A stretch of DNA of 64,000 bases from Orobanche coerulescens (lineage: Eukaryota > Streptophyta > Magnoliopsida > Lamiales > Orobanchaceae): the NCBI GenBank assembly GCA_033398695.1, contig CM065806.1, forward strand, positions 43,735,001-43,799,000, given 5' to 3'. Shown piece after piece: positions 1 through 64,000 of this stretch. The notes below the pieces were generated by a model that saw only the letters and a program-made list of their open reading frames with translations, ran no database searches and was not told the origin of the DNA. The first letter of the stretch is position 1; each line of letters starts with the position of its first letter. The translations under genes and the position numbers were made by a program.

Positions 1-1670
1 AACCACATTTGATTTTCCCGAATGATAAAGGATCTCAATATCATAGTCTTTAATTAGCTATATACACCTTCTATGCCTCATGTTCAACTCCTTCTGTGTA
101 AAAATGTACTTCAGGCTCTTGTGATCACTGAAAATCTGACAAGTAACTCCATACAAATAGTGACGGCAGATTTTCAAAGCAAACACCATGGCTGCTAGCT
201 CCAGATCATGGGTCGGGTAGTTGACCTAGTAAGGTCGTAACTGTCTAGATGCATAGGCAATCAGTTTCCCATTCAGAATTAATGCGCATCCAAGGTCCTA
301 TCTCGATGCATCACTATACACCACGAATCCTTTCGTTCCTTTTGGTAGAACCAAAATTGGTGAAATCAATTGACTCTTGAGTTCATAAGAACTATGCTGA
401 CATGCCTCCGACCACAAATACTTCTTATCCTTCCTCAACAGCTTAGTCATTGGTTGAACAATCTTGGAAAAACCTTCCACGAACCGTCGGTAATAACCCG
501 CTCGACCCAGGAAACTGCAAACTTCCTTCACGTTCTTTAGATATAGCCAGTCTCGGATAGCTTTTATCTTCTGTGGGTCTACTCTCACCCCATCGGCCGA
601 TATCACTTGTCCAAAAAAATAACCTCAGGCATCCAGAACTCACATTTGGAAAATTTTCCATAGAGCTATTCCCGCCTCAACGCATCAAGAACCTGACGGA
701 GGTGATACTCGTGATCTTCATGGTCACGTAAGTATATCAGAATGTCATCAATAAAAATGACTACAAAATGATCCATATAATTAATAAAAACTTGATTCAT
801 CAATTTCATGAATACCGCCGGTGTATTAGTTAGTCCAAATGACATCACTACGAACTCATAATGGCCATAACGAGTATGAAATGCCATCTTCGGAATGTCA
901 GACTCTCGAATCCTCAACTGATCATATCCGGATCTTAAGTCGATCTTAGAAAATAAAGCGGCGCCTTGGTGTTGATCCAGCAAGTCATCAATACGAGGCA
1001 ATGGATATTTGTTCTTGATTGTTACCATGTTCAGTTCACGATAATTGATATACAAACGCAAAGATCCGTCTTTCTTCCGTACAAATAACGCTGGTGCACC
1101 CCAAGGGGACGCACTAGGTCGAATATACCCCTTTTCAGTCATCTCCTCAAGATGGCTTTTCAATTCCTGCATCTCAGTCGGTGGCATACGATACGGTGCT
1201 TTCGAAAGCGTGGACGTCCCTGGATCCAACTCAATGGTGAACTCTACCTCCCAATGTAGGGGTAAGCCTAGAAACTCATCCGGAAATACATCTGGGTAGT
1301 CTCGGACTACCGGAATATCGTCTAATTCAACTGGTCGGTCTGCTATTTTGGTCATGTAACACCAATAACCAATACACCCTTGATTAAGAAGTTTCACTGC
1401 TTTCATAGCGCTGATGACTCTCCCAGAACGGGTGGGATTATCACCCTGAAAAATACACTCAACACCATCGTCAGATGTGACGATCACTATCCGCTTGCGG
1501 ACGCTAAGTATGGCATCATGACGATCCATCCAATTGATACCCAAGATTACATCATCTTTAGGTAAATCGACCACAATCAAGTCTGACAGCCACTCACGGT
1601 CATTCATGCGAATCGGACAGTTCTACACTTCACGATTCCCAACATTTCTTCTACCATCAGGTAAACCAAT
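1..1670 (-). pseudogene. gypsy pol remnant of G: RT and RNase H
   Basis: The longest open stretch (1607-666) starts with the end of the protease region, then a linker, then reverse transcriptase. The RT has the usual plant gypsy landmarks: a [12 protein letters not shown] motif, a [15 protein letters not shown] motif (the usual C of the LCIDYREL core is changed to Y and D to N) and FIDDILIY as the catalytic box (about 720-760). The frame breaks after 666. RNase H follows at 606-298 with [16 protein letters not shown] and VVYSDASR, and degenerate RNase H sequence reaches base 1. Integrase would lie off the window. Decayed; not expected to make an active enzyme. Confidence 0.88.
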
Positions 1671-1714
1671 TACATGAGGTTCACAATCGGTAGCGTGATC
1701 TAATTGCAAACGAC

Positions 1715-3111
1715 TCAAACAAGAAGTAGATAAAAAAAGGAGTGTGAAGCACCAATATAAAAAAGGACACAACCAGGCTGAGAGTGGATCTCGAGAGTAC
1801 CTGCAATCATGCTGGCTTTGGGATTGTCGGCCTTCTTCATCTCATAGACTCTAGGTTTTGCAACTCTGGTACCAGGTGTACCAGCTTGATTTCCATGACC
1901 CATCCCTTTGTTTGCCCCAGTAGTCTGATAAGAAGCGGACGGAGGTAAACAGTCCTGAACAGAAGACTGCACTGCATTAATAGATGCTACTAGAGTGCGT
2001 CCGGTTCCACCCCTGCAATAACGAGCATGATGCCCATTCTTCCCACAAGTATGGCACATGACGGCCGGCCTTCGGGTATTTGGAGCTGATGTGTCCCTGG
2101 TCCCCACTGTTATAGCATATAATGGATGAGTTGATCAGTTGAGAGTGCGATCCGGTCGGCTTTGACGCCATAGGTGGCCGTTCAGAAGGATTTGGTATAG
2201 ACTGGGTCTTCTTAAACGTCCCCCGGTTACTGTCTGCCTGGGTTTGGTTCCTGGATCTCTTGTTGGAGGACTGAGGCTGCTTCTTGAAAATCTCCTTTGC
2301 AATAAGTTCGTATTCCAGAGATTTCTCGATAAACTCCGGTAGGGTCGTACAGTGGTGGTTAAGCAACTGCATCCTCATCCGGGGTTTAAGCCTCTTAAGG
2401 ATAAATTTGATCTTATCAGCTTCCGTATGGACAACCGACGTAGCAAATGGAAGAAGTGCCTGGAATTTCTCGGATAGCTAACACATCCTCGTCCTCATAT
2501 AGATCAGGGTTCAACAACTCTGATAATTTGGCCTCACGGAGTGGGGCAGAATAGTAATGATCCAACATGAGATTCTGGAATTCTTCCCAAGTACTCACGC
2601 CATCAGCAGGTCTCACAGAAAGCCACCAAGTATGGTCGCTCTTACTAAGGTAGTAAGCCGCCACAACAACTTGATTCTCTTCTGGGCACTCCACCATCTC
2701 GAATAGTTTCTCGAAATGCTATATCCAATGTACAATATCAGTAGGCTCAGAAGATCCTTCAAAGGTCGGAGGTTGCTGTCGCGATATGTTGCTAATGATC
2801 AAGCTCACGATTCCGCCGTGCGCCGAAGGCGGAGGTTGTTGTCCATGCTATTGACCAGTAGTAGTCCTCTGCATAGCTTCCACCATCTGACCCATTTGGG
2901 TCATCTGGGCCATCATGCCCTGCATAATCACATAAGGTTCGACATGGGCATTCCCATGCCGTTCGGCATGGTGGGACTGGGCCCTAGTAGGTGAATCACT
3001 CCCCGCCGAGCTTTGTCCCACAGTCGAACATGTGTTAGCGCATGGTCTCGGGATTTGGCTCCGTCCACGGCCTCGACCCCCTCTACCACGACCCCTCAAA
3101 TTACGTTCCAT
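1715..3111 (-). pseudogene. gypsy gag-protease remnant of G
   Basis: The likely start is the ATG at 3111-3109. It opens an Arg/Gly-rich N-terminus ([12 protein letters not shown]) like that of element C, rather than the longer upstream ATG at 3168. Gag core motifs (AAYYLSKSDHTWWLSV) lie near 2640. A CCHC knuckle, CHTCGKNGHHARYC, lies near 2020-2065. A further knuckle just upstream is damaged. The coding is spread over at least three frames. The protease motif near 1740-1765 reads YIGASHSF where the family has DTGASHSF, so the catalytic Asp is lost. Nucleic-acid packaging and protease roles are inferred from the family. Confidence 0.85.
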
Positions 3112-3530
3112 ACTAAAAGTATCAAACAATAATTGTAAGCACAGTTCAATATACATCTTTATAGCCATATTACAAATTTATGTTAAGTTAATAGAAACAA
3201 TGGAACTAAATATTTCATGAAAACAGTTCATAATGAATTATCGGCACCGCGAGTGCCACACAAAATATTATATCGACATCAAGTCGAAATAATTTCGATC
3301 ACATATTTAGAATTTTCCTCAGGGAATCAAATAGATGAATCCTACCACAGATTCTTGAAATGCCAAGATCAACAAAGAGATCGATTCCTCATCAATATTA
3401 TGCCAATAATTAAATCTTGGCTCATGAGAAACATACCGTATTCGGCGGGTCAGGCGCTTGCGCAAGTTACACGTGGCACGAAGGTTTCTTGATGCTAGTT
3501 CAATCAACAATGACTCAAAACGTAAAATAC

Positions 3531-3543
3531 GCTCCGATACCAT
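3531..3543 (-). other. Primer binding site of G (tRNA-iMet type)
   Basis: On the minus strand this reads TGGTATCGGAGCG, a few bases downstream of the 5' LTR end at 3548. It is a near match to the TGGTATCAGAGC complement of plant initiator tRNA-Met. The same variant is used by element C. It fixes the orientation of G and the inner edge of its LTR. Confidence 0.85.
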
Positions 3544-4176
3544 CTTCTGTAACACCCGAAAAATGGCGGCTATTACAGTGCCATGGACCTCCACCGGGAC
3601 CCACTAGGCAATACCAAAACATAATTTAACCATCCCATAATTGTGATACTGAACCACAGTAAATCATAGCCCCGAATACGAGCATATACCACATATATAT
3701 CCATATGGAGATGGAGTATATCTAACTCAATAATAATACATTCATCCAATATTTATAAATCGAAAATGGCATAAAATTACATAGGTGATACATAACCAAC
3801 AAAAAGACTCGGCCCCCTCGAGCTAGCATCCTTCAATACCCTTCGCCGCCATCATGCTCTTTTTGTGCCTTGCCCTTTCCTCGCCCTGAAATACAAGTAT
3901 TTCTCCCATACCACAAGGTCAGCTATACATGATAGTAATTCTCATGGCATTATACAATTCATATACATACGGATCTCAAAGAACAACCAACTACTGAACA
4001 TCCCCTAGGGCATATGAATAGTCAGTCCCAAAATGTCGGACATATCCAATCATACATGGAATATGAACGACCAAATAACATGGCTCAAGACGGACGTCAC
4101 AAGACGTCCGATCTGGAAATGTGTCCGTGCACATGTCAACCCCATATACGGAATCCATAATATACATGGGACGATG

Positions 4177-5222
4177 TGTTGGAATGAAATCGGAATATGC
4201 GTCGTTCGTGCGGAAGCGAAAATTAAAGAGCGGAAATAAATGACACACGGATTTATAGAGGTTCGGCTATTAACGAAGCCTACGTCTTCTCTCGGTATCT
4301 TTTTCTATAGGATTAAGATAAAAACCTCTACACCTCTCTTCTATCGGTCGAGGGATAACCGTTAAAATCACGTCTTCAATTGGTCCGTGATAAACCACTC
4401 GTACTTGTCTTTGTGTTGGTCCAAGTTAAACCATTTTCTTTTTCTATTGGACAAGGAATCAACCACTCTAGCTTTCTATCGGTACTAGATAAACCTCATG
4501 AAGATATCGATTGCGATTCTAATAATGCCGGATCCTTGATCCTAATAACACCGAAACCAATCGTATATTTTTTTTTACCTCTCGTGTATGTGTTGAATAA
4601 ATAAACACTCAAACTAACAATATAAGCTCAATATCACAACAACAATATAATGTATATGAATATCTGATGAATGTCTTGGTTGCTTGAAGTTGTTGTGTGG
4701 ATTAATACCAAGGATGTGGTATTTATAGCCTTCTTGGGGCAACACTCCCGTTGGAGCAGTGGCATTGTTTACGTACGTTATATATGAAGTATTACGCACG
4801 TTATCATGGTTACGTACGTTACACCTCCTGTGTACGGACGTAATGAAAGCCTTAAAACAGTCCAGTAGTATTGGCTGAAACTCGTTACGTACGTTATGTA
4901 GACATTATTACGTACGTTTTATCTAGTCAGAGAGCCGTTAGATGAGATGACTTTGAGTAACGGTTTATGACTTTATGTGTTGACCGGTAACGTGCAAAAT
5001 TCAAACCTTACGTATGTTAAACATCCTTTCTTACGTACGTTAAGCTCCTTACATTACGTATGCTATATAGCTCATGTTACGTACGTTAAGCTTGTATAAT
5101 TCCAGCTTTTTGCACTTCGTTTTCTTCGATGCTTTGCTTCGTCTCTTTGTTGTTTTGTTTTGTTTATCAACTTTAATCATCAAAACTCTAGTAATGCATG
5201 TATGGAACAAAATATTCCAACA
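4177..5222 (-). repeat. 3' LTR of H (complete)
   Basis: 1046 bases, TGTTGG...CCAACA. The 4760-5090 half is dense in TTACGTACGTTA-type palindromes (at about 4771, 4813, 4885, 4908, 5031 and 5075, plus degenerate copies). The last 340 bases are repeated at 6239-6589. Confidence 0.88.
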
Positions 5223-5242
5223 ATCTCCTCCTTTTTGATGAT
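5223..5242 (-). other. Polypurine tract of H
   Basis: On the minus strand the bases entering the 3' LTR are a purine run (AAAAAGGAGGAGAT). Element F has a similar arrangement (ATCATC then a purine run then the LTR), which supports a SIRE-like or related copia origin. Confidence 0.75.
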
Positions 5243-5579
5243 TACAAAACAACACTTCGTCATTGAGATTTACCTGCAAAAAACACAAATATATGCATAT
5301 ATGTACAGACCAAAGTTTTCGACTTTGTCCGTTTCGTTAGTTTCTTCTCCCATTTCTTTTTCGACTCCTTTTTTCCTTTTCTTTTTCATTTCGAATTTTT
5401 AATTTTTTCATCATATTTTCGACGTCTCCTCATTTTTCATATTTTCGAATAATAAATACCAAATTGATGTAAAAATATGCGATACCAAATGATGAGTATA
5501 ACTATATGCATTAAAAAGGAAATTGAGTTATACCCTTGACAAAAATATTCGTTTTAAAAAATTATACTCCTCCTGAGTA

Positions 5580-6238
5580 AAATACAAATTAATTTTTGGG
5601 GATCCAACCTATAGTTGGTTTTTGTTTTGAGACGTGGACGATATTTGGGATGGTGGTTCCTTTAGGAATCCAAATTTTCTTAACTTTAATCGTCCGTCTT
5701 GGGCTTTTACAGTTTGAAATATGGTGCCTAATTTTCAAACATTTTTCGCAATGGGGTATTTTTAAATCTAAGGATTTGTTTTTAGAACGAGGTTTGAATC
5801 CTAACCCCCGTTTAAAGTAAAATTTTGAACCGAGTGCATATTTTCAAATTTCTCATTTCCGAGAGAAAATTTCTTTGTTAAATTTTTTAGCTCGGTTTGA
5901 ATTTTAACAAGATCATCCTTTAAAATATTTTTGTTTTCAACGCATTTCGAATGATCGGTCTTGATAAATTTTCCCTTTTCAAGAATTTTGGAATTTTCAA
6001 TTTCCAAAGATTTATTTTTAAATTGAAGGGATTTAATTTTGGATACTGCATTTTGATAATCCATATGCAGTAATTCAAATGCTTCAAAAAGTTCGTCGTA
6101 GGAATTACTTACTTGGCTTTCGACGTCGCTATCGTTGAATGAACTTCGTGCCATGATAGCGAGATTATTTTGATTGATAAAATCATCATCTTCATCTTCA
6201 TCGCTCCATTTTGCAATGAGAACCTCCTTCTTGTAGAC
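5580..6238 (-). pseudogene. copia gag fragment of H
   Basis: Reading leftward from 6238, the frame has an acidic stretch (KWSDEDEDDDF), a Ser/Asp-rich linker and a Lys/Glu-rich segment that looks like a coiled coil (about 5840-6150). After a frame change come a weak knuckle (CEKCLKIRHHISNC, last spacing intact) and the tail motif KKIWIPKGT, which in copia elements lies just before protease. An open stretch of 117 codons (6154-5801) is part of it. N-terminal gag and all of pol are missing. Confidence 0.72.
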
Positions 6239-6589
6239 ATTAGGCTAAAACTTATTACGTACGTTATGTAGACATTATTACGTACGTTATATCTGGTCAA
6301 AGAGACGTTGGATGAGATGACTTTGAGTAACGGTTGATGACTTTATGTGTTGACTAGTAATGGGCAAAATTCGAACCTTACGTACGATAAACATCATTTC
6401 TTACGTAAGTTAAGCTTACATTACGTACGCTATATAGCTCATGTTACGTACGTTAAGCTTGTATAATTCCAGCTTTTTGCACTTCGTTTCCTTCGATGCT
6501 TTGCTTCGTATCTTTGTTGTTTTGTTTTGTTTATCACCTTTAATCATCAAAACTCTAGTAATGCATGTATGGAACAAAATGTTCCAACA
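6239..6589 (-). repeat. Truncated 5' LTR of H
   Basis: It matches the last third of the left LTR, including the ACGTACGT palindromes, up to the terminal CCAACA. About 700 bases of LTR start are absent. Confidence 0.85.
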
Positions 6590-8616
6590 CGATGTACATA
6601 ATTAGCCTCACGAACTATGTATCGTGTGCACGGTCCAATGCGGAAACATCCACGCATGTCCATCATGTGCCCGGCTAAAAATCCTGCACATAACCAATCG
6701 GCACGCAGATATGACTCCAGAGATGCCATGATGCAACATGACAACGAAACTCAACAAATTACACATTTATCCAAGAATTGAACGACTCACCAAAGTGACA
6801 ACAAGGCTCAACAAGACCAATGGTATCAAAGGCGATAAAACTTAGGAATACAATCCCACGACAAAACGGTAATGCGATCAAGAACAACATCACATCATGA
6901 ATCATAGATTCATAGAGCATTACATATACACGAACGTATAATATTCACAAGAATTCAACCATCATTATAACCAAGCAAGATAATTTGCCTCAATACGGAG
7001 ACGAGAGTAATCCTCCCTTGACGAATGAACAGATGGTTAATGTCGGTTACTCAAACAATCGACCTTGAATGAAATACATTTCACTCAATAACACATCCAT
7101 ATAATCATCGATATCAAATTCAATGGGACGACACCCTAAATTCAATTTGAATAGTTCAACTATATCAAGATATCAAAATTCTATTCTAAGAACTCTATTA
7201 AACTTAATTCATTCTTATGACCGGTTTACAAGATGTTCTCAAATACTTACATGGTTCTTATGAATAAGAATTTATCACGAACATTGTTAAATAATCATTT
7301 ACGTTCGTTAATATCATATTATATCGTTTAAACTTTCCAAGAACATCACCAATGTTCGAAAGTGATTATCTAAACAACCTTGTTTCATCATTACATAAAA
7401 TTTACATTGAATATAGTACACTTCAATATGGTTATTATAAATTCATTTAGTTACAAGACCATATCATAATCATGGAGATTATCTCATATTTAACACCATC
7501 CTTACAACCCCTTGCTAAATTGGAGAATCAGCTATGATAATCATCTATGAATTCACCTAGCTTAGGTTATGATGTAATCAAGTCATTCACCACTAGAATT
7601 ATTACGTAATCATCAATAAGGTACATTAAAAATCTCTGAAACCATAGTCTTATGATGAATATATTCAAGGTTCAACCAAAATCTACGAAGAACCTAAAAA
7701 TCAAAATCATGTTCCATACTTAGTTTATTCATAAACCCAATGATTATCATGTTGTACTAGATTAATCTAACACTACAGGAATTATTTCATTACTAACATC
7801 GTAAATAATATGAAACAACATGAGTTTAGCTAACCAACCTCAAGAAGGAATAAAGAGTAGCACCAAAACTCCAAGAACACACTCCAAGCTTCTAGTTACC
7901 AAGCTATAATCCAAGTGAGGAATCTCTAACACAAGTTTGGAGGGGCGACATGTGATTTAACAGGGTAGGGGATAGGTTTTCAGAGGGAGAGATCGAGTTA
8001 GGGTCATGAAAAAATGAAAGGCAAGTCATGCCTTTATAATCTGCATTTAGCATTACGTACGCTATCGCCAAAGCCTAACGTACGTTAAGCACATTACGTA
8101 CATAACCATACGGATGTTACATACGCAATCGAATCCCCAAAGGCTACTGCCTCAAATACCATATACTATTACATACGTTGCCAAATTAACGTACTTAAGA
8201 TTCACGTACATACGTACGCTAACACATAGCCATTACGTACGTAATGGCCGTTGACTAGGCTGTCACGATCGGATCACCAACCCCTATCCACGTCTGGCCC
8301 TACCCGCCGAAAGACGAGGTGCTTCCTGATACACCACATTACGTATGTTAATGTAGTAGTGTTACGTCCGTAATGTTACACACATAGCATGCGTAAGGCT
8401 AACATTGTAGCGTACGCTAAGGGCAACACATAGTCAGAAAATGAAATTCTCCAAACAACATCTAAAAATCAACTATAGTGTGAACGACAAAGACAAAAAT
8501 TCGATTTAGCATATTTCAACAATATATTCCTTATAATAAATACGGATATGGTACGACAATACTCAAATTATCCGAAAAATACAACAGTAAATACGAGATT
8601 TCAGGCGGATATTACA

Positions 8617-9616
8617 ATATATATTAAAATTAATTATTTAATTTCATTGCCGTTACATGTTGTGTGGAATCCTCATGTGATGGTGATATAGCTCGTGGAC
8701 TTAGTTTTGATTTGTTCGATTCGATTGAGTTGTAAAGGCCATTTTGAGCCTATTTATTTTTACTAGAAAATTTGTATAATAGGATGCGTTTTTCTATGAT
8801 GTAATTATTTATTGGCTATGACAAAGACCGAAGTCAACCGACTGAGAAGACGAAGAATCGAAGACTATTTTTTTCTTTATTGGGTAATTCACTTGGCCCA
8901 GTACTTAGGAAAAGCCCATGAGCTATATTTTGGTAGTAACTAGGTTGCTATTTACTGTTTTTCATTTTGAATGATTGGCAAACAACGCGCTTCTAAATTA
9001 ATTAATGTGCAAAGTGTAATATTAATTGCAAAATTCTCCCAACGACAAACAGACTAAGTTTGAAAAAGGTTACGAGGTTTCCTACCCTCCATCAAACTCG
9101 TAGAAAATTGATACTCGAGCTGCTGTTCTATGATTCCGAGTTATCAGGGTAGTACATTTGGTAGAGGTTGAAAAATTCTTGAGTGCATTAGATGCCTTCG
9201 GTTGGTGATAAATTTCGCTCCTATAAACCTAATAGATTGCCGGGTGAGATTCAATAGTCAAACTGATAGACGTTGATGGTCAACAACTTAGATAGTCTGG
9301 ATTGCCAAGAAACCTGATAGGTTGAGGGCATGAAGACTAAGGGTAAAAGAAAATCGAATCATCCGTTGGACGGGTTGGTGTTGGACACCACTTTACAGAA
9401 ATTAATAGGCAAGAAACCTGATAGGTTGCGTCTGTAAAAAATTGTAAAGAACTAGATCACCACTAAGTTTGCAGTGTGTAATTCCGATAAAATTAGTGGG
9501 AGACGAGATAAGAATTATACAAGCCCTTAAATTCTATACTCAGTCATAATAAAACAAGCCACTAATTCAATCTTGTCTATATCGATGTAGAGAAATGTAA
9601 TTATATCTCTCTAAAA
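8617..9616. other. 1-kb stretch without a gene; probable copia I leader
   Basis: No reading frame resembles a known protein. The right half has three versions of a short hairpin-like motif, AAACCTGATAGGTTG (near 9225, 9310 and 9415). A purine-rich GTGGGAGACGAG lies near 9500. A 5' LTR for the copia gag that follows could not be found; either it was cut off when the region was rearranged, or it is too diverged to see. Confidence 0.4.
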
Positions 9617-10440
9617 ATGGCTAAGAACCCACTTGCAATATTACTTGAAAAGAATCTCCTAACTAGCCCCAACTTTGTTGATTGGTTTCGGAATCTGATG
9701 ATCGTACTTAGTCTGGAGTCTCTGGGATACGTCTTGGAGGTGGACATTCCACCGACTCCAGTCCGGACTAGGGGTAATCAGGAAGAGATTGACGTACTGG
9801 TCCGTGGCTTTAGGATGGGTTCAATGACTAATGAGCTGCAGAGAGCGCATGACAAAATGACATCTTCTGGACAGATTCTCGCACACTTGACCGCACTTTA
9901 TGGATAGCACAGTAGGACTGCTAGATATGAGATATCGAAGCAGTTGTTCTGTGCTAGGATGAAAGAAGGGTAGAAAGTGGGAGACCACGTCCTCAAGATG
10001 ATCTCTATGATTGAGAGGCTCGAGGTGATCAATTTTCATATGGATTTATCCCTTCAGATTGATCTCATCCTACAATCTCTGCCTGACTCCTTCATGCAGT
10101 TTGTAATGAATTTCAACTGTAATGAGATTTCATTTACACTAGGTGGGCTAATGAATAAACTGGTGATGACACAGTCTAACATGAAGACTAAACCGAGGGA
10201 GGCTGCTCTTGTGATTTATTCTGGGCCTCGGAGGTCCAAGAACAAGAAAAAAAGACCTACGAGCAGTATAAAACCAAGAAAGGGGTGCAGAATGGAAAGG
10301 GCAAGGCCCTAAAGGTTCAGAAGGTAGGCGGTCCAAAACCTACAGACAAATGTCTTGAATGTGGTGAGCTGGGCCACTGGCATAGGACTTGTCCGAAGAT
10401 CAATGGCGCACCAGGTATGGAACTTTTTGTTTTTGAAACC
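9617..10440 (+). pseudogene. copia gag of I
   Basis: It starts MAKNPLAILLEKNLLTSPNF, a normal copia gag opening (a short N-terminus, then NF-W with the W core). It is stopped at 9907, resumes at 9977 and shifts frame near 10290. The knuckle CLECGELGHWHRTC (about 10350-10390) is a complete CCHC. Confidence 0.82.
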
Positions 10441-11660
10441 AATTGTTCCGCTACTGTATATTCTGCTTCATGGATTTTGGATTCAGGTGCCACTTCTCAT
10501 ATTTGTACTATGAATCAGGATCTAGGACAAAGTAGGAAACTTGAAGCTGGGGAAGTGATGATCACTTTCGGAAGCGGACAAAGTGTCGAGGTAACCGATA
10601 TTGGATCACTCCTACTGGGTTTAGAATCCGGTTTTATTTTAATGTTAGATGAAGTACTTGTTTTGCCCAAGGGGCATAAAAACATTGTATACATTCCAGT
10701 CTTGGACCGTAAAGGATTTTGTTTCTTCATTGGCAATGGTAGTTGTAAAATTTATTTTCGAAATAAATTGGTTGGCACAGCTACATTGTTGAATGGTTTA
10801 TAACATCTGAACTTACAAAATAAAACCGCAGTGAACACTATAACTAAGAAACATGGAAGGCAAGGTACTAAACAAGTTCTTAAGTGGTACCTTAGACTTG
10901 GTCATGTTGGTCAGACCAAGGTTCAGAAAATGGAGAAAGATGGACTTTTAAGTCCATTGGGTGCCCTATCCAACTTGTGAATCTTGCCTTAGAGGCAAAA
11001 TGACTAAGTCCCCATTCACAGGGACATTTGAAAGGGCTGCTGAAAAACTTGGGTTGGTACATACCAACGTTTGTGGTGCTTTAGAAACAGCCCGAGATGA
11101 ATATCAATATTTCATAATGTTCACATATGATCATACTAGGTATGGGATTGTGTACTTGATGAAACATAAATCTGAAGCCTTTACTAAATTTAAAGAATCT
11201 AAGGCCCTAGTTGAAAAACAGACTGGATATCATATCAAAGCACTTCGGTCGGACCAAGGTGGAGAATATATGAGCACAGAGTTTGATGAGTTCCTTAAGG
11301 AAAGTGGAATAGTTTCACAATTCACACCGCCAGGAACCCCACAGTTAAATGGTGTTTCGGAAAGGATAAATCGGACTTTGTTGGACATGGTCCGCTCCAT
11401 GTTAAATTACACTGATTTACAAATTTACCTGTGGGGGTACGCCTTACTTACCACTACCATATCCTAAATAGATGCCCTTCCAAATCCGTTCATATCACTC
11501 CGCATGAGATGTGGAATGGTTAGAAACCAAGTCTTAAACACATAAGGATTTGGGGATGTCCAACCTATGTCAAGAAGGCTAATGTGGACAAACTGAAAGC
11601 GAGGTCCGTCAAGGGACGTTTCATAGGATACCCATAGGATTCAATGGGTTATTTATTCTA
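10441..11660 (+). pseudogene. copia protease and integrase of I
   Basis: The protease shows WILDSGATSHIC (DSG catalytic triplet, near 10470). The pre-integrase region follows around 10870 (LRLGH), then CESCLRGKMTKSPF near 10980. In the integrase core, the usual HTDVCG reads HTNVCG (near 11060), so the first catalytic Asp is Asn. The second (SDQGGEY) and the Glu (NGVSERINRT) are present. A stop at 11467 and frameshifts follow. The integrase would be dead even without the stops. Confidence 0.83.
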
Positions 11661-11661
11661 A

Positions 11662-12640
11662 ATGTCTGAAGACCATAAGGTCGTTGTGGCTTTACATGCG
11701 CACTTCCTTGAGGATGAATTCATTCAGGAAGGTGGCTTGGGTAGAAATGTCTCTTTGGAAGAACATAATGAAAGTCCTGAGGAGACATCTGATCAAGGAT
11801 CACGAACCGAACCTATTGCAACACAATATCCACTTCGAAGGTCTGATAGGGTGTCTCACTTACCTGAGAGGTATGGATATACACATATCGAGGAACTGGG
11901 TCTCCAAGACGCACCTGATAGCCATGAGGACAACCCTGTCTACTATGACCAAGCGATAGTCGATGTGGACTTTGATAAATGGATAGAAGCAATGGAAGCT
12001 GAGATAGACTCGATGCATGCCAATCAGGTTTGGACTCTAGTAGATCTACCAACTAGCATGAGGCCTATTGGAAGTAAATGGATCTATAAGATAAAAACTG
12101 ATGGGGATGGCAAGGTAGACGTCTATGGGCCAGGCTTGTAGAAAAGGGTTATACCCAAAGATAAGGGATCGATTATCATGATACCTTCTCGCCTATAGAT
12201 ATGATCAAGTCGATTCGCATGATGCTTACCATTGCTGCCTATTACGATTACGAAATATTGCAAATGGACATCATAACGGCTTTTCTAAATGGATACCTCA
12301 ATGAGGAAATCTATATGGAACAGCCTAAGGGTTTTGTGTCCAAAGCTAATATTCATAAGGTGTGTAAGCTGCAACGAACCATTTATGGGCTGAAGCAAGA
12401 TTCTCGGAGTTGGAACCTTCGATTTGACGAAGCAGTCAAGGACTTTGACTTCGTGCGAAATGAGGAGGAACCATGTGTTTACAAAAAGGTCAGTTGGAGC
12501 AACTTTGCGTTCTTAGTATTATATGTAGATGATATTCCACTTATAGGAAATAACGTAGCAATGCTCAGCACGGTGAAAGCTTGGCTTTCTAAAAGTACAT
12601 AGTACATAGTTGTCTTATCATCGGAGGTTTATCGGATGGG
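11662..12640 (+). pseudogene. copia reverse transcriptase of I (3' truncated)
   Basis: An acidic linker precedes RT. Motifs are KWIEAMEAEIDSM, PIGSKWIYKIKTDGDGKV, then after a frameshift QMDIITAFLNG and YVDD (near 12525-12535). Sequence similarity stops soon after YVDDIPLIG, so the connection domain and RNase H are missing or unrecognisable. Confidence 0.83.
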
Positions 12641-12797
12641 CGATCAATTAAAGTGATCTAGTGGAAGGGTGAACCAAAGCTACATTGTAAGCGGAAGGCG
12701 ATCTTATCAAGAAAATTTCAAGTATCGGACTATGACATGGTTAAGGGCTACACTTCTAGTCCGACGAGGACGTCAGTTTCTTTTAGTGGGAGAGGTT

Positions 12798-14204
12798 TGT
12801 TAGAACCTTAGCATGGGTGACTCGGTGTGCTCGGAAGATAGGGGAGTCATGGTGGGACTGTGCCGACTGGACGTGGCACGACATTAAGGAACGGGAATAA
12901 AAAGTGATTTGGATGTTTCTTGGCGAGTGTGAGGCTAAGCTAAGATATGGAATCAAGACAATCTCGTGTTACTTTGAGGTTTTGGGCAGGTTCAAGGCTG
13001 GAAGCAGGCGAGTAATTCTTTAGCTTTTCAATGGTCACTGTCTTTACCAGGCTTTATTTCTCTAAGCCTATTATAGACCAGGAGGTAGTTACTGAGAGAC
13101 ATGCCCATGGAGTGACCCAAGGTGCTCAGCCAAGGACTTGGCAAGGTGCTGGGACTTGCCATAGGATTGGGTCACGGGTCGATCCGGAGGTGTAACCTGG
13201 CCCGGATTGGACCGACCCAGTCAGCAAACACTCCAGGTGTGGACAAAGGTCTGGATTGTGTGCCAACAACCGAGAGGGTTCAACAGTGCTGGGCGGACCA
13301 TGTTCGGAAATTGGGTAAGTGCGCAAGATGCTGGACATTTGTGCACACTTATGTGAATTGACTCAGGCTATATGGGAACAAGACTTGGGCGTAAGGGAAT
13401 GCCATATTTGGCGCAAGCTTGGCATTGACGGTTCGAGGCGGTTACGAGTTATAGCAGTTGCATGGGACTGTTTTGAGGTAGTTCCAGGCAACGACATGGC
13501 AGAACGGTTATACGGCCACTTTTGAGAAATGGTTGCAAGAAGGTTCTAAGTCATGTTCGGCATGCGGGCACACGTCATTATACAAAGCATTTGGTGGATC
13601 GCATGTGCTGTGGAGGCCGGGATCCATCGTGCCGATTGCGGGACGATTACTAGCAAGCGGTTGCGATTGCTATGGATTTGCCTGAAGACCTTGTACGTGG
13701 CAGTACAAGGCAAATGCGGGCAAGTTATGGCGAAACTGCTCGGGATAAGTGGCTTGGATGCATAAAGATATTTTCCATGCGTCGACACGTGGAGTGTCGA
13801 GCTGAACCTAGCGGTTGGGGTTGTCAGCCAATGTAGTCCTTTGCTTGGGCTATAAATAGGCGCAATGTGCATTTTGTAAGGAGATTATTGTGAGGATCTT
13901 TGAGAGTTGTACATCAATGCCTTTTCCTTGTATATTGAGTGTGCAATAATATTCAATTTTGGGGAATTGTCCAGGTAAATTGTGTGTGCCTTTACATGCT
14001 TTTGATCGTATTCCGCCTCAAACTCCTTCAAGCACGAAAGATTGCCTTAGGCTGTAGCTCTTATCATACTAAACACGAGTGCTGTGAGGACAAACACGAG
14101 TGTTTGGTGAGGATCGAAGGCTTATTGGTTGTTGTGTGGACAATCAGTGCCGGCACGGGGTTGTATTTCGGCGAAAAATTCTAGCCTGATTCGACCCTGT
14201 GACA
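12798..14204 (+). repeat. Probable LTR (element J)
   Basis: About 1.4 kb with TG...CA ends (TGTTAGAACC to CCTGTGACA). It has a good TATA box, TATAAATAGG at 13851-13860, and A/T-rich poly(A)-like sequence around 13940, as expected near the R region of an LTR. It lies just before a gypsy gag and may be its 5' LTR, but it also directly follows a purine tract at the end of copia I. There is no partner LTR in the window, so the boundaries are a judgement. Confidence 0.45.
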
Positions 14205-14238
14205 ATTTGGTGGGTTTTGAGGGAAAAGTTGCCGCGTT

Positions 14239-15066
14239 ATGGCACCTCGAGCTTCTATAGATGCAGATCGCAGATATGAGATCGCGGCTTTGGACGAGAG
14301 GATTCAAAGGTTAAAGAATTTTATGGGGCAACCTCCACCAGTTCCAGTTGTAGCAGCAGTTTTCGAACGGATCTCAATGCTGGAGACCGATTTCGAAAAA
14401 CTCCGTTCTATGACGGAAGTACTCCAGAAATCTATGGAGGAATCCCTAGTTTCTTGGAAGGAAGGTCTTTTCGGTTCAAGAGGAGATCAGTTGCATAAGC
14501 GAGGCAGTGGATGTCCGACTGGGTGCAGTCAAGGACGAATGCATGTTGTTGAGGATGGCGGTTGTTGGCTGTGGGAGTCAAGGGAACTCGTCATCTTCAT
14601 CTAGGTTCAAGATGCCTGATCCCAAACCATTTGACGGCGAGAGGAGTGCCAAAGAATTGGAGAACTTCCTTTGGGACATGGAAACTTACTTTCATGCTAC
14701 ACATGTTCCAAGTGAGGAGAAGGTCTCCATAGTCAGTATGTACCTTACTAGTGATGCCAATTTGTGGTTGCGTACACGTCAGTCGGAAGGGGCAACAACC
14801 GATCGTGAGAAGATTGGTTCGTGGGAAATGTTCAAACAGGAACTTAAGTAGCAGTTCCTGCCGTGTAACGTATCGTGGGTTGCACGTGAAGCCCTTCGTG
14901 AGTTAAAACACAAAGGGACTGTCCGGGAATATGTGTAACGTGTCAGTACATTGCCGTTGGTTGTGAAAGATATGTCAGAAGAGGATAAGGTGTTCAATTT
15001 CATGGCTGGATTACAACCTTGGGCACAAACCGAGTTGAGAAGGCAAGTTTCGGACATCACATGGGA
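14239..15066 (+). pseudogene. gypsy gag of J (truncated)
   Basis: The ATG at 14239 opens a frame with a coiled-coil-like segment. After a frameshift near 14480-14510, the gag core follows: DPKPFDGERSAKELENFLWD, then YLTSDANLWLRTR. Stops fall at 14851 and 14938. The similarity ends at LRRQVSDITW near 15066, before any knuckle. The core resembles that of element B, suggesting the same gypsy branch. Downstream sequence switches abruptly to the minus-strand integrase K. Confidence 0.78.
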
Positions 15067-15104
15067 CGGTTATGAGGTAGTTCCAGGCAACGATAAGCAG
15101 TCGG

Positions 15105-15925
15105 ACAACTTCATCCTGTCCTCTGAATAGCAATCTCATATGGTGTTTGAGCTTGTTGACCATAAACCAACTCAAACGGGCTCATATTGGTAGCTGATCA
15201 CTTGTGCAAATTGTAGCAAAATTCCGCCATGTCCAACAGCTCAACCCAATTTCGTTGACTCGCCATAGCGTAGTGTCTCAAGCACTCTTCTAATAATTGA
15301 TTCATCCATTCCGTCTGACCATCAGTTTGGGGATGGTTCGTCCTTGAGAATTTCAATTGTGTTCCGATCATTTTGAACAACGACGTCCAAAACCTTCCCG
15401 TAAAGCGAGTATCCCGATCACTCACGATATCTTCCGGGACACCAAAGTACTTTACCACGTTCTTGAAGAATAATGTGGCAGCGACATCCGCAGGACATGC
15501 CTTAGGGGTAGCAACAAATATGCCATATTTAGAGAATCGATCAACTACTACAAAAATCGAAGCCATACCATTCACCTTCGGAAATCCCGAGATAAAATCC
15601 ATCGATAGTGGTTGAAAAGGTTTGTCCGGAATGGGCAGGGGCTGCAACAAGCCACCTTCCTTCTTTATCTCCAGCTTGTCTTGCTGGCATACAAGACACG
15701 TCCGGACATAAGCTTCAACGTCTTCTGTCATCTTTGGCAAATAATACTTCTGAGACAACAATGCATACATCCGTTCCACACCCGGATGTCTATCCCACTG
15801 AGGGTCGTGTGTTTCCCTCAGCAGTTCCCGTCACAACGAACCTGCTGGCACATATGCATGTCCACCCTTGGCATAGAGTATACCATCCTCATGCCAATAT
15901 TTCCGCAAGTGGCCCTCGTTCACTT
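15105..15925 (-). pseudogene. gypsy integrase fragment K
   Basis: Reading leftward from the D insertion site, the frame gives the end of the RNase H linker and the integrase zinc finger (HDPQWDRHPG, then CLVCQQDK). The core follows: LSMDFISGF, DIVSDRDTRFTGRFW and HPQTDGQTEW, so all three catalytic acidic residues are present. It continues past a single stop near 15195 into SPFELVYG. The open part is 193 codons (15779-15198). Another stop lies upstream near 15830. D has cut away everything before it. Confidence 0.87.
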
Positions 15926-17042
15926 TGTTGTGCGACGATTTATACGCCTGGACGGCGATCGATAACAAGGCCGAGCGACCGAGTCCACGACCAAAGGAGC
16001 TACGGCGAGCTTGCCTAAACAGAGATAACGGTCCACCTTCGAGTATCTAGCGACCGACTCTCAAGGCGATCGCTTTTGACACCTAGCGATTGACTCTTGT
16101 GCCCGACCCAGGACGACCGTCTTGTGCCCCGAACAAGACCTTCGTTCGTCAAAGTCTATGAATACTGGGTCTCAAAGCAGCGCCCATGTGAAGGTCCGCG
16201 AAAGGCGCCGCAAAACATGGATCGTTGAACACAGCCTGTCACCACATTCTCCCTACCGACAGACCCGCCGAAAGGTACAAGGTGGCCACCCGTGATAGCG
16301 ACTCAGACGCGTGCAGACTTCTCATTGGACTGCACAGCTGGCTGCCAGCAACTCCTACGGACTTTAAGGAGACCAGCCCATGTGCTAAAAGGCGATCGCC
16401 CGCTTATTATATTACAATAAAGGCGATCGCCCAACATCTCCCAGTCTTATAAATAGAAACCCTCCAGCAACTGGAGAAAGGTTGGAAAATCATTTTGAAA
16501 AACATTCACAAAGGTTCCTCTCAGTTGCAACCACATGAAGAATACATACACATAGTCAGGCTCTCGGCTTCCTTTCTTGGATGTACCTCAAGATTTCTCT
16601 CTCAGCACCTCTCATCCAGAAGAGGATCGACAGAGGCAAGAATTCCTTGCAGTACAGATTCAACGAGACTCACAAGCATAGAGGCTCAAACATACAGCTA
16701 CTACACACCGTGAGAAACTGTCGATTTCTCAAGGTCGTCACAGCTCATCAATGTTGTTACAAGAACTCACAGAGCATCATACCAGGTTCTTCCGGCAATC
16801 TTCACGCTCAATAGCTAAGATAACTAGGGTCTTTAAACTCACTGTAATTGTACTCTAACATTAATACTTGTACCCCAGAATATTTGTATTAATAACATCT
16901 CGCGAGAGCATTCAAGCCCGGGAGTAACAACCCCGGCAAATCTTATGTTATTTACTTTCTCTACGGAAGTGCTCTCGCACTTTGTTTGCTATCCATCCAT
17001 TCTAGCAATATCTATCTCCGAATAATATTTTGGGTAGCAACA
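15926..17042 (+). repeat. 5' LTR of D
   Basis: 1117 bases, TGTTG...CAACA. It shares 15935-16450 with 46763-47280. GCGATCGC palindromes recur (near 16069, 16390 and 16421). A TATA-like CTTATAAATAG lies at about 16445-16455, followed about 430 bases later by A/T-rich sequence. Confidence 0.88.
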
Positions 17043-17044
17043 AT

Positions 17045-17062
17045 TGGCGCTATAGGAAGGGT
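17045..17062 (+). other. Probable primer binding site of D
   Basis: Two bases after the LTR end, TGGCGCTATAGGAAGGG begins with TGG, as a tRNA 3'-end complement must. Tat-like elements usually begin this site with TGGCGC. I cannot assign the tRNA by eye. Confidence 0.6.
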
Positions 17063-17127
17063 ATCTTAACCTTCATTTTTTCCTACCATCCCGAAGAACA
17101 CTCACTGTTCTCAGGCATATACTTGAA

Positions 17128-18699
17128 GTGACACTCACTGCGCTTCAAAGAAAATACTTTAGAATCATGACGTCTACCACCACATCGAAGAGAGCCACTC
17201 TCCGAACCACCGGACATCATATCCCGGCTAGATCCAAGCCCCAGTCGATGGCAGAGGGTAGCCGCAGCGACGCGAGCCTCTCGACCAGCCTCGCGAGCCC
17301 CAGCCTTTCGCTCAACCAGTTCCAAAACGCGGAACAGATCGGGGAGGCTATGGCCATCCTAAAGGAGCGACGGAGAGCATGCGCGACGCCCGCTATAACT
17401 CACTCGGCCATCCGCCGCGTGGGCAAACGGAAGTTCAAAGGGTTACTGGGCGAGCGATTGTCAGAAAGCCCCGATTCGCGAGAAAAGGCTCTCGCCAGGA
17501 CGGATGGTTCCGTATTCAGTCGCTTGGGAAGCGATCCATCATGGCGACCGTGGCATTATGGCCCCAACCATGAGACGATGGAATCCGAGTCCGTCACCAG
17601 GAGTTCGGCCTACCCAGCTGCCAGCCAAATTCAGGTCAGTCGTCTGGCTCCCGCTTCCAATGCCAGGGGGTCAATAATTGATCGCCTCGACTCCCGCTCC
17701 GAGTGCCTAGCCGAGAGCAGCCAGGCCGCGGCGATGGCCACTATGCAACGCCAGATCGACGAGATGAAAGCACTCTTGGACACTGGGGCAAGCACCAGCA
17801 GAAAGATCATCGGACCAACCGAGCCACTCGCGGTGCACATCGAGCTCGCCCCCGTGCAACCAAGGATCGCTCCTCCCAAAACACCTCTGTACGAAGGGAG
17901 ATCGGACCCCGAAACCCACCTAAGCAAGTTCTGGGTATACATGACCGGGTGTGGGGCATCAGATGCAACCAAATGCCGAATCTTTCCATTAACCTTGGGC
18001 GAGCTAGCCCATAGGTGGTACGTCTCGCTACCACCGCGATCGATCATCTACTTTGAGAAACTGGCGAGTGACTTCACGTCATACTTCGCCGCCAAGGTCG
18101 CCAGACCAGAAGGCCCCCACCGCATGATGAAAATCAGGCAGGGAGAAGACGAATCCGACGCAGATTACATCGAACGGGTGGATGAAATCGTCCTCACCGG
18201 TGAGCCCATCAGTGACGAACTTGCTCTCTACTCGGTCCTGGGGGGATTCTACAGACATTCGCCCATGTTTAGGCATATCACGAAGGACATCCCCCCAACC
18301 TACGCGATCTTCCGCGCTAACGCTGCCGACTTTCTGGCCAGGCAAAGGCTACTCACCCTCCGCCTGGGCGAGGGAACACCACCTCCTGTCAAAAAGACGG
18401 CGATCGCCAAAACCAAAAAGGCGGTCGCCAAGCCACCCGGCGATCTCAAGGCCTTCGAGGATGTGGAAACCCATCTCCTCCACAAGTTCAACCGAACTCC
18501 AGCCCACATTTTTTACGCCATCAAGGGGCGCGAACCGCTAAACAAGCCAAAGGCTATAAGGGACCACGGTCATCTGGAGCACAATCAATATTGTGCCTAC
18601 CACAAGAGTCCCGGCCACAACACCAACCAATGCCGCGACCTCCTCAGACAACTCTGGAGATTGTTCGAAGAAGGTAAGTTGGACAACTTATTGGCTTAG
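17128..18699 (+). CDS. Gag protein of D (intact frame)
   Basis: 523 codons without a stop, in the position of gag just after the primer site. A second ATG at 17167 could also be used. The first half is Ser/Arg-rich and of low complexity. The capsid-like core spans about residues 250-400 (motifs YEGRSDPETHLSKFWVY, AHRWYVSLPP, RQGEDESDADYIERV). Near residues 488-503 is CAYHKSPGHNTNQC, the C-x2-H-x4-H-x4-C finger typical of Tat gags. The tag stop at 18697-18699 is followed by no protease. It would form the particle shell and bind RNA; this is inferred from the family. It is one of the very few open frames of gag size in the window. Confidence 0.87.
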   Translation: MTLTALQRKYFRIMTSTTTSKRATLRTTGHHIPARSKPQSMAEGSRSDASLSTSLASPSLSLNQFQNAEQIGEAMAILKERRRACATPAITHSAIRRVGKRKFKGLLGERLSESPDSREKALARTDGSVFSRLGSDPSWRPWHYGPNHETMESESVTRSSAYPAASQIQVSRLAPASNARGSIIDRLDSRSECLAESSQAAAMATMQRQIDEMKALLDTGASTSRKIIGPTEPLAVHIELAPVQPRIAPPKTPLYEGRSDPETHLSKFWVYMTGCGASDATKCRIFPLTLGELAHRWYVSLPPRSIIYFEKLASDFTSYFAAKVARPEGPHRMMKIRQGEDESDADYIERVDEIVLTGEPISDELALYSVLGGFYRHSPMFRHITKDIPPTYAIFRANAADFLARQRLLTLRLGEGTPPPVKKTAIAKTKKAVAKPPGDLKAFEDVETHLLHKFNRTPAHIFYAIKGREPLNKPKAIRDHGHLEHNQYCAYHKSPGHNTNQCRDLLRQLWRLFEEGKLDNLLA

Positions 18700-18899
18700 C
18701 CGGAGCCCCTCCAATCTCCCAACATGGTCGCCCGAGTTGAATGCGAGCAGGCCGGAAAGCTCATACGAGCCGACCCCTCGATCAAACTTGGCGACCGTAT
18801 CTACATGCTTCAACCAAGAGAAGGGAACTTAGGAAGTCTCTCCCCGATTTCCCACCTCATCAAATCAAAGGCTACTGCCTGAGCAAACGCTTCAAAAAA

Positions 18900-19830
18900 G
18901 AGGATGACTCGCTCGCCCTCTAAAGTTCTTAATTAACATGATGGATCTAGGCAGCGATCGCCTCCCCTAGCACAACGTATACCGTCGAGGATCGTCATCT
19001 GACATGATGGTCCGAGGTAGAAGAGTGCTGCCATGGTCGCGAAAATCGATTAAACCGACGATCCGCCCATGCAAGGTTCCTTTAGGCTCCGATTGCTCGC
19101 CCTTCATTTAAATACGAGGCGGGCGTAGCCGAAGGAGTCTCCAAAACAAATCAGAGGAATACTTGCTCTCCCTCTAAAGTTCATCATCAACAATGAAGAA
19201 CCTAGGCAGGCTTTCTCCTCCCCTTACACAACGTATACCATCGAGGATCGTTATCCGACTTGATGGTCCGAGGTAGAAGAGTGTCGCCATGGTCGTGGAG
19301 GACGATGGAACCGTTCTCTGTGCCTATGCAAGGTCCCTTTGGGCCACGATCGCCTGCCCTTTGTTTAAATATGAGGCCGGCGTAGTCTGAGGGCCCTCCA
19401 AAACTAATCTATGTACACGTTCGCCCGCCCTCAAAGGTCCATCACTTAGCGTGGTGGGTCCTTCCCGGACAATGCGATGCGTCCCTCCCCCCGTCTCAAC
19501 GTATACCGTCGAGGGTCGCCATCTTAATGGTAGCCCGAGGTAGAAAAGAGCTAACAAGCCGCGGACGTGGAGTTGATTAATCCGACGACGCCCCGCGCAA
19601 GGAATCCTCCAGACCGAGACCGCACGCCCTTCGTTTAAATACGAGGCGAGGCGCAGCCTACGGAGGACCCTACCAATTAAGTGATTCGCGAGAACTTAGC
19701 CCTCAGACGGAATGTCGCTCGCGCATAATACACGGCCATGGAGGTCGGTCCATCAAACTCCGCGATCGTGCACGGCTCCTCAAGACCGAGATGGACGGCC
19801 TTTCGAGGATTCGACAAAATTGAAGACCGC
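18900..19830 (+). repeat. Tandem repeats in D, period about 256-268
   Basis: Three clear units, and a diverged fourth, follow the gag. Each has a CCCTC(T)AAAGTTC start (near 18910, 19164 and 19426), an ACGTATACC(G/A)TCGAG box (18975, 19231 and 19499) and a TTTAAATA(C/T)GAGGC box (about 19106, 19363 and 19635). No protein frame is shared between units. Tat elements such as Retand are known to carry amplified tandem repeats. Confidence 0.82.
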
Positions 19831-21179
19831 TCACTCAACGATTTATTTCGTCCCCTTACTTTCACTAAGAGAACAAAAACAAGGGGGAAGAGTGCAAAGC
19901 TATTTATACGATGATCATCCCTATTCAATTACATACGGAGATCGGCATTTTTCAGATGTTTGTGCAGCGATCGAATTTGTTGTAAAAGTTATCTATATGA
20001 GTTTATCAATTCACTTGGAGCTACACTCGCAACAATCTCTCCTCACACATTTGTACAAAGTCATGCAAAAACTCAGAAAAGCAATCATTCAAGTAATAAA
20101 TCGGAGAAACAAACATTCATTTCATTACTTGAAATATCGGAGTACATACACGGTCGCCCGAAGGCCTAAGTATTACAAAGAGAAAGCTACAAAATTACAA
20201 GGCAAAAAGCTAAAACAATAAGAATGAAGAGCCTCAGGCCCCTTCCTGGACTTCGCCTTCAACCTCCGGATCGGCCCGCGACCCTTCGCTAGCTTCCGGA
20301 GCGGCCTCCCCATCCTATGGAGCGTCAGGATGAACAATGTTCGCCAGAGTCGGATACCAGCTCAAGTCCACGCCGATGTCCGCGAGATCCAATATAGGCA
20401 CAGGGAAAGCAGGATGGAGAGGATGCTCCAACGCATATGCCTTGAAGTTTTCAGCAAGAGGTCCGACCTCTAACCCTCCCTTCTTAGCAGCTCAGAGTGA
20501 GTCAGCGAACGCCATATAATAGGAAAACTCACTGACGAACTCCACGTTAAGAAATGGATCGGCCTCGGTCACCTCTAGCTTCCCTTTCAGCTCCTCCATC
20601 GCCTATTGCGCACCTTGAAGCTCGGTCTCCTTAGCGACCGTCTCTCCCCTCGACGCCGCCAGCTCGCTAGTCAGCCGAGCGACAGTCACTTATACCTGCT
20701 CGACCTCCTTCTCAACAGCCGCGTGCAACCGTCGGGCATCTGTCATCTTGTCCCGATATCGGTCGATCGTCACCCGGGCTCGCTCATAATTCTCTCTCAT
20801 CAGCTCAAGGTCATGACTCGCCTACTTAGCTGCATCCAGGGAGTCCTTATCCATAGCCACAATCCTGTCGGCGAACTCGGCATTCTATTTTTGAGCCACC
20901 TCGAGATCCGCCTGCAGACGAGTAGTAGAAGGGTGCCCCTCGAATTCCTTCACAGCCTGGGCATCCATCGTCGCCGCCTGGAGAGAGAGAGCGAAAGCAT
21001 CCTACATTGTATTCCCGAATCGCTGGCGAGCGATCGCATCTATGTCCGTCGTCCAGGCCTTCAGCAAAGCAGAAAAGGCATGGTTGAGATACAGTGGGAC
21101 ATCGCAGGCCGTGCGAGGAGATCAGCTCGCAAGGAAATCAAGCACCATCGGCGGGCAAGCTGGGTTAGTGCTACGAATC

Positions 21180-21251
21180 CTGCATTGAGCAACAAAAAGT
21201 TAGCACATCTCCCACGCAAGTGGCGAAATTCAACAAACAAACAAAGTCTAC
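21180..21251 (-). other. Intron 3 of the D antisense gene
   Basis: 72 bases, donor AG|GTAGAC, acceptor CAATGCAG|GA. Reading through meets a stop immediately (at 21250-21248). Splicing restores a frame that runs, apart from point stops, to 20234. Confidence 0.72.
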
Positions 21252-21645
21252 CTCTCGTCTCTCTTGGGGTCGCGACCAAAGTATGGCTTCCCGCGAGGGA
21301 TCTCAGCCTCAGCGATCACCATCTCTCGCAAGAATGCCACAGAGGGCGTAGATTCATCCACCGGAGGGACCGTGGTGATCGGAGGCGCAGCGATCGGCAC
21401 CTCACTGGCAGGGGCAGAAACTGGAGATTCCTCCGACCTTTGCCGCTTGCGGTTCGATCGGAGCCCCTCCTCCCGAGTTTCCTCCCCCGCTATGATCGGC
21501 TCCACGACGGGCCTCACCTTCGGAATGAGAGGTAATGCCATCGGAGGAATCCGAGATGACTTCTTCTGGCGAAGACGGCTCAGAACTCCGGGGTTCGACA
21601 TGGCTATCTCCGCTGGAGGCTCCAAGAAATGAGGAAATCAAACTT

Positions 21646-21732
21646 CTGCAATAAAGAACGATCAAAAGACATTTAGACATATTCCTCCAACAGGACGATC
21701 GCCCAACAAATAGAGATCGTAGAAATTCATAC
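21646..21732 (-). other. Intron 2 of the D antisense gene
   Basis: 87 bases, donor CTAG|GTATGA, acceptor TATTGCAG|AA, with a T-rich tract before it. Splicing restores the frame, with a TGA a few codons into the next exon that looks like a point change. Confidence 0.62.
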
Positions 21733-21897
21733 CTAGGACCGAAAGATGTCTCGAGAAATGTAATAGCCGAGCAGACAGCCAACGACTCTCCTTGTTAATC
21801 CGGTGAGAATCAAAGTCGTCGTCCGGCAGACTTCGTATCCACTCCCAGACGACCAAAAAATCAAAAGGTAGCTCGTCGATCGTCGGAATATGGGAAC

Positions 21898-21966
21898 CTG
21901 CAAAAATGAAACCAAATTAGATCAGTTCATAACACATCCGAACAAAGGGAGAGTCAAAACCCTTAC
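21898..21966 (-). other. Intron 1 of the D antisense gene
   Basis: 69 bases, donor CGA|GTAAGG, acceptor TTTTTGCAG|GT. It is close to the lower size limit of plant introns. Splicing joins ERNP to SHIPTIDELPFDF, a sensible continuation, whereas the unspliced frame ends at a stop. Confidence 0.65.
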
Positions 21967-22768
21967 TCGGATTCCTTTCCCAGAAGCCTGTGGGAGTGCC
22001 CAGCTCGCCCATAGGATTGTCACTCGCTGAGGCCTTCCAGGCACCGGCGACCCAGAACCATTTCGTCGGATTGCCCCGCACCTTGTTCGGGACTTCTAGG
22101 ATCACCCGACCGGATTGAATGTGATAGCCTCCGACCGACCCTTTCTGAGCCGTCAGCTTGAATAGGTGGTTCATCTCAAACGGCGAAGGAAGGCGGTATA
22201 GTCGGTGACCGCCGAACAAGGTGAGAGAACAAATGATCTGGAGCCAGGCATTCGGCGTCAACTGAAGCGGCACCACGTTCCAAGCCGCCAGCAAATGGAA
22301 GACGGAAAAATACAGAGGGAACCACAACCCAGCCTCCATGATTGCTTCATTCACGGCGACCATACCCTATGGGGGTTGGTCGGCTCATTCATTCTCCGCC
22401 GGCGCAAAAAGATCCACATCTGAAGAGACATGATACCTCGTACTCCAGACGGCCAGGTCCTTCCTGGTCGCCGAGCTCCTTACCTGGCCAAGGGACCATA
22501 AAGATCACTGCGTAGCCCGAAACAGCGATCGCTTAGTAGGTTGATAAGGGTGAGCGATCGAGTAATCCCATTAATCGAACATAGGAGACGGACCGGCGAA
22601 TCTCTCCATGATTTCAGCGAAGGCCAAATAGGCCTGGCCAAAGGCACTATGCTACTCCCAATAGGCCCTCACCGCCGAATCTCTCTCCATCTGCGAGCGT
22701 CTTTGCTCAACCGCCGCCTCCCTGGCAACGTCGGCCTCATTAAATAGCACCTTGACTTCCGCGGGATC

Positions 22769-24839
22769 TATAATAATCGTACCTTTTATCGCTTATAATT
22801 ATGAATTCATGAACTTTGCAGTTTGGTTCGTAATTTTTTTCGAATATTGGTATCATGTGTTTGATTCGAGATTGAGCCTGTATGTTGTGTTTCTTGTTAG
22901 TATTCCGTTAATATCCGTTATTGCTGTGTCGAAACGCTTGTATCGCTTCTGCAACCCAGGATTAGCGTGCGCTAATTTATATGGGTAGCGTACGCAACGG
23001 AAGTTGTAGGCTAGCGCGCGCTACTACAAGAAGTTACGCACGCTAACCGGCAGCATAGGGCAGTCCAGAGAGCACTGGACTAGGACTAAAAATTTAGCTA
23101 GCGCATGCTAAGGCATCATAGTAGCGCACGCTAGGGGAACATGTAGCGCACGCCACTATTGGGTGATAATGCGCGTTAAGTGACCCGGACAGTAAGGACA
23201 GTGAGGTCTGGACTCTGGCCAGACGAGCAGGTAACGTGCGCTAAGACGGTCGTTGCATGCGCTAACTCGTCGGTCGTAGCGCACGCTATTCGGTCGTAAC
23301 GCATGCTACCGGTATGGACAGAAGGGTTTCTGAACAGGGTAGAAGGTTCTGGACTTAGACTAGACACCTGACAGCGCACGCTAACTCGATTGAGTAGCGC
23401 ACGCTATCGGATGTGGTGCACACCAGCTCGGCTGGGCAGAAGGGTTTGGGCTGGAGACCTAGGCCGATAGCGCGTGCTATTCGGTAAGCGTTAGCGCGCG
23501 CTAAGGCGCACTTATATAAATACATGTGTTTCGGTCAACACTTGTCATTTTTCATCTTCTCTCCTCTTCTTCGAGCTTCTAGACGACTCCAGGGCGGTGT
23601 AGGCGAGGGTTTCGGCGGAGCACGGTTAAAACTCAAATCTTTTCAACTTCAAGTAAAGATCTATCAATCTTACATCATCTTCACCAAGGAATTGAGGTAA
23701 TCCTTCCGTAGAACCCTAACTTTGGGGAAATTTAGGGATTTTGGGGATCTCGTTTCTCCAACTGTTTTAGCTCCAAATTATGATGGATTGTAGTTGAAAA
23801 TAGTAGTATAAGTATGATTTCATGATTTCCTCAAGGTTTTGTGGATTGATTCCAAATCTTCTTTTGTAAATCGAGCAAAACCCATTATGCCTCGTAATGC
23901 TCAATTAAATGGTCCTAAGGGTAGAACTTAGGATGGATTTTAGTGTTTTCCAACAAAATTGTAAATGATTAAGCCTCAATGTTTGTTAGGAGCGGGATTC
24001 GGAAGATAGTTCGGACCGTAGCCTTGTTCGTTGTTTGTTCCTTTGAGAGTAAGAAAGTCCAGGCAAGTACTTTATTGTATTAGTTTATGGCATGCATTTC
24101 TATGATGGTTTAGAGAATGATGAGAGTTGAAAGGTTATTCTCGGGTACTCTCACTCGGGGATTGACTCGACGGGGTCACATGGGGACCTGGTGGCTTAGC
24201 GGCTGGACCGGGTCACGAGAGATACTTTGAGTGGACATCCTCACCTGGGGATTGCTCGACGGGGCACACAGGGACTTGGTGGCTTGAGGGCCGGACCGGG
24301 TCGCGAGGATTGTCGGAGTGTTTTTACTGGTGATCGATAATGATATTCCAGAATATCGCGAATTGAACTGTTTTGGATTTTGAAATGATTTGGAAACTGC
24401 TTGTGGATTAAAATAATTGTAATACTGTACTTTCACTAGCGTTTGTGGCTAACCCCATTGTTGGGGTGGAATGTTTTGTACATTTCAGTCGAGGGACAGG
24501 AGCCCCCATGTGGCGCACACGAGGTCGACAAGCACACTGGATGTTAGAGAGCTCATATCAGTTGTTATATTTGTGATGTTTGAGTCAGTTTTATGTACTA
24601 TATTATGGTTGGTTTTGAGTTGTACTTTGTCGTGTAATGTTTGCGTTCAGTGATTGATGTTGAAGTATACTATTTTGGCCGCGGCCGAGGCCTAACTTGT
24701 GTTTTGTATCCTTTGTTGGACTGTTATGTCATGGTTATTATGTATTGGATTGTGGTTTAATCCTGTGTGCCGTCAGCCTGGCGGGACCTTTGTGTGTCCT
24801 GTGGCGTGCAATAACCCAAAGTGAAATTGGGGTGTTACA
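22769..24839 (+). repeat. 5' LTR of A
   Basis: 2071 bases. The first bases are TATAATAATC where the 3' LTR has TGTAATAATC, so the terminal TG has mutated. It ends GGTGTTACA. Between 22960 and 23515 there are at least 15 TAGCGCGCGCTA-like or TAGCGCACGCTA-like inverted repeats. About seven differences from the 3' LTR are seen in the first 225 bases by eye. Confidence 0.93.
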
Positions 24840-24843
24840 TTTA

Positions 24844-24856
24844 TGGTATCGGAGCC
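24844..24856 (+). other. Primer binding site of A (tRNA-iMet type)
   Basis: TGGTATCGGAGCC a few bases after the LTR end; one change from the iMet complement TGGTATCAGAGCC. Confidence 0.9.
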
Positions 24857-25076
24857 TAGGTTTCGGAAATACCTAGGCCTTTGTTTTTTCATTGTCAAGT
24901 CGTAAGAGTCGTATAAACTGATCGAGCTCAACACCATGTGTTGCTGTCGAGCCGTGTGACCCATGGTGGTAAGACTCCTTAACTCTCCTTGTGCCTTGTC
25001 GCTTTCCTAGTAGGGTAGATTTAAGTCCCTTGGATTATGAACTGTTCTGATAATTTTAATCCTTCTATATCTCAGT

Positions 25077-26210
25077 ATGTTGAGAGGCCGTGGTGGACGT
25101 GGCGGACGTGGACGCGGCAGAGGCCGTGGTCGTGGTACCGCTAACGAATTTGGCACACATTCTAATGATGCATCTGATTCGGCATCCCATACGGAGCCGA
25201 ACACCGCTTCTCTGAACCCGAGCGGTCAGCCAGATGCTACTGTAAGTCAAGAACCGTCGGCTGACACTAATGTGAATGCCGGCATAGCTGCTATACTCCA
25301 GCAGGTAGCAACACAATTAGTCAAATTGAATGAATCCGGGCATCATGATCAACCGACAGATGAGAGTAAATGGCTTCAGGGAGTGATGAAAATGCAACCT
25401 CCTCGTTTTACTGGTGCGTCTGATACATTGGGATGGGAAGGATGGTTGTTTCAGTTTGGCAGAATTTTTGACGCCCTTGCGTGCCCTGGAGAGATACGGG
25501 TCCCTATTGTACAGTATTTGCTTGACAAGGAGGCTGCGGATTGGTGGGAAGCTGCGAAACCTACGGATCGTGTGGCCACTTGGGCCGAGTTTAAAGTTGC
25601 GATAGAAGAAGAGTATTGCCCTTGGCCTATTAAAGAAAAACGAATTGCAGATTTCTTTACGACAACACCTCAAGATGTACCTGTCACCGAGGCCATTGTT
25701 ACGTATAATCAGCAACTGAATCATGTTCGTGAGCAAGTAAGGACCGAAGCGGATAAAATCCGTTACTTTGATTTGAGAATGAAGCCCAGGATTCGTGAGG
25801 CTATGGCACGTTTCAGATGCGTTACGTTGAAGGAATATCAGGATCGTGCTTTGGCTATCGAGATGGTCATTTCTGCGTCAAGGTCGGGTACCGAGATGAA
25901 GAAGTCGAAGACGACCGGTGGTTTTTCAGGAAGTAAGAGCGGTGGATTTCACAAATCTCAAGCTTTCACTCCGCTATCGGGAAATTTGTTCAGCAAGCCA
26001 GTAGTGATCCGAGTTTATGACCGGGCCAGTCTTCTGCCTTTGGTAGAGGACAATGTTTCAATTGTAATCAAACAGGCCATCAGTGTTGAGAGTGTACACT
26101 TCCTCCCATTATTTGTTTCACATGCGGTCAAGCCGTCCATCGGGCGGCTCATTGCGAGGCTTCCACCAGAATTGTTAAACAGCAGAATTCGGCACCAACT
26201 CCGAGTGTGA
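25077..26210 (+). pseudogene. gag of A
   Basis: The ATG at 25077 opens an Arg/Gly-rich start ([18 protein letters not shown]) and the capsid-like core (LDKEAADWWEAAKPTDRV, near 25520-25580). A frameshift between about 25990 and 26050 moves the zinc knuckles out of frame. In the shifted frame, 26054-26155 encodes CFNCNQTGHQC-stop-EC and CFTCGQAVHRAAHC, two CCHC knuckles with one stop in the first. The open frame shown is therefore the wrong one at its end. Confidence 0.87.
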
Positions 26211-26886
26211 ACCCGGGGACTACATCTAATCAGCCGCAACAAACTTTGGGACGTGGAAGAGGTCGAGGCCGGTTGGATCGTCAAGCTGCATCGAGTGTGG
26301 GTTCGGTACAGCCAAGAGTGTACCAGATGAGGCGTGCAGACGACACAGAGGCTCCGGTAGCTGTAGGTATCACGCAAATACTTTCTCAACCTGTATCGGT
26401 ATTATTTGATTTAGGAGCTACCCATTGGTTCATTGCTCTTGATTGTGTGAAATGTTTGGGTCTTGGGTGTTCGATTGAGTGCGAACCATTTGTAGTAAGT
26501 ACTCCTAGTGGAGAGCGTTTGATTGGGAACCAAGAGATTAAAAATTGTCTCGTGTATATCGGGAGTCGAGATTGGCCTTCAGACCTCATTGTGGTAGATC
26601 TGAAAGGAGAGGACGTAATCTGGGAGATGATTGGTTAAATCATCATGGTGCTATCATGAACTACCGAACGCGAACTATTTCTATAATAGCGGAAGATGGT
26701 GTCGAGCACACTTTCTTGGGTCGTAAACCGGGTAGTTCAGGTGGGGTGATTTCCGCCGTTAAGGCGATAAAATTGTTGAAACAAGACTGTATTGGTTATT
26801 GGTGTTACGCCATGAGCGCAAATGACGGTGAAGCCGATTTATTATCCATTCCAGTTGTGAATGAATACCTGATGTATTTAGGATGA
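26207..26886 (+). pseudogene. protease of A
   Basis: The catalytic motif near 26405-26430 reads FDLGATHWFI; the family has DTGATHSFI, so the Thr of the Asp-Thr-Gly triplet is Leu. A frameshift near 26620 links it to the next segment (GCWCYA-like linker, VISAVKAIKLLKQ). Confidence 0.83.
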
Positions 26887-26899
26887 CCTACCGGGATTA

Positions 26900-27560
26900 C
26901 CTCCGTCTAGAGAGGTAGAGTTTCCTATTGATCTTGTGCCAAGCGCAGCATCTGTTTCCCGAGCGCCGTATCGTATGGCACCCTCCGAGATGTTAGAACT
27001 GAAGAAACAATTGGGCGAGCTTCTGGATAAAGGGTACATCCGACCTAGTGCATCACCTTGGGGTGCGCCGGTCCTCTTCGTTAAGAAGAAGGACGGATCG
27101 TTCCGTCTATGCATTGATTATCGGGAATTGAATAAGTTAACTATTAGGAACAAATATCCTTTACCTCGGATAGATGATTTGTTCGACCAACTTCAGGGTG
27201 CCACAGTATTCTCTAAAATTGACTTGCGATCGGGATATTACCAGCTGAGGATTCGGGATTCTGACATTCCAAAGACTGCCTTCCGTACTCGGTACGGTCA
27301 TTACGAATTTGTGGTTATGCCATTTAGCCTAACCAACGCTCTTGCCGTGTTTATGCAGTTGATGAACAAAGTTTTCATTGACTATCTTGATAAATTTGTG
27401 GTCGTTTTCATTGATGATATTCTTGTCTACTCCCGGAATGAGGAGATCATGCTGAACGTCTCCGAATGGTGTTGAACACTTTGAGAATGGAGAAACTTTA
27501 TGCTAAATTCTCAAAGTGCGAATTCTGGCTTAAAGAGGTGACATTTCTTGGTCATGTAAT
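26900..27560 (+). pseudogene. reverse transcriptase of A
   Basis: [32 protein letters not shown] and [10 protein letters not shown] (about 27407-27437) are intact RT motifs. The linking segment between 26880 and 26936 and the end after 27475 are frameshifted. RNA-templated DNA synthesis is the family role. Confidence 0.9.
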
Positions 27561-27564
27561 TTAG

Positions 27565-28137
27565 GTTGATGGAGTTCGAGTGGATCCCCAAAAGATAGCG
27601 GCCATTGTTGAGTGGGAACCCCCTAGGAATGTGAAGGAGACCAGGAGCTTTCTAGGGCTTGCTGGATATTATCGCAGATTCGTCGAAGGATTTTCAAATA
27701 TCGCTCGACCACTTACTCAATTGCTACGGAAATCTCAGAAATTCGAGTGGACGGATGAGAGGCAAAACAGTTTTGATGAGCTTAAACGACGATTAACTTC
27801 GGCGCCCGTGTTATCGTTACCTCAGGGCACCGATGATTACGAGGTGTATAGTGATGCTTTCGGACTTGGATTGGGTTGTGTTTTGATGCAGAGAGGTAGA
27901 GTAATTTCATATGCGTCCCGATAATTGAAACCATATGAAATGAATTACCCTACCCATGATTTAGAGTTATCGGCAATTGTATTCGCGCTAAAAATTTGGA
28001 GGCATTATCTTTATGGTTCTCCGTGTAAAATCTACACGGATCACAAAAGTCTAAAATATATATTTAGCCAAAAGGAGCTAAATATGATACAACGTCGATG
28101 GTTGGAGCTGATTAAGGATTACGATCTTAAAATATAA
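27565..28137 (+). pseudogene. RNase H of A
   Basis: [32 protein letters not shown], then after a stop at 27922-27924 (CGATAATTG, where the family reads SRQLKPYE) [21 protein letters not shown] and [11 protein letters not shown]. The single TAA in this spot looks like a CAA-to-TAA change. Confidence 0.87.
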
Positions 28138-28139
28138 TA

Positions 28140-29748
28140 TCATCTAGGAAAAGCTAATGTGGTAGCGGACGCATTAAGTCGGAAACCCGTAGCCCTCCAA
28201 ATGCTGAGTATGCTTACATCTCAACACGAGATCCGTCGAGACATAATTAGGCAAGATATAGAGATTTGGCTTCAGAAAGTTCAAGGCCAATTATGTACTT
28301 TGGAGATCACGTCGTCTTTGATCAACGAAGTCAAGTCGAAGCAATTTGAGGATCCATTACTAGTCCAGCTAAGAAAGGATGTGATGAGAGGAAAAGCTCC
28401 AGGATTTATGATTCAAGATGATGGTGTTTTAAGGTTTAGAGGTAGACTTTGTATACCTGCAGACGTCGAGCTTAAGCAGACCATATTGAGGGAAGCGCAG
28501 ACTACACCGTGTTCTCTTCACCCCGGTACAAGCAAAATGTATAAGGACGTGAAGAATAACTATTGGTGGAGCAATATGAAGAATGATGTTGAAGAGTTCG
28601 TGTCGAAATGCTTGACGTGTCAACAAGTCAAGGTTGAACATCAACGGCCAGCAGGGTTGCTTAAATCGCTACCAATCCCAGAATGGAAATGGGAGGATAT
28701 AACGATGGATTTTGTCACCAATATGTCGAGTACGCGAATAGGGATGAACATGATTTGGGTTATTGTCGATCGACTAACCAAGTCAGCTCACTTTCTGGGA
28801 ATTAAGGATAATTGGGGGCCCGAGAAACTAGCTCGTGTATTCATCGCGGAAATTGTAAGGTTACACGGGACTCCTAAGAGCATTATTTCCAATCGAGACG
28901 GTAGATTTGTGTCGCACTTTTGGCAATCCGTTCACCAAGATTTAGGGACGGAACTGAGGCTTAGTACATCGTACCATCCTCAGACTGATGGGCAGTCTGA
29001 ACAGACAATTCAGGCCCTTGAGGACATGCTGCGAGCATGTGCCCTAAATTGGAAGCATGACTGGGAATCGCACTTGCCACTAATTGACTTTGCCTACAAT
29101 AATAGTTGGCATGCGTCGATTAAGATGGCACCGTTTGAGGATCTATATGGACGGAAATGTAAGTCACCATTGTGTTGGGATGATTCCTCTGAACTGATTG
29201 GGACGGAGCCGGATATGTTAGTGGAGACCCGGGAAAAGATCTCTTTGATTCGCGAGAGGTTTTTGGCCGCCCAAAGCCGACAGAAGTCCTATGCCGATAA
29301 TCGACGTCGACCACTAGAGTTTGAAGTCGGCGATCATGTGTTGATAAAAGTATCGCCAACCCGGGGAGTTTATCGCTTTGGGAAGAAGGGTAAACTCAGT
29401 CCGAGATATGTTGGGCCATACGAGATTATAGAACGAATTGGCGAACTTGGTTACCGTGTGGGCCTTCCACCTTCACTAGGTCATGTGCATAATGTATTTC
29501 ATGTTTCGCAGTTGAGGAAATACGTACCAGACCCTAAGCATATCATATATTTTGGAGAGATTGAATTGAATTCCGATATCACCTTTGAGGAAAAACCAAT
29601 CCAGATTTTGGAGCGTCGGGTGAAACAACTTAAGCGTAAAGTTATCCCCTTGGTCAAAGTACAATGGTCGAGGCATAGATCGGAAGAAGCCACGTGGGAG
29701 ACAGAAGAGCATATGAAGTCTAGATACCCCGAATTATTCACTTCGTAA
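28140..29748 (+). pseudogene. integrase with C-terminal chromodomain-like tail, A
   Basis: A long open part (28159-29748, 529 codons). The zinc finger is present (LHPG, then CLTCQQVK). The core has ITMDFVT, IISNRDGRF and HPQTDGQSEQT. The second catalytic Asp (SDRD) is Asn here. GPYEIIERIGELGYRV and VHNVFHVSQLRKYVPDP follow. The tail, ILERRVKQLKRKVIPLVKV then EEATWETEEHMK, matches the chromodomain-like end of Tekay/Del elements. One stop separates it from RNase H. Confidence 0.9.
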
Positions 29749-29767
29749 GTTTCGGGACGAAACTTAT

Positions 29768-29783
29768 TCTTAGGGGGAGAGAA
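29768..29783 (+). other. Polypurine tract of A
   Basis: TTAGGGGGAGAGAA stands directly before the 3' LTR (29784). Confidence 0.85.
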
Positions 29784-30008
29784 TGTAATAATCGTACCTT
29801 TTATCGCTTATAATTATGAATTCATGAACTTTGTAGTTTGGTTCGTAATTTTTTTCGAATATTGGTATCATGTGTTTGATTCGAGATTGAGCCTGTATGT
29901 TGTGTTTCTTGTTAGTATTCCGTTAATATCCGTTATCGTTGTGTCGAACTGCTTGTATCGCTTCTGCAACCCAGGATTAGCGTGCTCTAATTTATATGGG
30001 TAGCGTAC

Positions 30009-31130
30009 TGTCACGGGGTTGGGTTTGAGCACTCGAAAGCTCCTCGGACCCGTGCGGCACTAGACTAGAATTGCCTCGATCTAGCTAGTAAGCCTTAACT
30101 CACTCGGTTGCTAAGTGTGTAAGAGGGGGTTTAAACACTTGGGAGTTGAGAGTAAAACACTTCACTATTTCACAAACACTTCACAATACAAGAATGTTGA
30201 GTCTTTTGAGGGTTGGTTTGGAAATGAGCCTCCCCCTTGCCTATTTATACAACTCCTAGGACCTAGAATCTTCTACTCCACCTCCTCATTTGGAGGACTC
30301 TAGAACATCCTATACATTCCACATACTTCTATCCTATTCTAGAACCTATCTCTAGAATCATCCACACTTATCTACATATAGAAGTCTAGAGTATTCTACA
30401 AGTACAAGACATACAATCATATAGAATACTCTATATCATTCCAGCACTTCATCCTTCTAGGGGTTTCCTAGAGGCTTCTCCTCCATCCCGGGCGCTCGGC
30501 CCGTCTCTGTCCATCCCGGCCCGCATCGGCCGGTCCCGGCCCGCACCGGCCCGTCTCGGCCCTGACCATCTGGGCCCGTCTCTGCAATGTTCTAGACTCT
30601 TCCCGATCCTCCTGGACCAAGCCGGTCTGCTTCTAGTTGCTTCCGGTCGAGTCTTGCCTGCTGAGTGACTCCTGAGCTTTTCAATGTCTACTGCCCCCAC
30701 AAGGCTTTTTCCGTCTAAGCGTATTATAGGGGGGGAGGGTCCCTCTCGCACCTCGCGCGCGCGCGCCCGCGCACGCCGGCCGCGCCCGGCATCCCACGTC
30801 CGCGTCCGGCCGCCCAGCTCGCGTCCGGCCCGTCGTGCCTTGTCCCACACGACCCCTGCTCGTCCGGCCTTGCCCGCGCCCCCTGCGCTGCCGGACAGTC
30901 CCGAACATGTCCAGTCCGGAATGCCCCTTGGGTGATCTGCTTCCCACAGCGGCGTCCATGCTCCTCCCATGGCTTACTCGCGTGATTCTCTGTCTGATCA
31001 CGCCGTCCTGAAGGCTGACTCTTCACATGCAGCCCGATGCCATCCATGGCGTCCTGCTCCTGCCGGTCCCTCGGCACCCTGTGCGACTGTCTGCGCACAC
31101 ATGTCTCGTTGTCGACTTTCGGCCGTGACA
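30009..31130 (-). repeat. 3' LTR of B
   Basis: 1122 bases, GC-rich. It has a run of CGGCCCG-type short repeats (30485-30560) and a CG-alternating run (near 30755). It differs from the right LTR by several substitutions and a gap of about 20 bases near 30830 (43920 in the other). Confidence 0.93.
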
Positions 31131-31150
31131 TTCTCCCCCGCCCATTTCGT
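31131..31150 (-). other. Polypurine tract of B
   Basis: On the minus strand GGGCGGGGGAGAA immediately precedes the 3' LTR. Confidence 0.85.
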
Positions 31151-32410
31151 CGACGTCCTCGGCGATGTGGCGACCCCTCGATGAACCGAACTGCTCCAAG
31201 GTGGTAACTCGGCTCCTCCTCAAGCTTCCTCACGTACTTGAGTGCCGACATAGCTTGTCTCGAAGGCTCTGCGGTCAAGCGTATTTCCTGCAGCTTGGCT
31301 TGATCACACACGTACAACGCCCTCTTGTGCGTAACTACGCCAACGTTGTTCTTCCTCAGGAAGTCCATGCCCAGTATTATGTCCTGATCATCCATGCTCG
31401 TCACCTTAAAGTGCACGCGCGGTTCCCACGTGCCAATCTTTAGTCGCACCCCATTGGCGACCCCTGTAACTCGAACGGGTGGTGCATTATTCGACTTCAT
31501 CCAGCCCCGTCCCTCGATGACCTGAAGCCCCAACCTCTGTGCTTCAGTCTAGTCAATGTAGTTGTAATCGGCCCCTATGTCGACCAACGCCTTGACGGGT
31601 TTCCCATTGATCAGTCCCGTCGCATACATCAAGTTTCCCTCAAGCGGTGCTCCATCTCGTGATGCCATCCCTATGGCTGAGTTCAACACATGAAGCACCA
31701 TCGATGTTCCATCACCCTCGGCATCGTCACGTGCTTTGGTGTACTCCATGGCGGCTACCCTCAGAAACTTCGAGCATTGCCTCGTCGAATGCTCCGTGCT
31801 CCAGCAAATATCAAATTTCTTTTTCTTCGGACACGCTGCTACGATATGGTCTGCACTCCCGCACCCATGGCAAGTCTGAGTCCACCCTGACTGCTTGCCG
31901 TCCTTAGGCCTGGCCATCCTCGCGCCCCTATCCGCATTCTGGTACGACATGTCCTGCGTACCGATGCCGTCCTCGTCCCTCCTGGACTTTCGGCTCTCCC
32001 CGGCTGGCTTTAACTCGATCAGCCGCTCCGCTATCGTAATCGCCTCGGACACATTCTGTGCCTTGGCCCTCGGCACCTCCAACTTTGCCCACAGTTTCAG
32101 TCCATCCAAGAATGCGAACAAAGCTTCCTGCTCACTAAGGCTAGGCAACTCCAGCACGATCTCCTGGAACTCCTTCACATAGTCCTTGATCGCCTTGATG
32201 TGTGTCAACTCCTTCAACCTAGCCCGGACCTCAAACTCAACATTCTCCGGGTAAAATTGCCGCTTGAACTCGGCCTTGAAATTATCCCATGACTCCATCC
32301 GACATGTACCACGCGCGATTTCCGTTTCGCGCCTTATCCACCATAGCAGCGCCACATCTGCTAAAAAGAATGGAGTCGTCTGCAACTTGGTCGCATCATC
32401 TGCTATCCCC

Positions 32411-33940
32411 TGTAACACCCCAAACTAGGTGGATATTACAGTGCCGTGGACCCCCGACTGAGACCCACTAGGCGAATGAAAATGAATGAATTACACAGGG
32501 TAAATGTAGTACCGAACCACATTACAACAATAATTACTCCGATGAGGAGTTTCTTACAACACATCCAGGATAATACAGAATACATGTATATTTTATATGG
32601 AGATAAAATATACAACACTGAGTGAAATGAGTGTTCAAACGGAATGTCTGCAGCGGAATAAATGAAGGAAACATAAATGACTGAAAAGACTGGGGCCCCC
32701 TTCTAGTATCATTGGGACTCCTCGCCGTCGACGTGCTCTCCCCGTGCTTTCGCCTTGCCATGACCTGAAAAAAAATATCCCCCAACGGGGTCAGTTACAC
32801 AGAACAACAATCCTCAAGGGTTGAAAATACACAATCATGATATGTTGTATAAACCACAAGTTCGATCAAAAATGAATCGGTTAGATTATAACCCAATCTT
32901 GTTGAAAACGTACGCAATCAAACATGCTGTATGAATCAACTAACAGTACAGCTCAAAGGGTGGCGCCACACTACACTCGGGATGGAAATGTGTCCGTGCA
33001 CAAGCCACCAACGAGTATCGATCAAATACACGTGTGGTCTTGTACCTAATCAGTCTCACGAAGCAATCGACTCGTGTGCACAGTCCAATGTGAGGCCAAC
33101 AACCAACACACGACTTAAATGTGACCGACATGAAAATCCTACACATACCAACCGGCACGCCAGTGTGACCTGGAATGCCACGATATAACAAAAGTGACAT
33201 CGAAAATGAATAATGACTCACCTAGGTGAAATGATAGTGAAATGAATGACAGCTCAATGAAATGATTGGAACCGTCGTTCCTTGTGACTGAGGTGATTAA
33301 TTGACAATGACAAGTTTTGATACGGTTAATACAATGATGAATGAGTTATGATTATGAATGAACAACAACAAAAGGAATGGATATCCTTTTAACCGAGTAA
33401 GAATTAACTTACAAAACATCGGTGACAATTATCCTTCCACGAACAATGTCCTAATTGAGATATCGGTCGCTCGAACAACCTTGAATAATACAATGACCAA
33501 CAATTCGTTCAAAATACAAATCAAACACGAATATAACGAACTTAATACGTCGATACGATTAAACCAAGTTCATTGAGGCATTATATCGAACACTTTGAGG
33601 CCAACTTCGATTGTTAACAACCCAACCTTGATTAAACCAACATCAAAACCCAAAAAGTGTTTTCAATCCAACAAAACATGATTTGAACAATGAAGAGATT
33701 TGAAATGACATGAATACCAACGTCAACATCGACTAATGAATCAATTACCACAATCAAGATAATACTCTTGTCTCGATTCCCGAATAAGGTTGAAACAATG
33801 AAAAATATCGATACACAACTCGAAGTTATACCGAACGGTGAACACGGACGAATGATTATTAACAAGTGAAAGATTACATAGTGACAATCACCGAATGAAA
33901 TTACTGAATGATAATGACTGAATTACAACCGGGTATTACA
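32411..33940 (-). repeat. 3' LTR of C
   Basis: 1530 bases, TGTAACACCCC...GGGTATTACA on the plus strand. Several short ATG frames here are not supported. Confidence 0.95.
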
Positions 33941-33957
33941 TACACCCCCCCTTAAAA
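33941..33957 (-). other. Polypurine tract of C
   Basis: On the minus strand TTTTAAGGGGGGGTGTA leads into the 3' LTR. Confidence 0.82.
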
Positions 33958-33989
33958 GAGTTTCGTCCCCGAAACTAAGGGTCAAACAA

Positions 33990-36018
33990 CTCGGGATAAC
34001 TCTCCCACATACTATCCTCGGTTTCCCAAGTAGCCTCTTCGACTCCGTGTCTAGACCACTGAATTTTAACCAAAGGAATTGCCTTATTCCTCAACTGTTT
34101 GATTCGCCGCTCTCAGACTCGTATGGGACGCTCCTCATGCGAATGATCATCAGCGATCTCGATTTCGTCGAACTGAAGTATGTGACTCGGGTCGGCGATA
34201 TAATTCCGAAGCTGAGAGACGTGAAACACATTATGAATTCGACTCAACGCCGGAGGTAAGGACAAACGATAAGCTATCTCGCCTACTCGTTCCAAAATCT
34301 CAAATGGTCCAATAAATCTCGGACTCAACTTCCCCCGTTTTCCGAAACGGAAGATACCTCGACTCGGGGACACCTTGACCAAAACGTGGTCACCCGCTTC
34401 GAACTCTAGTGGTCGACGACGATTGTCTGCATAAGACTTCTGTCGACTCTGAGCGGTCAACAAACGACTCCTCATCAAAGCTACCTTCTCACGGGCGGCT
34501 AAAAGCATATCGGGCTCGGTGCCGATTGATTCGGATAGGTCATCCTAACACAAAGGAGATCGACAACGACGACCGTATAAGGCCTCGTAGGGTGCCATCT
34601 AAATCGAAGCATGCCAACTATTATTATATGTGAACTCGATTAATGGTAGTTGGGCTTCCTAATCGTCTTTCCAATCGAGGACGCATGCCCTCAACATGTC
34701 CTCTAATGTCGGACTGAGGATGAAAAGCGGTACTGAGATTAAGCTGAGTTCCCATAGCACGATGAACTGATTTTCAAAAATGAGACACAAACCGTCCATC
34801 ACGATCGGAAACGATACTTTTGGGAGTACCGTGTAGTCTCACTATCTCTTTGATGAACAGCTGGGCATGTCTCTCGGTACCCCACGTATCCTTAATCTCA
34901 AGGAAATGAGCTGATTTAGTTAAGCGGTCCACAATCACCCAGATCGTATTCCTGCTACGACGACTCGTCGGCAAACTCGTGATGAAATCCATAGAAGTGT
35001 CTTCCCACTTCCACTTTGGAATAGGGAGAGGTTTCAGCATACCCGCCGGTCGCTGATGTTCAATCTTGACTTGTTGACAGGTTAAGCATCTCGAAACAAA
35101 TTCCGCGACTTCTCGCTTCATATTACTCCACCAGTAATTTTGTTTCAAGTCCTTGTACATCTTGCTAGACCCCGGATGAACAGAATAAGGGGTAGCATGA
35201 GCTTCTCTCAAAATCAAGTTTTTCAACTCGTCATCCGCCGGTACGCACAACCGATTCTTAAACCTCAAAAGTCCATCCTCGTGGACCATGAATCCAGGGG
35301 CTTTCCCCTAAGCCACATCCTCACGGATGCGTAACAATGATGGGTCTGAACTCTGATTCTCTCGGATTGCCTCCTCAAGTGACGATAAAATCTCTAACAT
35401 ACAAAGCTGTCCCTGAACTCGCTGAAGCCAGACCTCGATCTCGGGTCTAAGGAATTCTTGTTGAAGCTCCTTCTGGGCTATTAAACGAGCAAGCATCTGC
35501 TCCTGAACGTACTTACGACTCAAAGCGTCGGCAACAATGTTCGCCTTCCCTGGGTGGTAAAGGATCTCGATATCATAATCTTTGATTAGTTCCAACCACC
35601 GCCTCTGTCGCATATTTAACTCCTTCTGTGTAAATATATACATCAAACTCTTGTGATCAGTGAAAACCTGATAGGTGACGCCATAAAGGTAATGACGCCA
35701 GATCTTCAAAGCGAACACCACGGCTGCTAGCTCCAGGTCGTGGGTCGGATAATTAACCTCGTAAGGTTTCAATTGCCGTGAAGCATAGGCAATAACCTTC
35801 CCATTCTGCATGAGTACACATCTGATACCCTGTCCGAACGCATCACTATAAACCACAAATCCTTCCGTTCCTTGCGGCAAGGAAAGTACAGGTACTGACA
35901 TTAACCGGATCTTGAGTTCCTCAAAACTCCGTTGACACGCGTCGGACCACGTGTATTTCTTATCCTTTCGCAAAAGGTTCGTCAAGGGGTTGAGCGATTT
36001 TACAAAATCCTTCCACAA
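33990..36018 (-). pseudogene. RNase H, integrase and C-terminal tail of C
   Basis: 36018-35308 carries RNase H ([43 protein letters not shown]) and the start of integrase. 35289-34774 has the zinc finger (VHPGSSKMYK, CLTCQQVK) and the first two catalytic Asp (TSMDFIT, IVSDRDGRF). At about 34705-34715 the frame goes from HPQSD straight to LEDMLRAC, so the eight or nine residues that hold the catalytic Glu are missing. 34508-34113 has DNRRRPLEFEAGDHVLVKV and NVFHVSQLRNYI. The chromodomain-like tail toward 33990 is frameshifted. Confidence 0.87.
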
Positions 36019-38677
36019 ACCGCCGATAATAACCAGCTAATCCGAGAAAGCTTCGGATTTCCTTAACATATTTCGGGGGTAACCAATCTCGGATAGCCTC
36101 CGTCTTCTGAGGGTCGACATGACCTCCCTCAGATGAAATTACATGTCTAAGATACGTCACTTCAGACATCCAGAACTCACACTTGGAAAACTTTCCATAA
36201 AGTTGCTCTCGTCTTAACACGTCGAGAACCTGATGAAGATGAACCTCGTGTTCCTCTCGGTTACGAGAATAAATCAAAATGTCATCGATGAAGACAATAA
36301 CAAACTGATCCAAAAAGTCGATGAAAACCTGATTCATTAACTCCATGAACACTGCAGGTGCATTAGTCAATCCAAACGGCATAACCACAAACTCATAATG
36401 ACCATAGCGTGTTCGAAACGCCGTCCTCGCGATATCCAACTCTCGGATCCGCAACTGATGATATCCAGATCTTAAGTCGATCTTGGAAAATACTGAAGCT
36501 CCCTGAAGTTGATCCAAAAGATCATCGATACGGGGTAAAGGATACTTATTTTTTATCGTCACCCGGTTCAATTCCCGGTAATCAATACACAAGCGGAACG
36601 AACCATCCTTCTTCTTGACAAACAACACTGGTGCTCCCCAAGGGGACGCACTCAGTCGGATATAACCTTTCTCGAACAATTCCTCAAGTTGATTCTTCAA
36701 CTCCTGCATTTCGGTCGGGGCCATCCGGTACGGTGCCTTTGATATCGGGGACGTACCGGGCTCCAACTCAATCGTGAATTCCACATCTCTCTGTGGAGGA
36801 AAACCAGGTAACTCGTTTGGAAATACATCAGCATATTCCCTCACGACCGGAATATCCGCCAACATTATTGGTGACTTCTCGGTTTTGGTCATAAAGCACC
36901 AATAACCAACACACCCCTGATTGAGTAACCTCATCGCTTTCATCAAATTAATGACCTTACCAGAAAAGCCGGGATTACCTCCCTGAAACACACATTCGAC
37001 CCCATCGTCTGATATGATAGTGACCATATGCTTACGGACACTAATGATGGCATCATGACGATCCATCCAATCAATACCCAAGATGACGTCGTGTCTCGGC
37101 AAATCTACTACGATTAGGTCCACTGGCCATACACGGCCATGAAGCTGAATCGGACAATTCTGAATCTCACGATTTCCGATAATTCGTCTACCATCAGGTA
37201 GACCAATGACAAAAGGCTCACAACTAGCAGCACTACCCAGACGTAGTCTACTCAAACATGACTCGGAAATGAATGAATGCGATGCACCAGTATCAAAAAG
37301 GGTACACACAGGTTGAGATAGGATATCGAGTGTACCTGAGATCATTCGGGCCCCTGGATCGTCGGTCCTCTTCATCTCATAAATTGGGAGCTTGCCGGCC
37401 CCCGAACCAGACGCTCCCGTCTGATAGCTCTTGGCTCCGCCTTTGTTAAATCCTATCGTCTTGAACGACGCTGACTGAGTGGCCTGATTCTGCACCGCTG
37501 AATGTCCTAGGTCCTGAGATGACGCCGAAATGGGTTTAGAGTCCCTTCGGCAAAAACGGGCCCTATGCCCAGCAATTCCACAGTTATGACATATGACAGC
37601 CTGTTTTGGACATTTGGTGCTGAAATGACCCTGTTCTTCACAGTTGAAACAGGTGACAACCGAACTGGCCGCTCGCGACTGGGATTCCGTGGGTTTAGGC
37701 GCCTTAGGAGGTCGCTCAGAAAAGGTAGAGCCCGCACGTGGTTTCTTGAAATTGGCCTGACTGCCGTCAGACTGATTACGGTTCTTGGACTTCTTGCTAG
37801 CACATGAAGGTTGCTGCTTAGCAATCTCCTTAGCAGTAAGCTCATAGGTAAGAGCTTTCTCAATAAATTCCGCCAAAGTGGTGCAATGATGATTAAGCAG
37901 CTGAAGTCTCATACGGGGTTTCAGCCTCTTACTGAAATACTTGATTTTGTCCGCCTCTGAATGAATGATGGATGAGGCGAAAGGAAGAAGTTCCTGAAAT
38001 TTCTCGGCGATGGCAAGAACATCATCATCCGCTGAAGGGTCGGGAGTGAGTAATTCCGACAATTTAGCCTCCCTGAGTGGGGCTGGATAATACCTCTCCA
38101 TCATGAGAGTTTTGAACTGATCCCAAGTACAAGATCCTTCGGTGGGCTTCAACGACAACCACCAAGAATGTGCGCTCTTACCCAGGTAGTAAGCCGCAAC
38201 TGAAACTTTGTGTCCTTCGGGACACTCTACCATAGCAAACAACTTCTCGAAATGTTCGAGCCAATGAATAATATCCGCCGGCTCAGATGAGCCTTCAAAA
38301 GTAGGTGGCCTCTGACGAGAGATGTCGCCGATGATACTGCTCACATTCCTCTCTTGCCTCTGAGGTGGCGGCGAACGAGCCTGTTGATTTTGATTGACTG
38401 AGTTATGCATCGTCTCTATCAGCTGTGCCATCTGGGTCATTTGGGCCATCATGCCCTGCATAAAACCGAGTGGGTCAACCCGAACACCTTCTGACTGAGC
38501 GGTGCCCCGGGTACGACTCCCAGATAGTGAATGATCACGTCCAGGCGAATGAGTGGCAGCGTCGCTGCCTGATGAATTAACATTATTCCTTGCATTCACA
38601 CGTGTATTCATACGAGCTCTCGGGATTCGGCCTGCACCACGGCCTCGTCCTCCGCGTCCTCTTCTTGCTCTCTCCAT
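35960..38677 (-). CDS. gag-protease-RT polyprotein of C
   Basis: A 905-codon open frame. The N-terminus is Arg/Gly-rich ([17 protein letters not shown]). The capsid-like core has [16 protein letters not shown]. Two knuckles ([14 protein letters not shown] and [14 protein letters not shown]) lie near residues 340-375. The protease DTGASHSF is intact (near residue 460). RT has [16 protein letters not shown] and [10 protein letters not shown] (36261-36294). The frame then passes into the RNase H connection and breaks by frameshift near 35990-36010, 6-20 codons after RRFVEGF. It would make particles, process them and copy RNA; downstream functions need another frame. Confidence 0.92.
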
Positions 38678-38704
38678 ACTGAAGTAGGAAAGTCACATGA
38701 TGAT

Positions 38705-40662
38705 TGTTAGGAGTATGCCCTCGAATGCCACTCAGAGGTTGTTGAGTGAGGGCATTGTACTTGTAATTATGTAAACCATTTATATAAGGCAAATGAATGT
38801 TTCTTTAATTACTGGTAGTTACTGGCATTCCTAACTCGTAAATAAAAATATAGAAACTAGTCCGTGTATTTGAGAGCAAAACGTTCCATTCCTTATTGGA
38901 TAAGGGGGTCGGCACTGGAAAGGTTTATAGCTCAAATACTTAATCGTTCGCAAGTCGATGAAACTTGACCGGGCGTTAAATTTATGTGAAGACTTGTATG
39001 ACGTGTTCTTTGACATGGAGAGTGCCTGTCGAACACTAATGGTTAGTGGGAGCACACGTTATAGGTATGCTAATTAGATTAGTATACTCGAACCGACTCA
39101 CCCTCGATTCGTCACACGGATTTCACTCCGGATACCAATGACGGAATCGAAAGGTTGTGATAGGTATTCGTGAACCTTCAACTTGAGGATTTAGTAGGGA
39201 TGTGCTTGTGACGTCAAGATTTTCATTAGAGTAGTTCGACCCTGTAAACCGGAAGGCGAGGGTCAACCTCGACGTGCATCTTGACGGGCAAGTAGCAGGT
39301 CCTACTGAATACCAAGATAGAATTCTTTCTCCTGTTAGTGAACGGGTTATATGTCCTATGCGGTTATTGGCAGATGAGATCATAAGTCTTTGGCCAAAGC
39401 ATTGGAGCTAGCTGTATTAGATACATGAGAGCTCGATGATCTCGATTTGCATTAACGCATAGCGTCAAGTACAGATAGGGTTTGACTGACCGTAACCCTA
39501 TAACTTGATCGGGACATTTGAAAGAAGGGTTTATACGTATACTGGTATTCACGAAAGAATGGTTCTTGAATGATCCCATCATTCGTTCTCAGTTGGGGTA
39601 CAGTGTAGGCCGCCAGGCTGGCTAGGTGGTGCTACTACTCTTTGGTTCCTCCCATTGCTGACTGAGACGAACCTACCGAGTCGCGCAATAGGATTGACAA
39701 CAGAATGAATCAAGCTAATTCTCTCATTATGAATATTAGATATTAGATATCTAAATTTGGGACATTGGATGTTTAAATCGATTTATCGGATAAATTGATT
39801 TACGGCTTAATGAATTAAATATATCACTGGGTGATTAATTTAATTCATGAATATAATTATTTCTTGGAGAAATTAATTATGTTATTTTGTATTTGATATG
39901 TTTAATAAATTGGATTAATTAATCGATACAAATACATCGGAACGGAATCGTAATTTATCTGTTTGGACTCACGGGAGTCCGAAACGAACCGAACTCGTCC
40001 GTTTTTGCATAGTAGCCGCCCCCCCTTTGTTTCCACTCACTTTCCTCTTGTCTTGTTGCTTTCATTTTATATGAAAGAACGTGACATTGTGGGGTTTAAA
40101 ATAATGTGGCATTATTTGTATTATTGAAGTGAGAGTTGAATAAAGGGAAGAAGACATCTCATTTCACATGCACCTTTTGATTCCTTGTGTGATTTCCTAC
40201 GTGAGTTTGAGTTTGAAAGAGAGAGAAAAGTTCTTTTTCAAAGTCTTCTTCTTCATCTCATTTCTTGAGAGTTTTTCTTAGGAAAATATCATAACATAAA
40301 GAGAGAGTAAGATTAAAACACTCAGAGTGTAATAATCTTAACATACAAAGCTTCATCACTTAATTCTAGCCGTAACCTTAGAGGTTAATTAAGTAATCGT
40401 TGTTCCGGTCGTTTCTCCGGCGCGTGGCAAGTAGAGACGCGGTGCTTTCGGCGTTGGATCGTTCAAGAGCTTGGGGAATAGCTCAAGAGAAGGTTATCCA
40501 TTTAATAAACGGACTACAAGGGTATGTTTCTCGTATCTCTTGTATTTCGTTTTTGATATTCGTATATAAGTAGCTCGATCGATCCTCGTAGGGATTCGGA
40601 TCGAATTAATTTTCGTTTTACCGCTTCCGCTGGGCCTTCGATTTAGGCACCGAATCCCAGCA
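38705..40662. repeat. Solo LTR L in the leader of C
   Basis: 1958 bases, TGTTAGGAGT to GAATCCCAGCA, flanked by ATGAT (38700-38704 and 40663-40667). There is no coding content, and no second copy or primer site was found. TG...CA ends and a 5-bp duplication fit a solo LTR, likely of a copia type (TGTTAGG start). The strand is not certain; the ends suggest it reads plus. Confidence 0.85.
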
Positions 40663-40677
40663 ATGATTATATTCCCC

Positions 40678-41117
40678 GCATGAATATCACGTTATGATTA
40701 TGACATGAGATGATGAAAATGAGCATACACGCTCTAACACAGTGATTATATGAATGATTAACTGAGGTGACATGATTATTTGATGAAATTCTTGAAATGA
40801 TTATCTTGAACAAGTTAACAAGATTAATGATATGATCTTCCTGATCAACAACTGAGTAATGAAATTAATTGAGTGATTAACGAGTTAACATGACCGTCCT
40901 GGTCAAAATGAAAATGATGATTGAGGATTGTTAACTGATGAAATATGAATGAATGATTATTGCCAGAAATTATACCATGGCGTTAGAAATCTTACAGTTC
41001 TTGGTCTGATTGGCTCGGCATTTACACAGGTCACACGTGATGCGAAAGTCCAATGATACTAGTCCGATGACGATGATTTCAAATGAGACATGACTCGGAA
41101 GGTAGTATTCAAAACCA
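40678..41117 (-). other. Untranslated leader of C
   Basis: About 440 bases between the primer site and the solo LTR, rich in ATGA and GATTA repeats, with no frame of interest. With 38678-38699 it forms C's leader before the gag ATG. Confidence 0.7.
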
Positions 41118-41130
41118 CGCTCCGATACCA
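41118..41130 (-). other. Primer binding site of C (tRNA-iMet type)
   Basis: On the minus strand TGGTATCGGAGCG, four bases past the LTR edge at 41135; same variant as in G. Confidence 0.88.
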
Positions 41131-41134
41131 ACTC

Positions 41135-42653
41135 TGTAACACCCCAAACTAGGCGGATATTACAGTGTTGTGGACCCCCGACTGGGACCCACTAGGCGAA
41201 TGAAAATGAATGAATTACACAGGGTAAATGTAGTACCGAACCACATTACAACAATAATTACTCCGATGAGGAGTTTCTTACAACACATCCAGGATAATAC
41301 AGAATACATGTATATTTTATATGGAGATAAAATATACAACACTGAGTGAAATGAGTGTTCAAACGGAATGTCTGCAGCGGAATAAATGAAGGAAACATAA
41401 ATGACTGGGGCCCCCTTCTAGTATCATTGGGACTCCTCGCCGTCAACGTGCTCTCCCCATGCTTTCGCCTTGCCATGACCTGAAAAACAATATCCCCCAA
41501 CGGGGTCAGTTACACAGAACAACAATCCTCAAGGGTTGAAAATACACAATCATGATATGTTGTATAAACCACAAGTTCGATCAAAAATGAATCGGTTAGA
41601 TTATAACCCAATCTTGTTGAAAACATACGCAATCAAACATGATGTATGAATCAACTAACCGTACGGCTCAAAGGGTGGCGCCGCACTACGCCCGGGATGG
41701 AAATGTGTCCATGCATAAGCCACCAACGAGTATCGATCGAATACACATGTGGTATTGTACCTAATCAGTCTCACGAAGCAATCGACTCGTGTGCACAGTC
41801 TAATGTGAGGCCAACAACCAACACACGACTTAAATGTGCCCGACATGAAAATCCTACACATACCAACCGGCACGCCAGTGTGACCTGGAATGCCACGATA
41901 TAACAAAGTGACATCGAAAATGAATAATGACTCACCGAGGTGAAATGATAGTGAAATGAATGACACCTCAATGAAATGATTGGAACCGTCGTTCCTTGTG
42001 ACTGAGGTGATTAATTGACAATGACAAGTTTTGATACGGTTAATACAATGATGAATGAGTTATGATTATGAATGAACAACAACAAAAGGAATGAATATCC
42101 TTTTAACCGAGTAAGAATTAACTTACACAACACCGGTGACAATTATCCTTCCACGAACGACGTCCTAATTGAGATATCGATCGCTCGAACAACCTTGAAT
42201 AATACAATGACCAACAATTCGTTCAAAATACGAATCAAACACGAATATAACGAACTCAAAACGTCGATACGATTAAACCAAGTTCATTGGGGCATTATAT
42301 CGAACACTTTGAGGCCAACTTCGATTGTTAACAACCCAACCTTGATTAAACCAACATCAAAACCCAAAAAGTGTTTTCAATCCAACAAAACATGATTTGA
42401 ATAATGAAGAGATTTGAAATGACATGAATACCAACGTCAACATCGACTAATGAATCAATTACCACAATCAAGATAATACCTTGTCTCGATTCCCGAATAA
42501 GGTTGAAACAATGAAAAATATCGATACACAACTCGAAGTTATACCGAACGGTGAACACGGACGAATGATTATTAACAAGTGAAAGATTACATAGTGACAA
42601 TCACCGAATGAAATTACTGAATGATAATGACTAAATTACAACCGGGTATTACA
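41135..42653 (-). repeat. 5' LTR of C
   Basis: 1519 bases; nearly identical to 32411-33940. Confidence 0.95.
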
Positions 42654-43090
42654 TCCCCGATGCACCAAAGTAACGCTCCATGTTCCACAGGAAGTCATCC
42701 ACTTCCCTACCATTCCGCGATCCTTGGAACGAACACGGCCGGGGGATGTCGATTCGATGGGGTGCCGCACCCCGCTGGTCCCTGCCGTGGGCCATCGCCC
42801 GCTCGTACAGTGTTGTCCTTCCTTCGATGGTCTCGATCCTCCAAATGATCAGCCACTCTGATCCATGCCTCAAGAGCATCCTCGTGTCTACCCATGGTTT
42901 CCTCTAGCCGAGCCACTCGTGCTTCCATGGCAACACCTCTTTCCACGGACTTGTCCCTAGACCCTTTCCTGGACTTGTCCTTCTCCTGGCCGGGTTGAAC
43001 TTTGGTGACGCTGGACGTAGTCTCCATCGGTCCTCCTTGCACAAAACCTCTCAGCAACGTCTCAATGCAGAAGTTCCTTGAACCACTAGC

Positions 43091-43105
43091 GTGGCTCTGA
43101 TACCA
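43091..43105 (-). other. Primer binding site of B (tRNA-iMet)
   Basis: On the minus strand TGGTATCAGAGCCAC, a full match to the common plant iMet site, two bases past the 5' LTR. Confidence 0.93.
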
Positions 43106-43107
43106 CT

Positions 43108-44247
43108 TGTCACGGGGTTGGGTTTGAGCACTCGAAAGCTCCTCGAACCCATACGGCACTAGACTAGAATTGCCTCGATCTAGCTAGTAAGCCTTAACTC
43201 ACTGGGTTTCTAAGTGTGTAAGAAGGGGTTTAAACACTTGGGAGTTGAGAGTAAAACAATTCACTATTTCACAAACACTTCACAATATAGGAATGTTGAG
43301 TCTTTTGAGGGTTGGTTTTCAAATGAGCCTCCCCCTTGCCTATTTATACAACTCCTAGGATCTAGAATCTTCTACTTCACCTCCTCATTTGGAGGACTCT
43401 AGAACATCCTATACATTCCACATACTTCTATCCTATTCTAGAACCTATCTCTAGAATCATCCACACTTGTCTACATATACAAGTCTAGAGTATTCTACAA
43501 GTACAAGACATACAATCATCTAAAATACTCTATATCATTCCAGCACTGCATCCTTCTAGGGGTTTCCTAGAGGCTTCTCTTCCATCCCGGGCGCTCGGCC
43601 CGTCTCTGTCCATCCCGGCCCGCATCGGCCCGTCCTGGCCCGCACCGGCCCGTCTCGGCCCTGACTATCTGGGCCCGTATCTGCAATGTTCCAGACTCTT
43701 CCTGAACCTCCTGGACCAAGCCGGTCCGCTTCTAGTTGCTTCCAGTCGAGTCTTGCCTGCTGAATGACTCCTCAGCTTTTCAATGTCTACTGCCCCCGCA
43801 AGGCTTTTTCCGTCTAAGCCTATTATAGGGGGAAGGGTCCCTCTCGCACCTCGCGCGCGCGCGCCTGCGCACGCCGGCCGCGTCCGGCATCCCACGCCCG
43901 CGTCCGGCCGCCCAGCTCGAGTCCTGTTCCCAGACTCGGCCTTGTCCCGTCGTGCCTTGTCCCACACGGCCCCTGCTCGTCCGGCCTTGCCCGCGCCCCC
44001 TGCGCTGCCGGATAGTCCCGAACATGTCCAGTCCGGAATTCCCCTTGGGCGATCCGCTTCCCACAGCCGCGTCCGTGCTCCTCCCACGGCTTACTCGCGT
44101 GATTCTCCATCCGATCATGCCGTCCTGAAGGCTGACTCTTCACATGCAGCCCGATGCCATCCATGGCGTCCTGCTCGTGCCGGTCCCTCGGCACCCTGTG
44201 CGACCATCTGCGCACACATGTCTCGTTGTCGACTTTCGGCCGTTACA
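43108..44247 (-). repeat. 5' LTR of B
   Basis: 1140 bases. The outer end reads CCGTTACA (the left copy has CCGTGACA). The same CGGCCCG and CG-alternating stretches are present. The ATGs on the plus strand here (such as 43783-44304) are chance GC-rich frames. Confidence 0.92.
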
Positions 44248-46383
44248 GTACGCAACGGAAGTTGTAGGCTAGCGCGCGCTACTACAAGAAGTTACGCACG
44301 CTAACCGGCAGCATGGGGAAGTCCAGAGAGCACTTGATTGGGACTAAAAATCGAGCTAGCGCACGCTAAGGCATCATAGTAGCGCACGCTAGGGGAACAT
44401 GTAGAGCACGCCACTGTTGGGTGATAACGCGCGCTAAGTGACCCGGACAGTAAGGACAGTGAGGTCTGGACTCTGGCCAGACGAACAGGTAACGTGCACT
44501 AAGACGGTCGTTGTGTGCGCTAACTCGTCGGTCGTAGCGCACGCTATTCGGTCGTAACGCACGCTACCGGTATGGACAGAAGGGTTTCTGAACAGGGCAG
44601 AATGTTCTGGACTTAGATTGGACACCTGACAGCGCACGCTAACTCGATTGAGTAGCGCACGCTATCGGATGTGGTGCACATCAGCTCGGCTGGGTAGAAG
44701 GGTCTGGGTTGCAGACCTAGGCCGATAGCGCGCGCTATTCGGTAAGCGTTAGCGCGCGCTAAGGCGCACTTATATAAATACATGTGTTTCGATCAACACT
44801 TGTCATTTTTCATCTTCTCTCCTCTTCTTCGAGCTTCTAGACGACTCCAGGGCGGTGTAGGCGAGGGTTTCGGCGGAGCACGGTTAAAACTCAAATCTTT
44901 TCAACTTCAAGTAAAGATCTATCAATCTTACATCATCTTCACCAAGGAATTGAGGTAATCCTTCCGTAGAACCCTAACTTTGGGGAAATTTGGGGATTTT
45001 GGGGATCTCGTTTCTCCAACTGTTTTAGCTCTAAATTATGATGGATTGTAGTTGAAAATAGTTGTATAAGTATGATTTCATGATTTCCTCAAGGTTTTGT
45101 GGATTGATTCCAAATCTTCTTTTGTAAATCGAGCAAAACCCATTATGCCTCGTAGTGCTCAATTAAATGGTCCTAAGGGTAGAACTTACGATGGATTTTA
45201 GTGTTTTCCAACAAAATTGTAAACGATTAAGCCTCAATGTTTGTTAGGAGCGGGATTCGGAAGATAGTTCGGACCGTAGCCTTGTTCGTTGTTTGTTCAT
45301 TTGAGAGTAAGAAAGTCCAGGCAAGTACTTTATTGAATTAGTTTGTGGCATGCATTTCTGTGATGGTTTAGAGAATGATGAGAGTTGAAAGGTTATTCTC
45401 GGGTACTCTCACTCGGGGATTGACTCGACGGGGTCACACGGAGACCTGGTGGCTTAGCGGCTGGACCGGGTCACGAGAGATACTTTGAGTGGACATCCTC
45501 ACCTGGGGATTGCTCGACGGGGCACACAGGGACTTGGTGGCTTGAGGGCCGGACCGGGTCGCGAGGATTGTCGGAGTGTTTTTACTGGTGATCGATAATG
45601 ATATTCCGGAATATCGCGAATTGAACTGTTTTGGATTTTGAAATGATTTGGAAATGCCTGTGGATTAAAATAATTGTAATACTGTACTTGCACTAGCGGT
45701 TGTGGCTAACCCCATTGTTGGGGTGGAATATTTTGTACATTTCAGGTATTCTCGAGGGACAGGAGCCCCCATATGGCACACACGGAGTCAACAAGCACAC
45801 TGGATGTTAGAGAACTCGCATCAGTTGTTATATTTGTGATGTTTGAGTCAGTTTTATGTACTATATTATGGTTGGTTTTGAGTTGTACTTTGTCGTGTAA
45901 TGTTTGCGTTCAGTGATTGATGTTGAAGTATACTATTTTGGCCGCGGCCGAGGCCTAACTTGTGTTTTGTATCCTTTGTAGCACCGTTATGTCATGGTTA
46001 TTATGTATTGGATTGTGGTTTAATCATGTGTGCCGTCAGCCTGGCGGGACCTTTGTGTGTCCTGTGGCGTGTAATAACCCAAAGTGAAATTGGGGTGTTA
46101 CAGGATCAATACCGACATGGATAGCTTCGGCGGCCGTCTCCATATGGAATCCCACGGAGGGTCCTTCCCGGACATTGGAAGCCCCATTGGCGGAGGTGGT
46201 GCCCTTTCCGTGCGAAGAAGATGTTCCAGACATTCTCGAAACAAGAAGAGGAGAAAGGGAGTGTTTTCTTACCAAGGGTTAAGTCGATCAACGATCGGCA
46301 GTTAGATCTTCAGAAAAAGTCTTCAGCAAAATCCTTATTTCTCCGGTAAAAGCGCATAAGGGTCTTAACACTGCAACCCAGCG

Positions 46384-46396
46384 CCTTTTTATAGGA
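46384..46396 (-). promoter_or_regulatory. TATA box for the D antisense gene
   Basis: On the minus strand this reads CTATAAAAAGG, about 150 bases before the ATG at 46233 and inside D between the gene and the 3' LTR. It is a good plant TATA consensus. A leader with no upstream ATG close to the start codon fits promoter use; this is inference. Confidence 0.6.
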
Positions 46397-46737
46397 GATG
46401 GCAGGGACTTCTATGCAATTAAGGAGAATCTCAGGGGTTGGAGTGCAACCGTCGCAATTAATGACTCCCTTGAAACCCGCGACGCGTCGTTTCGAGGGCA
46501 CGCCAGACTAGGAGTCTCAACCAACCGTCGGTCTCCCCCAATAGGAACCCGACACGTGCCCCGGAGACTTTTCCATAACCGATGTCATTTCCCGCTCATT
46601 TCAGCGACCGACCAGGTCATCCAAGTTCAAAACCAAACCACTCAATGGCGATCGCCAGTTACGTAAAATGCAGAGTCACTAGTCATAATTCAGCAATCGC
46701 CAACAGAACCACCTCACCCCACGTTTCCAACATCGGA

Positions 46738-46753
46738 GCGAGCTGGGGGAAAT
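46738..46753 (+). other. Polypurine tract of D
   Basis: GAGCTGGGGGAAAT directly precedes the 3' LTR start (TGTTGTGCGG at 46754), as needed for plus-strand priming. Confidence 0.75.
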
Positions 46754-47280
46754 TGTTGTGCGGTGATTTATACGCCTCGACGGCGATCGATAACAAGGTC
46801 GAGCGACCGAGTCCACGACCAAAGGAGCTATGGCGAGCTTGCCTAAACAGAGATAACGGTCCACCTTCGAGTATCTAGCGACCGACTCTCAAGGCGATCG
46901 CCTTTGGCACCTAGCGATCGACTTTGGTGCCCGACCCAGGACGACCATATTGTGCCCCTAACAAGACCTTCGTCCGTCAAAGTCTACGAAGATTGGGTCT
47001 CAAAGCAGCGCCCATGTGCAGATCCGCGAAAGGCGCCGCAGAACATGTATCGTTGACCACAGCATGTCACCACCTTCTCAGCTACCGACAGACCCGCCGA
47101 AAGGTACAAGGTGGGACCACCCGTGACAGCAACTCAGACGCATGCAGACTTCTCATTGACCGCACAGCTGGCTGCCAGCAACTCCTGCGGACATTAAGGA
47201 GACCATCCCATGTGCTAAAAGACGATCCCCCGCTTATTATATTACAGCAAAGGCGATCGCCCAATATCTCCCAGTCCTAT
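46754..47280 (+). repeat. 3' LTR of D, truncated by E
   Basis: It matches the 5' LTR from its first base up to CCCAGTCCTAT, where the LTR of E begins. The remaining 600 bases are not in the window. The GCGATCGC palindromes are shared. Confidence 0.88.
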
Positions 47281-49045
47281 TGTAATACCCGGATTTTCAG
47301 TATAAATTTTTCGCGTTATTTTATCTGAGGTATATTGTATAGCTTGGTGTCTATACAGTATGGATAAAATAAATTGATAACCGAGACAGTTATACTGGTG
47401 TCACTACTAGAAAAAGGTCTATCCTTGACTCGCATTTTATGACGCACACAATATAATGCCACGCAAAATTGTAAGTCATAAAAAAACTGTCATAAATTGT
47501 AAAATCTGACAGCTAGACGACAGGCATTTTTGTGTGTCATAAAATTCGTGTCATATCTCAATTTTTTTAAAAAACACGGACCACAAAAGCTTGAAAACTT
47601 TCAAATCCCCTTTTATTCATTATTTCAAGAAGATATATCATATCTCATCTTCTCTCTCTCAAATGTTCCATCCCTCCCTCCTCTCTTTGGTGAACAACGG
47701 CAGCAACAACAACATCACCACCATCCAATTACCGCCGTCCATCACTACTTGATAACACCACAACCATCACCATCAAGGAGAAGATCAAGGGTGAGTGGCT
47801 ACGGGTTTAGATGGTGATGATCGGCTATCGCTTGGTTCGAGTAATCACCACCATAGACGCACCACCGCCGCCTTCATCTCACTACTCTCTCGGTTTTCTG
47901 GTGGTATGACAAAACTCAACCATGTTTATTATTTTCTTAATATACAACCGATTTATAAAGTTTTCGTGGATTAATATAAGGATTAAAATACGTTTTTGAT
48001 TTGTTATCATGTGGTGAAACCTGATTAAAAGTTGTTTGTTTCAATCGATTTGATTCAGATCGGGTCTAAACCCGTGTAGGGTTTCGGGTCAGTCGACCCA
48101 TTTGGGTCACGAATTGGCCATGGGTATAGTCTTGAATTGTTTATTAACTGCTTATTTGAGCTTATTTGGTTTTATTTATTTAAGTGTATTTGAGATTATG
48201 GCTTAATTGTTTTGGTTCATGGGTCTCGATTGGAAACCAGGACCCAAGAGGGTTCGCCTGGTTTAGTTTGCTTCTATACAACCACAGACGACAAAGGGTG
48301 TGTTTGTTGTCTGCTGTTGCGGCTCACACCATAGCCCTACTTGAGTGCGTTTGGTTTTGGTCTCGGTTAAAGAAAAACACAAGAGTGTTTGTTTGTTACC
48401 TATTGTAGCAGCCCACCCCAAAGGGTGATGGTTTGGTTGAGGGTATGATTCACGACCACACCAAGAGGTGTTTTCTATCTTGGAAAGCATAAATGTCTGA
48501 TCAAGTATTACTCTCCTTCTAGCCTTGTTATTTGTGACATTTTTATGATTTGTTATGGGGTGGAATTCGGATTGTCATCACATCCTTCTTTACTTTGTGT
48601 CATCTCCATTCGACCCATCAAAAAGAAAAAAGAAAGGAAAAAAAGAAAAAGAAAGATTTTGTCCCCGCTTGATCTGATTATTCTCTATATATCATCCATT
48701 GCCTGGAGTAGTTGTGTTACAAATCCTCTTTTTGTGTACTTACTGCACAAAAGTAAGTTCTAGTTCCTTTTTTTGCTTGTAACCTTGTCATTTATGTTAC
48801 AATGTCTTTTTATGTAATGACGTACTTCATATTTCACGACTCTGTGAAGTTGTAGCTACAAGAAAGTGAATTACTAGATTATAGTAATGATTTGGATACA
48901 ATATTAGTAGCCGTTCAATCTGTTCTGTAAACATAGTAAAAACTTTTACGTTCCACTCCTCTATATCTGACTGCAAACAGTATTTCCCCCACAAACCCTT
49001 AACTTGAGGCAACTATCCGTATCACGAATTATTTTGGCCATTCAG

Positions 49046-49264
49046 ATATGTCTGTAAATGTTATACTTTGCAAGCTATTCCGGTGATGCTGACACCAGCA
49101 TTGTTCGAGAGATCTGGGCTAGACTCATAGATCAAGCTCTTACAAAAGGTGGTATTGCTGAAGCTTGTGCAGTACTAAAGAGAGTCGGTTCTCACGTTTA
49201 TCCTGGTGATGGAGCTATTTTACCTTTGGATACACTGTGTCTTCATCTTGAGAAGACTGCACAG
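49046..49264 (+). pseudogene. NUP155: Captured exon of nuclear pore protein NUP155
   Basis: 219 bases (73 codons) bounded by an acceptor (CATTCAG) and a donor (CAG|GTAAGC). The translation includes SYSGDADTSIVREIWARLID and GGIAEACAVLKRVGSHVYPG, then LPLDTLCLHLEK, strongly matching my recollection of plant NUP155, a scaffold nucleoporin of the inner ring. The fourth codon is TAA where an acidic residue is expected. It is a piece copied into a CACTA element and not a working gene. Confidence 0.8.
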
Positions 49265-49790
49265 GTAAGCGTTCAAGTTGTGATTGGGTTACGACATCAA
49301 AATATAATCTCGATAGTTGATTTGATATAGGAGTAGTAAAATAATGATTGTATATAATTATTGTTTATTGATGAAAATATGCGAGTGGTCGAGTAGTGGA
49401 ATTAGTTGAAAAATATACATCATCTGTTTTAGTTTATGTGCACCCCGCGCTTATGCACACGAATTAAGAAAGAGGTGTAATGGTCCCGTAATCAATTGTC
49501 CAAAACCTTTTCAACGGATTTCTGATTCGAGTCATGTTTATATCAAAATTTTCAAACAAAGCAAGACTACTCATGGATATATTTGAATAATTAGATAAAT
49601 ATTGCAAAATAATGCTTGCTGGGCCAATAATGCTTGCTGGGCCATTGGGGAATTGGCAATTAAGGTGCTTTTCTTCGTATGTTGCCTACCAAATACCTAA
49701 TTTTATTCTCGGAGATTATGCTTCTTTAGTTTCATGCTTATCTGTTTACCAATGATTGTATGTATTTAGCTTCTATATCATATGCTTCAG

Positions 49791-50131
49791 GTCAACCAAG
49801 ATATATCTCCAGTGGTGATGACTGTAATTTCATGCTTAGTCCTGATCCTTCAACATGCAGAGGTGATTTAGCTCTTTTATTTGCAATTTTTTTTAATAGT
49901 TTTGTATTGTATAATTTTTTTGTTTAGCATATAAATGCTGCTATTTTTTCCAATAGTAAAAAGATGCCACTTTTTTCTAATTCCATCTATCCAAATCCAG
50001 CTGCATTTGTCATGATCTCATGTTCATAAGCTTTTATACAGGTTCCTGGCAATCGAAGGTTACATCAATCCTTTGATTCTATTTTTTCCTCTGAAGTTTC
50101 ATCACTTGGGGGCTTCTATGTCACACAAAGC
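49791..50131 (+). pseudogene. Second captured gene fragment, unidentified
   Basis: Two possible exons with borders: 49791-49862 (72 bases; acceptor TTCAG, donor AG|GTGATT) and 50042-50131 (90 bases; acceptor TACAG, donor GC|GTAAGG). They read ISPVVMTVISCLVLILQHAE and GNRRLHQSFDSIFSSEVSS. Both are multiples of three. I do not recognise the gene, and it does not look like the NUP155 part that would follow. A TTCGTATGAGGGTCG box occurs twice just after (50176 and 50224). Confidence 0.5.
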
Positions 50132-51180
50132 GTAAGGTGTGTTACTTGCCATCGTAAACGAGGCAGCAATTGTGCTTCGTATGAGGGTCGTGCTTTTCTG
50201 TCGTCTGCAGCTGCCAATTCTCCTTCGTATGAGGGTCGGGCTTTTACTGAACGTGCATCAACGTCCAACGAAACACGAGCCTCTAGAAATAGATCAGGTT
50301 TTTTTAGAGAGGTGTTTAAAATGATGGCTTTTATTTAGGTTCATGTCAACGACTGTTGTTGATTTCCAGTTTTTAATATTTGTGTTTCATTGACTTTGAT
50401 ATTTGACATTTGTATTTTTAATTTTGTATTATCAGGTTTTTAATTGTCATTTAATAGAAAATTAGGAACTGGAAAAAATTAATTTTTTTAAAATAAAAAT
50501 TAGGTTATGACACGCAAAAAGGAGAGTCATAAAACGTGGGTCATAAGTGCGCGTCATAGAGGGATGACGCACAAATGCGAGTCATGAAGATTTATGACGG
50601 GCCCATCCTTGACGTGCATTTGTGCGTCATAACTCCTCTTCTTGACGCGCATTGCGCGTCAAGAATAGCCCTTTTTGTAGTAGTGTGTGATTATCGTTTT
50701 TGATTGACAGATATATTCAGGATATGTTGTATCAGGTTGAACTAATTTGGATATCAGGTATACCGTATGAGAATATTTTTGGATTCAGTATGTGTATTCA
50801 GTATGCCGTATGTTCGTATTCGGTATGTCGAGACGCTTCTGACAGAATACTGGATTTTTGGCTAAGTATAAAAGCCATTACGTACGTTAAGCCTTGGAGT
50901 TTACGTACGTAAAATGTGTTAGCTTACGTACGTTATATAGTGTACATAACGTACGTAACAAGAAGAATCGGACAGTAGGGCCCGTGGTCAGCGGCTTTCG
51001 GCGCAGATGTGGATAGGTGAGTCAACGGATGTAGTTACGTACGTTATACAGGGTGTATTACGTACGTAATACGAGTATAATACTGTAGCAAGTCAACATA
51101 CGTATTACGTACGCAACAGATTAAGTGTTACGTACGTTACGAGGTGGCTGGCCGAGTCGTGGCCGAGAGGACCTGTAGTG

Positions 51181-51290
51181 GCCAAGCATGGTCGGCAGTG
51201 ACTCGCTGGGATGGCCCAGCATGGTCGGCAGTGACTCGCAGGTGTGGCCGATCACGGTCGGCAGTGACTCTCAGGGATGGCTAGGACTGG
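51181..51290 (+). repeat. 33-bp tandem repeats in the E LTR
   Basis: GGTCGGCAGTGACTC recurs at 51190, 51223 and 51256, so the period is 33. The copies diverge outside that core. Confidence 0.75.
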
Positions 51291-52113
51291 CCGATTACGT
51301 ACGTAAGGCTGTGGCCGGTTACGGCCGTAAGGGCCAGTTACGTACGTAATCCAGCTGCCGGTTACATACGTAAGGGTGCCGAACGGACTGGGCAGTGAAC
51401 AGGCCATGGCCGGTTACGTACGTAAGCCATGGAAGGTTACGGCCGTAATGTTCCGGCAGGTCCCGCCTATTTAAAGGCCTGGACCGAGTCATCCGGCCAT
51501 TTTCATGTTTTCTCTTCGTTTCTTCGCGATTTCTTCAGCAAAATTGATGGATTTGAGTAAGAACATCATGTAGCAACATGTTTTGGAAGTTGGAATCATG
51601 TATTAACATCATCTTCCACCCGGATCGAAGGTAAGAACACCTAAACTTTTGGTTTTTGGATGTTCTTGAGGTTTCTTGGTGTTTTGGCCGATTTGCTTCG
51701 TTTTGATTCACATTATTGATTGAACTTAATTGTAAACTCATAATCATTCATTATTCTTGAAGTTTTGTGGAACAAATTCGAGTATTTCTTTGAATAATCG
51801 ATTGAATTGGACTATACCTTCAAAGTGTTCGATGAAATGTCTCAATGAGTAGAACTTGGAAAATTCTACACGTTTTCGTATGAATGATGGTTGAAATGAT
51901 ATTTTTGTGATGATTCTTGGTAATTATGGGAATTTTATTAAAGGAAGATAATGAATTGGTGATCAAATGATTCGATTATGTTGTTATGATTATGGAATCG
52001 TAGTATTCTCGATGTTCTTGGTGGTTTGTTGCGATTCATGATGTTATGAGAGGTATATATGTTGAAGGACATAATTATATACACCTTGAATTATGATTAA
52101 GGTTTGTTTAGAT

Positions 52114-53470
52114 TGTTAGGAATACTTGTTAGATTTTGATGATGTCATCAGTATAAATTCAAATATTTATTACTTGGCAAAAATGTAAGGAAGAACCAAA
52201 TGAGTATCGTCTATAGGCCAAAAATAAGTTAGGCTAAAAATCGGCTAAGTACTATGTACAGCTAAGTTCATCAGAGAGGATCAGCCAAGTCAAGTCAGAG
52301 TAGTTCTGGTCAACAAAAATTTATCAGAGATGTTTGACCAGACTGCAGCCAAGGTACCTCAGACAAGTCACTTGATCAGTGAAGTCATAAACAGTGAACA
52401 TCAGAGAGGTCCAGACTGCAGAGATGTTAACTGCTCATCAGCCTAGTCGAGATCAGCCAAGTACTCCAAGTCCACGTCAGCATGCGTTGAAAAGTCAAGT
52501 ATTACGGAAAGTCACATGCAACGTGAAGAGACAAATTGGAGAGATTCCCGCAAGAGATATGATTTAAATAAATCATCGAGACCCACCTTGAAGACTTTAA
52601 TCATTTTATATTCAAAAGATTCGGCGCATCACATGCAGAGTCTTCACAACGGTCGGAAAATAGATTAAAATATGGGAATCCACCTTTGCAACGTTCAGAA
52701 AGAAAAAAATGAAGTCTAACTCTCCAACGGACGAATTTGTTCAAAAGATTTGAAACGGCTATAAGGAAAAGCTCAGAGATCGTGACCAATATATTTCCGA
52801 AGATTTGAAGCTGAGCAAACCTTACCTTATGATAATCGGTGCGAACATACTTTCAAGCGATCAAAGCATTCAAGCTATCAAAAAGCGAAATACAGCATCG
52901 AGAAAAGAGCGGTTCTAAAAGTTCATACTTAAAGAAGCTCTTAGTTGGAGAAGACAAAAACTCTTGTCTATAATTCTGAGTTCGGGGTACTTCACTGGTT
53001 GAAGTTAAGAGACTGTAAAGGCATCCAAGGATCGAGAATCAAGATGTGCAAGGCAGTCAAGTGTGGTACAACGGCACGAATTTCCAATGGTTGGAAGCTG
53101 TTGTAGTTTTGTTTGAATCACTGTAATATTTATCACTTATTGAGAATTATAGTGAATTCATCTCCAACTGGTTTGGAGAAAAGTGGATTAGTAGAGGATT
53201 ACCCCACCTCTGAGACCACTATAATCGCCTGCGTTCTTTACTGTTTTATTGCATCATACTTTAACTACTGCATTCATTGTTAAGTGTTTCATTAGTTGCT
53301 TTCTATTCGTCATCAGCTGACTTCCGCATATATTAAAGAACAAACGACTCCAAGTCATTTGTTTACCTATCAGCTGAAGAAACTCACTCTTCGTGAAAAA
53401 GAGTTTAAGAGTTTCAACAAGTCTATTCACCCCCCCTCTAGACTTGTTCCTGGACGACTTGTGACCTACA
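52114..53470 (+). repeat. 5' LTR of F
   Basis: 1357 bases, TGTTAGG...CCTACA. Its match at 62787-64000 is very close (a few differences, such as a TAA codon near 52714 that breaks a short frame open in the other copy at 63382-63591). Confidence 0.93.
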
Positions 53471-53472
53471 AG

Positions 53473-53486
53473 TGGTATCGGAGAGG
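53473..53486 (+). other. Primer binding site of F (tRNA-iMet type)
   Basis: TGGTATCGGAGAGG two bases after the LTR, matching the first part of the iMet site. Confidence 0.8.
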
Positions 53487-53548
53487 TTGGTTCATTTATT
53501 TCACGAACCAGATCTATATCAGATATATATCTTTACTCTCAGTCTATA

Positions 53549-55613
53549 ATGGAACACATGCATTCTAGACTCCCTGTGTTTTCAGTTTACGAGTATTATC
53601 TTTGGAAGATAAGGATGCAGGCACACTTATCTTCTATCCATGATGACATGTGGTGCATCATCGAGGACGGTCCATTCAACTTCGATAAGGACAACACTGC
53701 AGAGGAGATCGCAGCAGGGAAGCCAGAGAAGATTCCAAAGAACAGGACAGAGCTGACTCCCGAAGAAAGAAAGCTGGCCAATCTTGATAACCGGGCCAGA
53801 GATGTGTTATATCAAACTCTTGACAAATCCACCATGGTCAAGATAAAGAACTGCAAGAATGCCAAGGAAATCTGGGACACATTAGCTTTGATGTGCGAGG
53901 AAACGGAGCTAATCAAACAAAATAAATTGTCAATCGCTATTCAAAAGTTTGACAATTTCAAAATGAAGAACGGCGAATCCACAGATCAAGTGGACACAAG
54001 GTTCACTGAGATTATTAATGAGATCAACTCCCTCGGCAAAACCTATGGCAACAGGGAAATGGCACTGAAGGTTCTCAGATCTCTCAACCCTGAATGGAGC
54101 ATGAAGGCCATGGCCATGAGAGAGTGCAAGGACCTGAATAAAATAAAAATTCAAGAGTCGTTCTCCGATCCAAGGCTTATGAGTTCGAGCTTCCAAGTTC
54201 ATCCTCAATCGAGCCTCGCAGAGAAGGGAATAGCATTTGCAATGAGTCCCCGCCAAGAGCCTATCTCGATGTAAAGCCTCCAAATCCATTAGATTTTGAG
54301 GAAGAAATGGCGTTTATAATGCAAAGGTTCAGCAACTTTAGAAATAACTACTCCAAATACAAGAAAAATTATAAGGAGAATCCAAGAAGGAACCAGAAGC
54401 TGGAAGCTAGAAGGTTGAGTGCTACAATTGTCACAAGACAGGACACATCCAAATGGACGGTCCTGAGCTCAAGAAGGACGAGAGCAAGAAGGAGGTGGGC
54501 AGAAAAGAAGATAGAAGAAAGGCCCTCATCGGAGAAGACCAGGAGCATGTAGAATCAAGCAGCGGATTCTTTTCTGATGATGATGAAGAGTATGACTGCC
54601 TGATGGCCAACTTAGCTGATGAAGAGGTAACTTCTAAACCCTCTGGTTCAAATAATAGTTCAGCCATGTCACAAGATATGGATATGCACGAATCGGTAAA
54701 TCAGTTATTTAAAGATTTTTAAACACTCAAATCTGCACACCAAACTATATCAGCAGAGAAGACTCAGCTGCAAGATGAGAACAGGCAGCTGAAAAATGAT
54801 TTCGAAAAACTCAGCCTAGAACTGAATAAGGTTGAGATAACTGCAGCTGACTTTAAAAACTAGGCTGATGGTAATACAGCTGAGATAAACCGACTAACCA
54901 TTTTACTTAAGGAAATATCAGCTGCACTTGCTCATGCCAAAGCCGAGTTTACTAAGCTGACTCAGATAAATAAGACTCAGGCGCAGGAAATAACCTCCCT
55001 GAAGGCGTCTTCAACTATGGAAGAATTGTGTACCAATAAAAGGCCACTATATTCCAAATCAGGCCTTGGATATGATCCTCACACTCCCTCTAGTTCTAAA
55101 AGAAAGTTTATCAAGGGAGAAACAATTGTCTCGACTGTTGAGCCTACATATAAACCGATATTTAAAAACAGGCAACAACCAAGTCACGTGTCTAGGCTGC
55201 AGTCAGGTTACACAAGGCAGCCACCTAGACAGGTGACTAGGCAATGGCCCAGGCAAAAGTAGCAGCCCAGACAACATGCCCACTATTACCAACAACTCCC
55301 TAAAAACAGATTTCAAAATGGGAGGGGCAGATGGAAACCTCAAGGTTATCCCAATTTCCAAAATGAACATATGTGGAGACCTCAAAGATTTATTAAATGG
55401 TCTCAGCCAAGATTCAGAAATGGCCCACATTATCAAAATTTTGAGGAATATCCAGTATGCAATCCCAACCGGAGATTCAGACCTAGAACTTACACACCTT
55501 ATGAGGGTTATAATAACAATGTTTACAATCCAAGGAGAAATCAATTCTCCAGGAAACCAGCTAACCCCAAAGGACCCACACGGATTTGGGTACCTAAATC
55601 TCTGCTTGTGTGA
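53549..55613 (+). pseudogene. gag of F
   Basis: The ATG at 53549 opens 241 codons with copia gag text (YEYYLWKIRMQAHL, then AKEIWDTLALMCEET). A frameshift near 54150 follows. The knuckle near 54420-54460 reads CYNCHKTGHIQMDG, in which the last Cys is Gly. A coiled-coil stretch (54720-55015) with stops at 54721 and 54862 comes next. The region to 55613 is rich in Arg, Gln and Pro and has stops. It ends with RIWVPKSLL, which normally abuts protease. Confidence 0.88.
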
Positions 55614-58600
55614 TTGCAGAAAAGGTGGAAGGACTACAACCACATCTCCACAAGCTCAAATTTTGGAGGGGAAGAATGGTTTGTAGATTCTGGATGCTCG
55701 AGGCACATGACCGGGAACAAGAAGATGCTGTCCAAATACACCAAAGAAAGAGGTCCCGATGTAACTTTTGGAGATAGCTCTAGAGGACAAACAAAGGGCT
55801 TTGGAGAGCTGCACCGAGGAAATATTGTGATATCCAAAGTTCATTATGTCAAAGGGCTCAAGTACAACCTCCTGAGCATAATCCGGTTCTGTGACGAGAA
55901 GAACCTAGTAGTCTTCACCATCTGGAAATGTATGGTGATAGATATCCTGTCTGGAGAAGTGAAGCTCCAAGGTTTTAGAAGGATAGATGTCTATATGATT
56001 GATTGGAACACAGGAACACCTAACTCCTGTTTTCTATCCAAGACAGTAGCTGAGAATGGATGGTTATGGCACAAAAGACTATGTCACCTGAACTTCAAAG
56101 CCATCAATAAGATCAGTTCTCAGAAGCTGGTCAGAGGACTTCCAGATGAAGCATTCAAGAAGGAAGCGCTTTGTGATGCATGTCAGAAAGGAAAGCAGAC
56201 CAGAGCATCATTCAAGCCAGTCCAGCCTACAACTCTCACAACAAGGATATTAGACCTACTCCACATGGATATATTTGGTCCTATCAAGCCAAGGACTCTG
56301 AGCGACCGAAAGCATGCACTTGTCATAGTAGATGATTATTCAAGGTACACTTGGATTATCTTCCTATATAAGAAAAGTGAAACCTTGACCAAGCTACCTG
56401 CGCTGCTGAGAAGGATCCAGAATGAGAAATCCCTATCCATCATTAAGATCAGATCAGATAGAGGAGGAGAGTTTCTCAAAAGGCGATAACTGAGTACCGC
56501 GATCAGAATGGGATCCAGCATGAGCTCTCTGCAGCCAGGACCCCCCAGCAGAATGGAGTTGCTGAAAGAAGAAACAGAACCCTGAAGGAAGCAGCAAGGT
56601 CCATGATTGCAGAAGCGGACCTGCCCAAGAGGTTATGGGCGGAAGCCGTCAACACAGCTTGCCATACACAGAACAGGAGTATGATAGTAGGGAGACATGG
56701 CAAAATTCCCTATGAGGTTTGGAATAATAGAACTCCTACTGTTGCTTATTTTCATGTTTTTGGTTGTAAGTGTTTCATCCACAACAACGGTAAAACACAA
56801 CTAAATGCCTTTGATGCTAAAACTGATGACGGTCTCTTCATGGGATACTCACAAAGAAGCAAGGCATATAAAGTATTTAACAAAAGAACCTTAGTTGTGG
56901 AGGAAACACCCCATGTTGTTTTTGATGAATCTACTGTTGAGTACAGGAAGCAAGTTGAGTTAATTGAGAACAAGCTCAAAACAGCGACCCTTGAAGAAGT
57001 CATTATACATGACACTGGAATGGTGAACTCACCTGCAGACCATCCTGATGATCCAACTGCAGCTGCTGAAGACCCAACTGCAGATCAGACAGGATCACCG
57101 AACCTATCTTATCCAGTTGCCGCTGATGAAGACCCAACTGTAGCTGACAAAGACTCATCTGCAGATCAGAACCAACCTGCATATGACAAGACGGTAGCTG
57201 ATCCAGTTGCAGACCAGAACCCAAATGATGCAGAAATCCACCAGAGCAATTCAACAGGGGGAACAGACCCAGAAGAAGACGACATCCCCAAGTGGCTCAA
57301 AGACCATCCAATCCATCAAATCATAGGGAAGCTGACTGATGGAGTTAAGACAAGACAGTCAACCCTACCAGCAGGAATGGCTATGTTCTCATGCTTTATG
57401 TCACAGATAGAACCTAAAACGACAGAACAAGCCCTAGAAGATTACTCTTGGATAAATGCCATGCAAGAAGAACTTGAGCAGATGGAAAGAAACAAAGTTT
57501 GGGAACTAACAGACAGACCTGCTCACAAGAAGGTTATTGGCACCAAATGGGTGTACAAAAACAAGAGTGATGAATATGGAGCTGTTGTTAGGAATAAGGC
57601 CAGACTCGTAGCAAAAGGGTATGCACAGTGTGAAGGAATAGATTTTGATGAAACCTATGCACCTGTTGCAAGATTAGAGGCCATGAGACTATTCCTCGCA
57701 TATGCTGCATTCAAAGATTTTGAAGTATATCAAATGGATGTAAAAAGTGCCTTTCTGAATGGAATACTAGAAGAAGAAGTCTATGTAGAGCAACCCCCAG
57801 GTTTTGTCAAAGGAGACAAAGTCTATAAGCTGTTGAAGGCTCTCTAGGGACTTAATCAAGCACCTAGAGCGTGGTATGAAACATTGTCTGTGTTTCTTGA
57901 GAAAAATGGTTTTTGCAAAGGGAAGGTGGACAAGACCCTATTCAGAGTGGAGCACGAAGGCCACATATTAATAGTCCAGATATATGTGGATGACATCATA
58001 TTCGGATCAACCAATCCAGAGCTATGCGAGAAATTCTCTAATCTCATGCAAGGAGAATTTGAGATGAGTATGATGGGAAAGCTTAATTTCTTTCTCGGAC
58101 TACAAGTTAAGCAGATGGAAAAAGGAATTTTTATCAACCAAGCTAAGTATACCAAAGACCTAATCAAGAGATATGGAATGGAATCAGCCAAGCCAGCAAG
58201 AATTCCTATGAGCACAAGTACTCACCTGGATGCGCAGGCGGCATATCGGTAGACTCAACCCACTACAGAGGACTTATCGATCTCTTCGCACTTCACCGCA
58301 AGCAGGACATATCCTATGCCATAGGAGTTTGTGCATGATTCCAGTCCAAGCCGAAGCAATCACACCTAGATGCAGCTAAGAGGATAATAAAGTACCTTAA
58401 GTCTACAATCAATGTTGGACTGTGGTATCCCAAGGATGATAATTTCGAGTTGTCAGGATACTCAGATGCATATTTCACAGGATGCAAAATCAACAGGAAG
58501 AGCACTAGTAGAACGTGTCAGTTCCTAGGAACCAGACTGATATCCTGGTTTAGCAAGAAGCAGGTTTCTAACTCTATCTCCACCACAGAGTCAGAATACC

Positions 58601-58930
58601 TAGCAGTAGTCAGTGCATGATTTTATGGATCGATAAAGACTAAGGGATAATAATATTATTGCCAATGAAGTTCCTATCTGGTGTGACAACAATAGTGCTA
58701 TTGCAATAACCAACAATCCGGTTTTGCATTCAAGGATGAAGCACATGATGTTAAGCACCACTTCATCAGAGACCATGTGCTTAACAAAAGAGTTAGAGTT
58801 GAAAGAGTCAGCACAGACTATCAGATAGCTGACATCTTTACCAAACCTTTGCCAGAAGAAAGATTTTTGGAGCTAAGCAGAGATCTTGGATTACTAGATT
58901 GGGAATCTAGTACTGAAGCAAGCTGAAGCA
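55614..58930 (+). pseudogene. copia pol of F: protease, integrase, RT, RNase H
   Basis: Protease WFVDSGCSRHMTG (55677). Pre-integrase LWHKRLCHLNF and CDACQKGKQ. Integrase core [19 protein letters not shown] and, past a frameshift at 56489, [13 protein letters not shown]; all three acidic residues are present. [38 protein letters not shown], and YVDDIIFGSTNPE after a stop at 57845. RNase H follows with several stops (SGYSDAYFTGCKI; TTESEYLAVVSA; WCDNNSAIAITN) and ends near 58926. Decayed by three or four breaks but fully recognisable. Confidence 0.93.
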
Positions 58931-59394
58931 TTTCAGAGGAAGGACGGACCCAGCTGATTAAATAAATCAGATCCTAGCTGATGCAAACAAGAGGACGAAG
59001 GACGGTCAAAGGAACCTAGCTGATCAGAATCTCAGGCGAGAAGTCCATGGAGTCTACTTACCTAATGCAGAGCGGTCAACAGTCAACAGTCAAACCAGCT
59101 AAGTTTTCTAAACTCAACCGACCTCTGAATATTTAATTATTATCTGCCATATTTATAATATTATTATATTAATTTTGGTTCACAAATGGTATTTAAATAT
59201 ATTAATGTTCGATTCACAAGTGGCATTTTTAATACACGCGTCAATCGCTTATTGAATGGACCTCCACGGTGGCCAATCAAAACAAACCGTCAAATTTTAA
59301 AATGGACCACCGATTCAAATTTGAAATTCAAAAGAATCTCAAAAGGCGTACCACCGTTTCAAATATATTAATTTAATCCACACGTCTTTTCATC

Positions 59395-59405
59395 TTCTTT
59401 ATAAG
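59395..59405 (+). promoter_or_regulatory. TATA-like box before the 3' ORF of F
   Basis: CTTTATAAGGAA at about 59395-59406, some 75 bases before the first ATG of the 3' ORF (59479) and after the end of pol. It could drive a separate transcript. Weak evidence: one box only. Confidence 0.3.
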
Positions 59406-59478
59406 GAAAGAAACCCCCTCACTTTACCTTTTACGCTTACCCTAGATCTACTGAGCAAAAATTTACAGAGCAAAATTC

Positions 59479-62400
59479 TTGAACTCCGAATACACTAAAA
59501 ATCCGTTATTTGCAGAAATGGAATCGTACTTCGAAGGCGTCAACCTGAAGGCGGTCAAGGACCAGATTATTTTATCGCTGGTCATCGATTTCGAAGGCTT
59601 ATTGGAAGCAAATATGGAGGATTACGACGTGCTTAACCTAATCCACGCGATGAAGCTCAATGGGATCTACCCATTCCTGGACATCAACCCTCAACATCTG
59701 TACAAGGAGGATGTTATCGCCTTCTATCGCGAAGCCTATATAATTCAAGATGGAATTCGGAGCACAGTCGGCGGAAGACAAGTCGACATATCTGAAGAGT
59801 CGATCCGTATAGTTTTCAGAATGAAGCATCGCGGCATAGCCGTCGAGGCACTCAAACAGTCTGCTGCCGAAACCTGGAAGAAGATCAAGACGGAGATTCA
59901 GTCGGAAAAACTGAAACTCACTGCCAAAAGGAGTGAGATTAAGAGAGTTTATCGTTTTGCGTTGGACATAACTATCGTCGGTGAAGTTCATGGTGCTGGG
60001 AGCACTAATTCAAGATGAAGAAATTGATTGGGCAGATTACATATTTAGGCAACTCGTTCGAGAGGTCAACAAAGCTGAATGGCTTGTTGATGAGAAGAGA
60101 TTTAAAACAAAGCTGGTGTTTGGAACGCAGCTGAGTTGGTTGCTGGAAAAGACAGGAATGGCGAAGGGAAGTACTGACCCCTTCCACCCCAACAAAAGAC
60201 TTGGTCATCTGGACCAAGAGACGCTGAGAAAATTGGGAGGCACAAGGAGAGAAGCCCAGATGTTGAAGGAGCTGACTGACACAAGGACATACCCAAGATA
60301 TTATTCGTCAGGCGAGTCCGACCGACCTGCAGCCGACAACCCAACTGCAGTCGAGTCAGACTCCGAGTCCGACAACACTCCCATAGCAGTCCGATTTAAG
60401 AGAAGGGGACCAGCCCCTGGAGAGCCATCGATCAGGCAATCATCACCAGAACCCTCTCCCAAGAGGCCCAGAAGACTGCAGTTTAGTGAGGAAGAGCAGT
60501 CAGATCATCTTGCCAGCCCCACAGCCAGGTCACCTACTCACCTGGAAGACCAGCCTGCCCTGGGCAGCCTGGAGACTCAGATTGTGGCTGTCCTCACTCC
60601 AGCTTACATTCCTGAAGAAGAAGAAGCAGGTCTAATAATCTCAATTCCTGAAGCCAACTATATCTTTAACCTGCTAGAAAACAATATTTTCAATCTATCC
60701 ATCGAACAACTACAGCTTGTTAAGCCACAAGCATTAAAACACTCTTTTGTCAGTATTTTTCAAGAGTGGAAGTTTTTCAAAACCCTGTCATTTACTAATC
60801 TTCAAGCTTACAATGAAACTAGTGGTTGGGGTTATCCCCAAGCCACGAAGGATGTACTGATTCATTTTTGCAAAGAATCAGACTTAATGTTGATCCTCCA
60901 GGATAATTGGTTCATGTCTCACTTTAAAAACAACATGGACCAATTCATCCATTCCATTATGCTTAGCATTTTTGATGGTTCCTTTAAAGAAGAGGAGGAG
61001 GAGGAAGAAGAGAAAGAGATTAGGATTGAAAAGGTAGATGGAGATGAAGAAGTTGTTGTTTTAGTCGATGAAGAAGAAGAGCAGCAAGTAGAAGAAGAAA
61101 AGATTTTAGTTGAAAATCAATCTGAGGAAGTTGAGAAAACAGAAGAGTTAAATGAAGAAGAAGAAGAAGAAGAAGAAGAAGAAGGAGAAGAAGTCTAAAA
61201 GGAAGAAGATGAAGGAGAGAAGTAGAATTATGAAGGTGAAGATGATGATGCGGATGAAGGAGAAAAAGATGGGAAAGCTGATGATGATAATGATGATGAT
61301 GAGGATGATGATAAAGATGAAGGAGGAGATAAAGGAGCTGAAAAAGAGAATGAAAAAGATGAAGAAAAGGAAAAAGAAAATATTGAAGAAGAAAAGGAGG
61401 AAGAGCAGGAGAAAGAGCAAGAGAAGGCAGAAGGAGAAAGGGAGCCAGAGCCAGAGCCGACACAAGAGGCTGCATATAGGACTGGGGCACCTGCCCGGTA
61501 CACCAGCCTAGACACGGAGTTAGCTGAGGACTCCAGATCAAGGATCCCAGAGAAGACCCCATCTGGAGTACCAGCTGCAGATAGGAGCTTGCAGTCTGGT
61601 GCCTCAATTGCAGAAGGCTCAGGCGAGCACTCTCCACCAGCTCAGATCTCACCTGCCGTGACTGAGCTGATTAGGCAGAGAGTGAAAGATACGATTGGAG
61701 AGCTGCTGGCATCTCAAGTCACTCCTGACCTCCAAACCATCAATGCAAAGCTTGACACTTTGCTGCAGATAGAAGTTCCTCAGCCTCCTCCCCCTACCAA
61801 CAACAGAATGCCTTTTGGCATGTCTGACTGGATGAGCAGAATGGAGCAGCAATTAACTACCCTAGTTGATGCTGGCAAAAAGGGGGAAGATAGAATTCAG
61901 GGGGAAGGAAATGATCAAGAAGAGATAAGGAAGGAGTTTAGATCGAAGAAAAGGCAGGATGTCCAGATGATCACTGCTGGGACATCCTCAGCCAAGAGGG
62001 AGGGAGGAGCAGATCCAGAAGAACAGGCTGACCAGCCTGAAGGCAAGAAGAGGAGGACTAGAGGAGGTTTTGAGCCTACTCTAGAGTGGGAAGGAAAGGA
62101 GTTGTGGTTTGTGGAGGACTTTGTTCCATATGAAGCTCTAGAAATGTGCAGATCTGCAAGAAAGAAGTTTATTAGAGACTACTACATCTGGGAAATACTC
62201 CAGGATGATAATCTTTCCCCACAGTAGATCTTCATAAATTTCATGGAAGAAGCTCATCCGCAACTCTGGGCTATTCTGAAAAAACATGCTGAGAAACTAA
62301 ACGCTTATCCCATGATCCCTCCATTTAGTGCCAAAGTCCCTCCTACTTTGGAAAGATGAGGTGCGTTGGATGAACTTGCGCTACAAAGGAAAATCAAGAA

Positions 62401-62569
62401 ACTATGTCTTGAGAACAAATTTTTATCCCAAGAACAGCAAGACTTCGTAGCTCTTGTCGTGAAAAGGAAGTATGGTCTTGCCCCACTCAAGACAAGACCA
62501 ATCGGAGCTAAACCCTTCAGACCTGCCAAACAGCCTATTCGAAGAGGCAGAGGAAGAGGCAGATGACTT
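59479..62569 (+). pseudogene. Extra 3' ORF of F (env-position, acidic)
   Basis: One frame (59981-62569), preceded by 59479-60018 in the next frame, so a single frameshift separates them. In-frame stops are at about 61198, 61228, 62227 and 62359. In total about 1030 codons. The N-terminus (EDVIAFYREAYIIQDGIRS, VDISEESIRIVFRM) recalls the plant 'putative plant transposon' type of domain. A Ser/Pro-rich part, a long Glu/Asp/Lys-rich part (60990-61460, poly-Glu) and a basic end (RRGRGRGR) follow. I see no signal peptide or membrane segment, so it does not look like an envelope protein. Confidence 0.75.
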
Positions 62570-62774
62570 TCACTTATTTTTTTTTTGTACTTGTAATGAT
62601 TTATGTACTTGAAAATTTTCTTGTAAAATTCAGCCATGTAATTAATTTGATAACAGTCTTTTTGAATGACAATTCCCAGTTGTCTCAAAAATTAGACTGA
62701 CTTTAGTTTGTGTCTTGCACTTAAGTGCAGACTTGATCATTTGATTACTTGTTTAAAGTTTTGCCATCATCAAA

Positions 62775-62786
62775 ATAGGGGGAATT
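62775..62786 (+). other. Polypurine tract of F
   Basis: AATAGGGGGAATT just before the 3' LTR at 62787. Confidence 0.85.
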
Positions 62787-64000
62787 TGTTAGGAATACTT
62801 GTTAGATTTTGATGATGTCATCAGTATAAATTCAAATGTTTATTACTTGGCAAAAATGTAAGGAAGAACCAAATGAGTATCTTCTATAGGCCAAAAATAA
62901 GTTAGGCTAAAAATCGGCTAAGTACTAAGTACAGCTAAGTTCATCAGAGAGGATCAGCCGAGTCAAGTCAGAGTAGTTCTGGTCAACAAAAATTTATCAG
63001 AGATGTTTGACCAGACTGCAGCCAAGGTACCTCAGACAAGTCACCTGATCAGTGAAGTCATAAACAGTGAACATCAGAGAGGTCCAGACTGCAGAGATGT
63101 TAACTGCTCATCAGCCTAGTCGAGATCAGCCAAGTACTCCAAGTCCACGTCAGCATGCGTTGAAAAGTCAAGTATTACGGAAAGTCACATGCAACGTGAA
63201 GAGACAAATTGGAGAGATTCCCGCAAGAGATATGATTTAAATAAATCATCCAGACCCACCTTGAAGACTTTAATCATTTTATATTCAAAAGATTCGGCGC
63301 ATCACATGCAGAGTCTTCAAAACGGTCGGAAAATAGATTAAAATATGGGAATCCAGCCTTGCAACGTTCAGAAAGAAAACAATGAAGTCTACCTCTCCAA
63401 CGGACGGATTTGTTCAAAAGATTTGCAACGGCTATAAGGAAAAGTTCAGAGATCGTGACCTATTTATTTCCGAAGATTTGAAGCTGAGGAAACCTTACCT
63501 TACGATAATCGGTGCTAACATACTTTCAAGCGATCAAAGCATTCAATCTATCAAAAAGCGAAATACAGCATCGAGAAAAGAGCGGTTCTAAAAGTTCATA
63601 CTTAAAGAAGCTCTTAGTTGGAGAAGACAAAAACTCTTGTCTATAATCCTGAGTTCGGGGTACTTCACTCGTTGATGTTAAGAGACTATAAAGGCATCCA
63701 AGGATCGAGGATCAAGAGGTGCAAGGCAGTCAAGTGTGGTACAATGGCACGGATTTCCACTGGTTGGAAGCTGTTGTAGTTTTGTTTGAATCACTGTAAT
63801 ATTTATCACTGGTTGAGAATTATAGTGAATTCATCTCCAACTGGTTTGGAGAAAAGTGGATTAGTAGAGGATTACCCCACCTCTGAGACCACTATAATCG
63901 CTGCGTTCAATTCGTTTTATTGCATCATACTTTAACTGGTGCATTCATTGTTAAGTGTTTCATTAGTTGCTTTCTATTCGTCATCAGCTGACTTCCGCAT
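62787..64000 (+). repeat. 3' LTR of F (partial)
   Basis: 1214 bases, matching 52114-53327 or so; cut by the window end. Confidence 0.93.

What the first reader, a model, noticed from the sequence alone, without database searches (positions are those of the whole stretch)
20234..46233. Antisense gene with its own promoter, introns and 3' end inside a pol-less retrotransposon
Seen: on the minus strand, a TATA box (CTATAAAAAGG, 46386-46396), an ATG at 46233, three GT-AG introns (21898-21966, 21646-21732, 21180-21251), and exons that total exactly 811 codons, with the frame kept across all three joins and across the A insertion. Sequence after the stop is U-rich like a plant 3' UTR. Known: Tat-branch elements carry antisense extra ORFs, and the PF04195 family occurs in plants. 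Inferred: the introns survive because the genomic RNA is transcribed in the other direction and does not splice them. This would be a gene carried by an element without pol, perhaps helping or controlling it.
Basis: partly seen in the sequence, partly recalled or inferred. Interest (0 to 1): 0.88.

Follow-up and report, generated by a model that had tools for sequence, protein, structure and literature searches.

The report
Intron-bearing antisense gene in pol-less retrotransposons
A family of broomrape jumping elements that lack their own copying enzymes still carries, on the opposite strand, a separate gene with three introns that evolution has maintained as a protein, although the copy in this window is dead.

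Summary
The finding's coordinates and arithmetic hold: TATA box, ATG, three GT-AG introns, 811 codons, frame kept across the nested insertion.

At family level the reading is largely right. In the same 3.65-Gb genome 39 further copies were listed (the best-scoring few of many candidates); all keep the intron lengths. In 14 sampled copies the TATA box is always present, the ATG in 13, the splice sites nearly always; one copy's spliced frame is open in the part compared. Differences shared among copies show purifying selection (N/S 0.36 of expectation), private ones much less (0.77). A predicted Orobanche hederae protein aligns gap-free across all three joins, and 80 of 87 genome matches to it break at the first join. 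Five of five D-lineage elements examined lack pol, including one about 20% diverged.

Antisense "transposase-28" genes in Tat/Retand elements, one with its own promoter (Grande), are known. Apparently new: conserved introns, presumably kept because they lie antisense to the genomic RNA, and a long-lived pol-less lineage that keeps gag and this gene, both under constraint (gag somewhat more). Transcription, splicing and function are untested.

The parts
15926..17042 (+). 5' LTR of the host element D (3' end approximate; TATAAATAG at about 16448; PBS-like TGGCGC from about 17045)
17167..18699 (+). gag of D (PF03732), no stops in this copy
18893..19409 (+). two direct repeats of about 255 bp (78% identical) between gag and the antisense gene; no significant similarity to six pol pieces in 18700-20233 (best E 0.66)
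46386..46396 (-). TATA box of the antisense gene; CTATAAAA present in 14 of 14 sampled other copies
46103..46233 (-). 5' part of exon 1 of the antisense gene, ATG at 46233 (ATG in 13 of 14 sampled other copies)
22769..46102 (.). nested element E1 (LTRs 22771-24839 and 29786-30008 + 44248-46102) that splits the antisense gene; 5-bp duplication GATCC at 46103-46107 and 22764-22768; E1 itself is interrupted by E2 (30009-44247), which holds E3 (32410-42654)
21967..22763 (-). rest of exon 1, with the PF04195-like region
21898..21966 (-). intron 1, 69 nt, phase 1, in-frame stop in 15 of 15 copies
21733..21897 (-). exon 2
21646..21732 (-). intron 2, 87 nt, phase 1, in-frame stop in 15 of 15 copies
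21252..21645 (-). exon 3, with a basic RKRQR stretch that looks like a nuclear localisation signal (judged by eye)
21180..21251 (-). intron 3, 72 nt, phase 2, in-frame stop in 15 of 15 copies
20234..21179 (-). exon 4, coiled-coil-like by eye (only non-significant Pfam hits); terminal TGA in 14 of 15 copies
20134..20233 (-). T-rich 3' flank with a TTGTAATTTTGTAG-like motif, with several small indels among copies
46754..47280 (+). 3' LTR of D, cut off at 47280 by sequence starting TGTAATACCC; 92% identical to the 5' LTR over 529 bp

Best explanation
D is one decayed copy of a long-lived Tat/Retand-like LTR retrotransposon lineage in Orobanche (probably O. coerulescens) that has gag but no pol. 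On the strand opposite gag, just inside the 3' LTR, it carries a separate gene with its own TATA promoter, three short introns and a 3' end, encoding a protein of about 810 residues: an N-terminal transposase-28-like region, a basic nuclear-signal-like stretch and a C-terminal part that looks like a coiled coil.

Inferred mechanism: the LTR-driven genomic RNA carries the introns in the unspliceable orientation, so they pass through reverse transcription, while the antisense mRNA from the internal promoter is spliced. Each intron holds an in-frame stop, so only spliced mRNA gives full-length protein. Reverse transcriptase and integrase come from another element. Gag and the antisense protein are kept by selection, most simply because they act mainly on the element that encodes them. 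The protein is probably a nuclear, element-specific factor acting on the element's DNA or transcription.

Shown: anatomy, intron conservation, absence of pol in the copies read, purifying selection. Inferred: transcription, splicing, nuclear location, element-specific action.
For: Copies: 39 other places match at 86-90% identity, 34 of 39 over at least 2497 of 2530 nt; the span differs from the query's by -11 to +29 nt in all 39, all of which cover the three introns, so none of these is missing. Splice sites in 15 copies: intron 1 GT 14/15, AG 15/15; intron 2 GT 15/15, AG 13/15; intron 3 15/15 and 15/15; lengths fixed but for one of 70.

Selection: informative sites by codon position 105/84/209, singletons 201/164/231 (Fisher p=2e-5); N/S relative to expectation 0.36 for shared and 0.77 for private differences. 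Between diverged lineages third and second positions differ 0.30/0.11 (D-L047), 0.29/0.12 (D-L048) and 0.38/0.11 (L047-L048); in the gag core D and L049, the same element as L048, give 0.37/0.11.

Joins: gap-free alignment to O. hederae P0001; 80 of 87 scored genome matches break at join 1.

No pol: L043, L044 and L045 match D from LTR to antisense gene without extra sequence where pol would be (L043 has a short deletion); L049, 73-80% identical, is pol-less as well; no pol similarity in D's gap. D gag is related to gags near other antisense PF04195 genes here.
Against: No RNA evidence. P0001 and its relatives are Helixer predictions (PMC13192451, passage), so they do not prove splicing. PF04195 is below its cut-off in D and in every relative that matches it. 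Conservation of the GT/AG letters alone is weak, because intron sites are 62% constant anyway. In three relatives introns 1 and 2 diverge no more than exons and only intron 3 sometimes more (0.18, 0.33, 0.21), so the introns are not plainly neutral. Both genome searches score only the best candidates, so copies without introns could be missed by the DNA search. The structure model was uninformative (pLDDT 35.9). An autonomous pol donor was not identified: the LTR search did not complete.
Confidence: 0.66

Rival explanations
1. The functional product is the antisense RNA (siRNA source or regulator of genomic RNA), and the reading frame is incidental.
For: Authors of PMC7264820 raise dsRNA-based regulation for such genes (text read). 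Introns 1 and 2 are as conserved as exons.
Against: Codon-position bias and N/S 0.36 at shared sites; third positions differ 0.29-0.38 and second 0.11-0.12 between diverged lineages.
Confidence: 0.12
2. The antisense frame is a dead passenger copied along with gag; nothing selects for it.
For: D has 14 stops, 13 of 14 sampled copies have at least one, 5 of 14 have frameshifts, and single-base indels (6 events) outnumber in-frame ones.
Against: Private changes look nearer to neutral than shared ones (0.77 against 0.36), as expected for decay after insertion of copies made from working sources. One of 14 copies has an open frame in the part compared.
Confidence: 0.08
3. The introns are an artefact: frame slips read as introns, or segments that are read through.
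For: All three lengths in D are divisible by three, and 3 of 87 genome matches run through the first join.
Against: Every intron carries an in-frame stop in 15 of 15 copies; the three run-through matches also contain stops, and the two of them that were fetched hold intron 1; zero-gap protein alignment at all joins; a divergent family shows frame switches across T-rich GT-AG gaps, the first 77 nt long, not divisible by three.
Confidence: 0.04
4. The pol-less lineage keeps the gene because it interferes with or hijacks autonomous relatives, not because it helps its own transposition.
For: Gag and the antisense gene, not pol, are what is kept.
Against: In two other families here (L017, L025) an ORF with reverse transcriptase lies in the fetched stretch, on the strand opposite a PF04195 gene that appears intron-split, so the gene does not seem special to pol-less elements; that RT and gene belong to one element is inferred from position.
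Confidence: 0.1

Closest known systems
Retand/Tat elements with antisense TRP28 (PF04195) ORFs (Vicient 2025, PMC11963269; abstract, first part of Results, Discussion and passages seen)
   Same: Antisense ORF between the sense genes and the 3' LTR with a TRP28-type domain; LTR length in range; some clusters are non-autonomous (e.g. Alopecurus clusters 2 and 3b listed without RH and INT).
   Different: The word intron does not occur in that main text. D has no pol, its domain match is below the Pfam cut-off, and the gene is split into four exons.
Maize Grande gene23 (Gomez-Orte et al. 2013; known to me only through PMC7264820, two of three parts read)
   Same: Antisense gene near the 3' LTR, transcribed from its own promoter, nuclear protein.
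   Different: Grande elements carry pol as far as I recall; whether gene23 has introns could not be checked (paper not held).
TR-GAG non-autonomous elements (search listing only; definition recalled)
   Same: LTRs and gag without pol.
   Different: D has an additional antisense gene under purifying selection.
Ogre and EVADE introns (PMC12786077 and PMC6317226, passages)
   Same: Plant LTR elements with introns.
   Different: Those introns belong to the element's own sense transcripts; here they are antisense to the genomic RNA.

Membership tests
Pfam PF04195 (Transposase_28) | Score at or above the gathering cut-off of 26.2 bits | tested here: not met
   19.9 bits in D; 17.7-20.8 in P0001-P0003, 19.1 in Acer P0009, no hit in P0004, P0005, P0007 and P0008. 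Another family in the genome passes at 36.1 bits (L021).
Tat/Retand lineage of Ty3/gypsy | Reverse transcriptase phylogeny | not testable with these tools
   D has no pol.
Tat/Retand lineage of Ty3/gypsy | Antisense TRP28-type ORF between the sense genes and the 3' LTR | tested here: inconclusive
   Position and orientation met; domain match below cut-off.
Tat/Retand lineage of Ty3/gypsy | gag related to gags near antisense PF04195 genes of other families | tested here: met
   tblastn of D gag against 20 loci: hits in L022, L024, L009 and L023, E 2e-13 to 7e-5; L012 also hit (E 4e-98) but at the locus edge, upstream of its PF04195 gene, so not counted.
Tat/Retand lineage of Ty3/gypsy | LTR length 315-1194 bp (survey range in PMC11963269) | tested here: met
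   about 1117 bp, 3' end approximate.
Tat/Retand lineage of Ty3/gypsy | Tandem arrays of three or more repeats before the 3' LTR (in about half of survey elements) | tested here: not met
   Two direct copies of 150 bp or more in the self-comparison; TRF found no array. Copies give extra partial matches in this stretch.
TR-GAG (recalled definition) | LTRs plus gag, no pol | tested here: met
Grande gene23-type antisense gene | Transcription from its own promoter | not testable with these tools
   Only the TATA box was tested: present in 14 of 14 sampled other copies.

The most novel reading that the evidence does not exclude
A retrotransposon lineage that discarded pol long ago keeps exactly two genes, gag and an intron-bearing antisense gene, because both products must come from the element itself. 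The antisense protein would then be a third indispensable, element-specific function of Tat elements (for example loading, import or targeting of the element's own nucleic acid), and the antisense introns a built-in strand filter that makes its mRNA usable only as mRNA and never as genome.
Probability: 0.28. Interest if true: 0.75.

Novelty: new variant of a known kind. Interest (0 to 1): 0.56.

Why it matters
Antisense genes in Tat elements have been known for years without a function. A lineage that has shed pol but kept gag and the antisense gene under selection sorts what another element can supply from what it apparently cannot, so it makes the role of the antisense protein testable. Conserved introns in an element that moves through RNA are unusual; their antisense orientation gives a simple reason and a clear prediction for strand-specific RNA. 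It also warns that annotation by single open reading frames can miss or truncate such genes.

Tried and rejected
Rejected: that the window's own gene is intact (14 stops). Rejected: that stops shared between copies prove transposition of dead genes; shared stops sit mostly at CGA or other cytosine hot spots and the copies are all 7-13% apart. Rejected: strand-biased hypermutation of D; private C>T 13 and G>A 15 (two of the 14 other copies have a bias at p<0.05, in opposite directions, uncorrected). Withdrawn on recheck: that indels in the exons are mostly multiples of three (6 single-base events against 3 others), and that the antisense gene is as constrained as gag (third to second position 2.4 for D-L048 against 3.4 in the gag core for the same pair of elements); the probability of the novel case was lowered slightly for that. 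Led nowhere: AlphaFold model of P0001 (pLDDT 35.9; no fold search was made). The first 20 fetched PF04195 stretches (L009-L028) are other families with weak similarity to D, but served as a second test of introns. An autonomous partner was sought by LTR search, never answered. The gag-region search also did not complete, nor the search with 46103-46752. Literature: no paper describing introns in antisense genes of these elements was found in the listings, nor in the passages; Gomez-Orte 2013 and, by a recalled identifier, Steinbauerova 2011 were not held, so prior description cannot be excluded. The 14 control genomes showed no PF04195 hit.
Full report
WHAT WAS CLAIMED AND WHAT IS THERE. The finding describes a minus-strand gene from 46233 to 20234 inside element D, split by a nested insertion. 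The sequence bears out the details: TATA box at 46386-46396, ATG at 46233, three GT...AG segments of 69, 87 and 72 nt, a 5-bp duplication GATCC around the nested element at 22769-46102, and a total of 2433 nt or 811 codons when the duplication is counted once. The other frames of the same spliced piece have 29 and 36, so this is a decayed gene, not an open one. The Pfam match to PF04195 is below that family's cut-off (19.9 against 26.2 bits).

THE HOST ELEMENT. D has a 5' LTR of about 1.1 kb (15926 to about 17042, with TATAAATAG near 16448 and a PBS-like TGGCGC just after it), gag at 17167-18699 (PF03732), a stretch with two direct repeats of about 255 bp, the antisense gene, and a 3' LTR from 46754 that is cut off at 47280. 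The two LTRs are 92% identical over 529 bp. Six pol pieces from other elements gave no significant match between gag and the antisense gene (best E 0.66).

OTHER COPIES. The window lies in a 3.65-Gb genome, contig 6. That size equals the assembly size given for Orobanche coerulescens in PMC13192451 (passages), and 11 of the 12 protein relatives found are from Orobanche, the twelfth a weak hit in Acer, so I take the species to be O. coerulescens by inference. A DNA search scored 40 of 9,554 candidates and listed 39 other places at 86-90% identity; 34 of 39 cover at least 2497 of 2530 nt, all 39 cover the three introns, and the span differs from the query's by -11 to +29 nt, so none of the 39 has lost an intron. 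Copies that had lost introns would score lower, so they are not excluded. I fetched 14 of the 39, chosen by hand. In these, CTATAAAA is present in 14 of 14 and the ATG in 13 of 14; with D counted the terminal TGA is present in 14 of 15. Splice sites: intron 1 GT in 14 of 15 and AG in 15 of 15; intron 2 GT in 15 of 15 and AG in 13 of 15; intron 3 both in 15 of 15; lengths are fixed except one of 70. Every intron holds an in-frame stop in 15 of 15 copies. Premature stops in the part compared (from codon 45 on) number 0 to 9 per copy, 14 in D; 5 of 14 copies have frameshifts; one of 14 has neither stop nor frameshift there.

SELECTION. No ancestor or consensus was built. Sites where at least two copies share each state were compared with sites where one copy differs. 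Shared differences fall at codon positions 105, 84 and 209; private ones at 201, 164 and 231 (Fisher p=2e-5). Relative to expectation, the nonsynonymous-to-synonymous ratio is 0.36 for shared and 0.77 for private differences; nonsense changes are at 0.63 and 1.11. This is what decay after insertion from selected sources looks like, though private changes are also below 1. Recurrent changes at cytosine hot spots blur the contrast. Between diverged lineages third and second positions differ 0.30/0.11 (D-L047), 0.29/0.12 (D-L048) and 0.38/0.11 (L047-L048). The gag core (17653-18345 only) gives 0.37/0.11 for D against L049, which is the gag side of the L048 element. So both genes are constrained, gag somewhat more.

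INTRONS ARE GENE STRUCTURE. The predicted O. hederae protein P0001 aligns to the spliced D frame at 46% identity with no gap at any of the three joins. In a whole-genome search with P0001 (87 of 32,272 candidates scored), 80 of 87 first pieces end at residues 175-181 (84 within 175-188), and every second piece in the truncated listing starts at 362-367; the joins are at 176 and 363. The remaining 3 of 87 run past the first join and contain stops; two of the three were fetched (L046, L047) and hold intron 1. Here an intron-less gene would have scored best, and none appeared at the top. P0001 comes from Helixer predictions (passage), so splicing itself is not shown. GT/AG conservation alone would be weak evidence, since intron sites are 62% constant among copies. 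In three fetched relatives introns 1 and 2 differ no more than exons; intron 3 differs 0.18, 0.33 and 0.21; one relative has lost part of intron 2 with the start of exon 3, and another has an altered intron-3 acceptor. Another PF04195 family in this genome (nine copies against L021) shows codon periodicity that changes frame across T-rich gaps: intron 1, 77 nt, has GT in 10 of 10 and AG in 9 of 10; intron 2, 81 nt, GT in 7 of 8 and AG in 7 of 7 copies aligned there. Reading L019, L025 and L026 in three frames suggests the same in a third family (by eye). ORFs with reverse transcriptase lie in the fetched stretches L017 and L025, and one with integrase in L025 (nine ORFs scanned). So introns are probably not a peculiarity of the pol-less family.

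POL-LESS AND LONG-LIVED. For 3 of the 14 sampled copies I also fetched the gag side; all 3 match D from LTR to antisense gene without pol, one with a short deletion in gag. One diverged relative, 73-80% identical in the aligned pieces, is pol-less as well, with part of the gag end missing. With D that is 5 of 5 examined. D's gag is related to gags in 4 of 20 other PF04195 stretches here. An autonomous partner was not found because the search with the LTR did not complete.

HOW IT MOST LIKELY WORKS. Two transcription units face each other. The LTR-driven RNA is the genome; in it the introns read CT...AC and cannot be spliced, so they are copied. The internal TATA promoter near the 3' LTR drives the mRNA of the antisense gene, whose introns are removed. 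Since each intron has an in-frame stop, only spliced RNA gives the full protein. Pol enzymes come from elsewhere. That gag and the antisense gene are both kept suggests that their products act mainly on the element that made them. A basic RKRQR-like stretch recurs in homologs (RKRRR in P0001, P0004 and P0006, alignment) and exon 4 looks like a coiled coil, though its Pfam hits are not significant (E 0.4 and 0.95); with the nuclear location reported for Grande GENE23 (PMC7264820) this points to a nuclear role. Transcription, splicing and function are inferred.

WHAT IS KNOWN. PMC7264820 (two of three parts read) reviews antisense genes in Grande, RIRE2, Retand and others, reports that Grande gene23 is transcribed from its own promoter and that its protein is nuclear, and asks for work on antisense and spliced transcripts. 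PMC11963269 (abstract, first part of Results, Discussion, passages) reports TRP28 antisense ORFs in 97% of Retand clusters, some of them non-autonomous, and proposes DNA binding; the word intron does not occur in its main text. PMC12786077 (passages) says plant LTR elements generally lack introns, with Ogre and EVADE as exceptions. The primary Grande paper is not held, so I cannot exclude that introns were described there.

VERDICT. Real at family level, dead in this copy. A new variant of a known kind: conserved antisense introns, and a pol-less lineage that keeps gag and the antisense gene under selection.

Noticed in passing
window 17167-18699 and 20234-22763: In D the gag frame has no stops while the antisense gene has 14; three other copies have 1, 5 and 1 stops in gag. 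D's private changes in the antisense region show no strand bias.
   Followed up: partly
L009-L028: At least three further PF04195 families in this genome (A: L009, L010, L012-L016; B: L011, L017, L018, L020-L024, L027, L028; C: L019, L025, L026). B, and by eye C, appear to have intron-split antisense genes; ORFs with RT (L017, L025) and integrase (L025) were found.
   Followed up: partly
window 4870-5222 and 6239-6589: A direct repeat pair 92% identical about 1 kb apart, like the ends of a small LTR element; related sequence also lies next to the LTR of a D relative in L049.
   Followed up: no
window 52113-53329 and 62786-64000: Direct repeat of about 1.2 kb, 96.9% identical, probably the LTRs of another element reaching the window end.
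   Followed up: no
window 47281: The 3' LTR of D is cut off and followed by TGTAATACCCGG, which looks like the start of another element; no match of 150 bp or more to the rest of the LTR showed in the window's self-comparison.
   Followed up: partly
window 22769-46102: Three-level nest: E1 in D, E2 in the 3' LTR of E1, E3 in E2.
   Followed up: partly
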